In this document: positions 1-64,000 of the stretch, piece by piece | Numbering within the stretch: position 1 is the stretch's first letter | Layout of the letters: the number at the start of each line of letters is the position of its first letter | DNA from: Pedobacter cryophilus | GTDB lineage: Bacteria; Bacteroidota; Bacteroidia; Sphingobacteriales; Sphingobacteriaceae | Assembly (NCBI RefSeq): GCF_005116455.1 | Contig: NZ_SWBP01000003.1 | Coordinates: forward strand, 124,012 to 188,011 | Reading direction: 5' to 3' | Length of the DNA: 64,000 bases | Position numbers and translations under genes: made by a program | The notes under the pieces: generated by a model | What the model saw: only the letters and a program-made list of their open reading frames with translations | Database searches by the model: none | Told to the model about the DNA's origin: nothing

Positions 1-139
1 TCGTGTAAACAAATAAAATAGGATCGCCAGTTTTATCCATATTGTGATAATACCAAGTATGATAAAAATCATATTGGTTTGATTTTTCGACAAACTGTTT
101 CCATTCATTTTTTTGGTGGATGGTTATTATTTGAATCAT
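1..139 (-). CDS. FemAB-like acyl/aminoacyltransferase, N-terminal 46 codons only (runs off the window)
   Basis: An ATG on the minus strand at 137-139 opens a frame that stays open to the window edge, so only about 46 N-terminal residues are visible. They read MIQIITIHQKNEW and end in MDKTGDPILFVYT. This matches the first 50 residues of the FemAB-like protein at 2757-3824: both have an EW after about 12 residues, then D-x-Y-H-T, then MDK/LDK-x-G-x-P-hydrophobic-L-F-V. The two are clearly paralogs a few genes apart. The family uses a double GNAT fold to transfer acyl or aminoacyl groups and is common in exopolysaccharide loci. The substrate cannot be inferred from this fragment. Confidence 0.7.
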   Translation of the reverse strand, partial: MIQIITIHQKNEWKQFVEKSNQYDFYHTWYYHNMDKTGDPILFVYT

Positions 140-223
140 AACGCTAGTTTTTAATAAGTGTGGTTGTATTTTAATTTTTGGGTAGAAAGAATAACATCAA
201 ATTTTAAAATAGTTTATGATGAA

Positions 224-772
224 TTATGATTTGATTAAATCAGGTTTTTGTAGAGTTGTTTTTTGTAATCTGCTTAATTTTTGTAGTCTGTAATAATAAT
301 CTTTAGCAAGCGCCATTTCCATAAAGTCGCCGTTTTTATCAATAATTTGAAAGCCCATTTTTTTATAAACAGATAATGCAAAAGAATTGTCTTTATGAAC
401 TCTTAGAGTTATAAAATCTAATTTTAGATTGTTAAAGCCATGCTCCAATAAAAGTGCTGTTGCTTTATTACCTATACCTTTGCCCCAAAAAGAAGTTTCT
501 CCAATAAAAATATGGAAACAAGCCGTTTTATTATTCACGTTTAGTAATTGAACATTTCCTAAATATTGACCTGTTTCTTTTAAACAAATTGCAAAACGAT
601 ATTCGTCTTTGTTTTGTAAAATGCGGTATAACCATTCGGTTTCTATTTCTACAGTAATGTGTTTATTAGGTTTAAACTCTGTAAAATTCCAAATTTCGGG
701 ATTGTTACGCCACCTATATGATGTCTCTGCATCCTCTAAATTTAGTGGCCTTAAGTAAATTGAATAGTTCAT
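224..772 (-). CDS. GNAT N-acetyltransferase, RimJ/RimL type
   Basis: A 182-residue single-domain GNAT protein. The opening YLRPLNLEDAE...WRNNPEI is the usual start of RimJ/RimL-like acetyltransferases, and the acetyl-CoA pyrophosphate loop is visible as WGKGIGNKA near residue 97. The C-terminal FALSVYKKMGF is the typical last helix and strand. In glycan loci this type (PseH- or FdtC-like) acetylates the amino group of a nucleotide-linked aminosugar. Its start overlaps the stop of the upstream DegT-like gene by 4 bases, so the two are probably translationally coupled. I infer that it acetylates the aminosugar made by a locus aminotransferase. A role on another small amine cannot be excluded. 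Confidence 0.75.
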   Translation of the reverse strand: MNYSIYLRPLNLEDAETSYRWRNNPEIWNFTEFKPNKHITVEIETEWLYRILQNKDEYRFAICLKETGQYLGNVQLLNVNNKTACFHIFIGETSFWGKGIGNKATALLLEHGFNNLKLDFITLRVHKDNSFALSVYKKMGFQIIDKNGDFMEMALAKDYYYRLQKLSRLQKTTLQKPDLIKS

Positions 773-1740
773 ATAATTTGTTTTAGATAATTAATTAAAC
801 GTTGCATATCGTCATCATCATAACGATGATCTATGGGCAGAGAAACCAAGTGTTGAGTTAAATAATTTTCAAACATTTTAGTGGTAGTCCATCTTAAAAC
901 ATTAGGCCAAAACGTTGGAATATAAACTCTTTTACTAATTAGCTTTTTTGAGATTGTTTCTTTTTCTAATAGCAAAGGATAACACATGGGGGCGTCATCA
1001 TCTGCAAAGTTAATTTCTAAATTATTTTTATCGGAAAGCGCATGATGAAGCGTTTTAAAATTTTGATTTCTTATTCTTCGGCAATCTTCATAATCTATGC
1101 TAGAAAGAATTCTTTTTGTTAAAGAAGACATCCTTTTAATAGGGTTTTTGTCTAAAACTAAATTATTTTCAACAAAATTTTTATATCCTTCCTCTACACT
1201 TAAATCAATACTTTTTGTGAGGTGTGATATTCTATCATAAGAAATATCTTTTTCAAATTTTGCAGTACTCAAAATATTGCTTTGTAAATAAGCCCCGTCA
1301 GCTACTCCAAAAAATTTTCGACACGAATAAAAAGTATCTATTTGTGGTAAGGGTCTTGAAAAAAAAGCTTGTGAGGCATCAATAATAAGATTAGGAATTT
1401 CTTTACTTAACCTGTTTACTGTTAATTGTTTAATTCCAAAATAATTGGTGTACAAAAAGCATTCTGTGGGTGCGATATGAAAATCTATTACCGGATCTAA
1501 ATTTTTATCAATGGTATAAAAATAGTACTGAATACCTAGTTTTTTGATAGGCTCTAATACTACTTCGCAAGTGAAATAAGGAATATAGATAGACGAGTAA
1601 TTATTAACCTTAAGAATATACTCTAAAGCATTTCTACCAGTGTTTAATTTAATTAAAGATGGATAATACTCCTCGCCTTTAGGCAATTGCAGTTCTATGT
1701 ATCCACCAATCGCTTTTGTTCTTTTGGGATAATGTCGCAT
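769..1740 (-). CDS. DegT/DnrJ/EryC1-like PLP aminotransferase, divergent
   Basis: A 323-residue protein, shorter than the 370-430 usual for DegT sugar aminotransferases. LNTGRNALEYIL near residue 32 matches the N-terminal cofactor-binding turn. IIDASQAFFSRP around residue 120 gives the PLP-contacting Asp, and TFYSCRKFFGVADG around residue 140 carries the candidate Schiff-base Lys. The C-terminal small domain is short. It overlaps the downstream GNAT by 4 bases. The pair may make an N-acetylated aminosugar, but proteins of this divergent subgroup may have other substrates. Family assignment is fairly safe, the reaction is not. Confidence 0.65.
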   Translation of the reverse strand: MRHYPKRTKAIGGYIELQLPKGEEYYPSLIKLNTGRNALEYILKVNNYSSIYIPYFTCEVVLEPIKKLGIQYYFYTIDKNLDPVIDFHIAPTECFLYTNYFGIKQLTVNRLSKEIPNLIIDASQAFFSRPLPQIDTFYSCRKFFGVADGAYLQSNILSTAKFEKDISYDRISHLTKSIDLSVEEGYKNFVENNLVLDKNPIKRMSSLTKRILSSIDYEDCRRIRNQNFKTLHHALSDKNNLEINFADDDAPMCYPLLLEKETISKKLISKRVYIPTFWPNVLRWTTTKMFENYLTQHLVSLPIDHRYDDDDMQRLINYLKQII

Positions 1741-1831
1741 TAAAATGAAATTAATTTAAAAGGGAAATGAGTAAAAAAGCGTAATTAAATAAAGTAGAAT
1801 AGCTAAGGCAAAAAATTAAGGGTGGGTATTT

Positions 1832-2638
1832 TTAACCTTGTCCAGGTTGGTACATACGCTTATTTACAGGCTGATAGTATTCAAAAAGATTTGCCGGTAT
1901 TCTAGATTTATAGCCAACCACTTGTCTTAAACCATCACTTAAGGTTTCGCCATATTCATAACCTAAAAAACGAGGATAATCTAATTGCTGCTTAAAATGC
2001 GGACGAGTAAAACTAAGTGTGAGCACTCTCCTATTTTCTTTGGTGGTATTTTTACCAGCGGCATGCCATAAGTTAGAATCAAAAAGAATAATACTGCCTT
2101 TTTTAGCTATTGCTCTATCTGCGTTTTCATAAAAATATAATTCATCAGGTTTATCGGCTATTTTGTGAGATCCTGATAAGATATGAGTGGCGCCATTTTC
2201 TGGTGTAAAATCGTCTAATAAAACCATCATTTGAACCATCATCTTTTCTTTTCCCCAAAATGTTCTCACATCACGATGAATATTTTGAACATAAGGCTGT
2301 ACATTTTTTGAGTTCATTACTCCTCCAAAAGCGTTAATAATATAATTACCGCCTAAAAAAAGTTTCATCTCATCATCGCAATATAAACGGTCTAAAAATT
2401 TGAGCGCAAAATTATCAGCCTCTAAAAGGTGATGAAGCGTACCCTCCATATTTTGATCTATACCATTCAAAATTTGAATTTGTCTTCTTCTTTCATAAGC
2501 ATCTTCTAAAGAGTTATTTATTTCGTCAACAAATTCTGGTTCTAATGCATTCTCATACACAATCCAGCCATATCGATCCATAGTTTTTAAAAAGTCGGCA
2601 GTAGCAACTTTATCTGAGTAGTTAAATTTATTTTTCAT
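1832..2638 (-). CDS. Phytanoyl-CoA dioxygenase (PhyH) family Fe(II)/2-oxoglutarate oxygenase
   Basis: A 268-residue protein with the PhyH double-stranded beta-helix signature. The iron-binding HxD is in NIHRDVRTFWG near residue 120. The distal His is in SNLWHAAGKN near residue 190, followed by RRVLTLSFTRPHF with the Arg that would hold 2-oxoglutarate. Proteins of this family hydroxylate varied small molecules and secondary metabolites. Placement inside a polysaccharide locus between a DegT-like and a FemAB-like gene suggests hydroxylation of a sugar substituent or of an acyl or amino-acid decoration. That is inference only. It is separated by about 100 bases on each side, so it may have its own promoter. 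Confidence 0.75.
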   Translation of the reverse strand: MKNKFNYSDKVATADFLKTMDRYGWIVYENALEPEFVDEINNSLEDAYERRRQIQILNGIDQNMEGTLHHLLEADNFALKFLDRLYCDDEMKLFLGGNYIINAFGGVMNSKNVQPYVQNIHRDVRTFWGKEKMMVQMMVLLDDFTPENGATHILSGSHKIADKPDELYFYENADRAIAKKGSIILFDSNLWHAAGKNTTKENRRVLTLSFTRPHFKQQLDYPRFLGYEYGETLSDGLRQVVGYKSRIPANLFEYYQPVNKRMYQPGQG

Positions 2639-2756
2639 GATAAATTATATTTATTTAAAAATTAATGAAACAAAAAAGGGCAAAGCATAGCAATCAGACT
2701 ATTAAAATAGCAAGTGCTTTAGCTTTAGAATAGAAAATTTATTTTTCTTTTAGTGG

Positions 2757-3824
2757 CTAAGTAAGGGCCATATTAGATGATTTATTTGCCTGTACCGAGC
2801 GATATAATGGAAAGAAACCATCATCAACATTTATATTTTTTTCATTTACTATAGCCTGATATCTTTCATCATCTACTATGTAACACCAAATATGATCTTC
2901 TAAAAAAAGGTTAGAGAAATAAGATTTAAAGATAAAAAGCGAATCGTTTTGACCTCTTAATCCACCACCCAAATGAAAATATTTAGCGCCCATTTCTCTG
3001 CCAATAATGCTTATTTCATCTGTAAGTAATTTACTTGGCGATTCTTTAATATAATTGGCATTTGTAGCTGATAAATGATTTCTGATGATATTTTTAGAAC
3101 AAATAATTAGCGCTCCACAAATGGCTACATCACCATCATAAACAAGTATTAATTTGCAGTTTAATGCGCTATTTTTAAGCATTTCAGAAAAATAATCTTC
3201 ACTAAAATAATAACTTTCTGATGCCGATAGCCTGTTCATATTATCTGCGTACATTTCTGTAAAAAGCCTTATTTCTTGTTGATTAGCGGCTTCTTTAACT
3301 AAATAATTGCGTTTTCTTAATTGTCTAATTTGACGAGCCAATCTTTTATTATAGTTTTCTCTTTGAGCCTCTAAAGAGATAGTTAAATCCATATAAATAG
3401 TTTTTCCATTGGCTTTAATATCACCCAAGTTGTTTAGTAATTTAGTTTGATTAAAAAATGGATGCAGCCGAGCAAATACGGAAATGCATTTTTCGTCAGC
3501 TAAAAAATCATTGAAACAAGTTTCAAAATCTTCTTTGGTTTGCGCATCAATATCTTCTATTTTTTTATTAGAAATTGGCCCACAGTAACCATAAATGGAT
3601 GTGAGATCAAATAAAAATGAATTTTCAATTTGCCTTTTAAGTAAAGGAAATGCTATAAAATTATTTTCATTTTGAAACACAAAAAGTACTGGAGTTCCTC
3701 TTTTATCTAGGGCATGATACTCATAAGTGTGGTAAACATCATGATCAAATGATTGGTCAATATATTTACTCCATTCTTCTTGAGCAGTCACCACAATTGG
3801 AGCGTAGGTCATTTCAATCATCAT
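2757..3824 (-). CDS. FemAB-like protein with GNAT (Acetyltransf_6) fold
   Basis: A 355-residue protein of the FemAB-related/BioF2-like group found in exopolysaccharide loci. The first half resembles the partial protein at 1-139. The second half has the basic helix RLARQIRQLRKRN near residue 165, the NMNRLSASESYYFSEDYF segment, and the acyl-CoA-fold strands ILVYDGDVAICGALIICS and KYFHLGGGLRGQNDS. FemX-type members add amino acids from aminoacyl-tRNA to peptidoglycan, and EPS-locus members are thought to transfer acyl or aminoacyl groups to sugars. Two copies within 4 kb suggest two successive or alternative decorations. The start is the first of several Met codons (MMIEM); a start a few codons later is possible. 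Confidence 0.7.
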   Translation of the reverse strand: MMIEMTYAPIVVTAQEEWSKYIDQSFDHDVYHTYEYHALDKRGTPVLFVFQNENNFIAFPLLKRQIENSFLFDLTSIYGYCGPISNKKIEDIDAQTKEDFETCFNDFLADEKCISVFARLHPFFNQTKLLNNLGDIKANGKTIYMDLTISLEAQRENYNKRLARQIRQLRKRNYLVKEAANQQEIRLFTEMYADNMNRLSASESYYFSEDYFSEMLKNSALNCKLILVYDGDVAICGALIICSKNIIRNHLSATNANYIKESPSKLLTDEISIIGREMGAKYFHLGGGLRGQNDSLFIFKSYFSNLFLEDHIWCYIVDDERYQAIVNEKNINVDDGFFPLYRSVQANKSSNMALT

Positions 3825-3871
3825 AGCGTTTTAAGATTATTAATTAGATTTTAGGCGAAGAATTTATTTTA

Positions 3872-5035
3872 TTAAGCGATGCTTACGGTATTGGCTTCTA
3901 AAATGTAAAGCATGTGGCGGTTTACTTTATGAACATCAAACTTTTCAAAAGCATAGTCTCTACCATTTCTACCAAATGAGATGATATCACTAGGGTTTAA
4001 AATAAAATGTTGCATTTTTTCGGCTAAAGCCTGAATATTTTTTATTGGGATTAAAAAACCACTTTGATGACCATTAGTTAAATCAATAGTTTCTTTGCAA
4101 CCTACAGAATCACTGGTGATAATAGCCCTGCCCATTGCCATAGCTTCTAGTAAAGACCGGGGAACTCCCTCACCGTAATAAGAAGGTAAAACCACGGCTG
4201 ATGAATCTTTAATATGAGGCCTCACATCGTCAACTTCGCCTAAATAATCAATCACCAATCCCAATTTAATTTCTTTGTACAAATCTGAATGAATAGCATC
4301 TACATTATGATCATAAGGACCTATTAATTTGAATTTTACATCTGGATATTTTTGTCGAATTAATTTTGCGGCTTCATAATATTCTTTAATTCCTTTAGCA
4401 TTAATTAACCTGGCAATCATTAAAAAACTTAAAGTGTTTGCTTTAGGTTTAGAATATTCATAGTGAGATAAATCAACACCAGAGCCGTTTACTACAAAGG
4501 TTTTGTTTTTTTTACTGATAATTCCGCTTTGAATTAAAGTATTATAATCATCCTTGTTTTGTAAAATAAGACGGGTTCTATGGTTGGCTTTTAAACTATA
4601 TTTTAATAGCGTTTGAGTAATTTTTTTTAATAGACCTTTACTTTTGCTCTGATCTAAAAAGTTGTAACCCAAGCCAGTTAGCATAGGCGATATATTATTT
4701 ACATTGCAATAATTAGCTATTAATGAGCCATAAATTACAGGTTTAAACGTATAAGGAAAAAATACATCGGGTTTAATTTGTTTAATGAGTTTGTATAATT
4801 TTATGATATAAACCACATCAGAAAATATAGAAACATTGCTGCCATCTAAATTATTTTCATAAACACTTACTCCCATTGCATCAAGCTGATCTCTAACCTC
4901 ATCTTGATGAATTTTTGGCGTAAAAACAGCCACTTTATTATTAACTAATAAGGCCTCCATGAGCTTTCCCCTGAAACCAAGCAGAGAGCGAGAAGAATCG
5001 CAAGCGATAAGAATTTGTTTTTTTTTGTATTCCAC
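3872..5035 (-). CDS. Glycosyltransferase family 4
   Basis: A 387-residue GT-B glycosyltransferase. The N-terminal half has the acceptor-domain pattern with KPDVFFPYTFKPVIYGSLIAN. The C-terminal half holds the donor site: FLMIARLINAKGI, then LIGPYD, then GEGVPRSLLEAMAMGRAII, which carries the E-x7-E retaining GT4 signature. It is cytoplasmic and adds one sugar to the lipid-linked repeat unit. The frame opens with GTG; no in-frame ATG lies between the upstream TAG and residue 25, so GTG is the only reasonable start. WcaI/PglA-like behaviour is likely, but the sugar cannot be told. Confidence 0.85.
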   Translation of the reverse strand: MEYKKKQILIACDSSRSLLGFRGKLMEALLVNNKVAVFTPKIHQDEVRDQLDAMGVSVYENNLDGSNVSIFSDVVYIIKLYKLIKQIKPDVFFPYTFKPVIYGSLIANYCNVNNISPMLTGLGYNFLDQSKSKGLLKKITQTLLKYSLKANHRTRLILQNKDDYNTLIQSGIISKKNKTFVVNGSGVDLSHYEYSKPKANTLSFLMIARLINAKGIKEYYEAAKLIRQKYPDVKFKLIGPYDHNVDAIHSDLYKEIKLGLVIDYLGEVDDVRPHIKDSSAVVLPSYYGEGVPRSLLEAMAMGRAIITSDSVGCKETIDLTNGHQSGFLIPIKNIQALAEKMQHFILNPSDIISFGRNGRDYAFEKFDVHKVNRHMLYILEANTVSIA

Positions 5036-5106
5036 GATAGAGATATTTTTAGATGTAAAAGGCTAGGTGAATTTCCTGATAAGATTGAATTTTAAATTAG
5101 CGAAAT

Positions 5107-5147
5107 TTTAACCACAGCTTACGCAGAGCCCACAGAGCTGAGTGATA
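5107..5147 (+). repeat. Diverged single copy of the CACAAAG/CACAGAG dispersed repeat
   Basis: The stretch contains TTAACCACAG, then GCAGAGCCCACAGAG. It resembles, in the opposite orientation, the module TTAACCACAAAGCC...CACAAAG that recurs at 47,041-47,722. It is shorter and more degenerate. The relationship is by eye only. Confidence 0.45.
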
Positions 5148-5357
5148 TATAATCATTATTAATAACGAGTTGGAGCTTTTAAAACCCTCCAAATCTCTTT
5201 AAGGCTTCATCCTTTTTAATTCACGATAAACAGATGATAACAATAGTTACCGAAAAATAAATTATCAAAAAATCAATCAAAAAATAGAAACCTTATTAGG
5301 GAAATAGGGATTTAAAAAATTAGATAGAAGGTGTTTTAAGGTAGAATTCAAATAAAT

Positions 5358-5394
5358 AATGAAGCGCTAAACTCTTAAGAGATAGCGCATCATT
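5358..5394 (-). terminator. Hairpin terminator after the pectate lyase gene
   Basis: The arms AATGAAGCGCTA and TAGCGCATCATT pair with one mismatch, and the inner CTCTTAAGAG is itself self-complementary, giving a long nearly perfect stem. On the minus strand it is followed by ATTATTTATTTG, which is T-rich but not a pure T run. It lies 40 bases after the lyase stop codon. Confidence 0.6.
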
Positions 5395-5433
5395 ACAAGC
5401 AATAATATAGTTTAACTTATTTAAAAAAGCAAT

Positions 5434-6846
5434 TTAGTACTTAGGTCCCGCTTCGCTCAATACTCTGGCTGGTACATCAGCAGCACCAATTAATATTGAT
5501 TTATATTCGTATTCAGGAATCCAGCTAGATGCACTTGTAGATATTTGGTTAGCTCCACAATTTTTATAAATATTGGTAGAAGCACCACTCACAAAACCTG
5601 GTTTTGCATTAAACTCAGTGTAAATTGGAATGTTCTGATTCTCGAAATAATTATTATCAGTTCTTACAGTTGCATTCATTGTTACACCTATTCCATAACC
5701 ACTTCCATTAGAAATGTAGTTGTTAAACACATGCATATAACCAAATCTGGTACAAGGCTGTCTTTCAGATACGTTATAGAAATAGTTACCATATAAAGTC
5801 ACTCTTAAATGGCCAATATCTGTAGTTTGTAAATCTCCACTACCAATTAATAGGGCAATATGGGTATCGTGAAATTTGTTATTAGATATAGTTACAAAAT
5901 CTGATCTGTCTGTTACTTCTAACAATTCGTCATAATAATCCCATCCGTGGGTTCTATCTTGCCAAAATTCACAATGATCAACCCAAATATGGTGAGTAGT
6001 TTCTTTAATGGTAATACAATCGCCACCAACAACTTTATTAATCTTCATGTTTTTGATAATGATGTTGTTTACACGATAAAGTGCTAAACCAACACCATTT
6101 AAAGTTGCTCCGTTTAATCCTATAATAGTTTTATTAGAAGCCACATCTATAGAACCTGTTCCGGTAAAATTACCCGAAACCTGTATAATTAACGGCGAAC
6201 TTGATTTTGCTGCAGTCCTAAAATCAGCAAGGTTAGTTACGGTTACGGTTTGTCCACCTTGTCCACCAGTTGTGGCACCACCTACCATAGCATACCCAAT
6301 TGGCCCGGTTGTAGAAACAGGTACTGGCGTTGGCGTTGGTGTAGGAGTTGGTGTAGGAGTTGGCGTTGGTGTAACAGTTATTGGTTCTTCTACCGTTACG
6401 GTTGAAACTGTACTAATGGTATAAGTGTACTTTCTTCCATTTCTTTTAGGATTTGTATTATCAGAAGATGAAAAATACAATTCTTTACCCCAATGGCTAA
6501 ACCTGCCTTTTCCATAAGTTCTTATCGCTTTATGAGCAGAATGAGCAGGACCAATCTCTTTTCCGTTTTCAAAAAGTTTAACGGTAGAAGTTGTTGGGGC
6601 AGATTCTGTATCTCCGGCAGTTGCGAAATTAGGTTGAATGTAAAAAGCATAGCCAGAATCTTTGACTGCTTTTGACATATCCAAAGTCCCTGATGAAGTC
6701 ACTGTACTTGTTGTTGTTGTTGCGCTTAAATCGTTAGTGCTTAGAGGAACAATTTCTTCAGAGTCCTTTTTACACTGTGTAAACAAGATAATTGCTAGTA
6801 ATAGCATTGACATTAGGCTTTTACTTTTGATGCTGATTTTTCTCAT
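5434..6846 (-). CDS. Secreted lipoprotein pectate lyase, polysaccharide lyase family 1
   Basis: A 470-residue protein with a lipoprotein signal peptide (hydrophobic MLLLAIILF, then TQCKK, Cys near residue 25). A small beta domain (FENGKEIGPAHS...YGKGRFSHWG) precedes a Thr-Pro linker near residues 160-175, then a PL1 parallel beta-helix from about residue 180. Visible PL1 signatures are HHIWVDHCEFW, DELLEVTDRSDFVTISNN (the Ca-binding acidic residues), LLIGSGD and RQPCTRFGYMHVFNN, where the second Arg is the expected catalytic base. It cleaves alpha-1,4-linked galacturonate by beta-elimination. Between a glycosyltransferase and a UDP-glucuronate epimerase, it may trim or release the locus's own polymer as AlgL does for alginate. 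A role in plant pectin use is the alternative. Confidence 0.88.
   Translation of the reverse strand: MRKISIKSKSLMSMLLLAIILFTQCKKDSEEIVPLSTNDLSATTTTSTVTSSGTLDMSKAVKDSGYAFYIQPNFATAGDTESAPTTSTVKLFENGKEIGPAHSAHKAIRTYGKGRFSHWGKELYFSSSDNTNPKRNGRKYTYTISTVSTVTVEEPITVTPTPTPTPTPTPTPTPVPVSTTGPIGYAMVGGATTGGQGGQTVTVTNLADFRTAAKSSSPLIIQVSGNFTGTGSIDVASNKTIIGLNGATLNGVGLALYRVNNIIIKNMKINKVVGGDCITIKETTHHIWVDHCEFWQDRTHGWDYYDELLEVTDRSDFVTISNNKFHDTHIALLIGSGDLQTTDIGHLRVTLYGNYFYNVSERQPCTRFGYMHVFNNYISNGSGYGIGVTMNATVRTDNNYFENQNIPIYTEFNAKPGFVSGASTNIYKNCGANQISTSASSWIPEYEYKSILIGAADVPARVLSEAGPKY
6323..6373 (-). repeat. Short tandem repeat coding the Thr-Pro linker
   Basis: Repeated units of GGCGTTGGTGTAGGAGTT type on the plus strand encode alternating Thr-Pro in the lyase linker. 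Such linkers vary in length by slippage. Confidence 0.7.
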
Positions 6847-7315
6847 AATTCTAATTTTTTTAAATACATCAGCTTAAACGGGGTGGTAAAAGCTTGGGAT
6901 ATATTCAAAAAAGTAGGATTAGAGTACTTTTTTATTAAGGAATCTATTAATAAATAGGTAAACCTCAATTAAATAAAACTAAATATTTCTTTTAAAGAAA
7001 AAATACTTTTTTATATAAACATATTTTGAAAGAAAAGATTAATTAAAAATTATAAAAGATTAATTTATGAGTAATTAGAAATTTTATTGCGGTTAGAAAT
7101 GTTAATAACTTTATTAAAGTTTACAAAAAACACCTTATACCTGACCTGATTTTGGTTGGAAATTTGGTGATTTTGGTCATATTCAGTCACGGTAATGCAA
7201 TAATTAAGTCATTTAATTGCAATAAACAATTGTTGGATTCCTAAAAGCAGCTTTGATTGTAATATTGTTGTTTTAAATAATGAAATATTTTGTGATTCCA
7301 ATTGATTTTGGTCAA
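6847..7315. other. Intergenic region upstream of the pectate lyase
   Basis: About 470 AT-rich bases with no supported gene on either strand. It must contain the lyase promoter. A small perfect palindrome, AACTTTA-T-TAAAGTT, lies at 7107-7121, about 260 bases before the lyase start, and could be an operator. The length and isolation suggest that the lyase is regulated separately from the flanking biosynthetic genes. Confidence 0.5.
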
Positions 7316-8389
7316 CTAAGCGAATGCTTCTAGTTCTTTATAAGCGTAGTATTCTTTATACCATTCTACAAAGTTTTTGACCCCTTCTGCTACAGAAACT
7401 TTTGGTTCGTAATTCAGTTCAGATTTTAATTGTCCTACATCAGCCCAGGTTTCAGAAACATCACCATCTTGCAATGGCAAATAGGTTTTCTTTGCCAATA
7501 TGCCAATGTTTTTTTCTATTTCAGAAACAAAATCCAATAAATTAACCGTATTGCCTCTACCAATATTAAAAATACGATATGGCGCTTTAGAACTTGCTGG
7601 ATCTGGTTTTTGACCATCCCAATTAGGATTACTATTTGCAGAATGATCAAATACTTTTGAAATTCCACCAATAATATCATCTACATAGGTGAAATCTCTT
7701 TTCATGTTTCCGTTATTAAAAACATTGATATTTTCACCATCCATAATGGCCTTGGTAAAAAGAAATAAAGCCATATCGGGCCTACCCCAAGGGCCATAAA
7801 CGGTAAAGAAACGTAAAGCCGTTGTGGGTAAATTAAATAAATGACTGTAAGCATGAGCCATTAATTCGTTGCTTTTTTTAGATGCAGCGTAAAGCGAAAC
7901 AGGATGATCTACGTTATCATTCACAGAAAAAGGCATTTTCTCATTTAAGCCATAAACGCTTGATGAGCTTGCATAAATTAAATGCCCTACTTTTTGATGT
8001 CGGCAACACTCTAAAATATTTAAAAAACCTTTAATATTTGAATCTATATAAGCATTTGGATTAATTAAGCTGTACCTCACTCCTGCTTGAGCTGCTAAAT
8101 TGCAAACAGCATCAAATTTATATTTCTCAAATAATTTATTTAAGCCTTCTTGATCGGTTAAATCAAGTTTTATGAATTTATAATTAGGCAAATTTTCACT
8201 CTTTACTTCTTTACCATAAGCAATATCTTCTTTGTGAATGCCTGTATTTGCTAGTCGGTTGTATTTTAAATTTACATCATAGTAATCATTGATATTATCA
8301 AGTCCTACTACTTCTTCTCCACGATTTACAAGGTGTTTCACCAAATGAAAACCAATAAAGCCGGCGCTGCCAGTTACTAATACTTTCAT
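7316..8389 (-). CDS. UDP-glucuronate 4-epimerase-like SDR (LpsL/CapI/WbnF type)
   Basis: A 357-residue extended short-chain dehydrogenase. GSAGFIGFHL at the N-terminus is the NAD-binding turn, LDNINDYYDVNLKYNRL is characteristic of UDP-glucuronate epimerases of the LpsL/CapI group, and SSSSVYG with SLYAASKKSNE supplies the catalytic Ser and Tyr-x3-Lys. It interconverts UDP-glucuronate and UDP-galacturonate in the cytoplasm. It is separated by about 470 bases from the pectate lyase that would act on a galacturonate polymer. No UDP-glucose dehydrogenase dedicated to GlcA is seen in the window, so UDP-GlcA must come from elsewhere. Confidence 0.82.
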   Translation of the reverse strand: MKVLVTGSAGFIGFHLVKHLVNRGEEVVGLDNINDYYDVNLKYNRLANTGIHKEDIAYGKEVKSENLPNYKFIKLDLTDQEGLNKLFEKYKFDAVCNLAAQAGVRYSLINPNAYIDSNIKGFLNILECCRHQKVGHLIYASSSSVYGLNEKMPFSVNDNVDHPVSLYAASKKSNELMAHAYSHLFNLPTTALRFFTVYGPWGRPDMALFLFTKAIMDGENINVFNNGNMKRDFTYVDDIIGGISKVFDHSANSNPNWDGQKPDPASSKAPYRIFNIGRGNTVNLLDFVSEIEKNIGILAKKTYLPLQDGDVSETWADVGQLKSELNYEPKVSVAEGVKNFVEWYKEYYAYKELEAFA

Positions 8390-8481
8390 GATAGAATTAT
8401 TAAATGTTTTAGATAGGTTAAAAAAGGAAATGTATAAAATCCTGATGAAATTGGGATTGGTAAATACTTGATTTTAACAGG

Positions 8482-10374
8482 TTAAACCAATGTTGAAGCT
8501 GTTTCTGTTCGTGAAAAAGCGGGTTTTTTATTTGTGTTATTTATGTTTTTGTACCAAACTTCTAATGCAAATACATCAAACAAAATTTTGGCTCTTCTTT
8601 CTTCAGAAATTTTCACTTTTCTAACCCATAAATCTTCTACAAATTTCTTTTGAATAAGGCTTGGATAAATGGTGTTGTTTGAAAAAAGGTAATCGCCAAT
8701 AATATTTTTGAGTTGGTTATCTACCCAATTTTTTAGCGGAATTTCAAAGCCTCTTTTAGGCTGATCTATCAACTCGGCAGGTAAATATTTTCGACCTAAG
8801 TCTCTCAAGATAAATTTGGTGCTTAAGCAGTTAATCTTAAAATCATCTCTTAAACCCGGTACAAATTCTATAATTTCTTTTGCCAAAAACGGACTTCTAC
8901 CTTCTAACGAGTGCGCCATAGTTGCAATATCCATTTTGGGAAGTAAGCCACTAAACAAAATGGTTTGAAAATCCATTAATAAGAGCTTGTTTAAAGGAGA
9001 TAAATGCAATTGATTGATACGCCCCAAATCTTCATAAATGGCTGTTAGGTTTGGTTTTTGTAAAAATTGGTTTTCAAAACCTACAAATATATCTGATGAT
9101 GCAGAGCTATACTGATGAAGAATATCTTTATAACTGGCAAATTTTAATAACCTGTATATATAATTGTATTTGCTTTTTTTCTCATTTGCAACTGGCAAAA
9201 TACTTAATAAAGTTTGTGCAGCAATTTTAGAAAAGCCTCCTGCGTTAAAAAAATCATGGTATTTGTAGGGTACATAGCGGCGGTAACCTCCAAAAAGTTC
9301 ATCGGCACCATCGCCATTAAGTACTACCGTAACATGTTTTTTTGCTGCTTTTGCTACATAATAACTTGGAATAGCAGAGCTATCACAAAAAGGTTCACCG
9401 TAATTAATCAGTATTTTTTCGATATCATCTTTCAAATCATCAAAAGAAATATCTACTACAGTATGGTTGGTTTTATACCTATCTGCTACTTTTTGAGCCA
9501 ATAAAGATTCATCATAAGCCCCTTCTATTTTAACGGTAAACGTTCTTAAAGATGGTTTATGCATTGCTGCCATTGCTGTTACAATGCCGCTATCTATGCC
9601 TCCGCTTAAAAAAGATCCTACATCTAAATCAGAACTGTCTAACCTTCTTTTTACGGCAGTTTGTAACTTTTGGTCTAATTCATGAAGTGCAACCTGATAA
9701 GACATTTTGCTTCTGTTGAGGTAGCAAGTGCTCATATCAAACCATTTTACAATTTCTTTTTTACCTGTTTGCGTATCAATTTTTAGGTAATGACCATTTT
9801 CTAATTCGGTTACGGCTTTATAAGGCGTTGCTTTACGGTAATGATAACCTAAATACAAGTAAGCAGAAAGAGATGATTCATCAATTTCTGGTTTAAATAT
9901 CTGATAAAGTGTATTTAATTCGGAAGAAAAAGCAAAATCTTTGTCTTTTTGATAAGTGTATAATGGTTTTTTGCCGGCTCTGTCTCGGGCTAAAAATAGT
10001 TGTTTTTGCCGCTGGTCATACAAAGCAAATGAAAACATCCCATCTAATTCTTCTAACATTTTCATGCCTAATCGTTCAAAAAGCATTAAAAGTGTTTTGG
10101 TATCAGAATTAGACTCAGCATAAAGCTGATATTTTTCTCTAAGCTCTAAATGGTTATATATTTCTCCGTTAAATACTATAGAAAGCCCGTGATGGTGCAT
10201 AGGTTGTTGCCCAGCCGGACTAAGATCTTGAATTGCTAGTCGGGTATGATACAATTCTACATTGTCTTTTATGGTAAATCCTTTTTCGTCGGGACCGCGA
10301 TGAGCCAGACCGTTGAATATCTCTGAAGCTTGATTGGCTATTTCGAGATTTAATGTTCCAAATATTCCACACAT
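8482..10374 (-). CDS. Asparagine synthetase-type glutamine-dependent amidotransferase (first copy)
   Basis: A 630-residue AsnB-family protein. It starts MCGIFGT, so Cys2 is the Ntn glutaminase nucleophile. LAHRGPDEKG and VFNGEIYNH complete the glutaminase site, and the synthetase half carries the PP-loop FLSGGIDSG near residue 256 and the acidic GDGADELFGGY. The family amidates a carboxylate through an acyl-adenylate. In polysaccharide loci such proteins (WbpS type) turn uronic acids into uronamides, and that fits here with the WbpO- and WbpP-like genes. Exosortase/EPS-associated AsnB homologs are the alternative. A second copy lies two genes away and is clearly not identical. Confidence 0.82.
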   Translation of the reverse strand: MCGIFGTLNLEIANQASEIFNGLAHRGPDEKGFTIKDNVELYHTRLAIQDLSPAGQQPMHHHGLSIVFNGEIYNHLELREKYQLYAESNSDTKTLLMLFERLGMKMLEELDGMFSFALYDQRQKQLFLARDRAGKKPLYTYQKDKDFAFSSELNTLYQIFKPEIDESSLSAYLYLGYHYRKATPYKAVTELENGHYLKIDTQTGKKEIVKWFDMSTCYLNRSKMSYQVALHELDQKLQTAVKRRLDSSDLDVGSFLSGGIDSGIVTAMAAMHKPSLRTFTVKIEGAYDESLLAQKVADRYKTNHTVVDISFDDLKDDIEKILINYGEPFCDSSAIPSYYVAKAAKKHVTVVLNGDGADELFGGYRRYVPYKYHDFFNAGGFSKIAAQTLLSILPVANEKKSKYNYIYRLLKFASYKDILHQYSSASSDIFVGFENQFLQKPNLTAIYEDLGRINQLHLSPLNKLLLMDFQTILFSGLLPKMDIATMAHSLEGRSPFLAKEIIEFVPGLRDDFKINCLSTKFILRDLGRKYLPAELIDQPKRGFEIPLKNWVDNQLKNIIGDYLFSNNTIYPSLIQKKFVEDLWVRKVKISEERRAKILFDVFALEVWYKNINNTNKKPAFSRTETASTLV

Positions 10375-10522
10375 TGATGTTGTTTTTTTTAGGTTGAAAG
10401 GCAGTTTAGCCTTTTGATAGATTTAATTTTTTAGATGCGTTAAGCGATAAAAGATTTACGACCTAATGAAATTAGATTTTTCAACGCTTTAATAATTTGG
10501 TGATAGCGCTTACAAATCTTCT

Positions 10523-11611
10523 TTATACTAAAAGATCCTCATGTGGCGAATGCTGTTTAATGATATTTAACCAACTATTCATTACACCGGCTTCAGAGAA
10601 ATTTTCTTGTACATGAATTCTTCCTTTTTGGCCAAGGTTAGCTCTTTCTTGAGCCGTCATTCGCATCATTTTAAGCATTTTAGCTGCTAAATCTTGTTCG
10701 TTTTCTTTTTCAGAAAGGAAGCCGCATTTAGAACCATGAAGCAACTCGTTATTGCAATCTATATTAGTTACCACAACTGGTTTGCTGTAGGCCATGGCTT
10801 CTAAAAGTGCATTAGGCATTCCTTCAGAAAAAGACGATAAAACAAAGGCATCGGCATATTCTAAATATTGTGTGGCGTTTTGTTTAAAGCCTAAAACCCT
10901 TACGTATTCTTGTATTTTTAACTCATTAATGAGGTTAAAAGGACTGTTTTGATTGTTGTATTCTCCAATAATATCTACTCTAAAATTTAAACCTTTAAGT
11001 ATAGCAATGGCTTTAAAAAGTGTTTTATAATCTTTATTCCACCTAAAATGTGCCACACAAACCCAAACAAATTGTCCTTTTGGAAGGCTTAGGTTGCTGT
11101 TGTTTTTTAAATCGGGAATAGAAATTCCGTTGTTAATTACAATTCCTTTTTTATCTATCAAACCATTGTCTTCAAAATTTAATTTGGATGCCAGCGAATT
11201 GTAAACAACAGCATCATCTAAACCAGTAGTAGCTCTAAAAGGGATGTACCATTTTTTGGTGAGTACGCCAATGCGTATAGATGATATCAGTTTAAAATGA
11301 AAAATCTTTTTTAACAAACGGGCAAAAATGATGGCAATAAACATGAATGCAATTACGGTATCGGGCTTAAATGCTTTTACAGTTTTATATAGTAAGCTAG
11401 CATTAGAAAATGCCTGGAGTTTCCAGCTTTTTAAAAAAACCACAGGGATTCCTTCTTTTTGGTAATCTATATCAAATTCATTAATAGGCGTTAAGGATAT
11501 AATGAGGACGTTATACTGAAGAGATCTTAAAAATAAGGCAACTTTTATGAGCTGTGTTTCGGCACCGCCTTTACACATACCCGAAGTAATAAATAAAACT
11601 TTTTTAGTCAT
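10523..11611 (-). CDS. Glycosyltransferase family 4
   Basis: A 362-residue GT4. The N-terminal ITSGMCKGGAETQLIKVA is the glycine-rich acceptor-domain turn. The C-terminal region has WVCVAHFRWNKDY and the signature SEGMPNALLEAMAYSKP with the E-x7-E pair. I start at the ATG at 11,611 (MTKKVLFITSG); a TTG two codons earlier is less likely. It sits between the two amidotransferase genes, so it probably handles a sugar that one of them modifies. Linkage and donor are unknown. Confidence 0.83.
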   Translation of the reverse strand: MTKKVLFITSGMCKGGAETQLIKVALFLRSLQYNVLIISLTPINEFDIDYQKEGIPVVFLKSWKLQAFSNASLLYKTVKAFKPDTVIAFMFIAIIFARLLKKIFHFKLISSIRIGVLTKKWYIPFRATTGLDDAVVYNSLASKLNFEDNGLIDKKGIVINNGISIPDLKNNSNLSLPKGQFVWVCVAHFRWNKDYKTLFKAIAILKGLNFRVDIIGEYNNQNSPFNLINELKIQEYVRVLGFKQNATQYLEYADAFVLSSFSEGMPNALLEAMAYSKPVVVTNIDCNNELLHGSKCGFLSEKENEQDLAAKMLKMMRMTAQERANLGQKGRIHVQENFSEAGVMNSWLNIIKQHSPHEDLLV

Positions 11612-11649
11612 AACCAACGTTTGATAATTTTTTTTGAGGATTTTACTTA

Positions 11650-13497
11650 CTACACCAATGATGGTTGAAGAATTACAGCAGGGCTTTCTTTTTGCTTTTT
11701 AAGCCATTGCGAGAAAACCAATAATTTCCAAATTTGTGGATAACGGTTCCAAGTACCATTCATGTGTTGCTTAATAATTTCTTGAGTTCTTTTTACATTA
11801 ATGCCTGGTATTTTTTCTAATTCTGATTTTGATAAATTATCTAAAACATACTCTTTCAATTCATTTCTAAACCAATCTTTAAAAGGCATGGTAAAACCAG
11901 ATTTTGGTCGTTTAAACAATTCTGCTGGCAAATGGCTATAAAGTATATCTTTCAAAATTCTTTTTTGATTGCCATTTTGATATTTAAAATGAGTAGGCAA
12001 GCTGCGGCTAAACTCTATAATTCTATAATCCATTAAAGGAGCTCTAGATTCTAATGAAAAAGCCATAGATGCCCTATCTACTTTGGTATTGATATCGCCA
12101 TTTAAATAGGTTTTAATGTCAAAATCAGAGACTTTTTCTAATAGAGATTTGGTTTTATGGTTAAAAATTTCTGTATGAGAATTACCTATTCCAATTTCGG
12201 GATCTGTAATCCATGAGTTTTCCATCCCACCAAACATTTTTATATATAATACTTCTATATCCTTCATAGAAATCCCCATGGCAATTAACTTATGGACATA
12301 GTTTGGAGATAAATTTAATGCGGAACCCAATGATTTACGTATTGGTAATGGTAGCTTAAACAAGGTATTTACCATATTTATCCATTTATACCTTTGGTAG
12401 CCAATAAAAGCTTCATCGCCACCATCGCCACTTAAAGCTACGGTTACCTGTTTTTTAGTGTATTTACTCAAAAGCATGGTAGGTATAGCGCTAGAATCGG
12501 CAAAAGGCTCATCATAATAAGTAGAAAAATTTTCTATTAATGCTATGCCCTCATTGTAGTTACATTCTATGGTATGGTGTTCTGTTTGTAAATGATGAGC
12601 TACTTTTTGGGCGTATTGGCTTTCATCAAAACCTTTTTCGTTAAATTTTATAGAGAAGGTTTTAACATGATTTACTTTTTTAGATGCGATAGCGGCTATT
12701 AAAGAAGAATCTATTCCGCCAGAAAGAAAAACCCCTAAGGGAACATCGGCATGCATACGTATTCCTACGGCATCGGATAGTAATCCATCAAGGGTATTCT
12801 TAGCATCATTATAATTGCCTAAAAAGTTGTTATTTCTGTTATAATCCAGATCCCAGTATTTTTCTGTTGTTAAAACACCTGAATTAAAATGATAAGTAAA
12901 AGTATGTGCAGCAGGTAGTTGCTTCACTTCCTGCCAAATAGATCTGGGCTCGGGCACATATCCCCAAATCAGGTATTCGTTAACAGCTTGTTGATCTAGC
13001 GTAAAGTTTCTTTCTATTTTAAGTTGCGAAGGCTGACTGGCAAATTCAAAGGAATGTCTTTTGTGGTAATAGTATAAAGGCTTTTTGCCTAACCTATCTC
13101 TAGCGCCAAAAAGCTCGTTTTTTGCCACATCGTAAATCACAAATGCAAACATGCCGTTAAAATGATTTACGCACTCTTTACCATATTCTAAATAGGCGGC
13201 ACAAATTACTTCGGTATCTGAAGTGGTTCTAAACAAATAACCGGCTTTTTCTAAACTGGCCTTTATGGTTTGATAATTATAAATTTCGCCGTTAAATACA
13301 ATTTTAAGATGCAGGTAACTAAAGGGTTGGTTAGACCGATGATCTAAATCTATAATTGATAAGCGGTTATGCCCCAATATAATGTCGTCTGTATTGATGA
13401 AATGAGTATAATCTGGTCCGCGGAAATTGATGACAGCTAATTTAGCCCGAATAATTTCATCGCTATACCTGATGGTAGAGCCGTAAATGCCACACAT
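11650..13497 (-). CDS. Asparagine synthetase-type glutamine-dependent amidotransferase (second copy)
   Basis: A 615-residue AsnB-family protein beginning MCGIYGS with the Cys2 nucleophile. VINFRGPDYT, GHNRLSIIDLD and VFNGEIYNYQ build the glutaminase domain. FLSGGIDSSL near residue 258 is the ATP pyrophosphatase loop and SGDGGDEAFIGYQRYKW the acidic loop. The C-terminal FKRPKSGFTMPFKDWFRNE is common in EPS-associated members. It shares architecture but limited identity with the copy at 8482-10374, so the two may amidate different uronic acids. It may form a run with the GT4 genes on both sides, with gaps of 38 and 47 bases. Confidence 0.82.
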   Translation of the reverse strand: MCGIYGSTIRYSDEIIRAKLAVINFRGPDYTHFINTDDIILGHNRLSIIDLDHRSNQPFSYLHLKIVFNGEIYNYQTIKASLEKAGYLFRTTSDTEVICAAYLEYGKECVNHFNGMFAFVIYDVAKNELFGARDRLGKKPLYYYHKRHSFEFASQPSQLKIERNFTLDQQAVNEYLIWGYVPEPRSIWQEVKQLPAAHTFTYHFNSGVLTTEKYWDLDYNRNNNFLGNYNDAKNTLDGLLSDAVGIRMHADVPLGVFLSGGIDSSLIAAIASKKVNHVKTFSIKFNEKGFDESQYAQKVAHHLQTEHHTIECNYNEGIALIENFSTYYDEPFADSSAIPTMLLSKYTKKQVTVALSGDGGDEAFIGYQRYKWINMVNTLFKLPLPIRKSLGSALNLSPNYVHKLIAMGISMKDIEVLYIKMFGGMENSWITDPEIGIGNSHTEIFNHKTKSLLEKVSDFDIKTYLNGDINTKVDRASMAFSLESRAPLMDYRIIEFSRSLPTHFKYQNGNQKRILKDILYSHLPAELFKRPKSGFTMPFKDWFRNELKEYVLDNLSKSELEKIPGINVKRTQEIIKQHMNGTWNRYPQIWKLLVFSQWLKKQKESPAVILQPSLV

Positions 13498-13544
13498 AAG
13501 TAAATGGTTAAAGTTTATTGAATAGATAAAATGATAGATAGAAA

Positions 13545-14609
13545 TTACCTGTAAGACAGTAGTGTTTCGTACTGTTTTACCACTTTTTGAACACTAAAGC
13601 GAGTGTTTACATCTTGTTTTATAGCCTGATGATCCCATTTTTGGTTGCAAGCTTTAATAATGTATTTTCCAAAACTGTTAAGATCGCCCTGATCTATAAT
13701 ATAGCCATTAAAATTAGGTTCGATAATAGCTTGCACTCCGCTTACGCGAAAAGAAACAACAGGTATGCCTACCGATAAAGATTCTAACACCACATTAGGA
13801 AAACCTTCTGTAAAAGAGGGTAAAACCATTAAATGATGGTTGGCTATTAGTTTTGTAATATTTGGTATTAAACCTACTAATTGAACCCTGTTGTGCAATT
13901 GTAAATGATTAATTTCTTTTAAAATATCTTTTTTAAGCGGCCCCTCTCCTGCTATAGTTAAGGTATATTCTTCAGGAAGGTTTTTAAATATTTTTAGTAA
14001 TCTTAATATTCCTTTCTCTATGGCTAAACGAGCTACAAGAATTATTTTTTTCCCATCCTGTGGTTGATTTATTGCTGGTACATCAATAGATAATACCGGA
14101 TTTGGAATTACCACTAGTTTTCTTTTAGGAATTTGATAGTGATTAACCAGTGAGTATTTGATTTCTAAGGATTGACAAACGGCGATATTAAATCTTTTAT
14201 AGGTGATGCCAACAAAAAGATCCCAAAATTTTTCTTTAAAGCCGCCCATTTTTGTCATCACATCCATCACATTAGATTCTCTACCTATAAGCGTTGGAAT
14301 TTCTACAAATAATGACACAAAAGAAAGTAAGGTATTAATGTGCCCACCTGTAGTAAAAATAGCAAAAGGCTTTTCTTCTTTAATTAGTTTGTATAATTTA
14401 AAGAATGAATGAGAGGCTCTAATAGAGTTTAAGTTGATGATGTTTACGCCTTCAATATCTGTTGAGAAAAACGGGTTACGGGCATCTAACAACACCAAAC
14501 TCACTTCATAAACAGATTTATTAAAATACTGAGACAAAATCCAAAAAACCCTTTCAGAGCCGCCAGCACCCAAATGGCTTAATATAAAATACACTTTCTT
14601 CTTCTTCAT
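13545..14609 (-). CDS. Glycosyltransferase family 4
   Basis: A 354-residue GT-B enzyme. It opens with VYFILSHLGAGGSERVF, the usual N-terminal glycine-rich loop of retaining GT4s, and has the donor-domain motifs ILVARLAIEKGI, TIAGEGPL and SFTEGFPNVVLESLSVGIP (E-x7-E). It is a cytoplasmic enzyme of repeat-unit assembly. The gaps to its neighbours are 47 and 24 bases, which suggests an operon. Donor and acceptor cannot be read from the sequence. Confidence 0.84.
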   Translation of the reverse strand: MKKKKVYFILSHLGAGGSERVFWILSQYFNKSVYEVSLVLLDARNPFFSTDIEGVNIINLNSIRASHSFFKLYKLIKEEKPFAIFTTGGHINTLLSFVSLFVEIPTLIGRESNVMDVMTKMGGFKEKFWDLFVGITYKRFNIAVCQSLEIKYSLVNHYQIPKRKLVVIPNPVLSIDVPAINQPQDGKKIILVARLAIEKGILRLLKIFKNLPEEYTLTIAGEGPLKKDILKEINHLQLHNRVQLVGLIPNITKLIANHHLMVLPSFTEGFPNVVLESLSVGIPVVSFRVSGVQAIIEPNFNGYIIDQGDLNSFGKYIIKACNQKWDHQAIKQDVNTRFSVQKVVKQYETLLSYR

Positions 14610-14633
14610 AAAATAGAAATTTGGGAAGTGTAT

Positions 14634-15422
14634 TTACTCGGTTTCGCTTTTTGCAAAGCTGAAACTCATTAAGTAATAACAAAACAGTTTAAAATTTATC
14701 TTTAAGTATTCGGTGTAATTCACATATTTAAGATCTAAGCCAAATTCTTTTAAATACAAAGCATAACCATCTCTCATTTTATTAGAATTTTTTATGCCGC
14801 TAAACCGGTTAGATATTCTGTCGGTACCTTCCATATCATACAAACGTATGGGCTCGCTATCAAAAAATAGTTTGTAGCCTTTTTTTGCTAAACTTAACCA
14901 GGTTACACTTTCATATCCTCTAAGGTTTCGCAACAAATTATTTTGCATTAATTGCGTTTTACAAACAGGTAAATATTCCCCAACAGATGAGGAAAGCAAA
15001 TCATAATAAGTTTTTTGGCCCTTAAATTCAGGATCATACATCAGCTTTGTTTCATTCAATATTCTTGTTCCACAAAAAAACAAATCAAATTTGTTTTGCA
15101 AAACCAAGTTTTTTAAATGGATAAGACCATTTTTATCTAGTAAATCATCCGAATCAAGTAATACTACATATTCATTTTTGGCATGTATAATTCCTGTGTT
15201 TTTAGCACTGGCTACTCCTTTATTTTTTAAATGTTTAACTAGTTTGATTTGATGTTTTGATAAATATTTTTGAAGCATCAATTCGGTATCATCAGTAGAA
15301 CCGTCATCTATTACAATTATTTCTGCATAAAGATCCCATTGTGGCTGACTAATGATACTATCTATGGCTCTGCTTACTTTATGAGAGCGGTTATAAGTTG
15401 GTATTACAAATGAAAAAAGCAT
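14634..15422 (-). CDS. Glycosyltransferase family 2
   Basis: A 262-residue GT-A enzyme. FSFVIPTYNRSHKVSRAIDS at the N-terminus and IIVIDDGSTDDTE near residue 37 bind the nucleotide, and VLLDSDDLLD near residue 90 is the metal-binding DxD. There is no membrane segment beyond a weakly hydrophobic stretch near the C-terminus. It is an inverting glycosyltransferase for repeat-unit assembly, 24 bases downstream-adjacent to the GT4 gene and 19 bases from the polymerase-like gene. Confidence 0.85.
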   Translation of the reverse strand: MLFSFVIPTYNRSHKVSRAIDSIISQPQWDLYAEIIVIDDGSTDDTELMLQKYLSKHQIKLVKHLKNKGVASAKNTGIIHAKNEYVVLLDSDDLLDKNGLIHLKNLVLQNKFDLFFCGTRILNETKLMYDPEFKGQKTYYDLLSSSVGEYLPVCKTQLMQNNLLRNLRGYESVTWLSLAKKGYKLFFDSEPIRLYDMEGTDRISNRFSGIKNSNKMRDGYALYLKEFGLDLKYVNYTEYLKINFKLFCYYLMSFSFAKSETE

Positions 15423-15441
15423 CTTATTTATAGGTTTAGTT

Positions 15442-16638
15442 TTATACTAACAATTGGCTATTTGTTTCAGATTTTACTTTATTAAAATGAAGAATACTGA
15501 AATAGAGAAATAAAGTGGGTCCATCGGCACTTATGAGCCAAGCATTATGAGAAAGCGCATTAATAGATATTCCCAAAAAGGAAAAGCATAAACAAATGAG
15601 TAAGGCATTTTCTTTTAATCTGATTTCTTTTATCGCATTAAAGCCAATTCTTAAAACTTTTATGTAGATGATGATTAATAAACCCAAGCCAAGAAATGGA
15701 CCTAAATAGGTGATAAACATTAAATAAGCATTGTGAGAGGTGATACCTGAAGCAAAAACCTGATTTCTATAGATTACATCGCTCCAATTTTTACCGTAAA
15801 ATATCAATCCAAATGGGTGATCGGCGTAAATTCTGAGGTTTTCTGCAACTAATAAAGTACGGTTATGATCTGGATCATTATCTATGTTTTTAGCAAGAAT
15901 GTTGGTACGAGGATCTACGTTTTCTTTTAAAACAAAATTGTAAAACATTAAACTTAATACTACTGCCACTCCTATAATTAATACTGCTTTTACACGATAA
16001 TAAAACAATAGAAATAATGCTACCGAGCACACAAAAGTTAATAAAACCGACCTTTGCATTCCCAAATAAATAAAAAGTAAACAGCTTAGAAAAACACCCA
16101 CCTTAATTAAAAATGGTTTATGAAATACAAAAGTGTAGATTAAAATAAAAGGAGCTAAAGCGGCCAACTGGTAGCCAAAAGTAAATTGAGAAATGGCAAT
16201 ACCTGATGGACTTTGCAGTACTTTTTCGTCCATAATTAACTCTCTAATTCTATTTACCTGTGGATAAAAGTGGTTTAAAACCATAATTACAGATGAGAAC
16301 GAGAGTAATAAATAGAATATTAAAACCGAAAAGTTGAAACGCTTTCTGTTAGTACTCACAAAATAGTTAAAGTACAATACACAAACTACAATACTAATTA
16401 CGTAGGCACCAAAAGATTTTACGTTAGAAAGCCCAATTACGTAATAAGCGAATACGGCTATTATTAATACAGTTAGTTCTTTACCATAATAAAAGGTGGT
16501 GTTGCGTTCTTTAAACAGAAATATTAAAGGGAAGCAAAATAATAATGGGGCTGGTATTCTGAACAATTCTGTCATAAAAACCCCAAATGATAATGCATAC
16601 ATATACAATATCATAAATAGAATGATAACTAGTTTCAT
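15442..16638 (-). CDS. Wzy/O-antigen ligase-like polysaccharide polymerase
   Basis: A 398-residue integral membrane protein with about ten hydrophobic segments from the first residue on. A large hydrophilic loop lies between about residues 225 and 285 and contains NDPDHNRTLLVAENLRIYADHPFG, followed by FASGITSHNAYLMFITYLG. An Arg-bearing loop followed by a His in SHNAYL is the pattern of the Wzy_C/O-antigen ligase superfamily. It likely polymerises repeat units on the periplasmic face after Wzx flipping. Sequence conservation in this family is poor, so the assignment rests on topology, the SHN motif and locus context. Confidence 0.7.
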   Translation of the reverse strand: MKLVIILFMILYMYALSFGVFMTELFRIPAPLLFCFPLIFLFKERNTTFYYGKELTVLIIAVFAYYVIGLSNVKSFGAYVISIVVCVLYFNYFVSTNRKRFNFSVLIFYLLLSFSSVIMVLNHFYPQVNRIRELIMDEKVLQSPSGIAISQFTFGYQLAALAPFILIYTFVFHKPFLIKVGVFLSCLLFIYLGMQRSVLLTFVCSVALFLLFYYRVKAVLIIGVAVVLSLMFYNFVLKENVDPRTNILAKNIDNDPDHNRTLLVAENLRIYADHPFGLIFYGKNWSDVIYRNQVFASGITSHNAYLMFITYLGPFLGLGLLIIIYIKVLRIGFNAIKEIRLKENALLICLCFSFLGISINALSHNAWLISADGPTLFLYFSILHFNKVKSETNSQLLV

Positions 16639-16720
16639 AAGTTTAAATTTGAGTTTAGGCGCTGTTTAACAGCTTAATAGGGTGGTTATTTATTGTTATA
16701 CTATATAGGCTTTGTTATAC

Positions 16721-17803
16721 TTAGACAATAGCTTTTAAAACAGTATGTACAAATCCATCAGCATCATTGCTAATTTTTTTATACAACTCTTGGCCATTTA
16801 TTGCAATTTGTTGGTGCTGCGAATAATTTGCTTTTATATGTTCTACTTTTTCTTTTAAATCTGATAAATCCCAAGAAACCGGGATGTAAGTTTCGTTAGG
16901 TAAGTACACATCAGGATAAGTCACTAAATGTTTCATTGATGGCTTAATTAATAAAGCACCAGCTATAAAAGATTCAAAATCGCGGTAGCATACTTCGCCC
17001 CAGCCATAAGGGCTTATACTAAGTTTAGAATCTCTTAATTCTTTTAGATAATTGGCTTTGGGAATAGAAAATCCACTGGCTACATTCATACTTAGTTGAG
17101 GGAGAAGTTTTAGTATTGTATCTCGCTGTGAAGAAACTTTATTTGACCCATTTTCTTCTACAGGTAGTGTTCCTCTAAAGGTTAAATCTAAACTTCTTTT
17201 TTTTGTTACTTGCTTATAATTAAGTGGATATAAGCTATAACTTAAATAATTACTTAATCTAGCCATTTTATAACCAAAGTAGCGGTAATCATTTAATCCA
17301 AGATTCCATCCTACCCTTATTTTACCCAACTGATTTGCCGGGCAAGGATCAAAAGGAGTATTTGGATGCCCGTCTTTTGCTGTGTTTAGCCAAATTCTTA
17401 AATCATTTTTTACAGGTTGTTCTGTGTAGTATTTTTTATCTTTTAAAACCTGTTTCTTTAAAAAAACATCGGTATAAGGGATAATAGAAAAATCACTCGA
17501 ACCAGATGAATCTGCGGCATCAAACCAAATGAGTTTGCCTACCTTTTGTTTCATTTCTAAAAGATAGTTAATGAGCTCGTCTTCATTTTGGCTATTTCTT
17601 GTACTCAATTGTTGCCATCCATCTTCAAAATATCTGGAATGAATGATGAGGTAATCGGCGTCTTTTAAATCTTTATCTAAATGGTTAAAGTAGCACTTCA
17701 CATCTAAACCACTTTCTCGGAGTTGTTTTTTCCATCTGTAAAAAGGGTGGGTTTCACAATAATATCGTTGTTTAGACCAATCCAATATTTTAAGTGTTTT
17801 CAT
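16721..17803 (-). CDS. Putative exostosin-like/GT-B glycosyltransferase
   Basis: A 360-residue soluble protein that does not fit the common GT2 or GT4 patterns. Its C-terminal half has SKLSISPYGWGEVCYRDFESFIAGALLIKP, which resembles the donor-binding region of exostosin-like and Glyco_trans_1_2 proteins (conserved SPxGxGxxxxRxxEAxxxGxxPI). IIHSRYF in the first part is also seen in this group. It lies between the polymerase-like gene and the initiating transferase, so a transferase role is plausible. The substrate is unknown. Confidence 0.55.
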   Translation of the reverse strand: MKTLKILDWSKQRYYCETHPFYRWKKQLRESGLDVKCYFNHLDKDLKDADYLIIHSRYFEDGWQQLSTRNSQNEDELINYLLEMKQKVGKLIWFDAADSSGSSDFSIIPYTDVFLKKQVLKDKKYYTEQPVKNDLRIWLNTAKDGHPNTPFDPCPANQLGKIRVGWNLGLNDYRYFGYKMARLSNYLSYSLYPLNYKQVTKKRSLDLTFRGTLPVEENGSNKVSSQRDTILKLLPQLSMNVASGFSIPKANYLKELRDSKLSISPYGWGEVCYRDFESFIAGALLIKPSMKHLVTYPDVYLPNETYIPVSWDLSDLKEKVEHIKANYSQHQQIAINGQELYKKISNDADGFVHTVLKAIV

Positions 17804-17852
17804 TCAAATTGATTAAGATTAGAGCAATTTATTTAAAGCCGGTGTGAGCTTT

Positions 17853-18449
17853 CTATCTGTAAATAATGCTCTTAATGGTTAATAAGATGATTTTAACATC
17901 TATCCATAGGTTATGATGATCTATATATTTAAGGTTTTGGGTAATCTTATGAGGTACAATATTTTCAATATAATACTGCTCGGGGTTATCTGATGTTGCT
18001 AAAAGCTGATTTTCATCTATAAATTCTATAGAAGCCCAATCTGTTAAACCTGGCTTTACACTTAAAATTCTTTGCTGCCTAATATCATAAAGTGCTACGT
18101 ATTTACTTACTTCTGGCCGTGGCCCAACAAAGCTCATTTCACCTTTTAAAACATTAAACAATTGAGGCAATTCATCTAGTTTGTATTTTCTTAACCAGTA
18201 ACCACTTCTTGTAATTCTACTATCGTAATTACCAATGGTTAATAAACTGCCTTTATCTGCTCCAATCTTCATGGTTCTAAATTTCAGCAGCTTAAAATTC
18301 TCTTTAAAAAGACCTACTCTATTTTGCTGATAAAACACACCTCCGTTAGAATCTATGATGATCCATAAAGAGATTAGAAAAAATAAAGGGAGAAGCATGA
18401 TGATCCCCACAAAAGAAAAAATAACATCAAAAAGTCGTTTAACAGCCAT
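17853..18449 (-). CDS. Initiating sugar-1-phosphate transferase, PglC/WcaJ C-terminal type
   Basis: A 198-residue monotopic phosphoglycosyl transferase. A hydrophobic re-entrant helix (FDVIFSFVGIIMLLPLFFLI) is followed by GVFYQQNRVG, FKLLKFRTMKIGADK and the catalytic-core signature YKLDELPQLFNVLKGEMS, then FVGPRPEVSKYV. It moves a sugar-1-phosphate from its UDP carrier to undecaprenyl phosphate and starts the repeat unit. It is a short form without the N-terminal four-helix region of WcaJ/WbaP, like PglC. The first sugar may be the product of the aminotransferase gene 10 bases upstream. Confidence 0.88.
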   Translation of the reverse strand: MAVKRLFDVIFSFVGIIMLLPLFFLISLWIIIDSNGGVFYQQNRVGLFKENFKLLKFRTMKIGADKGSLLTIGNYDSRITRSGYWLRKYKLDELPQLFNVLKGEMSFVGPRPEVSKYVALYDIRQQRILSVKPGLTDWASIEFIDENQLLATSDNPEQYYIENIVPHKITQNLKYIDHHNLWIDVKIILLTIKSIIYR

Positions 18450-18459
18450 TATTTTATAT

Positions 18460-19701
18460 TTAAGACACCACTTCTAATAGTTTACTTTTATTGGCTTTGA
18501 TGTTTACGCCATCAATCACGTTTTCTACAATATAATTAACTTCCTCATCTGTTAATTGAGGGTAAATAGGCAGTGAAATTTCACAAGCGTATTGCTTATA
18601 GCTGTTTGGATAATCTTCTATTTTATACCCAATACTTTTAAAATAAGAAAGCATTGGCATTGGAATAAAGTGAACATTTACATTAATTCCTCGGCTCACC
18701 AAAAAATCAATAATCTGGTCTCTATCTGCTTCGGTAATGTTTTTGATTCTTAAAGGGAATAAATGGTATGATGATTCTCGGGTTTTATCTTTTAAAATTG
18801 GATGAATAAACCAGTTAAACATTTTTAGTTTGTGGCAATATTTCATGGCTATTTTTTTGCGCAAAGGCAATAAATGGTCGTTATACAGCCTTATTTGAGC
18901 TAAACCAATAGCCGCACAAATATCTGGCATATTAATTTTTAGGCCTTTAAAAATAATATCATATCGCCAGTTGGCACCCATAGATTTTGCAAAAGCATCT
19001 TTTGTTTGTCCGTTTAAAGAAAACATTTTCAAGAAGTTATACTCTTCTGTGTTATCAAAAACTTCGGGTAGGTTTAAACATATACAACCACCCTCAGCAG
19101 TAGTGATATTCTTAACCGCATGAAAAGAAAAAATAGTAATATCACTTTTTACAGCCGCCGGCAAATTTCTATAAGTTGCCCCAATAGAGTGCGCTGCATC
19201 AGAAATCAATAATATACGGCCCAATAAATTTTGTTTATCCGTTTCGGGATTAAATAACTGATTGATATCTGGATCTTTAATGATAGAGTTAATGGCTTCA
19301 TAATGGCAAGGTAAACCCGCAATATCTACAGCTATTATAGCTTTTGTTTTACTGGTGATGGCTTGCTTTATTTTTAAGGGATCTATAGTTAAATCATCTA
19401 AAATATCAACCATAACAGGCGTAGCACCACAATGTAAAATGCTTAATGCGGTGGCGCAGTAAGTATAAGCGGGTACAATTACTTCGTCGCCTTCTTTTAT
19501 TCCAAACCATTTTAACATCATAATGGCGCCAGATGTCCAAGAATTTACGCAAACAGCCGCTTTAGACCCCGTTAGTTTTAATATTTCTAACTCAAGGGCT
19601 TTAACTTTTGGACCAGATGTAATCCATTTGTTTTGTAGCGTATCTAATACTTGATCTATAACAGATTGATCAATAAACGGTGGTGAGAATGGAATATTCA
19701 T
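18460..19701 (-). CDS. DegT/DnrJ/EryC1 UDP-aminosugar aminotransferase
   Basis: A 413-residue PLP enzyme. MNIPFSPPFIDQSVIDQVLD is the classical start of ArnB/PglE/WecE-type aminotransferases, so I take the ATG at 19,701; the 19 codons before it come from repetitive-looking sequence beginning with TTG. CVNSWTSGAIMML binds the cofactor phosphate, ISDAAHSIGA holds the PLP Asp, and FSFHAVKNITTAEGG the Schiff-base Lys. It converts a 4-keto (or 3-keto) nucleotide sugar into the amino form. It precedes the PglC-like gene with only a 10-base gap, as in pgl-type loci where the resulting diamino-sugar is the first sugar. No matching 4,6-dehydratase is in the window. Confidence 0.82.
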   Translation of the reverse strand: MNIPFSPPFIDQSVIDQVLDTLQNKWITSGPKVKALELEILKLTGSKAAVCVNSWTSGAIMMLKWFGIKEGDEVIVPAYTYCATALSILHCGATPVMVDILDDLTIDPLKIKQAITSKTKAIIAVDIAGLPCHYEAINSIIKDPDINQLFNPETDKQNLLGRILLISDAAHSIGATYRNLPAAVKSDITIFSFHAVKNITTAEGGCICLNLPEVFDNTEEYNFLKMFSLNGQTKDAFAKSMGANWRYDIIFKGLKINMPDICAAIGLAQIRLYNDHLLPLRKKIAMKYCHKLKMFNWFIHPILKDKTRESSYHLFPLRIKNITEADRDQIIDFLVSRGINVNVHFIPMPMLSYFKSIGYKIEDYPNSYKQYACEISLPIYPQLTDEEVNYIVENVIDGVNIKANKSKLLEVVS

Positions 19702-19858
19702 ATAGGTAGTTTTTAGATGTTGTGAGAGATGTTTTAGATGCTTTAATATTAGATGCAACTTTTAAAACCAATTTGGTTGGTTAATTTTTATAAAAAATAT
19801 ATTGCACAGCGTGTTAAAACGCCCAAATCGTTTAAAATAAAACTGTGCTTTTTGAAGA

Positions 19859-20956
19859 CTAATTAATGCTAAATATTAATTTTTCCCATTGGTAAGAAAT
19901 ATAATTTAGGGAATTGGTATTGTTAATTAGTTTGGCATTGGCGGCTAACTTATTTTTTAAAACAGGGTCTGTTAGTACTTTAACAATGGCTTTAGATAAT
20001 TCTTCTATATTTTTATCAGCAATTAATAATCCATTATTTTCATGATTGATGATTTCTGATGGACCAAATTCGCAATCCATGGCTATACAAGGGCATCCCA
20101 TGCTCATGGCTTCAATTAAAGCATTTGGATAACCCTCGTTTCTGGAAGGCAGCACAAAAAGTTGCGCTTGTGAATAATAGTCTTGCAAATTTTGTTTAGC
20201 CCCAATTAGTTTAACGCGGTTTTGAAGATTTAATGCTTCAATTTGAAGGTTTAATGCTTCAAGCTCTGCCCCTTCACCTGCAATTAAAAGATCGGTATCA
20301 TAAAGATTTGAGTTGGCAAAAGCAGCAATTAACTGGTCGAAACCTTTTTCATAAGAAAGTCGTCCCACACCCAAAATAAATTTTTTTGAATGTATTGGTG
20401 TAGATGATACGTTTCCAAGCGTATTTACTGGGTTTTTTATGATTTTGAAATTGCCCAATTGTTGGTATGCTTTATTTTTTTTTATACAGTCTTCAATTCC
20501 CTTAGCCGGGAGAACAATGGCTTTAGATTTACTGTAAATTTTAAAAGAAAACCATTTTAAGAAACCCGTAAACTGGTTAATGGTATGGTCTGGTGTTGTT
20601 CTTTCTGATACGATGTAAGTGGTTGAGGTAAGCAAACAGGTTAAACCTGTCCAAAGATTTGCGGTGGTCATAAATGAAACCACACAATCTGGCTTTTTCT
20701 TCATTAATAAATTTAATAACCTAAAAAATGATTGTGCGGCATAAAATATTCGGTATGCCAGGTGTTCACTTTTACGATTTACCAAATAGGTGATATTTAT
20801 ATCATTGGGCAATTTATAAATCGATATAGCCGAATTTAAGCAAACAATTTCTACCCGGTATTTGTGCTGATGAAAGTAAGTGGCCAGCGTACTTAGTACC
20901 CGCTCTGCCCCACCGCCTTGTAAAGTATTGATCACAAAAAGAATTTCGGTACTCAT
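19859..20956 (-). CDS. Glycosyltransferase family 4
   Basis: A 365-residue GT4. FVINTLQGGGAERVLSTLA opens the N-domain, KFILGVGRLSYEKGFDQLI, LLIAGEGAE and SRNEGYPNALIEAMSMGCP (E-x7-E) form the donor domain. A short tandem similarity, LEALNLQIEALNLQ near residue 235, comes from an 18-base direct repeat in the gene. It belongs with the glycosyltransferase series of the locus; donor unknown. Confidence 0.85.
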   Translation of the reverse strand: MSTEILFVINTLQGGGAERVLSTLATYFHQHKYRVEIVCLNSAISIYKLPNDINITYLVNRKSEHLAYRIFYAAQSFFRLLNLLMKKKPDCVVSFMTTANLWTGLTCLLTSTTYIVSERTTPDHTINQFTGFLKWFSFKIYSKSKAIVLPAKGIEDCIKKNKAYQQLGNFKIIKNPVNTLGNVSSTPIHSKKFILGVGRLSYEKGFDQLIAAFANSNLYDTDLLIAGEGAELEALNLQIEALNLQNRVKLIGAKQNLQDYYSQAQLFVLPSRNEGYPNALIEAMSMGCPCIAMDCEFGPSEIINHENNGLLIADKNIEELSKAIVKVLTDPVLKNKLAANAKLINNTNSLNYISYQWEKLIFSIN

Positions 20957-20986
20957 TTTTAATGAAATTTATTTATTGAAATTGGG

Positions 20987-21844
20987 TTAAACTAAGGTAA
21001 TGATGGTATTTAAAGCTTTTTGGAAATTATAATGCCTGATATCAAACAAAAAATATTGGGTGATATATATTTTTAGAAGTTCTTTTTTATAATGAGCAGA
21101 GTAGCTGAAGTTGTTAATCAAAATATTAAAATCATTAATCATTTTGCTTTTTCTTACTCGGCCATCTATCAAACTATATACACCATCTTTATGTAAACGG
21201 TAAACAGCCATTACTTCTGGCAAAACATAAATTTTTTCGTTGGTATTAGCCATAGCATATAACTTCAAAAAAGTATCGGCACCAAAAGTGTTATAATACC
21301 AATTTTCTAAGCATATTTTTTTGATTCCACAATTGTTTTTAATCATTAATGAACAAATTCTTGTTTCATCTTTTTTGCCCAAAAGAACATCTTCATAATC
21401 AAATTCTAAACTTATCGGCGATGGATTTTCATATATTAATTCGCTATTATCATCAATCACTCTGCTGTAATGGCAACAAATCACATAATTAGGGTTACTC
21501 TCCATAAAATCTACTTGTTTTTGTAGTTTTAATGGATCTGTCCAGTAATCATCACCATCACACATGGCAACGTATTTACCTTTAGAAATATTAAAAGTCT
21601 CTATTTGATTTTTTATCCCTCCAATATTGCTTTCATAGGTTAACAATTGAATTTTGTTGGGATATTTTTGGCAGTAATCTTCAATTATAGCTCTAGTGTT
21701 GTCTTTAGAGCAATCTTCGCCAATAATAATCTCATATTTAAAGTTGGTTTCTTGCATTAGAAAACCATCTAGAGCCTGTGCAATATATTTTTGGTGATTA
21801 TAGGTAATGCAGCAAATGCTTACCATGATTTCAGAGTTATTCAT
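20987..21844 (-). CDS. Glycosyltransferase family 2
   Basis: A 285-residue GT-A protein. SICCITYNHQKYIAQALDG and YEIIIGEDCSKDNTR bind the nucleotide sugar, and VAMCDGDDYWTDPLKL near residue 95 is the DxD with the WTDP extension common in Bacteroidota and Campylobacter glycan loci. The gap to the next gene upstream is 31 bases and to the GT4 downstream 30 bases, so it is in an operon. Confidence 0.85.
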   Translation of the reverse strand: MNNSEIMVSICCITYNHQKYIAQALDGFLMQETNFKYEIIIGEDCSKDNTRAIIEDYCQKYPNKIQLLTYESNIGGIKNQIETFNISKGKYVAMCDGDDYWTDPLKLQKQVDFMESNPNYVICCHYSRVIDDNSELIYENPSPISLEFDYEDVLLGKKDETRICSLMIKNNCGIKKICLENWYYNTFGADTFLKLYAMANTNEKIYVLPEVMAVYRLHKDGVYSLIDGRVRKSKMINDFNILINNFSYSAHYKKELLKIYITQYFLFDIRHYNFQKALNTIITLV

Positions 21845-21875
21845 TTGTAAGATGTTATAATCAGATTATAATTGT

Positions 21876-23045
21876 TTAAGATGCATTTTCATTAGCGCTC
21901 ACTAACATATTAGCTATATCTTCTTCAATACCTACGGGTACTTGTGTTTCCATAACATCTTCAATATCATAATGTTGTACTCTTAATATTACTCTAGTAA
22001 TTAAGTCTAAATCTGAAAACGTAAGTGCATGGTAAAGCGGTAAGCAAATAATTCTTTCAACTACAGAATCACAAACCGGAAGTGCTGTTTGCTGCACATA
22101 AGGTAAAGAAGATAGTGATGGATAAAAATACCTTCGGCAGTAAACTTTTTCTGCTTCTAATGCCACTAAGCATTTATGCATCAATTCTTTAGTATCAAAA
22201 AGAACCGGAAAGTAGGCGTAGTTATAGTCAAAATCTTTATTTAGTTTAGGATAGCTTGCTTTTAGATTTTGCAATTTATCTAGGTAGTAAAGAGAAAGTT
22301 GTTTTCTTTTCTTCAAAATTTCATCAACATATTTTAGGTTACATAAACCCATGGCTGCATGAAATTCGCAGTTTTTTCCATTAATGCCTAGTTCACTATA
22401 ATCTTCGGGGCCGTTATGCCCAAAATTTCGCATGTGAGACATTTTCTTTAGTAAATCTGGATCTTTTGTAAACACAGCGCCACCTTCTATGCTATGAAAC
22501 AATTTGGTAGCGTGAAAACTTGTGGTACTAATATCCCCATATTCATAAACAGATTTGTTTTTGTATTTGGTACCAAAACAATGTGCACCATCATAAATCA
22601 CTTTTAGGTTGTATTTATCGGCAATAGCCTGTATGGCATCAATATCACAAGGATTACCGTAAACATGGGTAGCTAAAATAGCCGATGTTTGAGGTGTAAT
22701 AGCCGCCTCAATTTTTTTAGGATCAATGTTAAAAGTTTCGGGATCAATATCCGTATAAACAGGTTTGCATCCCTCCCACACAATACTGCTGGTGGTGGCC
22801 ACATAAGAAAAAGGCGTGGTAATAATCTCACCTTTTAGATCTAAAGCTTTAATTGCAATTTGTAAAGCTAAGGTGCCATTAGTTACATAAAGTAAATGCT
22901 CTACCTGGAGATAGTTCTTCAGTTTAAGCTCTAGTTCATTCACTAAAGGGCCGTTATTGGTAAGCCATTGGCGCTCCCAGATGCTATGTACATAGTCATC
23001 ATATTCTTTGGCTTTTGGGAGAAAGGGTTTGGTTACTGGTATCAT
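21876..23045 (-). CDS. DegT-family nucleotide-sugar aminotransferase, VioA/FdtB-like
   Basis: A 389-residue PLP enzyme. MIPVTKPFLPKAKEYDDYV and RQWLTNNGPLVNELE resemble VioA (dTDP-4-amino-4,6-dideoxyglucose forming) and FdtB. YVTNGTLALQIAI, IYDGAHCFGTKY and TTSFHATKLFHSIEGG give the PLP phosphate-binding turn, Asp and Schiff-base Lys. It overlaps the flippase gene by 4 bases. No RmlA/RmlB genes are visible here to supply a dTDP-4-keto-6-deoxy sugar, so these would have to be elsewhere, or the substrate differs. Confidence 0.82.
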   Translation of the reverse strand: MIPVTKPFLPKAKEYDDYVHSIWERQWLTNNGPLVNELELKLKNYLQVEHLLYVTNGTLALQIAIKALDLKGEIITTPFSYVATTSSIVWEGCKPVYTDIDPETFNIDPKKIEAAITPQTSAILATHVYGNPCDIDAIQAIADKYNLKVIYDGAHCFGTKYKNKSVYEYGDISTTSFHATKLFHSIEGGAVFTKDPDLLKKMSHMRNFGHNGPEDYSELGINGKNCEFHAAMGLCNLKYVDEILKKRKQLSLYYLDKLQNLKASYPKLNKDFDYNYAYFPVLFDTKELMHKCLVALEAEKVYCRRYFYPSLSSLPYVQQTALPVCDSVVERIICLPLYHALTFSDLDLITRVILRVQHYDIEDVMETQVPVGIEEDIANMLVSANENAS

Positions 23046-24484
23046 CTTTTTAGAACTAATTGTTTAAAATCATACATGGCATTAAACTGCAACAACTGAC
23101 CAAATGCGAGATAGAAAGAGAAAAAGAAAATGGGTTCAATCATTATTCTTCCTAAATCAGAAAGTTGAAAGGTGCGCAGTAAAAAAACGTCGAGAAAAAA
23201 GCAAATTAATGCGGTAAAGGCAGATAGAATGATGGCAGGCGTAATATCTGCCAATTGCTCTTTAGCCGGGTAATTAATTAATTTTCCACTATAGGTGGAG
23301 TTAATGTAAAAGGCTATTAGATTAAAAAATAGCTGAAAATATAATAAACCGTATATGCCGTAAGGAATAACTAATAAAATTCCTATTACGCTGAGTACTT
23401 TTTTATAGACTTCTAATTTTAAAAAAAGATCACTTCTACCTTTTACTTTTAAAATATTGAGGTTATAAGCATGTAAGGGATAAAAAATGCCGGCTAAACA
23501 TAATATTTGAAAATAAGGTACTGCAGGCAACCATTTATCAGTAATTAAAAACCTAAAAAGAGGCTCGGCAATTACAACTAGCAACATAAGTATAGATGCA
23601 TTCCAAAAAATTACCTGCTGCATTAATTTTTTATACACCATTTTTAACCTAAAATTATCTTCAGAAATGGAGGCAAACATGGGATAGGTTACACTACTTA
23701 TGGCTACCGAAATGTTGTTGGTTGGTAACTGACTTATAGAATCTGCTCGTGAATAGAAACCTAATTGTGCTGCCGAGTAATTTTTACCTATAATAAGTAC
23801 ATATATATTTTTATAAATGATATCTATCAAACCTGATAAAGTCATTTTATAACCAAAATTGAAGTGTTTTTTAAAGCTGGCTTTATCAAAAATTAAAGAT
23901 GGTCGCCATTTAGAGTATATCCAATGAAAAATGGTGGTTAAAAATGATTGAAATATATTCATCCAAACCAAACTCCAAACTCCAAACCCGTTTAAAGCCA
24001 TTACAATTCCCAACAAACCACCGGCTAAAACAGAAGGAACTTGAATAAGTGCTTGTGTTTTAAAATTCATCACTTTCACCAATCTTGCATTTTGAATTTC
24101 ATAAAATGCATTGAGAATAAATACAATAGAATAAACCCTAATTACGGGTGTTAATATGTCTTGTTTATAAAATGAAGCTATATATGGTGCTGATAAATAA
24201 ACTATGGCGTAGATGATTAAGCTACCTCCCAGGTTAAAAAAGAACACTGTAGAATAATCTTTTTGGTTAGCCATTCCTGTTCTAATTAAGGAAGAAGAAA
24301 GGCCGCCGTCTACCAGTAAACTCCCAACGGCAATAAAAACAGATAACATGGCGATGATACCAAACTCTGCCGGAGCCAAAATTCTTGCTAAAATAATGGT
24401 GATAAAAAAACTGATTAACTGCACTCCAAATTGCTGGCTAAATGTCCATACCAGTCCTGATAATGTTTTTTTTCTTAAACTCAT
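23042..24484 (-). CDS. Wzx/WzxC-type lipid-linked oligosaccharide flippase
   Basis: A 480-residue membrane protein of the MOP (MATE-like) superfamily with twelve to fourteen hydrophobic segments. The N-terminus GLVWTFSQQFGVQLISF and the segment LAPAEFGIIAMLSVFIAVGSLLVDGG are typical of the WzxC/polysaccharide-transport family. It turns undecaprenyl-linked repeat units across the inner membrane for the Wzy-like polymerase. It overlaps the aminotransferase downstream by 4 bases, so translation is probably coupled. Confidence 0.85.
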   Translation of the reverse strand: MSLRKKTLSGLVWTFSQQFGVQLISFFITIILARILAPAEFGIIAMLSVFIAVGSLLVDGGLSSSLIRTGMANQKDYSTVFFFNLGGSLIIYAIVYLSAPYIASFYKQDILTPVIRVYSIVFILNAFYEIQNARLVKVMNFKTQALIQVPSVLAGGLLGIVMALNGFGVWSLVWMNIFQSFLTTIFHWIYSKWRPSLIFDKASFKKHFNFGYKMTLSGLIDIIYKNIYVLIIGKNYSAAQLGFYSRADSISQLPTNNISVAISSVTYPMFASISEDNFRLKMVYKKLMQQVIFWNASILMLLVVIAEPLFRFLITDKWLPAVPYFQILCLAGIFYPLHAYNLNILKVKGRSDLFLKLEVYKKVLSVIGILLVIPYGIYGLLYFQLFFNLIAFYINSTYSGKLINYPAKEQLADITPAIILSAFTALICFFLDVFLLRTFQLSDLGRIMIEPIFFFSFYLAFGQLLQFNAMYDFKQLVLKR

Positions 24485-24577
24485 AAAACATAGGTAAATC
24501 AGGTTGATTCAATTATTAATGAATCAATCATGCTTAGAAAAAGGAAATGCGGAGGTGCTTTTTTTGTTTAGCTAAAC

Positions 24578-25675
24578 CTAGTGTGTTAAACTATTCACTT
24601 TATTAGGAACCAAAACTGGTATATTTTTATCTGTTAATTCTGGCTCCTTTTCTGTTAAGATTGGCTGTTTTTCTATTAAATCTGGCTGAGTTAAAGTAAC
24701 CGCTTTAGCATAATATTTAGTTTTTAAATAATTAACTATTGGTTTTTCTAAATAAGTTTTAACAATCCAGGCTAATAAGAAGATCAGCGAAAGCGTTAAC
24801 ATTAACACAATAAACTCATTATGAATATAAAAATTTAATGAGTTGATCATTGAATAACCAATTTCTTGATGCAATAGATATAAAGGATAAGAGATGTAGC
24901 CTAAAAACAATAATGGCGAATAGGTGAAGTTTTTTAGTTTACCGTAAATAAATAAGTAAAATATACCAAATATACAGGGATAAACATAAGCACTACCAGG
25001 CCTGTTATTTACCCAAATTGCTGTAAAAAGGCATGATAATATGAGAAAGTGCTCTATAAAATTTCCTTTATTAAATCTCAATTTATAAAAAAGAATACCA
25101 GCCAAAAGAAACATCCCATACTTTAGGTTAAGAAAATAGGCTCCATAAGGTAAAATACCTTGTCGGTTTAAAATCATAATGGTAAGCCATATAACGGCTA
25201 TAATTCTAATATTTTTTAGCCAACCCATGTAATAAATTAAACCCATTGAAGCATAAAAAAACAATTCGGGTATAAGCGACCAGTATGCACCATCTACATT
25301 TGGGATTTCAAAAACACCTTGTATCATGGTAAAGTTCATCAGTATTTGAGAAATAGTAAATTCTTGTATCCTGGGTGATTTCCACAAACTGGTGAGTATC
25401 AAAGTTAGGAGAATGCAAATCCAATATGCCGGATACAATCTAACAAACCTTTTGTAAGAGAATTCTTTTAAACTTGATACCTTTTGAAGGGTCATATAAA
25501 TTACAAAACCACTGATTACAAAAAACAGCTCTAAACCATAATGACCATAATCCCAATCAAAATTAACCGAAGATTGACCCTTAAAAATTTCTTTATACCT
25601 ACTTGTGTAATGATAAATTACCACATTAAGTGAAGCAAGACCTCTTAAAATATCTAATTCTTTTAAACGTACCAT
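24578..25675 (-). CDS. Acyltransferase 3 (OafA-like) membrane O-acyltransferase
   Basis: A 365-residue protein with about ten membrane helices. LDILRGLASLNVVIYHYTSRY at the N-terminus contains the R-G-x10-H pattern of the family's active site, and GLELFFVISGFVIYM is the next diagnostic helix. It O-acylates, usually O-acetylates, a sugar of the polysaccharide. The last 40 residues form an oddly regular hydrophilic tail of TQPDLIEK-PILTEKEPELTDK type, absent from standard family members, which appears to be made of three imperfect 8-residue repeats. Confidence 0.83.
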   Translation of the reverse strand: MVRLKELDILRGLASLNVVIYHYTSRYKEIFKGQSSVNFDWDYGHYGLELFFVISGFVIYMTLQKVSSLKEFSYKRFVRLYPAYWICILLTLILTSLWKSPRIQEFTISQILMNFTMIQGVFEIPNVDGAYWSLIPELFFYASMGLIYYMGWLKNIRIIAVIWLTIMILNRQGILPYGAYFLNLKYGMFLLAGILFYKLRFNKGNFIEHFLILSCLFTAIWVNNRPGSAYVYPCIFGIFYLFIYGKLKNFTYSPLLFLGYISYPLYLLHQEIGYSMINSLNFYIHNEFIVLMLTLSLIFLLAWIVKTYLEKPIVNYLKTKYYAKAVTLTQPDLIEKQPILTEKEPELTDKNIPVLVPNKVNSLTH

Positions 25676-25727
25676 GGCCTATTTATTTATAAATATTTAT
25701 GATTGGCTTTATTTGAACTATTACGGT

Positions 25728-26756
25728 TTAACTATAAACCTTTACTGCTTTAAGCTCATCTACATAAGATTTTACGGTTTCTTGCAATCCCTCTTTAATA
25801 GAGAAGTATGGGAAATAATCTAACAAATGTTTGGCTTTTACAATAGAAGCTAAAGAATGTGGAATATCTCCGTTACGCTCTTTTCCATAGTTAAAATGTA
25901 CACCAGCAATATCTGGGTCAACTTGTGCTAATTGGTCTCTTAGTAAAATAGCCAATTCATTTAAAGAGGTTTGCTCGCCATAAGCCACATTGTAAATTTG
26001 ATTTACAGCAAAAGAATTTTTACTTAAGGCTGCAATAATATTGGCTTGCACCACATTTTCTATATAGGTAAAATCTCTAGAGTTTTTTCCATCTCCGTTA
26101 ATGATAGGTTCTTCATGAGCTATTAAACTCGATATGAATTTTGGAATAACGGCTGCATAAGCTCCATCTGGGTTTTGCTTTGGGCCAAATACATTAAAAT
26201 AACGTAGTCCAATATATTCTAAGCCATAAAGGCGATTAAAAACATCGGCGTAAAGCTCATTAACATATTTTGTAATGGCATAAGGCGATAACGGTTTGCC
26301 AATTTTGTCTTCTACTTTTGGTAAATGATTGCAGTCTCCGTAGGTTGATGATGAAGCTGCATAAACCATTCTTTGCACCTTAGCATCTTTTGATGCGATT
26401 AACATATTTAAAAAACCTTTGATATTTACATCATTGGTAGTAATTGGGTCTTCTATAGAGCGAGGTACCGAACCTAATGCGGCTTCATGAAAAACAATAT
26501 TTATTCCTTCAACCGCTCTTTTACAATCATCTAAATTTCTGATGTCTCCTTCTATCAATTCAAAGGAAGAATAGAAAGAAAATTCTTCTAGATTTTTCAT
26601 AAATCCTGTCGAAAAATTATCCAGAACCCTCACTTTTCCGGCACCAAATTTTAATAAATAAGCCACCAAATTAGAGCCTATAAAGCCGGCTCCACCTGTT
26701 ACTAAAAAACTACATTTAGACAAGTCTTTTTCTCCATGATAAGGTATATTGTACAT
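25728..26756 (-). CDS. UDP-HexNAc(A) 4-epimerase, WbpP/TviC type
   Basis: A 342-residue extended SDR. FLVTGGAGFIGSNLVAYLL is the NAD-binding loop, reached after a 15-residue N-terminal extension that WbpP and TviC also have. VLDNFSTGFMKNL follows. ASSSTYGD and PYAITKYVNEL supply Ser and Tyr-x3-Lys, and GLRYFNVFGPKQNPDGAYAAVIPKF is typical of WbpP-like epimerases. It would interconvert UDP-GlcNAc(A) and UDP-GalNAc(A). It lies 28 bases after the dehydrogenase gene; the pair reproduces WbpO-WbpP of Pseudomonas O6 and TviB-TviC of Vi antigen and should yield UDP-GalNAcA. Confidence 0.85.
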   Translation of the reverse strand: MYNIPYHGEKDLSKCSFLVTGGAGFIGSNLVAYLLKFGAGKVRVLDNFSTGFMKNLEEFSFYSSFELIEGDIRNLDDCKRAVEGINIVFHEAALGSVPRSIEDPITTNDVNIKGFLNMLIASKDAKVQRMVYAASSSTYGDCNHLPKVEDKIGKPLSPYAITKYVNELYADVFNRLYGLEYIGLRYFNVFGPKQNPDGAYAAVIPKFISSLIAHEEPIINGDGKNSRDFTYIENVVQANIIAALSKNSFAVNQIYNVAYGEQTSLNELAILLRDQLAQVDPDIAGVHFNYGKERNGDIPHSLASIVKAKHLLDYFPYFSIKEGLQETVKSYVDELKAVKVYS

Positions 26757-26784
26757 TTTAAATTGCTTTTAAGAAGATTAAAAA

Positions 26785-28086
26785 TTATAAACGAATGTCT
26801 ACTATGGCCTGAGGCAGGGCGGCTTTAATATCATATACTACGGTGTTTTCTTTGCACATTTTAGACAAATCCATGTCTTTAAATTGATGGTGTGCAACCG
26901 CTAGTAATATGGCATCATAAGTTTTCTTTTTTGATTCGCCATTTTGGCAAATCACCCCATAAGTTTCTTTTACTTGTAAAGCGTTAGCCATGGGATCATG
27001 TATGTTTACCTTTATTTGGTATTCTTCTAAACGTTTTACAATATCAATAACCTTGGTATTTCTCACATCGGGGCAGTTTTCTTTAAAGGTAAAGCCCAAA
27101 ATAAGTACCTCACTGTTAGCTATATGAGTGCCTTTAGCTAACATAGATTTCACCAACTGATCTGCCACATAAGCGCCCATTCCATCATTAACTCTTCGGC
27201 CTGCTAAAATAATTTCGGGATGATAACCCACTTCCTGTGCTTTTTGGGCCAAATAATAGGGATCAACGCCAATGCAATGCCCTCCTACCAAACCCGGACT
27301 AAAATTTAAGAAGTTCCACTTTGTGCCGGCAGCTCTTAATACTTGCCCAGTGTCTATACCTAATCGGTTAAAAATCATGGCAAGCTCATTCACAAAGGCT
27401 ATGTTAATGTCTCGTTGCGCATTTTCTATCACTTTTGCCGCTTCGGCAACTTTTATAGATTCGGCTTTATGGGTGCCTGCAACAATAATTGAACGGTATA
27501 AGCTATCTACAAATTCTGCTACTTCTGGTGTAGAGCCCGAAGTGATTTTATGGATTTTTGTAACCGAATGTTCTTTATCTCCAGGGTTAATTCGCTCTGG
27601 CGAATAGCCTGCAAAAAAATCAATGTTGTACTTTAAACCCGAGTTTTTTTCTAAGATGGGCACACATTCATCTTCAGTTACGCCAGGATATACTGTTGAT
27701 TCATAAATCACGGTATCGCCTTTTTTAAGTACTGATGCAATCATTTTACTCACCTTTAAAAGTGGATTCAAATCTGGCCGGTTATGCTTATCAACAGGTG
27801 TTGGAACAGTAATAATAAATACATTACAAGATCTTATTTTTTCTAATTCGCTGGTGCAGTATAAACCTTTAAGGCTAGTACAATCTGTAGTAAGTACTTC
27901 TTCTAATTGGTTTTGCTCTATTTCTTTGGTATGATCAAAACCTGTTTTTAACTCATCTACCCTGTTGTTATGCACATCAAAGCCAAATACTTTATAATAT
28001 CTTGCAAATTCTACGGCTAAAGGCAAACCAACATAACCCAAGCCTACTACGGCAATTTTGGTGTTTTTAACGATCTCATTTTTCAT
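26785..28086 (-). CDS. UDP-N-acetylhexosamine 6-dehydrogenase, WbpO/TviB type
   Basis: A 433-residue UDP-sugar dehydrogenase. [18 protein letters not shown] binds [21 protein letters not shown] is a family signature, and [16 protein letters not shown] near residue 270 has the catalytic Cys. The sequence type around [18 protein letters not shown] and [15 protein letters not shown] is that of TviB/WbpO rather than UDP-glucose dehydrogenase or WecC. It oxidises UDP-GlcNAc or UDP-GalNAc to the uronic acid. It starts 1 base after the UpxY-like gene's stop and is followed by the epimerase, so the three form a transcription unit. Confidence 0.87.
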
Positions 28087-28087
28087 T

Positions 28088-28618
28088 TTAGGAAGGAATT
28101 AAAGCTAGGTTTTCAACCGCAACACGACTTACCAAAGCGCATTCTAAATTATCAAACACCATTAAAACAGTTTTACCTGTTACCTTAATAATGCTACCTT
28201 CTTGGTTACATAAAAGCCCATTTTTAATGGTTACCCTATCACCAACGTTAATATCTTTTAAGCTCATTATTTCCACATCCGGAGTTTCTACTAAAATTTG
28301 TTTGATCATATCAATTTCATTAGATCTAATGATTGCTGGCTTTCCCATATAATAAATAAAATTTAATACGCCGTGAGTTTGTCTAACTACTTGTTCTTCT
28401 TTTAAATTGATGTTTACAAAAACATAAGAGCTGAATAATGGAAACTCTACTACTTTCATTCTATCAGCCCATTGATTTTTTACTTTTCTTAACGGACAAA
28501 ATGAATTGATCCCCTGTTGTTTTAATAGTTGATCAACTTTTTTCTCCCATCTGGCTCGGGTATAAATCACAAACCAGTTTCTCATGGTTTGTGATTTTAT
28601 ATTGATATTGTTTTCCAT
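28088..28618 (-). CDS. UpxY/RfaH-like NusG paralog, transcription antiterminator
   Basis: A 176-residue specialised Nus[29 protein letters not shown] is the NGN domain, and the KOW motif follows as [22 protein letters not shown] near residue 125. In Bacteroides, UpxY proteins are coded at the start of each capsule locus and prevent early termination in its leader. Here the gene sits after wza and wzc and just before the sugar genes, 283 bases after wzc. No UpxZ partner is visible. An alternative start is the Met at residue 12, directly before the NGN domain. Confidence 0.82.
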
Positions 28619-28901
28619 AGTTTTTTATAAACTAATTTGATAGATATGTGGTTCAGATACAGCTTCGCTAACTCACTTACATGATTATTTTTTTTTAAAA
28701 ATTTGTTCTTTTTAGCTTTAGAAACCTCTTTTTTATTGTAGAGACTTCTGTTTTCATGTTTTAATCTAGCGCACTTATCTTCCGTCTGTTTGTTAAACAA
28801 ACAGCATCTATCGGGTAAATTATATTTCTATACTGGTACAAATAAGGTTTACCAGTCTGGCTTTTTCACAGGTCTAATGTTTTGAATAATCTTTTTAAAC
28901 T
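28619..28901 (-). promoter_or_regulatory. Leader region between wzc-like and upxY-like genes with palindromes
   Basis: This 283-base gap holds a perfect inverted repeat at 28,786-28,804 (CTGTTTGTT-A-AACAAACAG) and a smaller one further upstream (CTGGTA and TACCAG, 11 bases apart, about 28,839-28,861). An internal leader directly before an UpxY-like gene is where pausing and antitermination would be expected. A 67-codon frame across it has no family resemblance and is not accepted as a gene. Confidence 0.45.
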
Positions 28902-31205
28902 TTAGGAAGCTTCATAAGCATATCCACCGTATCCGTAAGATTTCATGTTTTCTTTCTTAGCATCGTTAAATACAATCATTAAGTTTTTAAGCTTTTTGTT
29001 TTCACAAATATCTTCTAATACACCTAATTGCATTTTTCTGGTAAAATTGTATCTGATTAAGTAAATACTAGCATCAGTATATTGGGCAAGGCTAAACGCA
29101 TCTGATACTAAGCCAACCGGTGAGGTATCTACAATGATGTAATCAAACTTTTTCCTAAGCTCATCAAACATGCTTTTTATTTTTCTACTGTGTAATAAAT
29201 CTGATGGATCATCAGGTAATTTACCACAGCCTATTACAAACATATTTGGTGACACTCCAGAGGGTTTAATTACTTCTGATAAATCCATATTATCATCATC
29301 TAAATAATCAGTTAGGCCTTTTTCATATTTCATGTTGATGCCTTTGATTAAATCGGGTTTGCGTAAATCAAATTCTATGATGATTACTTTTTTATCAACC
29401 ATAGAAAGGGTAACACCTAAGTTTATAGAGAAAAATGTTTTACCCTCTCCTTTGCTTCCTGATGTAACCAATAAAACCTGACTAGGTAAATGGTTATTCA
29501 TTAAACCCAGGTTAGATCTGATGTATCTAAACAATTCTGAAATGGTGGTACGGCTACCTTTTTTAATCACAACTGTATTGTTCTCTTCTTTATGGCTTAA
29601 CTCGCCTAAAATTCTTGTGCCTCCAATCAATTGTACATCATTTACATCTTGCACTTTTGTATTTAACTTATCCTTACCAAAGAATATAAATAATGGTAAA
29701 AGGAAACCTGCAAATAAAGAGCATAAGTAAATTAAAGCTTCTTTTGGCTTAGCCGGATTGGTATTATAAGCTGGTTTATCTACTACCTGAGAAGTTGGAA
29801 TAGTTGCAGATAAAGACAAGGCTGTTTCTTCTCGTTTTTGTAAAAGATATTCATACAAACCAGCCTGCACAGCTTGCGTTCTGTTGCGCTCCATTAAACC
29901 ACGCTCAATAGTAGGAACATTCCTTATTCTAGATTCATATTGATTAGATTTTGATAAGTAATTGTTTCTGGCTAAAGAAAGTCCTCTTCTTACATTTCTT
30001 AGGTTTTCTTTTAGGTTAGATTTTAACGCTACCAATTGATCATCAATATTTACAATAAGTGGATTGCTGCTTTTATTACTACGCAATAAACGTTGCCTGT
30101 CTATTTGCATGTCATTATACCTGTTTATCAGGTTGGTTAAAGTAACATCTCCTATACCAAGTGTGCTAGGTACAATTTCATATTTGCTATCTTCTTGGTT
30201 AAGGTATTCTTCTAAAGATTGTATAACATCTAACTGAATTTGTGATTGAGATAATTCTTGATCATAATTACCTGATGTTTTTAAATTTATCTCAGCATCA
30301 GCATTAAAATTGGTTACTCGGTTGCGTTGTTTGTAATCTTCTACATCTTGTTCTACTACAGATAAATCACTAGAAAGACTTCTTAAACGATCATCAATAA
30401 AGCGAATGGTATTTCTTGCAACTATGTTTTTGGTATCAACATTTCGCCCATTATAATTTTCAATCAATTTATTTAAAATGTCTACCCCTCTTTGCGGTAC
30501 ATTATCTAAAAGACTAATTACAATGGTGTTGGCATCTTTAACAATTGGCAAAATAGTAAGTGATGTTAAGCTATAATATTCTGCCATAGAATATAAATCT
30601 TTAAAAGCTATATCAATAGGCTCAAAATTGGTTTTAAATGCAGGGCCTTTAATTACTTTTATGCTATAACCTGGTCCGGTAATGAGTTGGTCGAATCTGT
30701 AAGTCACTCTTTTTCCATTATTAGTGATAGAAAAAGTATCTTCATTTTTTATAATAAGGTTTAATTTTTGAGCATAGGCCTTATTATTTAAGTTGTAAAT
30801 AACTACTTTAATGGGTAAAGATTGATCATACAATTCTTTATCGTTAATTTTTCCTACCTGGTGATAGCGTGTTTCTAAGGAAAGATCTTTTAAAGTTTTA
30901 TAGATCAAATCTCTTGATCTTAATACTTCCATTTCATTATCAACGGTTCTGGCAGCATGAAACATATCTAAATCGCTAAAAGCTGTTCCTTTTAATAATC
31001 CATCACCTTTAAAATCGTTTTGGATTAATAAAGTGCTGCTTACTTTGTAAAAAGGAGTTGCGTAAGTAATATATGCATAAGCTGCACTTAGGCATAATAC
31101 AATAGCAATTGCAAATACATACCAGTATTTAAGATATTTTAGCAGTGATTCTGTGGTGTCTTCTTTTGTTGAAAAAGACTGATGTTTTTTTGATGGTAAA
31201 GCCAT
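28902..31205 (-). CDS. Wzc-like chain-length determinant with BY-kinase domain
   Basis: A 767-residue inner-membrane protein. The N-terminal Wzz domain starts with a transmembrane helix near residue 32 and is followed by a long coiled-coil periplasmic region. A second transmembrane helix lies near residue 500 (EALIYLCSLFAGFLLPLFIFFG), preceded by a Pro-rich segment. The cytoplasmic kinase has Walker A GSKGEGKTFFSINLG, A' VIIIEFDLRKPD and Walker B YIIVDTSPVGLVSD. The C-terminus KSYGYGGYAYEAS is the Tyr cluster expected to be autophosphorylated. It controls polymer length and export with the Wza-like protein 34 bases upstream. Confidence 0.9.
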   Translation of the reverse strand: MALPSKKHQSFSTKEDTTESLLKYLKYWYVFAIAIVLCLSAAYAYITYATPFYKVSSTLLIQNDFKGDGLLKGTAFSDLDMFHAARTVDNEMEVLRSRDLIYKTLKDLSLETRYHQVGKINDKELYDQSLPIKVVIYNLNNKAYAQKLNLIIKNEDTFSITNNGKRVTYRFDQLITGPGYSIKVIKGPAFKTNFEPIDIAFKDLYSMAEYYSLTSLTILPIVKDANTIVISLLDNVPQRGVDILNKLIENYNGRNVDTKNIVARNTIRFIDDRLRSLSSDLSVVEQDVEDYKQRNRVTNFNADAEINLKTSGNYDQELSQSQIQLDVIQSLEEYLNQEDSKYEIVPSTLGIGDVTLTNLINRYNDMQIDRQRLLRSNKSSNPLIVNIDDQLVALKSNLKENLRNVRRGLSLARNNYLSKSNQYESRIRNVPTIERGLMERNRTQAVQAGLYEYLLQKREETALSLSATIPTSQVVDKPAYNTNPAKPKEALIYLCSLFAGFLLPLFIFFGKDKLNTKVQDVNDVQLIGGTRILGELSHKEENNTVVIKKGSRTTISELFRYIRSNLGLMNNHLPSQVLLVTSGSKGEGKTFFSINLGVTLSMVDKKVIIIEFDLRKPDLIKGINMKYEKGLTDYLDDDNMDLSEVIKPSGVSPNMFVIGCGKLPDDPSDLLHSRKIKSMFDELRKKFDYIIVDTSPVGLVSDAFSLAQYTDASIYLIRYNFTRKMQLGVLEDICENKKLKNLMIVFNDAKKENMKSYGYGGYAYEAS

Positions 31206-31239
31206 GATTTTTTAATTTAATGGTACTTTAATAAAAAAT

Positions 31240-32007
31240 TTAGTTTGATAATAATGCTGTAGATAATACTGCTATTGCAGATATTGTGGCGACTACAAGT
31301 GGCATTAAACGGTTATTTGGGCTGTATTCTATTGATTTAGATTTGTCTGGTTCCACATAGATTACGTCGTTCTGCTTTAGGTAGAAGTAGGGCGAATTAA
31401 GGACATCTCTGTTGTTAAGGTTCATACGTACGATAGTTCGTTTACCATCTATTTCCCTTATGACTAATACATTTTCTCGTTTTCCGTAAACTGTTAAATC
31501 TCCGGCCATGCCTAATGCTTCTAATAAATTAATTTGTTCATTAGGGATGTTAAATGTTGCGGGGTTATTCACTTCACCAATAACGGTGATTCTGAAATTT
31601 TGAAATTGGATGTTAACAATGGGGTTCTTCACATAATTACTTAGTGTTTTAACCATTCGTTGTTGGGCCTGTTCTAAGGTTAAACCTTTTAAAGGAATAA
31701 GACCGGCAACTGGCAAATTGATATTGCCTTCCTTATCTACCCGATAACCGTCTTTCTCAAAATAACCACTTTTGTTAATGTTGTTGGTGTTTGATGAAAA
31801 TAAGATGTTAGACTCGCTACTAAGTGTATTAATGGTTACACTTAATAAATCATTGGTTTGGATTTTTGGCTCTGTATCAGCGATAATTAACTGGTCGTTT
31901 CCAGTTTTGTTAGATAAATCACTAAAATAAACAAGGTTTCTCCTCGGAGCACATGATGAGCTTAATAAAATTAAGCAGAACGAATAAAAAATATAAAATC
32001 TGTTCAT
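31240..32007 (-). CDS. Wza-like polysaccharide export outer-membrane lipoprotein
   Basis: A 255-residue lipoprotein: ILLSSSCAP gives the lipobox with Cys near residue 19. The poly-export domain follows (TNDLLSVTINTLSSES, VDKEGNINLPVAGLIPLKGLTLEQAQQ), then an SLBB-like segment (ITVIGEVNNPATFNIPNEQINLLEALGMAGD). It is shorter than E. coli Wza and ends with a hydrophobic helix, as usual in Bacteroidota. It forms the export pore with the Wzc-like protein and is the first gene of the glycan locus. Confidence 0.88.
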   Translation of the reverse strand: MNRFYIFYSFCLILLSSSCAPRRNLVYFSDLSNKTGNDQLIIADTEPKIQTNDLLSVTINTLSSESNILFSSNTNNINKSGYFEKDGYRVDKEGNINLPVAGLIPLKGLTLEQAQQRMVKTLSNYVKNPIVNIQFQNFRITVIGEVNNPATFNIPNEQINLLEALGMAGDLTVYGKRENVLVIREIDGKRTIVRMNLNNRDVLNSPYFYLKQNDVIYVEPDKSKSIEYSPNNRLMPLVVATISAIAVLSTALLSN

Positions 32008-32523
32008 AAAATTTACTTTTATTTAAAATTAAACAACCTATTATTAAATATTATGATTTAAATGTATAGACTTATCACAAGAAAAATGATAGACTTTAGG
32101 TGGTTGTAAATCGAATTGTGTAATTTTTACAGGTATTTTTACAGGTTTGAGTACTGCATTTCACACATCCCACAAAAAATATTTACCAAAATAAGTTTTC
32201 GATAAAAATTTTTCGTGGTTTCTACACCCAATTACATTTAACTCAAAGTAAATAGATTGTTAAGATGTTTTTCTGAGGGTTATTTCAGTTTGATAAGAAT
32301 ATCATTCTTAATGGTGTACCTAAAGCTATAGAGAAGTACTCATAACATTATTACAAGCCTTTATTAGAAAAAGCAAACCAAAGAAGAAACTAGTATTTTA
32401 TTTATTGGCTTATTTATAAATGATTAAAAACGATGTAATTAGGTACGTATTCAATCCTTAAAAATTAGATTATTTAAATGTTTTTTTATTAAATTTGATA
32501 GAACCTACCCGTTATAATATCTT
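32008..32523. promoter_or_regulatory. Divergent control region of the glycan locus and the PAS kinase
   Basis: This 516-base divergent region is the likely main promoter area of the capsule locus. It contains an exact tandem duplication of ATTTTTACAGGT at 32,123-32,146 and a palindrome TAAGAAT-ATC-ATTCTTA at 32,294-32,310. Before the kinase start there is a TTTG with a TA-rich element 17 bases later, but the spacing to the ATG would leave almost no leader. No gene is seen. Confidence 0.5.
32123..32146 (-). repeat. Exact tandem 12-base direct repeat upstream of the wza-like gene
   Basis: Two adjacent, identical copies of ATTTTTACAGGT (ACCTGTAAAAAT on the coding strand of the glycan locus) lie about 115-140 bases before the wza-like start. 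A 12-base period places the copies close to one helical turn apart, as expected for a regulator binding site. Confidence 0.65.
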
Positions 32524-34176
32524 ATGAATAAAAAAATAGAACTTAGCTTAAGTACATTATGTGAAAATGTATCTATGGGCGTAATTGTAACAAATGATGA
32601 TGGGGTCATTGTTATGGTGAATCGTTTTTTACTCAAGCAATTTGGATATACAGAAGATGAGTTAATTAATACAACTATAGAAAACCTAATTCCCAACAAA
32701 TTTTTAGCTCTCGATCCTAGAGAAGCTAAAACAAACAAACAAAATTTTATTGATGATTATGCTGGACTAGAAATAGAGGTTACTGCCATTAAAAAAGATG
32801 GAACTCAATTTCCTGTAGAAATCTCATTTGATTATTCTAACTCTAATGAAGGCAATTATATTATTGTACTTGTTAATGATATTTCTAAACGTAAAAAAGC
32901 AGAACTGGATTTAATAGAATTAAATGCCGAGCTAGAAAAAAAGATTGAAGAAAGAACTCAATCCATGAGTCAAACTGTTAAAACCCTGGCCAAGTTAATT
33001 GCCGAAACTGAAGTTAAAGACGCAGAAATTAAGAGGGTAAATAGTTTTCTTAAAAACATATTAAACTTTACAGAAGCTATTTTATTTGTAACAGATAGTG
33101 AAGGTATTATTAAAATGTTTAATACTAGTGCAGAAACACACCTAGGTTATAACGCAAATGAAGTGATAGATAAAACTACTCCTATTATATTTTTTGATAA
33201 AGAAGAACTAGAAGAAAGGCAAAAAGAATTAACTAAAGAATTTAAAAAGGAAATAGGTACTGGGTTTTCTACTTTATTTGCCAAAACAGATATGGGACTA
33301 CCAAACGAGTACGAGTTCTCTTTTGTACGTAAAGATGGATCTAAGTTTCCGGTATTACTTACCCTAAACAGAATAGGCGGATGCGGTTCTCATTCATCTA
33401 AAGAAGGTTATATAGGTTTTTGTAAAGATATTTCTAAACGTAAAGAAGCAGAAATTGAAATGAAAAAAGTTCTTGAAAAAGAAAAAGAGCTTAGCGATCT
33501 CCGATTTAAATTTCTTTCCCTGGCCTCTCATGAATTTAGAACCCCGTTAAGTGTTATTCTTTCTTCCGCTTTTATTATTTCTCAATATAAAGAATCCAAA
33601 GATCATGATAAAAGAGAAAAACATGTAAAGCGTATTGTTTCTTCTACAAACTTGCTAAAAGATATTTTAAATGATTTTTTATCAATCAGTAAAATAGAAG
33701 AAGGTAAAATACAAGTACGTAATACCTCATTTAATTTAAAAACTCATATTAAAGAAATTATTAATGAGTTAAATGGTTTGCTTAAAAAAGATCAAATTAT
33801 TATATACAGGCATGAAGGAGATGTAAACCTATTTTTAGATGCAGGTATGCTAAAACATATTGTAATTAATTTACTATCAAACGCTATTAAATTTTCTCAA
33901 GAAGGATCTGCCATTACAATAAGTACAAAAAAACACGATCGTGAATTTACACTTGTGGTTAAAGATAGAGGCGTAGGTATTTCTGACGAAGATAAAGAAC
34001 ATCTTTTCGATCGTTTTTTTAGAGGTTCTAATGCTAGTCAGATACAAGGTACCGGTTTGGGTTTACACATTGTAAGTAAATATGTAGAACAAATGGATGG
34101 TAAATTAGAGTGTAAAAGCAAATTAGGCATAGGTACAAGAATTGAAGTTTCATTCCACGAAATAGATCATCACTAG
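32524..34176 (+). CDS. PAS-PAS sensor histidine kinase
   Basis: A 550-residue kinase with no transmembrane helix, so it senses an internal signal. Two PAS domains are seen: about 8-125 (ENVSMGVIVTNDDGVIVMVN) and about 175-305 (EAILFVTDSEGIIKMFN), each ending in KDISKRK-like PAC sequence. A coiled coil of about 45 residues joins them. The HisKA box SLASHEFRTPLSV has the phospho-accepting His336. The ATPase domain shows the N-box HIVINLLSNAIKFS near 445, DRGVGIS and GTGLGLHIVSKYV near 509. It is divergent from the glycan locus and faces the stress island. The nearest unpaired receiver protein is the REC-CRP regulator at 43,833-44,894, a plausible partner. No haem or FAD ligand could be identified. 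Confidence 0.88.
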   Translation: MNKKIELSLSTLCENVSMGVIVTNDDGVIVMVNRFLLKQFGYTEDELINTTIENLIPNKFLALDPREAKTNKQNFIDDYAGLEIEVTAIKKDGTQFPVEISFDYSNSNEGNYIIVLVNDISKRKKAELDLIELNAELEKKIEERTQSMSQTVKTLAKLIAETEVKDAEIKRVNSFLKNILNFTEAILFVTDSEGIIKMFNTSAETHLGYNANEVIDKTTPIIFFDKEELEERQKELTKEFKKEIGTGFSTLFAKTDMGLPNEYEFSFVRKDGSKFPVLLTLNRIGGCGSHSSKEGYIGFCKDISKRKEAEIEMKKVLEKEKELSDLRFKFLSLASHEFRTPLSVILSSAFIISQYKESKDHDKREKHVKRIVSSTNLLKDILNDFLSISKIEEGKIQVRNTSFNLKTHIKEIINELNGLLKKDQIIIYRHEGDVNLFLDAGMLKHIVINLLSNAIKFSQEGSAITISTKKHDREFTLVVKDRGVGISDEDKEHLFDRFFRGSNASQIQGTGLGLHIVSKYVEQMDGKLECKSKLGIGTRIEVSFHEIDHH

Positions 34177-34227
34177 CGTTTTTTACCGTTTATATTTCTA
34201 ACAAAAAATCATAATCATTTAGTATTC

Positions 34228-34270
34228 TGACAGTAATCAGTAAGCGGAGCATTCGTTTTTCGCATTTTTG
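34228..34270 (+). promoter_or_regulatory. FNR-like box plus -7 element for the small protein gene at 34,294
   Basis: TGACAGTAATCA (34,228-34,239) differs from TGAT-N4-ATCA at one base. Exactly 23 bases later comes CATTTTTG (34,263-34,270), close to the Bacteroidota TAnnTTTG. The same 23-base spacing at the other sites supports this imperfect one. The ATG is 24 bases downstream. Confidence 0.6.
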
Positions 34271-34293
34271 ATAAAAGATATTTTTTGAATAAG

Positions 34294-34596
34294 ATGAGCT
34301 ATTTAACTCTTAATGATGCTGTATTTGATCTTCGTAAACGAGGTTATAGGTTAAACTTTTATTATTATGAAGATAATATTATTTGTTTCCCTTTAGAGTT
34401 GGTAGTGCCTATTGATAACGTTAATATTGATGAGGTACATACTATCCCAGTATCAGATGAAAATGAAAAAAAAAGTGTGCTTTATGCAATTAGCATTAAA
34501 GAAGGACAACATGGGATACTTTTTGATTGTAGCGGCGAGGTGAACCTACAATCAACAGTTGATTCTGAAGATAATCATCACCAAGAAAATCATTAA
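34294..34596 (+). CDS. Small conserved protein of unknown function, paralog of 36,065-36,388
   Basis: A 100-residue acidic soluble protein, taken from the ATG at 34,294; a TTG three codons earlier is unlikely. It shares with its paralog the opening YxxLNxAxxDLRKRGYRLNFxxxxD, then P-L-x-L near residue 30, then IDEVHTIP/IEETHSFP, and the ending S-x-LYAISIKEGQHGILFD. Similar short proteins occur in Bacteroidota and are sometimes labelled as phosphoribosylpyrophosphate synthetase, a label I see no support for. It has an upstream FNR-like promoter like most genes of this island, so it is probably a stasis or low-oxygen protein. Confidence 0.75.
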   Translation: MSYLTLNDAVFDLRKRGYRLNFYYYEDNIICFPLELVVPIDNVNIDEVHTIPVSDENEKKSVLYAISIKEGQHGILFDCSGEVNLQSTVDSEDNHHQENH

Positions 34597-34632
34597 AACA
34601 TTTTATATTTATTAGCAGCCTAAAATTAGATA

Positions 34633-35469
34633 TTAGGTGAAACTGTTTTCTTTGAGCACTAATAAAGGCTTTACGCCACTTAAGGCTAATTTTTTAGTGG
34701 TACTGCTATAAAATAAATCATGAAATAGCCCATGTTTTTTATGAACGGCTATTAAAACATCTACATTTTTTTCTTTCGCAAAATTCTCGATGTTTTCTGC
34801 AATATGGCTACCACTGGTATAATAATATTCGGGATTAATTTCATCTAATAATTGATGTAATTTTTCTTGTGCCAATATGGTTTCAATATCGGCTCTCTCT
34901 TCTTTATGAGGATCAACGTTTAGCACATAAAATTTACTATGAAAAGCCTTAATAAAAGAGATAATAGTATCGGCAGGAATTTGTTCTATATTTTTAAGTT
35001 CGCAGGCATAAGCCACCAATTGTATGGGGTGATAAACTACTTCAGCCGGCACTACTAATAAAGGAAGTGGAAACCTATAAATAAGTACAGAAGTTTGGCT
35101 TCCGTATAATATTTGAGCTGCATTAGAATGCCCTTTGCATCCCATTACGCATAAATCTATTTCTTCTTCTTTACATAAATCTACCGCATCTAATAATGGA
35201 TTACCGTCTGTTACACTCATCATGGTAATTCCGCTAGTTATAAATGGTGTTAATGAAGTTTCTAAGTCATTAAGTTTAGCTAAACTCTCGGCCCTTAATG
35301 TTTCTAAATCTACCGGATAGGGCAAATAACCTTCATCTGTTGGGCTAAACACATAAGAATGATAAAGTACAATTTTTGCGCTTTCAAAAGTACTGGCCAA
35401 CATTAATGCATACCTGGCGGCATTAAATGAGCGGAATGAAAAATCAGTGAAAACAAAAATATTTTTCAT
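34633..35469 (-). CDS. Tandem universal stress protein (two Usp domains)
   Basis: A 278-residue protein of two Usp domains, about 1-140 and 145-278. MKNIFVFTDFSFRSFNAARYAL is a normal Usp start, so the ATG at 35,469 is chosen over an upstream TTG. MGCKGHSNAAQILYGSQTSVLIYRFPLPLLVVP closes the first domain; the second ends FHDLFYSSTTKKLALSGVKPLLVL. The G-2x-G-9x-G(S/T) ATP motif is only partly kept in domain 1 and replaced in domain 2. Tandem Usp proteins act in survival under low energy or oxygen. A TGAT-N4-ATCA site lies 121 bases upstream, shared with the divergent FixH-like gene, though its minus-strand spacing to a -7 box is not the standard one. Confidence 0.87.
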   Translation of the reverse strand: MKNIFVFTDFSFRSFNAARYALMLASTFESAKIVLYHSYVFSPTDEGYLPYPVDLETLRAESLAKLNDLETSLTPFITSGITMMSVTDGNPLLDAVDLCKEEEIDLCVMGCKGHSNAAQILYGSQTSVLIYRFPLPLLVVPAEVVYHPIQLVAYACELKNIEQIPADTIISFIKAFHSKFYVLNVDPHKEERADIETILAQEKLHQLLDEINPEYYYTSGSHIAENIENFAKEKNVDVLIAVHKKHGLFHDLFYSSTTKKLALSGVKPLLVLKENSFT

Positions 35470-35589
35470 AAATAAATTTTTAATCAAATTTCTTAAATCT
35501 TAAACAAAAATGTGCTGAATAATATCAATTACAAAGTTGATCGTGATTTCTAAAAAACTTTAAAATTCAATCATAATCAATCTATGACG

Positions 35590-35632
35590 TGATCTTTATC
35601 AAAATATATATAAAAGCAGATGGTTATTTTTA
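35590..35632 (+). promoter_or_regulatory. FNR-like box plus -7 element for the FixH-like gene (also near the divergent usp gene)
   Basis: TGATCTTTATCA at 35,590-35,601, 23 bases, then TATTTTTA at 35,625-35,632. The start codon is 60 bases further on. The palindrome also lies 121 bases upstream of the minus-strand usp gene and could serve both. Confidence 0.75.
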
Positions 35633-35692
35633 GTTAATAGAACAAGATTGAAAAAGTGAATAATTAAATCACCTTACTTAAATTTAGAAATC

Positions 35693-35917
35693 ATGAACAT
35701 ATTTAAAATGCAATTTTGCCATCCTATAAAAGGAACCATGCACTTAATGGGCGTAGATGCTAAAAATATTCAACACATTTTACCGGTAGATAGCCAAGGA
35801 AAAGATGTAATAGAGGTTCCTTTAGATGGGATTGAAAAAGGACAATGGAAAATTTTACTAGAATGGGAACATGAAGGAAGAGAGTTTGTGTTTAAAAAAG
35901 ATATTACCATTTCTTAA
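35693..35917 (+). CDS. Small FixH-like protein lacking a membrane anchor
   Basis: A 74-residue protein. The C-terminal half, with DGIEKGQWKILLEWEHEGREFVFKKDITIS, looks like the end of the FixH/CcoG-associated periplasmic beta domain, where a GxW-x-L-x-x-W-x-x-x-G-x-x-Y/F pattern is usual. Normal FixH is about 145 residues with an N-terminal transmembrane helix; this one has neither helix nor signal peptide and no ccoN/fixG neighbours. Its promoter belongs to the FNR-like set. Function unknown; it could be a stand-alone copper or protein-binding beta domain. Confidence 0.55.
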   Translation: MNIFKMQFCHPIKGTMHLMGVDAKNIQHILPVDSQGKDVIEVPLDGIEKGQWKILLEWEHEGREFVFKKDITIS

Positions 35918-35997
35918 TTATACTTTTTTTTGACAGTAAATTATGTAATTAATTGATTTTAAGCAGATTATTATCCAACTAAAATCAATAAAATACC

Positions 35998-36040
35998 TGA
36001 TAAAGATCATTTAATTAGACAGTAGGTTTCTACATATTTG
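35998..36040 (+). promoter_or_regulatory. FNR-like box plus -7 element for the small protein gene at 36,065
   Basis: TGATAAAGATCA at 35,998-36,009, 23 bases, then CATATTTG at 36,033-36,040. The ATG at 36,065 lies 24 bases after the -7 box, exactly as for the paralog at 34,294. Confidence 0.75.
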
Positions 36041-36064
36041 TTTAAAACAAACCCTAAAACTATA

Positions 36065-36388
36065 ATGAAAACTTATTCATCTTTAAACACTGCCATTTAT
36101 GATCTAAGAAAAAGAGGTTATAGATTAAATTTTTTTCATCACCAAAATGATTTTTTAATAAGTTTAGCGCTTGGATTAAAAATCCCTTTTAAAGATATTA
36201 TTATTGAAGAAACTCATTCTTTTCCATCAGTACATCAAAAAGGGAGCATGAGCATTTTATATGCCCTTACCACCAAAGACGGAACAAAAGGAATTTTGTA
36301 CGATTTTAAGGAAAACACACAAAGTAAAGATCAACCCATACCTAGCTTTACTATTATGCAAACCCATCATTTACACCTATCAATTTAA
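36065..36388 (+). CDS. Small conserved protein of unknown function, paralog of 34,294-34,596
   Basis: A 107-residue protein starting MKTYSSLNTAIYDLRKRGYR. The ATG at 36,065 is preferred over a TTG nine codons earlier because that TTG lies inside the -7 box. It shares the N-terminal DLRKRGYRLNF, the central IIEETHSFP and the C-terminal SILYALTTKDGTKGILYDF with its paralog 1.5 kb away. Neither has a signal peptide or membrane helix. The shared layout of box, -7 element and leader shows that promoter and gene were duplicated together. It does not match an enzyme family that I recognise. Confidence 0.75.
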   Translation: MKTYSSLNTAIYDLRKRGYRLNFFHHQNDFLISLALGLKIPFKDIIIEETHSFPSVHQKGSMSILYALTTKDGTKGILYDFKENTQSKDQPIPSFTIMQTHHLHLSI

Positions 36389-36415
36389 CATAAACTAAAC
36401 CGAAGGATGAATATT

Positions 36416-36452
36416 TTAGGAGAAGACTAATTATAGTTTTCTCCTAATTTTT
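36416..36452 (+). terminator. Intrinsic terminator between convergent genes
   Basis: TTAGGAGAA (36,416-36,424), a 14-base loop, TTCTCCTAA (36,439-36,447) and then five T. It ends the plus-strand small-protein gene 28 bases after its stop. It abuts the ppsA stop codon, and on the minus strand the tail is only AAAATATT-like, so it is mainly one-directional. Confidence 0.75.
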
Positions 36453-38833
36453 CACCTCATTTCATGCTGTAAAGCTAGTTTAGAAACTAAATCTAACCCT
36501 TTCAAAAACATATCAGGGTTAAAAGAAATACTATCTATCCCTTCTTCTACTAAAAATTGTGCAAATTCTACAGAATCTCCAGGTCCTTGGCCACAAATAC
36601 CAACTTTAGAACCGCATTTATGCGCTGTTTGAATTAATAATTTAATCATCTCTTTACTGGCTAAATTATTTTCATCAAATAAAGAAGCCACCAATGCCGA
36701 GTCTCTATCTACACCTAAAATAAGTTGAGTAAGATCATTAGATCCGATAGAAAATCCATCAAATAAACCAGCTAATTCTTCCGCAAGTAAAATATTAGAA
36801 GGAATTTCGGCCATTACATATATCTCTAGCTTGTTTTTTCCTCTTACCAAGCCATAGGTTTTCATTAATTCTATCACTTTTTCACCTTCATCTGGGGTTC
36901 GGCAAAATGGAATCATTAGCTTCACATTATCCAATCCCATATCATCTCGTACTCGTTTAACAGCTTCACATTCTAACTTAAAACCGGGTTTATATAAATC
37001 ATTATAATAACGGGATGCCCCTCTAAAACCAAGCATAGGGTTTTCTTCTTCTGGTTCAAATTCTTTGCCTCCCAATAAATTAGCGTATTCATTAGTTTTA
37101 AAATCACTCATCCTTACAATTACATCTTTAGGATAAAATGCGGCTGCTATAATGGCTATTCCTTCTGCAAGTTTATCAATAAAGTAAGTGCCCTTTTCTG
37201 GATATTGTTGCGTTAAATCTCTAATAACTTTTTTATCCTTTAAATTTTTTAAGGTATTAAAATTAACCAAGGCCATTGGATGTATTTTAACCTGATGACT
37301 AATAATAAACTCCATTCGCATTAAGCCTACCCCATTATTTGGGTAAAATGAGAGGTTAAAAGCTTTTTCAGGGTCGCCAAGAATAAAACATATTTGAGGA
37401 TGATTTGGAAGATGCACATTTTTAAAATCCAGTACTTTTTCCTCCCAAGTTAAAACCCCATCATAAACTAATCCGGTGTTTCCTTCGGCACAGTTTACGG
37501 TAATGGTTTGGCCATCTTTAATTAGCTCAGTTGCATTGGCGGTACCAACTATTGCGGGTACTCCTAATTCTCGGGCAATAATTGATGCATGACTGGTTCG
37601 CCCACCTTTATTGGTAATAATTGCCGAAACTGTTTTTAGAATGGGATCCCAATCTGGGCTGGTTAAATTGGTAACCAATATATCTCCGGGTTCTAAATCA
37701 TCAGACTCTTCTGGAGACTGAATAATTCGGGCTTTTCCCGAAATAATTTTACTGCCAATGGCTTGTCCTTTTAACAAAGGTTCTTTGGTTTCTAAAAGCT
37801 TAAATTCTGTAATCTCTAAAGATTTTTTTTGACTGTGAACAGTTTCTGGTCGGGCTTGTAAAATAAATAATTCGCCACTTAAACCGTCTTTTGCCCACTC
37901 TATATCCATTGGCTTTTTATAATAATCTTCAATAATAAGCGCCCAATTCCCTAATAAGGTGATTTCCTCATCATTTAAAATAAATTGATTTTGGAGTTCA
38001 CTTGGTGTAGTAATGTTATTTGTATTTTGAGCGGTATCATCAGCATAAACCATCATTTGCTGCTTAGAACCTAGTTTTTTTTGAATAATTGGAAATTTCT
38101 TTTTTCTAAGCGATGTTTTAAACAGCAAAAATTCATCAGGGTTAACCGTACCCTGCACCATGTTTTCTCCTAAACCCCAAACGCCTTCAAAATGAATTAC
38201 CCCGGCAAATCCAGAATCTGGATCTAAAGTAAATCCTACACCAGAACAGCCCTTATCAGCCCTTACCATTTCTTGTATACCAACAGATAAAAACACCTTA
38301 GAATGGTCAAAACCTTTATCTTCTCGGTATTTTATGGCTCTATCTGTATATAAAGAGGCAAAGCATTTTTTTACCGCTAATATTAATTTTTCGTTTCCAC
38401 TGATGTTTAAATAAGATTCATGCTGACCGGCAAAACTTGCTTCGGGTAAATCCTCGGCTGTGGCGCTACTTCTTACTGCTACAGCCGGATCATTATTTGC
38501 AAAAACTTCTGAATAAGCAAAAGAAATAGCTTCTATCAAATCATTAGATATTCTAGCATGTAGTATTAATTCTCTGGCTTTCTCTCCTATTTGCTTAAGG
38601 TTAGAAAAGTTTTTTCGATCTAAATCTGCCATCAGGCGGGTATGTACTCCATCAAGCTTATTGTATGCTATAAAATGCTTAAATGCAGAGGATGTAACTG
38701 CAAAACCATTAGGAATGGCAATATTTTGCGATGCCAACTTATTATACATTTCACCTAATGAAGCATTTTTTCCACCTACTTCACTTAAATCTTTAATAGA
38801 AATTTCAGAGAATTTTTTGATATAACTCATCAT
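36452..38833 (-). CDS. ppsA: Phosphoenolpyruvate synthase
   Basis: A 793-residue protein, close to the 792 of E. coli PpsA when started at the ATG at 38,833; the longer frame begins with TTG. The N-terminal nucleotide-binding domain starts SYIKKFSEISIKDLSEVGGKNASLGEMY and has AVRSSATAEDLPEASFAGQ. The swivelling domain carries the phospho-His in GGRTSHASIIARELGVPAIVG near residue 420. The C-terminal PEP domain has GFSIGSNDLTQLILGVDRDS and KVGICGQGPGD with the catalytic Cys. It makes PEP from pyruvate and ATP for gluconeogenesis. It has an FNR-like box 153 bases upstream; PpsA genes also occur in low-oxygen regulons of proteobacteria. Confidence 0.93.
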   Translation of the reverse strand: MMSYIKKFSEISIKDLSEVGGKNASLGEMYNKLASQNIAIPNGFAVTSSAFKHFIAYNKLDGVHTRLMADLDRKNFSNLKQIGEKARELILHARISNDLIEAISFAYSEVFANNDPAVAVRSSATAEDLPEASFAGQHESYLNISGNEKLILAVKKCFASLYTDRAIKYREDKGFDHSKVFLSVGIQEMVRADKGCSGVGFTLDPDSGFAGVIHFEGVWGLGENMVQGTVNPDEFLLFKTSLRKKKFPIIQKKLGSKQQMMVYADDTAQNTNNITTPSELQNQFILNDEEITLLGNWALIIEDYYKKPMDIEWAKDGLSGELFILQARPETVHSQKKSLEITEFKLLETKEPLLKGQAIGSKIISGKARIIQSPEESDDLEPGDILVTNLTSPDWDPILKTVSAIITNKGGRTSHASIIARELGVPAIVGTANATELIKDGQTITVNCAEGNTGLVYDGVLTWEEKVLDFKNVHLPNHPQICFILGDPEKAFNLSFYPNNGVGLMRMEFIISHQVKIHPMALVNFNTLKNLKDKKVIRDLTQQYPEKGTYFIDKLAEGIAIIAAAFYPKDVIVRMSDFKTNEYANLLGGKEFEPEEENPMLGFRGASRYYNDLYKPGFKLECEAVKRVRDDMGLDNVKLMIPFCRTPDEGEKVIELMKTYGLVRGKNKLEIYVMAEIPSNILLAEELAGLFDGFSIGSNDLTQLILGVDRDSALVASLFDENNLASKEMIKLLIQTAHKCGSKVGICGQGPGDSVEFAQFLVEEGIDSISFNPDMFLKGLDLVSKLALQHEMR

Positions 38834-38954
38834 AGAAAGTTTAATTTTCAAAATTTTTAGAATTGTAGAATGATATCTTCTGGTGATTTTTTAAATGTTT
38901 TATAAGGGCTGATGATGAAATTTAAAGCAATGATATCATTAAAACATTCTACTA

Positions 38955-38997
38955 TAAAAGTCTATTTTTAAAGCTTTTATAGTGTTGATGGGCATCA
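38955..38997 (-). promoter_or_regulatory. FNR-like box plus -7 element for ppsA
   Basis: Extended palindrome TTGATGGGCATCAA (core 38,986-38,997), 23 bases, then GACTTTTA on the minus strand (38,962-38,955). It would give an untranslated leader of roughly 115 bases, the longest of the set. Confidence 0.7.
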
Positions 38998-39016
38998 AGC
39001 ACTAAAATGATTCTAA

Positions 39017-39766
39017 TCAAGCTTGTTTGGTAAATCTTTTTTCGAATAACCATTTTGCTGGTCTAAATTTTTTCTCTTCTCTTAATTTAAACTTCTTTAT
39101 ACATTTTTCTTTCACCAGTGCAACAGCATCCTCTAAAGAATCTGTAATGAGGTAAAGTTCCCTGTCTTGTTTTGATATGGTTCCTTCTTTTACCATTTTA
39201 GCCATGTGTTGCACCAATTCTTGATGAAAATCTTTATAAAAAACAATTACCGGAAAATCTTTAATAATATTAGTTTGCATTAAGGTGAGCGCTTCAAAAT
39301 ATTCGTCCATAGTACCAAAACCGCCAGGCATTACCACAAAGGCGTAAGAATATTTTACCAATAATATTTTACGAATAAAAAAGTATTTAATACTCACCCA
39401 TCTATCTAAATATTGGTTTCTATGTTGTTCTAAAGGTAATTTAATGTTACAACCAACAGATCGTCCGCCCACATCTTTTGCTCCCCTGTTGGCGGCTTCC
39501 ATTAAACCAGGGCCACCACCAGTAAGAATAGTAAAACCTAGTTTAGCCATTTCTCCGGCTGCTTCTCTGGTAAATTTATAATATTCGTGGTCTTCCTTAA
39601 ACCTTGCCGATCCAAAAAATGTAATACAAGGCCCAACAAAATGTAAGATTCTAAATCCTCTTACAAATTGAAAAAAGGTAACAACAATAAATTTAAAATC
39701 CCTCCATCTGGATTGTGGACCTGCTAAAAACTTAATTTCACTAGTAGAATGTTGTTGCCTTTTCAT
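39017..39766 (-). CDS. LOG-family (TIGR00730) Rossmann-fold protein
   Basis: A 249-residue protein. ITFFGSARFKEDHEYYKF is the first strand and loop, ILTGGGPGLMEAANRGAKDVGG the nucleotide-binding turn, and VVMPGGFGTMDEYFEALTL the PGGxGTxxE motif that defines the lysine-decarboxylase-like/LOG family. LOG enzymes release a free base from a nucleoside monophosphate by phosphoribohydrolase action; many bacterial members act on purine or pyrimidine nucleotides (YgdH-like). It follows the LD-transpeptidase gene after 4 bases, so they are co-transcribed. The functional link is unclear. Confidence 0.87.
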   Translation of the reverse strand: MKRQQHSTSEIKFLAGPQSRWRDFKFIVVTFFQFVRGFRILHFVGPCITFFGSARFKEDHEYYKFTREAAGEMAKLGFTILTGGGPGLMEAANRGAKDVGGRSVGCNIKLPLEQHRNQYLDRWVSIKYFFIRKILLVKYSYAFVVMPGGFGTMDEYFEALTLMQTNIIKDFPVIVFYKDFHQELVQHMAKMVKEGTISKQDRELYLITDSLEDAVALVKEKCIKKFKLREEKKFRPAKWLFEKRFTKQA

Positions 39767-39770
39767 AAAA

Positions 39771-41171
39771 TCAATTAAGTTTTAATGCTTTTATTAGGTT
39801 TTTATCTTTTTGATACAAGTCTTTATAAGTTTGTAGTTCGCCATTTTTCACCTCCATTGTTAAATAGGTTACCGTAATTGGAATAGGTTTTTTTAGGTAA
39901 ACCCTTTTCCTTTTGTACTTTTCCATAGCGTTTAACACCTCGGGTAATATTTCAGTAGCCTGATCATTTTTTAAAAAAAACTCTACCAGTTTATCCGGAT
40001 TTTCTACCCTTATGCAGCCATGACTTAAAGCTCTTTCTGATTTATCAAAAAAACTTCTGTTTGGCGTATCATGTAAATAAACAGCATAAGAATTATCAAA
40101 ATTGAATACAATTTGCCCTAAAGCATTATCGGGTCCGGGAGATTGCTTTACCGTATATTCAGACGGATTAGCCCTCACCTTTAACAAATTATTATGGGTT
40201 GCTGGTATGTAATTTCCATATTTATCATAGATGTTAAAATTATTATTTGCCATGTAAGAATTATTTTTGATAGCACTTGGTAAAAGCTCTTTAACAAGAA
40301 TGCTTCGTGGAACTGTCCAATCTGGGGCGGTGGTAAAAAATCTGATTTTACTGCTTAAAACCGGGGTTTTTGTATTTGATTTTCCAATAATTACTTTAAA
40401 GTTTTGCTCGGTAATTCCATCATAATAAGTAAGATTAAAAGCAGGGATATTAATAATAATGTAAGGTTGTTTTACCGGACTTAACCATCTCCATCTTTCC
40501 ATATTTGCAAAAAAAAGTTGAATGTGATGATCTGTTATCCCAACACAATCGCCAGTTTGGTTTTTTACTAAGTTCTCTAGCTGTTGCTGAAGTGTTTTAT
40601 AGCCTAAATAATTGGGTTGTGCACTTAATATGGTGTTCTTAAAATTTGGATTTTTAATAGCTACTTCTAAAACAGAATCTACTTTAAAACCCTTAAATGT
40701 TTCTTTATCTATAGCTAATAATGGTGTAGATGGGTTGATTGTTCCATAACGTAAATGCGCTGTAAAAGCTAACATAGCATCGGTAATCAACACATCAATT
40801 ATAGGTTTAACATCATCATTAATAGGTATTTGTATAGCGTTATTTATAGTGTTAATAGAAAGCTGGTTGCAATGATAATTTGTTGGGTTTAAACCGTATT
40901 GAGGTGCTGCTTTTAATAAATTTACAGCATCCCATATTAATGGAGTTTTACCATTTATATTAAACCAAATAGATTGATAGTTTCTATCTCGGTAAATTTT
41001 TTGAGTGAGTATTGGAAACTTTAATTGATGCTCTTTTACAGCTTTATTTAATTGATTTTCTACGTTAAATTGAAAACCTTGGGCAGGTATTGAAATTAAG
41101 TTTTGTGTGAGCAACAAAACCATAATCCACAATATTTTTAGGGATGATAAATAGCAATTTGGGGTTTCCAT
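39771..41171 (-). CDS. L,D-transpeptidase, YcbB (LdtD)-like
   Basis: A 466-residue exported protein. A hydrophobic signal near residues 10-32 (ILWIMVLLLTQNLISIPAQG) is followed by the region typical of YcbB-like proteins (QKIYRDRNYQSIWF, GLNPTNYHCNQL). The catalytic YkuD domain holds TPVLSSKIRFFTTAPDWTVPRSI and SHGCIRVENPDKLVEFFL with the catalytic Cys near residue 387. It forms 3-3 cross-links in peptidoglycan or attaches proteins. E. coli LdtD also responds to envelope stress. No FNR-like box lies directly upstream, although the hsp20 terminator does. It is co-transcribed with the LOG-family gene. Confidence 0.87.
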   Translation of the reverse strand: METPNCYLSSLKILWIMVLLLTQNLISIPAQGFQFNVENQLNKAVKEHQLKFPILTQKIYRDRNYQSIWFNINGKTPLIWDAVNLLKAAPQYGLNPTNYHCNQLSINTINNAIQIPINDDVKPIIDVLITDAMLAFTAHLRYGTINPSTPLLAIDKETFKGFKVDSVLEVAIKNPNFKNTILSAQPNYLGYKTLQQQLENLVKNQTGDCVGITDHHIQLFFANMERWRWLSPVKQPYIIINIPAFNLTYYDGITEQNFKVIIGKSNTKTPVLSSKIRFFTTAPDWTVPRSILVKELLPSAIKNNSYMANNNFNIYDKYGNYIPATHNNLLKVRANPSEYTVKQSPGPDNALGQIVFNFDNSYAVYLHDTPNRSFFDKSERALSHGCIRVENPDKLVEFFLKNDQATEILPEVLNAMEKYKRKRVYLKKPIPITVTYLTMEVKNGELQTYKDLYQKDKNLIKALKLN

Positions 41172-41210
41172 GTATCAAAAAACAAGTTTGTATAATTTTC
41201 ATTTTTGAAT

Positions 41211-41247
41211 AAAAAAAATAAGGATAAAGCTGTTAAACTCTATCCTT
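41211..41247 (-). terminator. Intrinsic terminator after hsp20
   Basis: On the minus strand AAGGATA, a 14-base loop and TATCCTT (41,247-41,220), followed by ATTTTTTTT. It lies 30 bases after the hsp20 stop codon and separates it from the LD-transpeptidase gene. Confidence 0.75.
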
Positions 41248-41276
41248 AAAAAAAATTAATCACAAAATTTTGGATG

Positions 41277-41708
41277 TTATTCAATAGGTATCAAGTTTTT
41301 CTTTGCTTCCTTAATTTCGGCCTTTTTTAAGGTTAAATACAAAAGTCCATTTTCATATTTAGCCTGTACTTTTTCTGAATTTACGTTTTCAGGAAGGGTA
41401 AAAGATCTGTTAAAAGACGAATAAGAAAACTCCTTTCGGGTGTAATTGGTGTCTTCCTCGGCTTTTTCCTCTGATTTTTCAGCACAGATATTCAAAATAC
41501 CATCTTGAACATCAATTTTAAAGTCCTTTTTCTCATAGCCGGGTGCAGCTACTTCTAATTCAAAACTTTGGTCGTTTTCTTTAATATTTACCGCCGGTAA
41601 AGAATCCTTTCTTAAAAGGGATAGGTCAAATAAATTTTCAGTGTTCCAAAAGTCTTCTAAAAGCGACCTAAACGTAGGCATAGTGGATGTTTTCATTAAA
41701 GTGTTCAT
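41277..41708 (-). CDS. Small heat shock protein, Hsp20/alpha-crystallin family
   Basis: A 143-residue chaperone. The alpha-crystallin domain covers about 38-135 with LPAVNIKENDQSFELEVAAPGYEKKDF, the loop EDTNYTRKEFSYSSFNRSFTLPENV and the strand KYENGLLYLTLKKAE. The C-terminal LIPIE supplies the I-x-I oligomerisation motif. It holds unfolding proteins without ATP. Clustering with Usp genes and PpsA is typical of low-oxygen/stasis islands. Upstream lies TGATATTGATCA, but its -7 spacing is one base longer than usual. Confidence 0.9.
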   Translation of the reverse strand: MNTLMKTSTMPTFRSLLEDFWNTENLFDLSLLRKDSLPAVNIKENDQSFELEVAAPGYEKKDFKIDVQDGILNICAEKSEEKAEEDTNYTRKEFSYSSFNRSFTLPENVNSEKVQAKYENGLLYLTLKKAEIKEAKKNLIPIE

Positions 41709-41769
41709 AGTTCTAATATTTTGAATTTTTAATATTTTATTATTGATGTAAAGTTGCTAAGTAAAGCTT

Positions 41770-41813
41770 AAAACCAAGTTGATTGAGGTTGTGTTTATAC
41801 CTGATATTGATCA
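41770..41813 (-). promoter_or_regulatory. FNR-like box upstream of hsp20 (atypical spacing)
   Basis: TGATATTGATCA at 41,802-41,813, 24 rather than 23 bases, then a weak TTGGTTTT on the minus strand. The palindrome is exact, but the -7 element is poorer than at the other sites. The start codon is about 60 bases further. Confidence 0.5.
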
Positions 41814-41834
41814 ATTTAAGAGTTATTTGAATGT

Positions 41835-42671
41835 TTATTTATGTGCAATAAATAAAGGAATATCTAATTCTTCCATCAGTAAATCTGCCATACTCGCTTT
41901 AAAATACATAGAAATAGCCCCTCTTTGGTAGGCACCTAAAACAACCAGTGTATTATTGGTAATTTTCTTTAAATATGCGGGAATCTCTTTCTTTTCATCA
42001 CCTTTAAGTACCGTATATATGGCTTTTGGATAATGACAATCAACAAATTCTTTAATTAAATTAGCCTGAGGGATATGTTTTTCTTTTTCAGGATCTAAAA
42101 CGGTGACAACTTCTGTACCTAAATTTTGCATCCAAGGCATCATATAATTAAACATTTTAATGGCAAAAACAGACGCAATGCTACCATCATAAAGCAATAC
42201 CACTTTTTCTATTTTATGATACGTTCTAGGAATAATCATTACCGGGCATTCTACATGCATTAAAAAATCTTTAACAAAACCTGTGGGTGGCTCTTCTTCA
42301 AAATGTGAAAGTGTTTCGTCTGCACTAATTAAAACTATATCAGAGTAAATGCTCTCTTTAATTAATTCATGTATGGCTATATTTTTATCATGATGAATAA
42401 CATAATTAATTTGAGCCTTTTTACACTCATTTTCATAATGATCGGTTGCTTTTTGTCGGGTTTGTTTATCAGCAGTAAGCAAATGTTTCATTTTATCTTT
42501 AGATACACCTTGGCTACCAACCATATCAAATAGCTTATAACTGTGATAGGTAAAATCATCCAAAAAAACTCCAGAAAGTAATGATTTACTTTGTTTAGCC
42601 AGTTCTATTGCATGTTGAAGTGTACCTTCAGAGAATTTTAAACCGTCAAAAGCAGCACTAACTTTTTTCAT
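41835..42671 (-). CDS. Tandem universal stress protein (two Usp domains)
   Basis: A 278-residue protein starting MKKVSAAFDGLKFSEGTLQHAIELA, a normal Usp domain start with the ATP-binding Asp. Domain 1 has VLISADETLSHFEEEPPTGFVKDFLMHVECPVMIIP and domain 2 begins VVLLYDGSIASVFAIKMF and ends DLLMEELDIPLFIAHK. The glycine-rich ATP loop is not complete in either domain. Its start overlaps the stop of the upstream usp gene by 14 bases, so the two are translated together from the FNR-like promoter at 43,600-43,642. Confidence 0.85.
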   Translation of the reverse strand: MKKVSAAFDGLKFSEGTLQHAIELAKQSKSLLSGVFLDDFTYHSYKLFDMVGSQGVSKDKMKHLLTADKQTRQKATDHYENECKKAQINYVIHHDKNIAIHELIKESIYSDIVLISADETLSHFEEEPPTGFVKDFLMHVECPVMIIPRTYHKIEKVVLLYDGSIASVFAIKMFNYMMPWMQNLGTEVVTVLDPEKEKHIPQANLIKEFVDCHYPKAIYTVLKGDEKKEIPAYLKKITNNTLVVLGAYQRGAISMYFKASMADLLMEELDIPLFIAHK

Positions 42672-43581
42672 ATTGGAGCTTTTTCTTAGTTGTTTTTTGT
42701 TTTGTATCTTCTTCTAAACGAAAATCAGACGGAAAAACTAACAAAGGTATTTTATGATAGTCTAACATCTTTTTGGTGGTACTGGTATGAAATAAATCTT
42801 CAAAAAATGGATATTTTTTATGAATAAGGGTAATTAAATCAATATCCTCAACATGAGCATATTTCATAATAGCCTCTGTTACCTCTTCTGATTTCATTTC
42901 ATGAAAAGACAGTTTCTTATATTTCATTTCAGACCAAGCTGTATAAACATCTTTTGGCAGTTTAGTTATTTCATCTTCTTTTTTATGCTTTGGAGAAACA
43001 TGAGTAACAATAATTTCTGATTTAAAAGGATCGGCTAATTCGGCTAAAAAATCTAACGTTTTTAAGTCATTTTGGTCAAATTCTGCCGAGGTAAAAACTA
43101 ACTTTTTAAATCCTGTAAATTGTGCATGTTGCGGAACCAGCATAATTGGGCATTTAGCTTTAGCAATAACTTCTCTGGTATCACTGGTATATATTATATG
43201 ATTTAAAAAACCATCAGTTCTTTTGTCACCCATAACAATCATCCAAATATCTTTTTTATCTAAAAAGTTATGAATGTTATCTCCTAAATCGCCAATTTCA
43301 TTTTCACATTTAATTTGTGGAATGTGCTTTACTTTGGTGTGTGCAAATTTTTCTTTCACTTTTTCTGCCTGAAATTTTAGTTTTTTCATGCTTTCTTTTT
43401 TAAAGCCTGTAAAATCTGAATAATAAGAGGTATAAATTCCGGCAAAAACTGTCCCTTGAGGAACGTAATAGGCATTATAAAAAATAAGATTAGCATTTGC
43501 ATTTGAAGCTAATTGCCATGCAAATTCAGCAGCGTTTTGTGATTTTTCAGAAAAATCTGTTAGTAACAATATCGTTTTCAT
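42658..43581 (-). CDS. Tandem universal stress protein (two Usp domains)
   Basis: A 307-residue protein of two Usp domains. MKTILLLTDFSEKSQNAAEFAW starts domain 1, which ends with GDKRTDGFLNHIIYTSDTREVIAKAKCPIMLVP. Domain 2 ends LFHTSTTKKMLDYHKIPLLVFPSD, similar to the Usp protein at 34,633-35,469. A Lys-rich tail of about 20 residues follows. The next usp gene overlaps by 14 bases. A perfect FNR-like box sits 50 bases before the start codon, and the REC-CRP regulator gene is divergent on the other side of it. Confidence 0.87.
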   Translation of the reverse strand: MKTILLLTDFSEKSQNAAEFAWQLASNANANLIFYNAYYVPQGTVFAGIYTSYYSDFTGFKKESMKKLKFQAEKVKEKFAHTKVKHIPQIKCENEIGDLGDNIHNFLDKKDIWMIVMGDKRTDGFLNHIIYTSDTREVIAKAKCPIMLVPQHAQFTGFKKLVFTSAEFDQNDLKTLDFLAELADPFKSEIIVTHVSPKHKKEDEITKLPKDVYTAWSEMKYKKLSFHEMKSEEVTEAIMKYAHVEDIDLITLIHKKYPFFEDLFHTSTTKKMLDYHKIPLLVFPSDFRLEEDTKQKTTKKKLQYEKS

Positions 43582-43599
43582 AATTCTTATTATTTTCTA

Positions 43600-43642
43600 T
43601 AAAGTTCTATCAGCTTAAGCATTTGTTTATTGATCAAAATCA
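43600..43642 (-). promoter_or_regulatory. FNR-like box plus -7 element for the usp operon
   Basis: Perfect extended palindrome TTGATCAAAATCAA (core 43,631-43,642), 23 bases, then GAACTTTA on the minus strand (43,607-43,600). The ATG of the usp gene lies 18 bases beyond. Confidence 0.78.
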
Positions 43643-43797
43643 ATCATCCTATTGATTCATATTAAACTAAAGGGATATTAAAATTAGGAAATTGCAACAT
43701 TCTTATTCTTTCTATCTATTTACAAAACGATTAATCTTTTAATTGACATATTTCTTTTAAAATGCTATCAATTAATCATTTAAATGGATTTAAAATA

Positions 43798-43827
43798 TTT
43801 GAAATTCTTGGTCACCTAATATATTTA
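43798..43827 (+). promoter_or_regulatory. Possible promoter of the REC-CRP regulator gene
   Basis: TTTG at 43,798-43,801, 18 bases, then TATATTTA at 43,820-43,827, which matches the Bacteroidota -33/-7 arrangement. The ATG follows 5 bases later, so the transcript would be almost leaderless. No FNR-like box is placed to activate it. Confidence 0.4.
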
Positions 43828-43832
43828 TCCTG

Positions 43833-44894
43833 ATGAAAAAAATACTGATTATAGAAGATGATGATTTTTTGAGAGAGAATATTGCCGAAATACTTTCATT
43901 ATCAGATTATACTGCAATAACCGTTGCAGATGGAAAAGCAGGAATTGAAAAAGCGTTAAAAGAAAGTCCGGATTTGATATTATGTGATGTGATGATGCCT
44001 GGCATTGATGGTTATGGAGTTTTACATATTTTAAGCCGCTACCCCGAAACTAAATTTATCCCCTTTTTATTTCTTAGTGGAAAAAAAGATTTGATAGACA
44101 TACGTAAGGGAATGGAGTTAGGTGCCGATGATTATTTAGTAAAACCTTTAAATGAGGTGGATCTTTTAAACGCTGTATCATTAAGATTGAAAAAAGCTGA
44201 AACCAATAAAAGAAGCAATTTTTCTAATAATGCTAAAAGTACCGAGGTTTTAGAACATCTTGTTGGTGCAAGAGATAAAGAGCATAAAACCGAAAACAGA
44301 GAAATAAGAACTTATCTTAAAAAGCATTTACTTTTTTCAGAAGATCAGCGTCCTTCAGTGGTTTATTATGTGGTTTCTGGAAAACTTAAAGAATACCGCC
44401 TGCATGAGGATGGAAAAGAATTAATTACCAACATGTACACCAGCGGAGATTTTATTGGTTACAGAGCAATTATTGAAGAGATAAATTATACAGAAAGTGT
44501 TCAGGTAATTGAAGATGCTGAATTGATATTAATTCCCAGAAATGATTTTATTGAATTGATTAATCATGATATTAATGTAGCCAGAAAATTTATAGAATTG
44601 CTATCGCATAACGTACATGAAAAAGAAGATAAGCTGCTAAATATGGCTTATAATTCGCTAAGAAAAAAAGTGGCATTTGGTATTATAGAAGTAGCAGATA
44701 AATTTAAGAATAAGATTAAGGGAATGTCTGTGATAGAAATGTCGAGAGAAGATTTGGCTCATGTAATTGGCTCGGCACCAGAATCTATGATAAGAACACT
44801 TAAAGAATTTAAAGGCGAAAAACTGATAGACGTACAAGATGGAGGCAAAATTGTTGTTTTAAATGAGGCAAGATTGAGAAATCTACTCTATTAA
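43833..44894 (+). CDS. Hybrid response regulator: receiver domain fused to CRP/FNR-type DNA-binding protein
   Basis: A 353-residue protein. The receiver (1-120) has DD at 9-10, phospho-acceptor Asp52 in LILCDVMMPG, FLFLSGKK and YLVKPL. A cNMP-binding-like beta barrel follows (VVYYVVSGKLKEYRLHEDGKE, SGDFIGYRAI), then a dimer helix and an HTH_Crp domain with MSREDLAHVIGSAPESMIRTLKEF. In the recognition helix PESMIR keeps the Glu and Arg of FNR's VETISR and CRP's RETVGR, the residues that read the GA of a TGA half-site. The only Cys seen is Cys51, so it cannot bind an FNR Fe-S cluster; the input is phosphorylation, a ligand, or both. It is the best local candidate for the TGAT-N4-ATCA sites. Confidence 0.88.
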   Translation: MKKILIIEDDDFLRENIAEILSLSDYTAITVADGKAGIEKALKESPDLILCDVMMPGIDGYGVLHILSRYPETKFIPFLFLSGKKDLIDIRKGMELGADDYLVKPLNEVDLLNAVSLRLKKAETNKRSNFSNNAKSTEVLEHLVGARDKEHKTENREIRTYLKKHLLFSEDQRPSVVYYVVSGKLKEYRLHEDGKELITNMYTSGDFIGYRAIIEEINYTESVQVIEDAELILIPRNDFIELINHDINVARKFIELLSHNVHEKEDKLLNMAYNSLRKKVAFGIIEVADKFKNKIKGMSVIEMSREDLAHVIGSAPESMIRTLKEFKGEKLIDVQDGGKIVVLNEARLRNLLY

Positions 44895-44921
44895 AATTTC
44901 ACTATTTTGTTATTCTAACGC

Positions 44922-45851
44922 TTACTTAAGCTGTATCATCTTAAACAAGCTTAAAACATCTTTTTTTTTGCAAAGCTGTGTACCTAAATTCATGGTGGCA
45001 GCGGTGCCACAAGCCACTCCATATTGCATAACCTCTGTTAAATTTTTATGATTAGCCAAGCTTAAAACAATGCCAGCCAGCATACTATCACCGGCACCAA
45101 CGGTACTATTAATTTTAACTTTTGGAGGCATTACCCTAATGGTTTCATTTTTAGTAATTAATAACGCTCCAGAGGCACCTAAAGAAACCACCACCACCTC
45201 ACATTTACTATTATTAATCACTTCTTTAGCTACTTCTTCTACCTCAGTCACTTTTATCTCCTCTTTACCTACCAAAGAACTAAGTTCTTTTAAATTGGGT
45301 TTTATTAAATAAACGCCTGCTTTTATGGCCTTTTTTAAAGCTTCACCAGAGGTATCAATAATTAACCTTGCATTTTTTTTACGAGCAATTTTTGATAACC
45401 GTACAAAAATATCATCGGGTAAATTTGGAGATAAGCCGCCGCTAGAGACAATGTATTTTACATTTTTTAAACCTTTAATGATGCTTAAACAAGTTAACCA
45501 TTCTTGCTTATACAGTTTTGTAGAAGGCATACCAAAACGAAATTGTTGGTTAGATGCTGTTTCTAAAACCATTAAATTTTCTCGGGTATTTTCTTTAGTT
45601 TCTATAATAATAGATTCTACCAGCTCATTGGCCAATAATTTACTAAATGTTTTACCGGTATAGCCACCTGCAAAATAGATAGCGGTGGCGTTTCCGCCAA
45701 GTTTATGGATGGCTCTTGCTACATTAATACCACCTCCACCGGGTTCATATACTGGGTTTGAACAGGTTAATTTTTTTTCGGGAATTAATTTTACCACAGT
45801 AGTGCTTTTATCAATTGCCGGACTAAAGGTGATGGTAACAATTGCAGCCAT
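44922..45851 (-). CDS. pfkB: 6-phosphofructokinase II (Pfk-2), PfkB family
   Basis: Started at the ATG at 45,851 (MAAIVTITFSPAIDKS) the protein has 309 residues, the same as E. coli PfkB, and follows it closely: PVYEPGGGGINVARAI, TAIYFAGGYTGK, NARLIIDTSGEAL, IKPNLKELS and NSTVGAGDSMLAG with the catalytic Asp. A longer frame with 17 extra residues exists but aligns to nothing. It phosphorylates fructose-6-phosphate. LacC-type tagatose-6-phosphate kinase or FruK are alternatives, less likely given the PfkB-like GGGGINVARA. It lies 96 bases after the YtxH gene and may share its promoter. A PfkB-family kinase is also a member of the DosR regulon of Mycobacterium. Confidence 0.87.
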   Translation of the reverse strand: MAAIVTITFSPAIDKSTTVVKLIPEKKLTCSNPVYEPGGGGINVARAIHKLGGNATAIYFAGGYTGKTFSKLLANELVESIIIETKENTRENLMVLETASNQQFRFGMPSTKLYKQEWLTCLSIIKGLKNVKYIVSSGGLSPNLPDDIFVRLSKIARKKNARLIIDTSGEALKKAIKAGVYLIKPNLKELSSLVGKEEIKVTEVEEVAKEVINNSKCEVVVVSLGASGALLITKNETIRVMPPKVKINSTVGAGDSMLAGIVLSLANHKNLTEVMQYGVACGTAATMNLGTQLCKKKDVLSLFKMIQLK

Positions 45852-45947
45852 TTCTGGCTTTGTAACCTCTGTGTGTCTTGTGGTTAAAATTTCACCTCGC
45901 ATAAAGCACCTTATTTTATTGGGTTTAAATCAAATAGTGTCTTGTTT

Positions 45948-46208
45948 TTACGAATTAATTTTATTTGGAAAACGCTGAATCTTATTACTCACTTGTTCTA
46001 AATTATCTTTTAAAACATCTCTAATTTCTTCTAAATTCTCTTTTCCATCGGCTAAACTATTACTAAAAGAATTAAAGAGTCCTTTACCTTTTTTAACAAT
46101 TTTTCTTCTGGTTCTTTTTCCTTTATCAGGAGCAAACAAAGTTCCTAAAGCTGCCCCTGCAGCAAAAAGAATAATAAAACCCAACAATATTTTCCCTGAA
46201 TTTTTCAT
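45948..46208 (-). CDS. YtxH domain-containing small membrane protein
   Basis: An 86-residue protein starting MKNSGKILLGFIILFAAGAALGTLFAPDKG: one transmembrane helix followed by the APDKGKRTRRKI motif of YtxH/DUF883-like stress proteins and an amphipathic C-terminal helix. I choose the ATG at 46,208, not the one at 46,229, because the predicted -7 box is at 46,234-46,241 and transcription would begin at about the upper ATG. The role is unknown; family members are linked to general stress. Confidence 0.8.
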   Translation of the reverse strand: MKNSGKILLGFIILFAAGAALGTLFAPDKGKRTRRKIVKKGKGLFNSFSNSLADGKENLEEIRDVLKDNLEQVSNKIQRFPNKINS

Positions 46209-46233
46209 GGTGATTAAGTTATTTTTCATGTTA

Positions 46234-46276
46234 CAAACATAAAGATTGATGGTTTTTATAGCGCTGATTTACATCA
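46234..46276 (-). promoter_or_regulatory. FNR-like box plus consensus -7 element for the YtxH gene
   Basis: TGATTTACATCA at 46,265-46,276, 23 bases, then a perfect TATGTTTG on the minus strand (46,241-46,234). One of the two best examples of the shared promoter layout. Confidence 0.82.
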
Positions 46277-46367
46277 AGCGTTAATTTGATTTTACTCAAT
46301 TTTGATTTAAAATGGTTTTGATTTTTTAAGCTAAAATGCTTTTTAAAATCATAATCAACCGTCTATT

Positions 46368-46410
46368 TGATCTGCATCAATACCAATATCTTAACTATAT
46401 GATAAGTTTA
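46368..46410 (+). promoter_or_regulatory. FNR-like box plus -7 element for the baeRF-like gene
   Basis: Perfect extended palindrome TTGATCTGCATCAA (core 46,368-46,379), 23 bases, then TAAGTTTA at 46,403-46,410. Back to back with the YtxH promoter, so two such boxes control a divergent pair. Confidence 0.8.
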
Positions 46411-46447
46411 TATTCAATACAATTAGCATTTAATTAGAGTATAGAAA

Positions 46448-46912
46448 ATGAAAAGAAATACCTATCACCCTGACAGAATTGTAGGAGTTTGGATGGATTA
46501 CAAACATGCCTATTTAGTTAAATTAACAGATCAAGTATTGGTTGAAGAGTTAAAATCAGAAGAACATATAACAGGCGAAAATAATATCACTCGCCTTAAT
46601 AATATACCTTTTAGTCAGGCTGATAAACAAAACCATGAACGACTTAATCAGCATAAATTTTTAAAAAAGATTATCAATCGTTTAAAAGAAGAAGAATACG
46701 CCTATATTTTTGGCCCTGGTGAAGCAAAACAAGGCTTAGTGAATTTGATTGATAAAGAAGGTCGGCATTTTCCATGCAAAATTGTAGGTTTAGAAAGTGC
46801 TAATAAATTAACGCCTAACCAATTAATACAAAAAGTTAAAGATTTTTTTAGGAGCCTTAAATTTGAAGATACTAAAAGAAGGCTAAATTTAGGCATCAAA
46901 GAAAACGCATAA
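46448..46912 (+). CDS. baeRF-family (eRF1-like) translational machinery protein
   Basis: A 154-residue soluble protein. VGVWMDYKHAYLVKL at the N-terminus, EEYAYIFGPGEAKQGLVNLID in the middle and CKIVGLESANKLTPNQLIQKVKDFF at the end match the short bacterial proteins related to eRF1 domain 2/3 (often called translational machinery or host-attachment proteins), with the GPGEAK segment as the hallmark. These are proposed to act on stalled or hibernating ribosomes, mostly by inference. Its FNR-like promoter suggests use during stasis or low oxygen. Confidence 0.72.
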   Translation: MKRNTYHPDRIVGVWMDYKHAYLVKLTDQVLVEELKSEEHITGENNITRLNNIPFSQADKQNHERLNQHKFLKKIINRLKEEEYAYIFGPGEAKQGLVNLIDKEGRHFPCKIVGLESANKLTPNQLIQKVKDFFRSLKFEDTKRRLNLGIKENA

Positions 46913-47040
46913 ATCAGTATTTAATTCTCTATCAAATTTATAAATCAAGCTTAATTTATTTTGGCGTCTTATGATGTAAATCACTATTATTTGATAAGAT
47001 GTTGAAATAAATTGAGTTTGATAAATAGCAATATATTTTT

Positions 47041-47722
47041 TCTGTGTGGGCTTTGTGGTTAATTTTTAGACACGGATTTCACGAATTTTCACGAATGCTA
47101 GATTGTCGATATTTCCTCCGTTCTCTTTGTGAATTCTTTGTGGGCTTTGTGGTTAATTTTTGCCACAGATTATTGAGTTAATTCTATTTGGTTGTTTTTT
47201 GCCACGAATTTCACGAATTTTCACGAATGATAGATTGACGACTTCCCTCTGTGGGCTTTGCGGATTCTTTGTGGGCTTTGTGGTTGATTTTTTGCCACAG
47301 ATTATAAGGATTTCACAGATTATTGAGTTAATTCTATTTGGTTATTTTTTGCCACGAATTTCACGAATTTTCACGAATGATAGATTGACGACATTCCCTC
47401 TGTGGGCTTTGTGAATTCTTTGTGTACTTTGTGGTTAATTTTCAACTCGAATTTTCACGAATGCTAAATTGCCGACATATCCTCTGTTCTCTTTGTGAAT
47501 TCTTTGGGTGCTTTGTGGTTAATTTTAGACACAGATTATAAGGATTTCACAGATTATTGAGTTAATTCTATTTGGTTATTTTTTGCCACGAATTTCACGA
47601 ATTTTCACGAATGCTAAATTGCCGACATTTCCTCTGTTCTCTTTGTGAATTTTTTGTGGGCTTTGTGGTTAATTTTTAACACGGATTATTAGGATTTCAC
47701 GGATTACTTTGTGGTTAATTTT
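47041..47722. repeat. Composite cluster of dispersed intergenic repeats
   Basis: Three modules alternate. Module A (CTTTGTGGGCTTTGTGGTTAA and variants) occurs about seven times, for example near 47,043, 47,145, 47,268, 47,420, 47,510, 47,655 and 47,703. Module B (CACGAATTTCACGAATTTTC) occurs fully near 47,202, 47,352 and 47,586 and partly near 47,073 and 47,447. Module C (CAGATTATAAGGATTTCACA, then TTGAGTTAATTCTATTTGG) occurs near 47,297 and 47,531 with partial copies near 47,166 and 47,680. Copies differ by a few bases. The order C-B-A recurs with a period of about 120-150 bases. It is not a CRISPR array: units are of unequal length and there are no unique spacers. Confidence 0.8.
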
Positions 47723-47736
47723 CACCGCAAATCCAT

Positions 47737-47770
47737 AAAAAAGCTGCCTCAATCTAATGAGACAGCTTTT
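47737..47770 (-). terminator. Intrinsic terminator after the BON-domain gene
   Basis: On the minus strand AAAAGCTGTCTC, an 8-base loop and GAGGCAGCTTTT form a 12-pair stem with one G-U pair, followed by TT. The stem's own T run closes the tail. It lies about 70 bases after the gene's stop. Confidence 0.75.
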
Positions 47771-47842
47771 CGACAGGGAATTAGCTCCATGTATAACAGG
47801 AAGCCAACTCCCTGCCTGTTCATTCATAGGTAGAATGTTTCT

Positions 47843-48517
47843 TTATTCCTCAAAAACAAATTCAGGAACTTCAATTTCTATTTTACTGATCACACTGATC
47901 ACACCAGGTGCAGCCCAAGCGGCTCTTTCGGCATCTTCTTTTTCCACAAATGATCTTACTTTTCCGGTAAGGGTAACTTTACTGCCCTCTACTTCTACCG
48001 TTACTTTTCCAGCATCTATAGTTGCGCTTCTATGAAAAGCAGCGTTAATTTTTTGCTTAATATCTGTAGATGTAATTTTAGGTTTTACGTTAATTAAATT
48101 AATTACAGACCGTACACCAGATAAGTTTTCAATAGCTGTTTTGGCATTGGTACGTTGGTATTCCCATTCTACCTCTCCTTCTAACTTCACAATACCATCT
48201 TCTACCTTAATTTTAATTTTTTCTTCTTGTACTGCTGTATGCCATTTTAGAGCATTTAATACCGCTTCGGCAATTTCAGTATCTGATTTTTTAAAGCTTG
48301 GAGAAAGACCAACCTGAATTTCTTCGGCCACTGCTTTTACGCCAACTACTCTTTTAGCGGCTTTTTCTGCCGATGCTTTTTTAGAATAATTATCAACCAT
48401 TCCTGATAAGGTTACGATACCGTTTTTAACAGCCACTCCTATTTCCGAAGCATTTAAGAATGGTTCCCATTTAATTTCTTCCATTACATCTCTTTGGATT
48501 TCGATATCAGTTTTCAT
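47843..48517 (-). CDS. Three-domain BON protein (OsmY-like)
   Basis: A 224-residue protein of three BON repeats, each about 70 residues: EIQRDVMEEIKWEP...VVGVKAVAEEIQV, EIAEAVLNALKWHT...LSGVRSVINLINV and DIKQKINAAFHRSA...APGVISVISKIEI. Each has the usual helix, the ...GIVTLSG/KVTLTG strand and the conserved Gly. No signal peptide is seen, unlike OsmY, so a cytoplasmic location is more likely. BON domains bind phospholipid or other surfaces. The gene is in the FNR-like promoter set. Confidence 0.87.
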   Translation of the reverse strand: MKTDIEIQRDVMEEIKWEPFLNASEIGVAVKNGIVTLSGMVDNYSKKASAEKAAKRVVGVKAVAEEIQVGLSPSFKKSDTEIAEAVLNALKWHTAVQEEKIKIKVEDGIVKLEGEVEWEYQRTNAKTAIENLSGVRSVINLINVKPKITSTDIKQKINAAFHRSATIDAGKVTVEVEGSKVTLTGKVRSFVEKEDAERAAWAAPGVISVISKIEIEVPEFVFEE

Positions 48518-48557
48518 AATCTGAAATTTTAAAATTTTGTTAATTTATTTTGTTGAA

Positions 48558-48600
48558 CAAAGTAACAGTTAATTGAATTTTTGCGAGATGATCAGAATCA
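48558..48600 (-). promoter_or_regulatory. FNR-like box plus -7 element for the BON gene
   Basis: TGATCAGAATCA at 48,589-48,600, 23 bases, then TTACTTTG on the minus strand (48,565-48,558). Only the second base of the TAnnTTTG consensus differs. Confidence 0.78.
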
Positions 48601-48653
48601 AACTGATTGTTGATTGTGATAGGTAATATCGCTGATTCTGTTTCGCGAAATTC

Positions 48654-49178
48654 TTAAACCTGATCAATTTTAATAGGCGCTTTAGCTTTACGATTGATTT
48701 CATACTCGGCCAGTTGAGATAAACGATCGTCAATTTGCTTTTCATTAATTTCGGCCTCGTGAAAAACAACAGCAGCTCTTTCCATATCTAACATGTTGGC
48801 GTAAGCTGTTGCAGTACCGTATAAGCTAATTTTGTAATGATTAATTACTTGAATAAAAGCTAAAATACAAGCATCTTTTACTTCAGCATCTGTACAATAA
48901 GACAGCTTTTCATCAGCATCTTCAATTAAAGCCTGCATTACTGGATTGTTAAGACTTAGAGAACTCATTTGCTCGTCTTCAAAAAATTTCTCCATCTTTT
49001 TAACATGTTGATCTACAAAATCAAGATATTTTTGGAGTACCATTTTTAATTTTACCGAATCGGCTTTCATAAGCCATTCTCCTAAACTGGTTTTTAAACG
49101 TATTTCTGCATTTGTAAACTTAGAGGCATCAAAATCCAATAGATGATGCAGGGTGGCTATTGAAGGCGTATTTTCCAT
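48654..49178 (-). CDS. YciE/YciF-type ferritin-like protein (DUF892)
   Basis: A 174-residue all-helical protein. TLHHLLDFDASKFTNAE, the helix WLMKADSVKLKMVLQKYLDFVDQHVKKMEKFF, DAEVKDACILAFIQVINHYKISLYGTATAYANML and AVVFHEAEINEKQIDDRLSQLA reproduce the DUF892 four-helix layout with Glu, Asp and His positions of a possible di-metal site. Related YciE/YciF proteins respond to stress. A consensus FNR-like promoter lies 54 bases upstream. Confidence 0.82.
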   Translation of the reverse strand: MENTPSIATLHHLLDFDASKFTNAEIRLKTSLGEWLMKADSVKLKMVLQKYLDFVDQHVKKMEKFFEDEQMSSLSLNNPVMQALIEDADEKLSYCTDAEVKDACILAFIQVINHYKISLYGTATAYANMLDMERAAVVFHEAEINEKQIDDRLSQLAEYEINRKAKAPIKIDQV

Positions 49179-49200
49179 GATTTATTTGTTTTTATAATCA

Positions 49201-49243
49201 CAAAAGTATAGGTTAAGCCACAAGTAGAGCCTGATTTGAATCA
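49201..49243 (-). promoter_or_regulatory. FNR-like box plus consensus -7 element for the DUF892 gene
   Basis: TGATTTGAATCA at 49,232-49,243, 23 bases, then a perfect TACTTTTG on the minus strand (49,208-49,201). The start codon is 23 bases downstream of the -7 box. Confidence 0.82.
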
Positions 49244-49313
49244 AACAGCAGAATGATAAGTGTCAATTTTATAAAGTAAATTGATTCATCTAAATCATAA
49301 TAAATTTCATAAG

Positions 49314-49889
49314 TTATCCTAAATATTTCCTTTTCAATACCCAATACAAACCTTTAACATTGGCTTCCCATTTTGGTAATAAATAAGCTAAAACAATTTC
49401 TTCTAACAAATCTAAAGCGGTAACTAAAACCATGAAATAAAACAGCGGATAAATAGGCCCGATGATGAAAAACAAAATCAAAAATGCAGCTTGTAATACA
49501 GCGGCTACTTTAGCCAAATAAGTATGAAAACTGCTCATTTTATGATATTTAATTAAGGAAATAGAGAGCTGTAAAATATATAATATCAATAATGTGATTA
49601 CAAAAATGCTTTGATCCCATAAAAAATCGGGTTCAAACGCTATGATACCAATAATAGCTACCGCAATAGTAAAATCATCAGCAACAGAATCTAATTTGGC
49701 ACCCAATAAACTATTCACATCATATTTTCGGGCTAAATAACCATCTATGGCATCGGTAAAAAAGCTAATGCAAAGCAGTATTGAAAATGTTTTTAGCTGG
49801 TTATTTGTTATTAACAGCAGCAATATGGGTGCTGCTATTAATCTATAAGCAGTAATGGCATTTACCATATAATAAATGTGCTTATTCAT
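49314..49889 (-). CDS. CDP-alcohol phosphatidyltransferase family membrane protein
   Basis: A 191-residue protein with about five hydrophobic segments. DAIDGYLARKYDVNSLLGAKLDSVADD fits the family signature DGxxAR-x8-G-x3-D-x3-D and binds CDP-diacylglycerol and metal. I take the ATG at 49,889, which overlaps the CdsA gene by 8 bases; the longer frame begins with TTG. The enzyme would condense CDP-diacylglycerol with an alcohol such as glycerol-3-phosphate, serine or inositol phosphate. Following CdsA directly, it uses its product. Confidence 0.8.
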   Translation of the reverse strand: MNKHIYYMVNAITAYRLIAAPILLLLITNNQLKTFSILLCISFFTDAIDGYLARKYDVNSLLGAKLDSVADDFTIAVAIIGIIAFEPDFLWDQSIFVITLLILYILQLSISLIKYHKMSSFHTYLAKVAAVLQAAFLILFFIIGPIYPLFYFMVLVTALDLLEEIVLAYLLPKWEANVKGLYWVLKRKYLG

Positions 49890-50706
49890 ATTTAAAACAC
49901 AATAAATAGCTAAAAACAAAAGGGGCTGATCCTAAAAGAGAATCAAAACGATCTAACATTCCGCCATGACCTGGTAAAATATTTCCGGTGTCTTTAATAT
50001 TAAGATTTCTTTTTAAAAGCGATTTAATAAAATCTCCATAAGTACCTGTTACAACTACAATTAAGGCCATAATTAGCCAATCTAAAGGACTAATAATGGT
50101 GAAGTATAAACTAATAAGATAGGTTATCCATAAAGTAGCCACAAAACCACCGGCACTTCCCTCCCATGTTTTTAATGGTGAAACGCGTTTAAATAAAGCT
50201 AAATGACCAAAGCTTTTGCCTACTAAATAAGCAAAAGAATCGCTGGTCCATAGCATCAAAAAATAACCTAAAATAATTTGATATTGATAGCTTCCTTGCC
50301 TATCTGTTAAAAAAGCAATGGCTACTAAAAAACAAAGAGGAATAGTGATGTAAAAAACGCCTAAAAAAGTAAATGCTAAATTGTAAAATGGATTTTTTGC
50401 AAAGTGATACAATTCTGTAAGGTAAATGCCAAATGCCAGAGGAATGTTAATGAGTAAAATTTTCCATTGGCTATGATCAATACTTACTAATAAAGTAGTA
50501 ATTATTAACCCGATTGATAAAAGAAGACCTGCAAATTTTCTAGATGTAACTTCTTTAGTGCTAAATAAACCATAAAACTCTAATAAAGCGAGTGTATTAA
50601 TGGTTAAGAGTAAAACAATAAAACTGTAAACACTAAAATAAATTGATGGTATAATCACCAATATTAAGGCAATTCCGGTAATTGTTCGTTTGATAAAATT
50701 ATTCAT
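49882..50706 (-). CDS. cdsA: Phosphatidate cytidylyltransferase
   Basis: A 274-residue integral membrane protein with about eight helices, started at the ATG at 50,706 (MNNFIKRTITG). The C-terminus carries SLLKRNLNIKDTGNILPGHGGMLDRFDS (20-residue core KRN..KD..LPGHGG..DRFD), the CDS signature, and WTSDSFAYLVGKSFG precedes it. It makes CDP-diacylglycerol from phosphatidate and CTP, the branch point of phospholipid synthesis. It overlaps the CDP-alcohol transferase gene. Because a second, housekeeping cdsA may exist elsewhere, this copy could be condition-specific. Confidence 0.88.
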   Translation of the reverse strand: MNNFIKRTITGIALILVIIPSIYFSVYSFIVLLLTINTLALLEFYGLFSTKEVTSRKFAGLLLSIGLIITTLLVSIDHSQWKILLINIPLAFGIYLTELYHFAKNPFYNLAFTFLGVFYITIPLCFLVAIAFLTDRQGSYQYQIILGYFLMLWTSDSFAYLVGKSFGHLALFKRVSPLKTWEGSAGGFVATLWITYLISLYFTIISPLDWLIMALIVVVTGTYGDFIKSLLKRNLNIKDTGNILPGHGGMLDRFDSLLGSAPFVFSYLLCFKYE

Positions 50707-50746
50707 GGTGAACAATTTAGAATAGCATTAATGATGTTTTGAGCAA

Positions 50747-51487
50747 TTATCTGGCTAAATAACCTCCATCTACCGGGTAATAACTACCGGTTACAAATGA
50801 TGCTTTATCGCTGCCTAACCATAAAATTAATTCGGCAACTTCTTCACTTTTCCCAAAACGCCCAATAGGATGCAATGCTACAATTTGGCTTCTAATCCCA
50901 TTATCTAAAACCTTTAACATGGGCGTATCAATAAATCCAGGGCCAACAGCATTCACCCTAATATTTAATGCCGAATATTCTAAAGCTGCATTTTGAGAAA
51001 GCCCCACTACCCCATGTTTTGCTGCCGCATAGGCTGATGAACCTGCAAAACCAACGGCACCTAAAATAGATGAAATGTTAATTATGCTACCTCTTCCGTT
51101 TTTAAGCATGGCAGGTATTTGATATTTAAGACCGTAAAAAACGCTGTTTAAATTCACATTAATTACATGCTGAAAGTCTTCAATGGTGAGGTCAATGAGT
51201 GGCTCTATTTCGCCAGATATTCCAGCATTATTTACAGCTATATCAAGCTTTCCGTAAGCTTTTACAGCAAAATTAACCAGTTCTTTCATCTCTTCTGGCT
51301 GAGAAACATCGGCTTTAAAAGACGATGCATTTCCACCCAAGTAACGTATGTTTTTGGTAACAGCTTCTACTTCATATTCATTAATATCAGACAATACCAC
51401 ACTTGCTCCCTGCTTTGCAAACAACTCTGCTGTAGCTTTCCCAATTCCAGAAGCAGCTCCAGTTACAATCACAGTTTTATTTTTCAT
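50747..51487 (-). CDS. Short-chain dehydrogenase/reductase
   Basis: A 246-residue classical SDR. VTGAASGIGKATAELFA binds NAD(P), VNNAGISGE is the NNAG motif, and INISSILGAVGFAGSSAYAAAKHGV gives the catalytic Ser and Tyr-x3-Lys; VNAVGPGFIDTPML and FVTGSYYPVDGGYLAR close the fold. It resembles glucose-1-dehydrogenase and cyclopentanol-dehydrogenase type SDRs. The Asp in VVLSDINEYE suggests NAD preference. It lies 41 bases upstream of cdsA and has a TGATATTCATCA palindrome 90 bases before its start. Substrate unknown. Confidence 0.85.
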   Translation of the reverse strand: MKNKTVIVTGAASGIGKATAELFAKQGASVVLSDINEYEVEAVTKNIRYLGGNASSFKADVSQPEEMKELVNFAVKAYGKLDIAVNNAGISGEIEPLIDLTIEDFQHVINVNLNSVFYGLKYQIPAMLKNGRGSIINISSILGAVGFAGSSAYAAAKHGVVGLSQNAALEYSALNIRVNAVGPGFIDTPMLKVLDNGIRSQIVALHPIGRFGKSEEVAELILWLGSDKASFVTGSYYPVDGGYLAR

Positions 51488-51543
51488 TTTGGTAAATTTT
51501 ATCTTTCAAATTATATTAAAAGACAAATTTATGTTGACACCCT

Positions 51544-51588
51544 TAAAGGTTACTTAACCAAAAATAGCTTAGCAATTGATATTCATCA
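51544..51588 (-). promoter_or_regulatory. FNR-like palindrome upstream of the SDR gene (non-standard spacing)
   Basis: TGATATTCATCA at 51,577-51,588. The nearest -7-like element on the minus strand is AACCTTTA after 25, not 23, bases. The site sits between the DinB gene's stop and the SDR start, where a regulatory element is expected, but it is a weaker example. Confidence 0.4.
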
Positions 51589-51590
51589 TA

Positions 51591-52040
51591 TTAACCGTAT
51601 TTTAAAGTAAGGGAGAGTTGCCCGGCATGGTAAGCAGTATGAGAAATAATGCGGCCTACGGCTTCTGCTTTAGTTTTTGTACCAAACTCTTTTGTGGTAA
51701 TAATTTGAGCCCAATCTGTATCGGTTTGTTTTTCTATAATTGATTTTAGTTGATCAAAAGCCTGTTGTTGATAAGCTAACAGTTCTTCAAGATTTGTCCA
51801 TTCGCCAGTATCATGTTGAGCAATTACCGTTTTTGCTTGTACAGATAATTCTAAAAAACCAAATACGTTTTTAGCGAATAACAATTCTACATCAGCAATA
51901 TGGCGTATTAAAAAACCAGCGCTGTTTTTTGTATTTACTAATTTTTTGGTGAGTTGATCTTCTGTTAAACCGATAAGCAAATTAGAAAATCTTGTTCTTG
52001 CTTCTGTTAAGGTTTGCAGGTAAGCTTGTGTGGTATTCAT
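51591..52040 (-). CDS. DinB family protein
   Basis: A 149-residue four-helix protein. RFSNLLIGLTEDQL, AGFLIRHIADVELLFAKNVFG and GRIISHTAYHAGQLSLTLKYG supply the three His of the DinB metal site. DinB-like proteins include mycothiol- and bacillithiol-dependent transferases, but most are uncharacterised. It is the last gene of the ABC transporter operon, 13 bases after the ATPase. Confidence 0.82.
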   Translation of the reverse strand: MNTTQAYLQTLTEARTRFSNLLIGLTEDQLTKKLVNTKNSAGFLIRHIADVELLFAKNVFGFLELSVQAKTVIAQHDTGEWTNLEELLAYQQQAFDQLKSIIEKQTDTDWAQIITTKEFGTKTKAEAVGRIISHTAYHAGQLSLTLKYG

Positions 52041-52052
52041 AATCTATTATTT

Positions 52053-52748
52053 TTAGGTGTATTGGTCTATATTGATAATTTTCCCATCTTCCATTTCAAT
52101 CACTCGGTCTGTTCTTTTTGCAAAGCCTTCATCATGGGTAACCATTAATAAAGTTTGATTAAATTCTTTAGTGAGTTCTTCAAAAATATGAAAGACCAAC
52201 TCCCCATTTTTCTTATCTAAATTACCAGTAGGTTCATCGCCCATAATAATATTTGGATCATTTATTAATGCCCTGGCAATAGCCACTCTTTGCTTTTCTC
52301 CACCAGAAATATGGTTAGCACTCTTTAGTGCTAAATGCTCAATCCCTAAAATTTTTAATTTTTCTATTGCCCGATGTTCTACTTCTTCTTTGGTGTATTT
52401 ATTGAGTTTTAAACCGGGTAACATCACGTTTTTTAAAACGCTAAACTCATTAAGCAGGTAATGAAACTGAAATACAAAGCCAATTTGTTCATTTCTAACT
52501 CGAGCCAATTCTGCTTCGCTTTTACCTTTCATGCTCATTTGATCAATAAAAAGTTCGCCTTCAAAATCGGTATCCATGGTAGAAAGAATATATAGCAAGG
52601 TAGATTTTCCGCATCCAGATTTCCCTACTATAGAAACAAATTCGCCTTTGTTGATAGAGACATTAATATCTTTTAATACCTGTACGGTTAAAGGTTCATG
52701 AAAATATTTTGAGATATTATGGGTCTCTAGTATAATTTGCTTCGTCAT
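52053..52748 (-). CDS. ABC transporter ATP-binding protein, LolD/MacB type
   Basis: A 231-residue ATPase. VSIVGKSGCGKSTLLYILS is Walker A, QFHYLLNEFSVLKNVMLPGLK the Q-loop region of LolD/MacB-type ATPases, HISGGEKQRVAIARAL the ABC signature and IIMGDEPTGNLDKKNGE Walker B. It powers the permease with which it overlaps by 1 base. Such systems move lipoproteins, peptides or toxic amphiphiles rather than importing solutes. Confidence 0.88.
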   Translation of the reverse strand: MTKQIILETHNISKYFHEPLTVQVLKDINVSINKGEFVSIVGKSGCGKSTLLYILSTMDTDFEGELFIDQMSMKGKSEAELARVRNEQIGFVFQFHYLLNEFSVLKNVMLPGLKLNKYTKEEVEHRAIEKLKILGIEHLALKSANHISGGEKQRVAIARALINDPNIIMGDEPTGNLDKKNGELVFHIFEELTKEFNQTLLMVTHDEGFAKRTDRVIEMEDGKIINIDQYT

Positions 52749-54004
52749 TATTTACCTCTTATAATAATTACAGGATCTATTTTACTGGCTTTTCTAGAAG
52801 GAAGGTAACCGGCTAAATAAGTAGTAATAATAGAAAACACGATGCCTATGAAATAAAATTTTGGATTATAGTTTATTGGATAGGTTTTTACGGTTGGCAA
52901 AGCGGCCGTATTAAACGGAATTTGATCTATAATGGATGATAAACCTAAACCAAAAATCAAACCTAGCAGCCCACCAAAAATGCCAATACTTAAGGCTATG
53001 GTTATAAAAATATGATGCACATCGCTACCCGAAAATCCTGTTGCTTTAAGTATGGCAATTGCATCCATTTTTTCATAGATCATCATATTTAAAATATTAT
53101 AGATTCCAAAACCTGCAACAATTAGCAAAGTAATGCCCACCGTATAAGAAATGAGTGTTCTTATGGAGCTTCCTGTTTCAAACTGAGAATTAGCGGTTTG
53201 AATATCTATCGCATCTACCTCAAATAATTGTTGGTACTCTTTTGCTAGTTGTGGGGCTATTTCAATATTTTTTAGTTTTACCTGAATATCAGTAATATAA
53301 TTATTAGATACGCCAAGCAATTTTTGAGTGGTAGCAATAGACGCATAGCTTTGTACATTATCAACATCTTGTAAACCCAATTCAAAAAAACCAACTACTT
53401 TTAACTGAACCCGTTCGCCTTTTGAGGTGGTTACTCTTATTACATCACCCATATTGGCCAACATTTTTTGGGCAACTCCTTTACCTAAGATAATGCTATT
53501 GGGTATGTTTTTAAGATCTAAGTAATTACCCTCGGTTACATTTTCATTAAAGAAAAACAACCTGTTTTCTTCTTCAATATCAATTCCATTAATTACACCA
53601 GTTAAATCTATGGCGCCAACATTATAAAAAATCTGAGCGGTTAATTTTGGTGCAATGCCTAAAACCCGATCATCATTTTGCAAAGCTTTTAAAATGGCAG
53701 CATTATTTTGAATTTCTAAGCGCTCTCTTTTAGGTTTTATAGAGCTTACAAAATTATAATCTTGTTTATATTGTTGAGATTGGTTTATAGGTTGCTTTTG
53801 GGCAGGTTTTATTTCTTTATATAACCTTACATGTGCGGTGTGGTTAATAATTAAGCCGTCTAATAAATCATTTAAACCTGCCATAAAACTTAGCAAAGTA
53901 ATAAACATAGTGATGCTAAAAGTAACACCAATAGCAGCCACTAAAGTTTGTTTCCACCTAGCTAATAATAGCGATTTAGATACGCTTGCTATTAATTTAT
54001 ACAT
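52748..54004 (-). CDS. ABC transporter permease, LolC/MacB FtsX-like type
   Basis: A 418-residue permease with one N-terminal helix (FSITMFITLLSFMAGL), a large periplasmic domain of about 230 residues, and three C-terminal helices containing TVGITLLIVAGFGIYNILNMMIYEKMDAIAILKATGFSG, the FtsX signature. It is the LolC/LolE/MacB fold. With the lipoprotein adaptor upstream and the LolD-like ATPase downstream it makes a complete mechanotransmission-type export system. Confidence 0.88.
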   Translation of the reverse strand: MYKLIASVSKSLLLARWKQTLVAAIGVTFSITMFITLLSFMAGLNDLLDGLIINHTAHVRLYKEIKPAQKQPINQSQQYKQDYNFVSSIKPKRERLEIQNNAAILKALQNDDRVLGIAPKLTAQIFYNVGAIDLTGVINGIDIEEENRLFFFNENVTEGNYLDLKNIPNSIILGKGVAQKMLANMGDVIRVTTSKGERVQLKVVGFFELGLQDVDNVQSYASIATTQKLLGVSNNYITDIQVKLKNIEIAPQLAKEYQQLFEVDAIDIQTANSQFETGSSIRTLISYTVGITLLIVAGFGIYNILNMMIYEKMDAIAILKATGFSGSDVHHIFITIALSIGIFGGLLGLIFGLGLSSIIDQIPFNTAALPTVKTYPINYNPKFYFIGIVFSIITTYLAGYLPSRKASKIDPVIIIRGK

Positions 54005-54005
54005 C

Positions 54006-55082
54006 TTATAATGGCTTTATAAGTTGATCTGCAGCGGTTAAACCTGATAATATCTCCACTTTTTGGTAATCTTTTAATCCGGTTTTTACAGTTACAGTAT
54101 CACCATTTTCTTTAATTACTTTATTATCTTTCATTAAGTAATTTCTGGGGATAAGTAAAGCTTTCTTTTTAGATTGAACCACAATATTAGCCTCAAAAGA
54201 GGTATTGGGATATATAGTTTTAGGCGTAATTATAAATTGGGCTTCCACCAAAAAAGTCTTACTTTTTTCGTTCATTAAAGGATTAATTTTAGTAACCGAA
54301 GCTTCAAAAACTTGTCCTTTATAAGTATCCATGGTAACCAAAACCGGCAAACCTTTTTTTACTTTTAAAATATCATATTCATCAACCTGCATTTCCAAAA
54401 TAAAATTTTTAGCATCGCCAATAACGGCAAGCGGTAATTGCGCATTTACAAATTCCCCTACTTTTAATGGAATTTGATAAACTATCCCATTAATTTCGCT
54501 TTTAAGCAGATAATCTTTTTCTAATTTATTTGATATTTGAAGGTTGTTTTTGGATTGTGCCGAGTTAAAGTTTAACTGACGTTTTAAATCATTAAACCTC
54601 ACCAAAGCGGAATAATAGGCGTTTTTAGAATTTTGATAAGCTAATGCTCTTTGTTCTAATTCTACTTTTGTACCTACATTTTGATTCCATAAAGTGTTTT
54701 GTCTGGATAGTAATAAAGAATCGTTTTTCATTTTATCTCTGGCTAAGCCAATAGCTAATTTGGCTTCTTCGAGTTTACCTTTATTAGCCTCAATAGCTGA
54801 AAAAGCGGCAGTAAGAGCTGCATTATCTTTATTTAGCTGTTGTGTTTCATTAGAGATGGTTAAAATAATTGCACCTTTTTTAACAGTATCGCCTTCGGCC
54901 ACAAATATTTTATTGATGATGCCGTTTACAGTTGCAAATGCTTGATATTGGTTTTCACTTTTAACCATTCCAGATGCATAAATAGATTCTGAAATGTTTT
55001 CAATACTGGGCTTAATTTTTTCTTGTTTCCAAGTACAAGAGCCTATAAAAAGTAGTAAAATAAATAGAATTGGTTTGACCAT
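54006..55082 (-). CDS. Periplasmic adaptor lipoprotein, MacA/HlyD family
   Basis: A 358-residue lipoprotein (FILLLFIGSCTWKQ, lipid Cys near residue 16). The lipoyl half-motif VNGIINKIFVAEGDTVKKGAIIL, a long helical hairpin about 85-180, the second lipoyl strand LKSEINGIVYQIPLKVGEFV and beta-barrel segments form the membrane-fusion fold. It would link the FtsX-like permease 1 base downstream to an outer membrane channel, for which no TolC gene is present here. Confidence 0.87.
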   Translation of the reverse strand: MVKPILFILLLFIGSCTWKQEKIKPSIENISESIYASGMVKSENQYQAFATVNGIINKIFVAEGDTVKKGAIILTISNETQQLNKDNAALTAAFSAIEANKGKLEEAKLAIGLARDKMKNDSLLLSRQNTLWNQNVGTKVELEQRALAYQNSKNAYYSALVRFNDLKRQLNFNSAQSKNNLQISNKLEKDYLLKSEINGIVYQIPLKVGEFVNAQLPLAVIGDAKNFILEMQVDEYDILKVKKGLPVLVTMDTYKGQVFEASVTKINPLMNEKSKTFLVEAQFIITPKTIYPNTSFEANIVVQSKKKALLIPRNYLMKDNKVIKENGDTVTVKTGLKDYQKVEILSGLTAADQLIKPL

Positions 55083-55160
55083 TAATTTGAAGAATTAAGC
55101 ATCTCTTTATCATCAAATTTACCTTAAAAATGCCTCAATAATTCTTTTAAATCAAAATAA

Positions 55161-55565
55161 TCAATTGCTTTTAGTTAAATTATTATGCTTATTTTCTACC
55201 ACAAGCTCATCAACTATAGCATATAATTCTCTCTTAATTTTTTTGTCATCCGCAAATAATTTCTCTATATGATTTAATTGCTCTTGAGTGCTTTGCTGAG
55301 ATTTTTTTTGAGCATAATCTTGAGTATGAGCTATTATTTTTTTTAACTCGTTGATAATTTCATCAAGTTTAGAAATTCTGGAATTAATGTCTTTAATTTT
55401 TTTTGAGGCATCATCTAAAGGAGAAATAAGCATTACTTTTTGTAATAATCTGTTTATAAAACGAGTTTCGTTTTCAACAAATATTAAATCGTAATTCCAT
55501 TTCTGATTTTGCTCACCAAAATCAGGTAATATTTGGGTAAATGGTTTAATTAAGGTAGTATTCAT
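55161..55565 (-). CDS. Unknown coiled-coil protein under a double FNR-like site
   Basis: A 134-residue soluble protein that I do not recognise. The N-terminal third is NYDLIFVENETRFINRLLQKVML; from residue 50 to 125 it is almost wholly charged helix with heptad character (DINSRISKLDEIINELKKIIAH, HIEKLFADDKKIKREL), so it is probably a two-helix coiled coil. No signal peptide. It has its own promoter with two TGAT-N4-ATCA palindromes 52 and 74 bases upstream, which places it in the stress regulon rather than with the ABC operon downstream. Confidence 0.7.
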   Translation of the reverse strand: MNTTLIKPFTQILPDFGEQNQKWNYDLIFVENETRFINRLLQKVMLISPLDDASKKIKDINSRISKLDEIINELKKIIAHTQDYAQKKSQQSTQEQLNHIEKLFADDKKIKRELYAIVDELVVENKHNNLTKSN

Positions 55566-55585
55566 CAGCTGTTATCTTTAAAATC

Positions 55586-55650
55586 TAAAGATCAGCAGCT
55601 AAAAACAAGAATCAGCTGATGATTATCAAATGGATTTATGATAATCATCA
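55586..55650 (-). promoter_or_regulatory. Double FNR-like site plus -7 element
   Basis: Two boxes, TGATGATTATCA (55,617-55,628) and TGATAATCATCA (55,639-55,650), are perfect reverse complements, 22 bases centre to centre. From the nearer box 23 bases lead to GATCTTTA on the minus strand (55,593-55,586). The whole can also fold as a 12-pair hairpin, but it has no T run and so is a poor terminator for the tlpA-like gene that ends at 55,660. Confidence 0.7.
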
Positions 55651-55659
55651 ACAGAGGCT

Positions 55660-56265
55660 TTATTCTTTACTCATTTTGTCTAAATAAGTTGCAAATTCTG
55701 TGTTGGTATAATCGGCACCGCCTTCATGTTTAAAAACTATTTCTCCTTTTTTATTGATAAGTAAAGTTGTTGGAATAGAGCCACCCAAATAATTTGGCGG
55801 AATTTGACTAGCGGGTGTAAAAACCTTTAAATCAAACTTTTTACTCTTCATAAATTTCATCGATTTCTCTAGATTATTATCTACATCAACCATTAAAAAC
55901 ACAACATTTTTATTGTCTTTAAATTGTTGCTGAAGCTTATTAATAGAAGGCATTTCGGCAATACAAGGAGGGCACCAAGTAGCCCAAAAATTAATAAAAA
56001 CTACTTTACCTTTTAAATCTGCAAGATTCACCATTTCGCCAGCTTCATTTTTAAAAAGGATAACTTCACTATTTTCTTCAACCAAAGCCTCTGAAGTTGA
56101 AGCTGTTTCTTCAGATTGTTTAGGTACATCTGGCTGAAATAATCCAATTTTCATTAAACCCTGTATAAAAAAACCTTTTACTTGAGGGCTTACCAGTAAG
56201 GTGATTAAAAATATCAGCATAATTGCTGTGGTAATGTTTGAACTTGTCAACCATTTCTTTTTCAT
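55660..56265 (-). CDS. TlpA-like membrane-anchored thioredoxin/disulfide reductase
   Basis: A 201-residue protein with an N-terminal signal anchor (ITTAIMLIFLITLLVSPQV) and a thioredoxin domain from about residue 65. The active site is FWATWCPPCIAEMPSINKLQ, with the cis-Pro loop in GGSIPTTLLINKKGEIV. It acts in the periplasm, as in cytochrome c maturation or reduction of periplasmic thiols and persulfides. It is last in the sulfur gene run. A start two codons earlier at 56,271 is equally possible. Confidence 0.87.
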   Translation of the reverse strand: MKKKWLTSSNITTAIMLIFLITLLVSPQVKGFFIQGLMKIGLFQPDVPKQSEETASTSEALVEENSEVILFKNEAGEMVNLADLKGKVVFINFWATWCPPCIAEMPSINKLQQQFKDNKNVVFLMVDVDNNLEKSMKFMKSKKFDLKVFTPASQIPPNYLGGSIPTTLLINKKGEIVFKHEGGADYTNTEFATYLDKMSKE

Positions 56266-56286
56266 GATCATAAATTTAATTGAAAA

Positions 56287-57165
56287 CTAGTTTGTACGAT
56301 TTTTTAAGAACGGATAACTCAATTGCGTACCTAAATCTTTAGGAAATTGTTCATCGTTTTTAAAGCCTAGCTCTAGGTCTCGGCCTTCTGCTGGGATATA
56401 ATTGGTCTTAAATATATAATCCCAAATACTTAATGTTAACCCATAATTTACTCCGTAAGAGCCATCAGGTAATGTTTTAGCATGATGCCAGATATGCATT
56501 TTTGGGTTGTTAAAAATGTATTTTAAAGGTCCGTAAGAAATATTAAGGTTGGAGTGGTTAAAATGGCCAATTGCAGTGGTAAAAATATGCACAATAAAAA
56601 AATCTTGTAGTCCAAAACCAATCATAGCTAATGGAATATATTGAGCCGTTTTATAAAAAACAGATTCCATCCAATGAAAACGTAAATGTGCAGCAAAACC
56701 CATTTCCTTTATAGAATGATGGACTTTATGAAATTCCCACATCCATGGAATGCGGTGCAAAGTGCGGTGAACGTTCCATTGAATAAAATCTGCAAAGACA
56801 AATAAAAGCAACAGTTGCGCCCAATTTGGCCATAATTGTATTTGAAAAGCGATTAAGTTTTTTACGCCAAATAATCCTATAAAATCATTAAAAGCAGTAA
56901 CAGCTACATTTGAAATGGCATTGTAAGCAATTAATGAAAATAAAAAGTAGTTAAAAAACATATAGAAACCATCCATCCAAAAATCCTGACGAAAAACAGC
57001 TTGCTTTTTTCGCCAGGGGATGATGATTTCAAGCATCCAAACCAATAATGAAAGACCAATTAGCCAATAAAAATAGTTACTCCATGATGGATACAATATT
57101 TCATTAACCAAGTAATTCCAATAACCGGTATAAGATTCCTGAATGATTTTTAGATATTTATCCAT
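56287..57165 (-). CDS. Fatty acid hydroxylase/sterol desaturase family membrane protein
   Basis: A 292-residue protein with about five membrane helices and the eight-His di-iron set: HRTLH, HKVHHS, a His in HFNHSN and HIWHH, at about residues 131-232. FADFIQWNVHRTLHRIPWMWEFHKVHHS is the family core. The group oxidises lipids using O2 (C-5 desaturases, hydroxylases, alkylglycerol monooxygenase). Its place between TlpA and a persulfide dioxygenase is unexplained; a lipid role in adapting to sulfide or low oxygen is speculation. Confidence 0.82.
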   Translation of the reverse strand: MDKYLKIIQESYTGYWNYLVNEILYPSWSNYFYWLIGLSLLVWMLEIIIPWRKKQAVFRQDFWMDGFYMFFNYFLFSLIAYNAISNVAVTAFNDFIGLFGVKNLIAFQIQLWPNWAQLLLLFVFADFIQWNVHRTLHRIPWMWEFHKVHHSIKEMGFAAHLRFHWMESVFYKTAQYIPLAMIGFGLQDFFIVHIFTTAIGHFNHSNLNISYGPLKYIFNNPKMHIWHHAKTLPDGSYGVNYGLTLSIWDYIFKTNYIPAEGRDLELGFKNDEQFPKDLGTQLSYPFLKNRTN

Positions 57166-57203
57166 TTAATAAACTCTTTTTTGAGGCTACAGTATCTACT
57201 TTT

Positions 57204-58553
57204 TTAGTGCTTATAAAATTCGTTAATCGCTTCACCTAAATCATAAACTTTAGTTTTATCTCCTATAGCTTCATTTACAATACTGCTTCCGGCTGCACTT
57301 CTATAACCTCCGGCACAATGAATAATTACTGGTTTATCAGTTGCTATCTCTCCCGCCCTTTCTCTTAACTCGCCTAAAGGAATGTTTTTGGCGTTCTCAA
57401 ATATGGGTTGAGTTTTAAACTCGGTAGTATTTCTGATATCAATAATGCTGTAATCATCTTGATGGTTTTTAAAATGATTAACATCAACTAAATCAATTTG
57501 TTCATTTCCGGCTACGGCAATAAAAGCGGCCTCAATAAAAGATTCATAGCCAATACTTGCAGATCTTTCTATCAATTCCTCTAATTGCTCTTGATTTGAA
57601 GCCGATAAATAAAACTTTTCTCCCGGAGAAATGATACTGCCTAACCAAGTTTCAAATTTGTTTCCGGCTTGTATATTATAAGAATTTGGTAAATGCCCCT
57701 GCTTATATATTTCTTGAGACCGGGCATCAATAATCACATATTCTGGATTTAAATCTGCTACTGCTGGTTGATTTAAGATTTTTACTTTTTCTATAGCCGA
57801 TTTAAATTCTGGAGCTCCTTTTCTATTCAAATCAACATCATAACCAAAATATTTAGGAATAAATGGTTGATCTGTAGTTAATTCGGTTACAAAATTATCA
57901 ATACTCATATCTTGTAAAGACCAATTGGTGATTTTTTCGGCACCAATAGTACTGCTGTTTGCACTACTTAAAGCTTTACCACAAAGTGTACCCGCACCAT
58001 GAGCCGGATAAACCAAAACTTCATGATCTAAAGTCATTAATTTATCTCTTAAAGAGTGATACATTTGCTGCGCCAACTCTTCTCTTTTTGCCTGTAAATT
58101 ACCAGCTCCTTCACGTAAATCTGGACGGCCACAATCACCAATAAATAAAGTATCTCCTGTAAAAACAGCATGATCTTTACCTTCAAAATTTAATACAATT
58201 GAAATGCTATCTGGCGAATGCCCGGGGGTGTGCAAACTTTTAAATTTAATATCGCCAATATTTAACTCTGCGCCTTCATCAAAAGCTTCAAAAGGATAAC
58301 TTACTCCTGTTAAGCTATGCGCATAAATTTTAGCACCTGTTTTTTGATGTACCTCTAAATGGCTACTTACAAAATCTGCATGAGGATGCGTTTCTATTAC
58401 GGCTACAATTTGTGCATTGTTTTCTTTTGCAAAATCAAAATATTGCTGTGGATTTCTTGATGGATCTACCAAAACAATTTCCTTTTTTGATTCATTTAAA
58501 ACGGCATAACTGTAATGTGCCAAATATTTATCTTCAAACTGTTGAATCTTCAT
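57204..58553 (-). CDS. CstB-like persulfide dioxygenase with two rhodanese domains
   Basis: A 449-residue three-domain protein. The metallo-beta-lactamase domain (1-250) has THPHAD with His56, His58 and Asp60, followed by Phe rather than His as usual in the bacterial MBL-rhodanese fusions, then TPGHSPDSIS and FTGDTLFIGDCGRPDLR. The first rhodanese (about 275-355) lacks its Cys, reading YLSASNQEQ; the second has the active-site HCAGGYRSA near residue 415. This matches CstB, which oxidises glutathione or coenzyme A persulfide to sulfite and forms thiosulfate. I start at the ATG at 58,553 because the longer GTG frame would begin inside the upstream regulatory palindrome. Confidence 0.85.
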   Translation of the reverse strand: MKIQQFEDKYLAHYSYAVLNESKKEIVLVDPSRNPQQYFDFAKENNAQIVAVIETHPHADFVSSHLEVHQKTGAKIYAHSLTGVSYPFEAFDEGAELNIGDIKFKSLHTPGHSPDSISIVLNFEGKDHAVFTGDTLFIGDCGRPDLREGAGNLQAKREELAQQMYHSLRDKLMTLDHEVLVYPAHGAGTLCGKALSSANSSTIGAEKITNWSLQDMSIDNFVTELTTDQPFIPKYFGYDVDLNRKGAPEFKSAIEKVKILNQPAVADLNPEYVIIDARSQEIYKQGHLPNSYNIQAGNKFETWLGSIISPGEKFYLSASNQEQLEELIERSASIGYESFIEAAFIAVAGNEQIDLVDVNHFKNHQDDYSIIDIRNTTEFKTQPIFENAKNIPLGELRERAGEIATDKPVIIHCAGGYRSAAGSSIVNEAIGDKTKVYDLGEAINEFYKH

Positions 58554-58578
58554 AATCACTTTTAATTTATTTGATATG

Positions 58579-58621
58579 CAAATTTCATTATAAAACGAAG
58601 CCAACTGTGTGATGTTTATCA
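58579..58621 (-). promoter_or_regulatory. FNR/CRP-like box plus -7 element for the CstB-like gene
   Basis: TGATGTTTATCA at 58,610-58,621, within TGTGATGTTTATCACT, which also fits the CRP pattern TGTGA-N6-TCAC. After 23 bases comes GAAATTTG on the minus strand (58,586-58,579). The start codon is 25 bases further. Confidence 0.75.
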
Positions 58622-58681
58622 CTTAGTTGACTTCTAAATGTCAATAATTTGTAATAACCTTTTTAAGCACCAAAAATTAGC

Positions 58682-60412
58682 TTAAATAAATTTATAATCA
58701 TACCCTTCTAGTTGCGATAATACATTTTGAGGCTGATCTGTTGCGGTTACCCTTCCTTCTATTTTAGGAGAAACAGGCGAATGTACAGCTAAATATTCTA
58801 TCATAATTTGATGCAAGGTATAGCCTAACTTTTGCGGGAAATTTACATGATCTATTCTACATAAAGTATCATCAGGATCGCCTTCTCTTTCGCAAGCAAC
58901 TACACTATAAACTTTATCTTCTTTTACTTTTTTACTTTTTACTTTTACCCAATTTAATCGGCTTCCTTTTGGCTTACCCGCTGTAAAGTTAATTTCCATC
59001 CCACAAAAACGAATCACCCAACCACCAAAGCGTTCGGCCGGATTATCAGCAAAAACATTATGCAATTCTTTCTCTAACCAATCCCAAAGTTGCTTACCGG
59101 TAATTTCACCAGTTTTTGCTACACTTTCTACCGGCAACATACTCCATAAAAATTCATAAGTAATATCGGCCATCCCGGTTTTTGAATCTGGCACTAAAGG
59201 CGGGCAAAATCTAAAACCATTACTTAAAGCAATATCTGGCTTAAATTTCCACATAATGGCATCGGTAATCATGTTATCCATTGGGTTTTCTAATACATAA
59301 TACCTCACCAACGGAACTTTACTTTTACCAATTACCACATCTAATCTGTTTTGATAAGGGGCTCTGGCTTTTTGTACCAAGTCTAACATTTCTGGATCAG
59401 GCTGATACTTTTCTGGGTCAACATCTAATAACTGATAGCTATGCTCCTTTATTTTTCCGTTTTCAATCACAATATCCAGCTTAGATATAAAAGAACCAAA
59501 AGCTCCTGGCTCGGTAACCTTAGTATATTTTGTTTCTATTGGCTTTCTTACTCTTTCATGCGTATCGGCACCTAAAATATAATCTACGCCATCAACAGCT
59601 ATATGATTTCCTAAATCTACTTGTTGGGCAAGCCCCATGTGGGTGACTAAAAAAACCATTTCGCATTTTTCATAATCTCTTAAAATACGTACATACTTTG
59701 CAACATTAAGCTCGGGTTTGGTAAAGTTGATGCCTTCGCTATAAGCTGGAGATTGCCTTTTTGGGGTTAATGGATCATTATAACCTATAAAACCAACTTT
59801 AATGCCAGCCATGTAATTTGTCCAGTAAGGTGGAAACATCAAATCCCCATTTTCTATGTCTTTGGTTTGATGAAACATGTTGGCACAAATTTTTTGAGCA
59901 TGGTAACCGCCCATATCTTTGCGCATCATTTCTTTACCATAAACTACTTCCCAATTTCCTGGCAATACCAAATCGTATCCAATGTTATTGATTAATGGAA
60001 CTATTGCCTTTCCTTCACTTAAAGCAGCTACCGCTCCACCTTGAAAACAATCGCCACCATCAATAACTAAAGTATGTTCTGGATTTTGAGCTTTAAGAGT
60101 GTTAAGCATCGTCTTTAAGACTGCAAAACCACCTCTTTGTTTATAAATGGCTTTTTCATTTTCCCAAAAGAATTCATCATGAGTGTACAATTGAGCATGT
60201 ATATCTGCGGTATGCAGTAAAGTAATATGTTTTGCTTTTCCATCTTGGACGGCTTTACTTTTCAGAATTTCTTTTTCCTGATTAGGGTCTAAAGAAATAG
60301 CTGATGCTACCTGTGGCAAACCAGAAAGTGCTAAACCGGCTAAACCAGCTGTCTTTAAAAAGCCTCTTCTATTGCTGCTACAATTACATGATTCTAATTT
60401 ATTTTCAGACAT
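58682..60412 (-). CDS. soxB: SoxB-like thiosulfohydrolase (5'-nucleotidase superfamily)
   Basis: A 576-residue Tat-exported protein: twin Arg at 15-16 in NRRGFLKTAGLAGLAL. The metallophosphatase domain has HTADIHAQL (Asp70, His72), VIDGGDCFQGG, LPGNWEVVYG where classical 5'-nucleotidases have GNHD/E, and THMGLAQQVDLGNH. SoxB traits are DGGD, WE-x-x-YG, SNGFRFCPPL and FGGWVIRFCG, which align to SoxB's DGGDTW, HWEFTYG, GFRWG and GGDMVRVGG. SoxB cuts sulfate from a Cys-bound sulfane. No soxAX, soxYZ or soxCD is nearby, so the carrier is unclear. The alternative is a general 5'-nucleotidase. It follows the cytochrome c gene by 39 bases. Confidence 0.72.
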   Translation of the reverse strand: MSENKLESCNCSSNRRGFLKTAGLAGLALSGLPQVASAISLDPNQEKEILKSKAVQDGKAKHITLLHTADIHAQLYTHDEFFWENEKAIYKQRGGFAVLKTMLNTLKAQNPEHTLVIDGGDCFQGGAVAALSEGKAIVPLINNIGYDLVLPGNWEVVYGKEMMRKDMGGYHAQKICANMFHQTKDIENGDLMFPPYWTNYMAGIKVGFIGYNDPLTPKRQSPAYSEGINFTKPELNVAKYVRILRDYEKCEMVFLVTHMGLAQQVDLGNHIAVDGVDYILGADTHERVRKPIETKYTKVTEPGAFGSFISKLDIVIENGKIKEHSYQLLDVDPEKYQPDPEMLDLVQKARAPYQNRLDVVIGKSKVPLVRYYVLENPMDNMITDAIMWKFKPDIALSNGFRFCPPLVPDSKTGMADITYEFLWSMLPVESVAKTGEITGKQLWDWLEKELHNVFADNPAERFGGWVIRFCGMEINFTAGKPKGSRLNWVKVKSKKVKEDKVYSVVACEREGDPDDTLCRIDHVNFPQKLGYTLHQIMIEYLAVHSPVSPKIEGRVTATDQPQNVLSQLEGYDYKFI

Positions 60413-60451
60413 ATTAAATTTTAAATATTATTAATAAATACTTTAGGTGGT

Positions 60452-61519
60452 TTATTTAGATTTTAACTTTTGAGCTGTCACAATTTCTTCAAAAGGGCCA
60501 TATTTATGCTGCTTTTCGGTAAACTGATCTGCATAAGGGCCAAAAGGAAAATCAACAGGTTTTTGGGCAAAATCTTTCCAATCTTTAGATTGATTTTTAT
60601 GCGGACGAGGTTGAGAATTAACAAAAGCAGCTACATCCCATGATTCTTCATCTGTTAATATTGGGTTTTGATAGGTAACTCCAAATGGCATATTGGTTTT
60701 TACAAAACCAGCAAAATTGCTGATGCGATAAAGTCCAGCACCGTCATTATAGCTATTTTTACCCCACATAGGTGGATAAGTATATCCGGTTTTATCAACG
60801 TTTAACAAACCTTCGCCATTTTTGCCATGGCATGATGCACATTTAGTATCATATATAGCGGCTCCTTTTTGCGCATCAGCAGCTCTATCTAAAAAAGCAA
60901 GTTTTTGTATGCCCACTCCTTCTGGCTTTTCTCCTTTTTTTACATTGGTGCCCAACCATTTTATATAAGCAATCATGGCGGTCATTTCTTTAGAAGTGCT
61001 GTCTAAGGCTTTTCCATTTAAGCTGCGTTCAAAGCAATCATTAATTCTTTTTACAATAGTTTCTTTAGTGCCAGAACGAGCTCTAAATTTTGGATAAGTA
61101 GAATAAACTGCCGAATAGTTGTTGCCCCAAGGTTTTTTACCTGCATCATTATGGCAGTTTTGGCAATTCATTCCGTTAGAAATTGCAGCAACTTTGCCAT
61201 TAGGACCTAAATAAGTGGAAGTATTGGCAATTAAATCTTTCCCATATAAAATTGCTTCACCTTCTTTACCAGCAGGAATGGTGCTTTCTAAGGGTGCTTT
61301 CCAGGTATTATCTACTTGCGCTACGGTTTCTACATTGGTAATTGCAGTTTCGGAAGTGACTTGTTTAGCTAAGAATTCTTTTTTGCCAAACCCCGTATCT
61401 ATAATTACGCTAATGAAAATTCCTATAATAACCATAAAAAATAAAGCAATCAGCGCTGTTGTTCTAGACAAAACCACTATCGCTTTTTCAGTTTCATTAA
61501 GGTGTTGCTGACTTTTCAT
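60452..61519 (-). CDS. TsdA-like dihaem cytochrome c (thiosulfate dehydrogenase type)
   Basis: A 355-residue protein anchored by one helix at 20-41. Haem 1 is CQNCH at 119-123 and haem 2 is CASCH at 227-231. After haem 1, RINDCFERSLNGK places Cys162 where TsdA has the Cys axial ligand; after haem 2, FVKTNMPFG offers Met277 (or Lys274) as axial ligand. LTDEESWDVAAFVNSQPRP and HKYGPF are also TsdA-like. TsdA oxidises two thiosulfate to tetrathionate or the reverse. Here it may pass electrons from SoxB-linked sulfur chemistry. The two genes are co-transcribed. A SoxXA-like role is possible. Confidence 0.75.
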   Translation of the reverse strand: MKSQQHLNETEKAIVVLSRTTALIALFFMVIIGIFISVIIDTGFGKKEFLAKQVTSETAITNVETVAQVDNTWKAPLESTIPAGKEGEAILYGKDLIANTSTYLGPNGKVAAISNGMNCQNCHNDAGKKPWGNNYSAVYSTYPKFRARSGTKETIVKRINDCFERSLNGKALDSTSKEMTAMIAYIKWLGTNVKKGEKPEGVGIQKLAFLDRAADAQKGAAIYDTKCASCHGKNGEGLLNVDKTGYTYPPMWGKNSYNDGAGLYRISNFAGFVKTNMPFGVTYQNPILTDEESWDVAAFVNSQPRPHKNQSKDWKDFAQKPVDFPFGPYADQFTEKQHKYGPFEEIVTAQKLKSK

Positions 61520-61663
61520 TTTCCTTGAAATTTTATTTAATTAGTCGTAGTTATTTTAACAACATTTTAATAGCAATCTTAAAATTGAATTTCATAAAAT
61601 GAATTTCAGTTTAAGTCTGTATGCTTTTAAATATCTTAAGCTGTAATATAATTGATTTGAATG

Positions 61664-61707
61664 TGAAAATAGAGATAATAAATTGTCTTTATAGTGACAA
61701 AAGTCAC
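61664..61707 (-). promoter_or_regulatory. FNR/CRP-related palindrome before the TsdA-SoxB operon
   Basis: GTGACAAAAGTCAC has the same TGA-N6-TCA frame as the other sites but with C/G inner bases. After 23 bases from its TGAC core lies TATTTTCA on the minus strand (61,671-61,664), a partial match to TAnnTTTG. It may bind a related but different regulator. Confidence 0.5.
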
Positions 61708-61753
61708 ATAGAAGGCTAACCAAGGTTTTTGAGATTGTCGATAAATTTTAGTC

Positions 61754-61789
61754 AAAAAAATAACTACTTATTTGATTAATAAGTAGTTA
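61754..61789 (-). terminator. Intrinsic terminator after the DsrE gene
   Basis: On the minus strand TAACTACTTATT, a 5-base loop and AATAAGTAGTTA form a perfect 12-pair stem followed by TTTTTTT. It ends the YeeE-MFS-DsrE transcript and isolates the cytochrome c-SoxB transcript. Confidence 0.85.
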
Positions 61790-61828
61790 AAATATATTCA
61801 ATAATAAAATTGAAAAAGAGAAGAAAAA

Positions 61829-62287
61829 TTAAGGATGAATATAAGCCCAGCCTTGCTGTTGTCTGATAATTAATTCGGCGTTGCCACTTTCTACATAAAA
61901 TATAAAAGGAAACATTTGTTCTTTAGTAAGTTTCCTTTTTTTCATAGAGTTTAAGCACTGCACCATAATTACTCCTTTTTCTTTAAGGGCAAGTAATTGT
62001 TTTTCATAAGGATGATCTTTCATAAACAAAACAGAACCACCGCCATGTACTACCAATTCTACTTTTAGCTTATCTTTTAAGGTAACATCAGCTAAGGAAT
62101 TGCCAATATTATTTAAAGTGCTTTCAATCACCTGAGCGTTATCTGTATTTAACTGATAAACTACTTTATATTTTGACTTTTTTGAAACCGCATCATTAAA
62201 CTGTTTAAGCTCTTCATTTGATTGAGCGTAGGTAGGTTTTACCATTACAATAGCTACCAGCAAAAAAAACAACACTTTAATATTCAT
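61829..62287 (-). CDS. Periplasmic DsrE-family sulfur-relay protein
   Basis: A 152-residue protein with a Sec signal peptide (VLFFLLVAIVMVKPTYAQS). The mature part has YKVVYQLNTDNAQVIESTLNNI, VELVVHGGGSVLFM and VIMVQCLNSMKKRKLT with one conserved Cys, then ELIIRQQQGWAYIHP. This is the exported DsrE/DsrF-like family often found next to sulfur-oxidation genes; the Cys may carry persulfide. It is 31 bases from the MFS gene. Starts one or two Met codons earlier are possible. Confidence 0.82.
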   Translation of the reverse strand: MNIKVLFFLLVAIVMVKPTYAQSNEELKQFNDAVSKKSKYKVVYQLNTDNAQVIESTLNNIGNSLADVTLKDKLKVELVVHGGGSVLFMKDHPYEKQLLALKEKGVIMVQCLNSMKKRKLTKEQMFPFIFYVESGNAELIIRQQQGWAYIHP

Positions 62288-62323
62288 CATCATCTATATT
62301 TTAAAAATTGTTAAATTAAATCA

Positions 62324-63556
62324 TCACTCAAAGCAAGATACAGTTTTCCATAAAACTTTTTTGGTGCAACACATTCTAAACTCCGAATATATGCCTGCCA
62401 AAAGTGTAATTCCTGCTACTGTTATTAAGGTATAATTTAAACCTAAATAAGTATAAGTTAATCCGGCTAAAACGGCACCTGCAACATAACCCATATCTCT
62501 CCAAAATCTAAATATACTTAATATTTGGGGTCTTTGTTTAGGATTTGAGTTTTCGGCAATTACGGTGATAAAGTTAGGGTAAACCAAAGCTGTCCCTAAG
62601 CCTAAAACTACCAATATTACAGCGTGATAAATAAAACTTTGATTAAAAATAAGTAGAAAAATAGCTAAGGCCTGCAACATCATCCCTAAACTAATCAATT
62701 GCTTTTTACAAAAAACATCGCCCATTTTGCCTGTAAAAAGTTGCCCAATTCCCCAAGCTGTTGGGTAAATACCTGCCAAAATACTGATTTCTGTGATAGA
62801 GAAATTTTTAGTGAGTAATAAAATGGGCAAAATGCTCCATAAAACGCCATCATTTAAATTATTTGTAAAGCCACTTAAGGTAACAGCGCCTAAATTACGA
62901 TGCTTAAAAGTGGTTTCTTTCCAAATATTTTTTAGCGGATTAACATTATTGGTTACGTTTTCTAAATCAACTAATTTCTCGGTGTTTTTTACAAAAAATA
63001 GGGTAACCAATAAACCCATTACGGCAAATAAAATCCCCGGAAAAAAAACATAAGTCCAATTAGAAAAAGTACTTAAGGTGTAGCCCGTTAAAGCACCTGC
63101 TAAACCAACTGCTAAATAGCCCGAAAACTCATTTAATCCCATGGCTAAACCCCTATTTTTTTCGCCAACCAAATCAATTTTCATCACCACTGTAGATGAC
63201 CAGGCCAAACCCTGGTTAAGCCCCAATAAAACATTAGCAAAAATAATCCAATTCCAACTGGGGGCGTAAATAAGGATAATGGGTACGGGTAAGGCAAAAA
63301 GCCATCCTAACATTAAAATACTTTTTCTACTTAATTTTAGAGTTAAATAACCCATAACCAAATTGGCTATAGATTTACTTAATCCAAAAGCGATGATAAA
63401 TGAAAATACAGCAAAGCCAGCATTGATATTGAATACTTGGGAAGCAAATTGAGGAATAACAGATCTTTCTAAACCTACCATTGCACCCACAAATGCATTC
63501 ACCAATATTAATAACCAAAACTGACTTAAATTTTCTTTTAATCCTTGCTGTATCAT
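62324..63556 (-). CDS. Major facilitator superfamily transporter
   Basis: A 410-residue protein with twelve predicted helices and a hydrophilic central loop around residues 195-225 (KNTEKLVDLENVTNNVNPLKN). The A-like motif GYLTLKLSRKSIL follows helix 2, and GKMGDVFCKKQLISLG is its second-half copy. No substrate-specific residues are recognisable. The context, between a YeeE/YedE-like protein and DsrE, suggests export or import of a sulfur oxyanion such as sulfite, but metabolite efflux in general cannot be excluded. Confidence 0.82.
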   Translation of the reverse strand: MIQQGLKENLSQFWLLILVNAFVGAMVGLERSVIPQFASQVFNINAGFAVFSFIIAFGLSKSIANLVMGYLTLKLSRKSILMLGWLFALPVPIILIYAPSWNWIIFANVLLGLNQGLAWSSTVVMKIDLVGEKNRGLAMGLNEFSGYLAVGLAGALTGYTLSTFSNWTYVFFPGILFAVMGLLVTLFFVKNTEKLVDLENVTNNVNPLKNIWKETTFKHRNLGAVTLSGFTNNLNDGVLWSILPILLLTKNFSITEISILAGIYPTAWGIGQLFTGKMGDVFCKKQLISLGMMLQALAIFLLIFNQSFIYHAVILVVLGLGTALVYPNFITVIAENSNPKQRPQILSIFRFWRDMGYVAGAVLAGLTYTYLGLNYTLITVAGITLLAGIYSEFRMCCTKKVLWKTVSCFE

Positions 63557-63571
63557 AGAAGATAAATGATT

Positions 63572-63985
63572 TTAATGAGGTAATTTATCTTTTATTAAAC
63601 CGTAAAGGTAAGTACCAGATAAAGCCCCAAATATGACAACCAACATAGCAATGTAGCCATAACCTAAGTTTACAAACATTGGACCCGGACAAGCACCTGT
63701 TAAAGCCCAACCTAAACCAAAAATAGTTCCGCCTATGATGTAACGAGCATAAGATTGTTCTTTATCTTGAAATACGATAGGATTTCCTGCTGTGTCTCTA
63801 ATCTTTAATTTTTTGATAATAAAAACAGATATAGCCCCTAATATTACCGCTGTGCCAATAATGCCAAACATGTGAAATGATTGAAAACGAAACATTTCTT
63901 GAATTCTAAACCACGAGATAGCCTCTGATTTACTCATAATGATGCCGAAAAGTATCCCAGCTAAAATATATTTAATAGATTTCAT
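63572..63985 (-). CDS. YeeE/YedE-type (DUF6691) sulfur transport subunit
   Basis: A 137-residue membrane protein with four helices. TIFGLGWALTGACPGPMFVNLGYG contains the G-x-G-x-x-x-x-G-x-C-P-G-P core with the Cys that conducts thiosulfate or sulfur in YeeE-like proteins. It starts KSIKYILAGILFGIIMSKSEAISWFRIQEMF, the usual half-protein; the partner half is normally coded next to it, probably past the window's right edge. It leads the MFS-DsrE transcript. Confidence 0.83.
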   Translation of the reverse strand: MKSIKYILAGILFGIIMSKSEAISWFRIQEMFRFQSFHMFGIIGTAVILGAISVFIIKKLKIRDTAGNPIVFQDKEQSYARYIIGGTIFGLGWALTGACPGPMFVNLGYGYIAMLVVIFGALSGTYLYGLIKDKLPH

Positions 63986-64000
63986 TTCTTTAGAAATTAA

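Follow-up and report, generated by a model that had tools for sequence, protein, structure and literature searches.

Tandem CRP/FNR-type promoters in a Pedobacter cryophilus stress island and a receiver-CRP fusion protein as their likely regulator

We analysed a stretch of 64,000 nucleotides of the Pedobacter cryophilus genome (the window), in which about 15 genes, many of them stress-related, are preceded by putative promoters of one common and very exact design. An initial annotation had listed eleven of these as an FNR-like palindrome followed after 23 bases by a -7-like box, and all eleven were recovered at their places with a distance of exactly 23 bases; two depart from the consensus by one base, the promoter at 34,228 carrying TGAC and the box of the BON gene reading TTACTTTG, so that its position 2 is not A. 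The site of one usp gene (34633-35487), a second palindrome and the likely regulator gene at 43833-44894 had been overlooked. In the feature list, mismatches are counted against the strict tandem search pattern ATCAN10TGATN4ATCAN24ANNTTTR, and bit scores come from a tandem matrix that was trained partly on window sites and reaches at most 15.1 bits in the reversed window.

32524..34176, + strand: PAS-PAS-HisKA-HATPase kinase (Pfam), candidate partner of the fusion protein
34206..34270, + strand: putative tandem promoter of the 100-aa gene at 34294 (1 mismatch; 24.7 bits)
35485..35549, - strand: putative tandem promoter of usp 34633-35487 (1 mismatch; 18.5 bits; absent from the initial list)
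35568..35632, + strand: putative tandem promoter of the 74-aa gene at 35693 (0 mismatches); the gene has a weak FixH match (Pfam, E 0.0033, below cut-off)
35976..36040, + strand: putative tandem promoter of the gene at 36065 (0 mismatches)
38955..39019, - strand: putative tandem promoter of ppsA, 36452-38851 (0 mismatches)
41749..41813, - strand: putative tandem promoter of hsp20, 41277-41708 (3 mismatches; 24.3 bits)
43600..43664, - strand: putative tandem promoter of usp 42658-43581 (0 mismatches)
43833..44894, + strand: receiver-CRP fusion of 353 aa, proposed activator (Pfam domains)
46234..46298, - strand: putative tandem promoter of the YtxH gene, 45948-46229 (0 mismatches)
46346..46410, + strand: putative tandem promoter of the 154-aa gene at 46448 (0 mismatches); the gene, initially called baeRF-like, matched no Pfam family
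48558..48622, - strand: putative tandem promoter of the BON gene, 47843-48517 (1 mismatch, within the -7 box)
49201..49265, - strand: putative tandem promoter of the DUF892 gene, 48654-49178 (0 mismatches; 32.9 bits, the best of the window)
51524..51588, - strand: putative tandem promoter of the SDR gene, 50747-51487 (22.3 bits)
55586..55650, - strand: putative tandem promoter of the 134-aa coiled-coil gene, 55161-55565 (0 mismatches)
58579..58643, - strand: putative tandem promoter of a metallo-beta-lactamase/rhodanese gene, 57204-58553 or -58622, domains by Pfam (2 mismatches)
61664..61728, - strand: weak candidate tandem promoter of the TsdA-like cytochrome c gene, 60452-61519 (17.6 bits), 145 bp ahead of the ORF start

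The CRP/FNR-type palindrome TGATN4ATCA is, as initially proposed, strongly overrepresented in the window, with 19 occurrences against 1.52 expected and none of 100 shuffles reaching that number. The promoter unit is larger than the single palindrome first described. In 10 of the 11 listed promoters an ATCA ends 10 bases ahead of the palindrome, and the unit therefore consists of two boxes 22 bp apart plus a -7 box of the Bacteroidota type, which we write as TGAYN4RTCA-N10-TGAYN4RTCA-N23-TAnnTTTG with predicted centres at about -41.5 and -63.5. The second palindrome, exactly 22 bp 5' of the first, is often degenerate, while the coiled-coil gene has two full ones. The sites initially termed looser (hsp20, SDR and TsdA-like genes) represent weaker copies of this tandem in which one of the boxes is degenerate; for hsp20 the distal box is strong and the proximal one degenerate, and for the SDR gene they are good and poor, respectively. 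Placement upstream of genes held throughout, since the 12 sites of the window that depart from the pattern by no more than two mismatches are all intergenic and have a same-strand gene 5-122 bp downstream. The assignment to a class II position near -41 agrees with the -7-type box at -12 to -5 given for a flavobacterium in the accessible text of PMC9723704.

A scan of the whole genome (3.99 Mb) for the motif TGATN4ATCA-N23-nAnnTTTR returned 19 forward against 2 reversed matches, 9 of the former within the window, i.e., within 1.6% of the genome, and the tandem pattern with at most two mismatches was found at 42 places against 4 for its reversed form. The two spacings recur in 80 loci picked by protein alone (640 usable palindromes), where ATCA stands at gap 10 in 74 cases (all other gaps 0-11) and the counts for the -7 box peak at gap 45, or 23+22 (100 cases), and at gap 23 (75 cases), with 0-13 at any other gap. 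These loci hold 113 tandem sites at up to two mismatches and their reversed sequence none. A single-palindrome promoter was rejected, as the distal box is as constant as the proximal one in this wider set. The AT-richness of the window (32% GC) could favour a chance or compositional artefact, an explanation to which we assign practically no probability and which we reject, because the palindrome excess over shuffles, the reversed controls and the spacing peaks all contradict it. The design recurs across several orders and is not confined to this locus.

Tandem sites are kept at related genes in relatives, hsp20 homologs having one in 4/4 cases in relatives' regions and 8/12 in named loci, and ppsA homologs in 4/5 and 0/2, respectively. 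Outside the window, where gene names were assigned by Pfam, the tandem promoter is found ahead of usp, hsp20, cbb3-oxidase, haem and hemerythrin genes. Usp was found downstream of sites in 18/140 cases against 3/140 in the control, followed by HSP20 and E1-E2 ATPase with ATPase-cat_bd (8 each), GlutR (7) and hemerythrin (6; control at most 3 each), whereas COX1 of the cbb3 oxidase was not enriched (5 vs 4). FixO/COX1, GlutR and radical-SAM genes do follow sites in other genomes. In our own genome, a FixI-type ATPase gene and a fused COX1-FixO gene have matrix sites 5 bp and 31 bp upstream, respectively, the latter site being loose (25.6 bits; 5 mismatches against the strict pattern), and a further site precedes a dehydrogenase/radical-SAM pair. 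Genes of this kind (D-isomer 2-hydroxyacid dehydrogenase and hemN-like radical-SAM) come after the FixL-linked regulator in genomes G000, G006, G077 and G092, with a site 18-24 bp upstream. Right half-sites are often GTCA or CTCA near the FixL-linked cluster and ATCA in the island.

The likely regulator, judged from its sequence, is the fusion protein encoded inside the locus, which is composed of a receiver (Response_reg, 2e-24), a cNMP-binding domain (cNMP_binding, 1.1e-18) and a Crp-type HTH (HTH_Crp_2, 2.2e-12), in this order. Response-regulator features (acidic pocket, Asp phosphoacceptor, Thr/Ser, Lys) are present in 31/31 aligned rows, the window protein included, and Asp52 and Lys104 of the receiver as well as Glu317/Arg321 of the HTH are invariant; the paralog L021 has an Asn within the acidic pair. 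A Foldseek search backs the CRP-like half only: the C-terminal half resembles CRP, FNR and FixK2, with TM-scores by query length of 0.31-0.43 among the matches listed. The AlphaFold model (mean pLDDT 79.5) has a pTM of 0.40 and values mostly below 50 for residues 127-154, and its domain arrangement is therefore unusable. FNR carries a Ser in its ExxSR recognition helix; FixL-linked copies of the fusion read ETVSR or ETISR, and the window copy ESMIR, with Ile in place of Ser. By eye, and without E. coli CRP in the alignment, the Glu and Arg that bind the cAMP phosphate look replaced. The site at 43600..43664 faces the fusion gene on the + strand with a poor box (GAAATTGC), the sole candidate found for autoregulation of the window regulator.

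Our genome encodes three receiver-CRP paralogs, a FixL-linked one beside the cbb3-oxidase cluster, one in the window and one 4 kb before it, the latter two accompanying accessory genes, and five further cNMP-domain proteins without receiver. Because the likely regulator is a receiver-CRP fusion, control is probably exerted via phosphorylation and not via an FNR iron-sulphur cluster. A half-site of TGAT and a class II position are typical of FNR/Anr, and TGAT-N4-ATCA corresponds to a pair of their half-sites. The likeness extends to both features, but none of the seven cNMP-domain proteins scanned out of eight (the eighth, L026, being CBS-type by eye) has the FNR-type cysteines CxxCx3-8C; in the fusion a receiver stands in their place. 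On the basis of these seven proteins, control by a classical [4Fe-4S] FNR is most improbable and was rejected.

A FixL-like kinase (BLASTP to our own FixL-like kinase, E ≤1e-10) lies just 5' of 113/138 distinct receiver-CRP genes. The PAS domain of our own FixL-like kinase matches BjFixL at 4.7e-32, and in the alignment of this kinase (contig C9) both the His and the Arg are kept; the following gene combines receiver and CRP/FNR part in one frame, as does its window homolog by Pfam. By pairwise alignment, the haem His is present in 95/113 neighbouring kinases, a rough count in which two cases rest on alignments scoring <60, and G077 and G094 were scored without His from partial loci although their full kinases have it. 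The window kinase (P0001, 32524..34176) has an Asp where its haem-PAS relatives have His, and both its PAS domains lack this residue. This would fit a fusion-controlled island that responds to redox, starvation or another ligand, oxygen acting only via the separate FixL-linked copy, which we regard as unlikely, if the most serious of the alternatives. Against it, a G077 kinase that is 45% identical to P0001 and immediately precedes a receiver-CRP gene keeps the His, as does the kinase beside such a gene in G094; the window sites share their design with the dehydrogenase/hemN-like genes beside FixL, and the island content resembles a low-oxygen locus of Burkholderia (lxa). The haem-PAS kinases and the target genes suggest low oxygen as the signal.

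The number of sites tracks the fusion within the family (242 in 84 genomes with fusion, G000 left out, vs 19 in 36 without; p 4.5e-7) and the phylum (97 in 31 vs 52 in 166; p 1.4e-12). At the level of the class alone, where 17 genomes without fusion have 25 sites, the difference is not significant (p 0.058). Of the family genomes with fusion, 21/85 lack sites even when one mismatch is allowed. Six genomes without fusion (G010, G033, G060, G070, G023, G265) have exact tandem sites together with stand-alone CRPs, and in G265 the site (C3:215536-215592) lies 65 bases before the match to such a protein (from C3:215657). A stand-alone CRP/FNR protein might accordingly read the boxes, the fusions being a derived or parallel input, and our own genome has five receiver-less candidates; we consider this improbable, given how site numbers track the fusion in family and phylum and given the clustering of sites around fusion genes in several relatives. 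The stand-alone CRP nearest to the window (C10:111791) lies, by eye, amid apparent nitrate-assimilation genes, which also speaks against it.

With good though not full confidence, we favour a Bacteroidota low-oxygen regulon in which one protein combines FixJ and FixK and, in this genome, drives a stress island of the DosR/lxa type. As oxygen drops, a PAS histidine kinase, with a FixL-type haem pocket in most relatives, would phosphorylate the receiver of the fusion, which would then dimerise; two dimers would occupy the boxes side by side on the same DNA face, the proximal one contacting RNA polymerase at the class II position. One protein would thus perform the FixJ and FixK steps that are separate in rhizobia. 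Points against this reading are the Asp of the window kinase, the tandem sites without fusion, COX1 without enrichment, the loose COX1-FixO site, the Ile in the window recognition helix, the poor promoter of the window regulator, the class-level p of 0.058 and the 21/85 fusion-bearing family genomes without sites. More tentatively, and with rather less than even odds, Bacteroidota may have their own oxygen switch, in which a haem-PAS kinase acts on a one-piece FixJ/FixK and two abutting dimers bind a tandem that is obligatory and centred at -41.5/-63.5, so that the class II promoter would respond cooperatively and almost in all-or-none fashion; in separate lineages, duplicates would have taken over a stasis island of DosR/lxa type and a locus for exopolysaccharide, and receiver loss would have led to stand-alone CRPs on the same tandem.

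In the rhizobial FixL-FixJ-FixK cascade, FixJ (receiver plus NarL-type HTH) controls a separate fixK gene, and FNR-type boxes near -41 serve cbb3 oxidase and hemN. The system proposed here shares the haem-PAS kinase (BjFixL match), a two-component step, a CRP/FNR protein, boxes near -41 and sites at cbb3 oxidase (loose) and hemN-like genes, but unites receiver and CRP/FNR part without a separate FixK step and uses two boxes 22 bp apart; the fusion would offer a case of the two-step relay as one polypeptide. The mycobacterial DosR regulon comprises Usp, alpha-crystallin, pfkB, cation ATPase and phosphoribosyltransferase/erythromycin-esterase type genes, which have counterparts in our genome (Pfam), but DosR is a NarL-type regulator with a different box, in contrast to the CRP/FNR-type boxes and receiver-CRP candidate found here. 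Acetoacetyl-CoA reductase, mentioned below, is an SDR. As far as the accessible text goes, the Burkholderia lxa locus (PMC6127331) contains Usps, a heat-shock protein, a BON protein, cytochrome c, acetoacetyl-CoA reductase and phosphofructokinase, and a CRP-family protein encoded elsewhere (M0049) rises with it; the gene content of this low-oxygen locus resembles that of the window island, but the locus comes from a different phylum and with neither receiver-CRP protein nor tandem-box promoter described in that text. The low-oxygen/stasis character initially suggested for the regulon is consistent with this likeness and with its stress gene set, and a DosR/lxa-type island would thereby appear in a third phylum.

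The open-licence papers to which our search was confined have little to say about the response of Bacteroidota to low oxygen and yielded neither a description of this regulon, in line with the initial impression, nor a paper naming a receiver-CRP fusion; the text seen of PMC8510549 treats CRP/FNR in an anammox reactor without the word "receiver", and that of PMC9083452 mentions fixL in a section on Ignavibacteria/Phycisphaerae. The near-zero background of the promoter grammar, together with a named regulator-kinase pair, provides candidate target lists for any Bacteroidota genome.

The palindrome TGATN4ATCA occurs 19 times in the 64 kb window, against a mean of 1.52 and a maximum of 5 in 100 dinucleotide shuffles, which bears out the excess claimed in the initial annotation. 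The eleven promoters named there were recovered in place, the palindrome always being followed at exactly 23 bases by a -7-like box, and the genome-wide scan it proposed (16 contigs totalling 3,991,797 bases; the window is C10:124012-188011) found this combination at 19 places, 9 of them inside the window, compared with 2 for the reversed pattern. The palindrome and its 23-base spacing thus stand, but the unit is not a single palindrome: when the eleven promoters were aligned, an ATCA ended 10 bases 5' of the palindrome in ten and an A was found at -20 in all. Judged from the sequence, the upstream ATCA is a second palindrome, its left half often worn, 22 bp upstream. Since the flavobacterial -7 box is placed at -12 to -5 in PMC9723704, the two boxes would be centred at about -41.5 and -63.5.

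With up to two mismatches allowed, the strict tandem pattern (ATCAN10TGATN4ATCAN24ANNTTTR) matched 42 times genome-wide, 13 times exactly, 11 times with a single mismatch and 18 times with two, and its reverse 4 times; the window holds 11 of the 24 sites with at most one mismatch. As to how often the motif falls inside coding sequence, a check raised by the initial annotation, all 12 window sites with up to two mismatches are intergenic by the ORF calls made in this analysis, with a same-strand gene starting 5 to 122 bp downstream. A weight matrix added the looser sites suspected earlier before hsp20, the SDR gene and, weakly, the TsdA-like gene, its window scores being somewhat circular because it was trained partly on window sites; the reversed window reached at most 15.1 bits. 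A near-symmetrical tandem between usp and the adjacent regulator gene (43,600-43,695) could serve both directions, and its box facing the regulator is poor.

This regulator joins a response-regulator receiver to a cNMP-binding and a Crp-type HTH domain (receiver-CRP), and is one of three such fusions in the genome:

Window 43833-44894: receiver-CRP fusion, the proposed activator
C10:119106: second fusion, with a tandem site (one mismatch) 5' of the gene
C9:742313: third fusion, following a FixL-like kinase

In a 31-row alignment that included the window protein, the phosphoacceptor Asp, a Lys, and Glu317 and Arg321 of the HTH were invariant. The midpoint-rooted tree grouped the window and C10:119106 copies in a clade with good support, apart from a second clade formed by the FixL-linked copies. 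A structure model of the window protein was good within domains only (pTM 0.40), and in a fold search its predicted C-terminal half matched CRP, FNR and FixK2.

The spacing was then assessed in 80 loci from named genomes, for which the regulator protein was the sole criterion of choice (the best 80 of 589 confirmed). Among their 640 usable TGAYN4RTCA palindromes, an upstream ATCA lay at gap 10 in 74 cases (other gaps 0 to 11), and a downstream -7 box at gap 23 in 75 and at gap 45 in 100 (other gaps 0 to 13); 45 being 23 plus 22, the better palindrome in the latter is, as we read it, the distal one. The matrix consensus was TGAYN4RTCA-N10-TGAYN4RTCA-N23-TAnnTTTG. In 104 sequences, training sites included, successive passes gave 352 places (at least 12 bits) against 2 in reversed sequences, then 429 against 6 and 491 against 9. 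At 14 bits the final matrix found a site in 75 of the best 80 loci; of its 319 sites there, 190 preceded an ORF by no more than 200 bp, 18 were classed as coding, and the other 111 fell into neither group, many of these probably representing the opposite reading of a near-symmetrical tandem.

Tandem-pattern sites of the genome outside the window, and matrix-only sites
Before the dehydrogenase/radical-SAM pair
Before the second fusion gene
Before BON and OmpA genes
Before a second hsp20
Before ftsH
DLH/phosphoribosyltransferase pair, opposite a gene pair ending in an erythromycin-esterase gene
Before a cation ATPase gene
Glycosyl-hydrolase-130 gene, opposite a PAS/GAF gene
Before an AI-2E-type permease gene, an AHSA1 gene and others
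COX1-FixO gene: matrix-only, 31 bp before the gene, 25.6 bits, 5 mismatches to the strict pattern
FixI-type ATPase gene: matrix-only, 5 bp before the gene, 20.2 bits

A further tandem-pattern site, C9:96634, lies across a coding gene and is possibly a chance match. Of 51 homologs of site-bearing window genes in the best 80 of 589 loci, 28 carried a site, compared with 155 of 1103 other genes; in 19 relatives' regions that were chosen partly for their sites, the figures were 23 of 35 and 57 of 303. We compared Pfam domains of 140 of the 166 downstream genes with those of 140 of 828 genes without sites, considering the first 25 families. Usp (18 against 3) and PAS kinases with HisKA (17 against 9) were more frequent downstream, as were E1-E2 ATPase with ATPase-cat_bd (8), HSP20 (8), GlutR (7), hemerythrin (6), ScdA_N (5) and radical SAM (4), with at most 3 each in the control. 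Among the same genes neither COX1 (5 against 4) nor the receiver-CRP itself (5 against 11) was enriched.

Tandem sites with at most one mismatch occurred in 77 of 121 family genomes (6 reversed matches in all). Excluding P. cryophilus itself, the 84 family genomes with a fusion held 242 sites (63 carrying at least one) and the 36 without held 19 (13 carrying one); site number differed at p 4.5e-7, and at p 1e-4 against the 17 larger fusion-less genomes. In the phylum set (198 genomes, 9 reversed matches), 97 sites fell in 31 genomes with the fusion against 52 in 166 without (p 1.4e-12); within the class alone, where 17 fusion-less genomes held 25 sites, the difference had p 0.058. All re-examined genomes with sites but no fusion encode stand-alone CRPs, and in G265, in which no receiver-CRP was found, a match to such a CRP begins 65 bases after a site with one mismatch (C3:215536-215592). 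The tandem therefore appears to go with a CRP lineage whose commonest member, among the genomes examined, would be the receiver fusion. Cultured, non-pathogenic bacteria that have the design include Chitinophaga filiformis DSM 527 (locus L256) and a Daejeonella relative.

The PAS domain of the kinase preceding the C9 fusion matches Bradyrhizobium FixL (4.7e-32) and has the His and Arg at aligned positions; D-isomer 2-hydroxyacid dehydrogenase, radical-SAM (hemN-like), COX1-FixO and FixG genes adjoin this fusion. A similar kinase (E <=1e-10) lies directly upstream of 113 of the 138 distinct fusion genes in the loci examined. By pairwise alignment the haem His is kept in 95 of the 113 and the Arg too in 53, the former a rough count, as two cases depend on weak alignments and truncation of a kinase in a short locus can lead to misscoring (it did in G077 and G094). 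Many of the haem-PAS kinases (in L207-L285) have Met or Leu at the FixL Arg position, a resemblance to DosP-type haem PAS domains. The window kinase (32524-34176) has Asp at the His position, and its 45% homolog in G077 (L129:8488-10113), directly before a receiver-CRP gene, keeps the His; the window kinase thus appears to derive from the haem type and to have lost the pocket, possibly in this lineage.

The simplest account would be that the kinase acts through the receiver-CRP on the tandem promoters. The haem-PAS kinases support oxygen as the signal, as do the predicted targets (haem-synthesis, hemerythrin, FixI-type and dehydrogenase genes) and a likeness in listed protein content to the Burkholderia lxa locus, for which PMC6127331 lists Usps, a heat-shock protein, BON, cytochrome c, acetoacetyl-CoA reductase and phosphofructokinase. 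In the window island, the haem His is absent from the local kinase, and oxygen is a candidate signal. We found no description of a Bacteroidota FixL or receiver-CRP regulon in the open-licence literature searched.

The second receiver-CRP gene (C10:118811-120900; L028:14812-16884) has 65-66% identical orthologs in G103 (L122) and G092 (L128). In all three genomes it adjoins an HTH gene that carries a tandem site, together with a cluster judged by eye to be of sugar-epimerase/polysaccharide type, whose genes are homologous to those at 0.2-10 kb of the window (224-10500); a link of this regulator to exopolysaccharide is possible. In the relative G014, where all fusions found were of the FixL-linked type, an island (L132, C43:79000-98999) combines several FixL-like kinases and single-domain receivers (about 120 aa) with usp, hsp20, SLOG and YkuD genes, and tandem sites accompany a number of these. 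Just 3' of the FixL-linked receiver-CRP of P. cryophilus (C9:743365-743421), a site carries CTCA instead of ATCA as its unusual right half, and the counterparts in G006, G009, G022, G031, G042, G066, G086, G089, G092 and G116 share it; the feature persists across many genera as though selection favoured a weaker proximal box.
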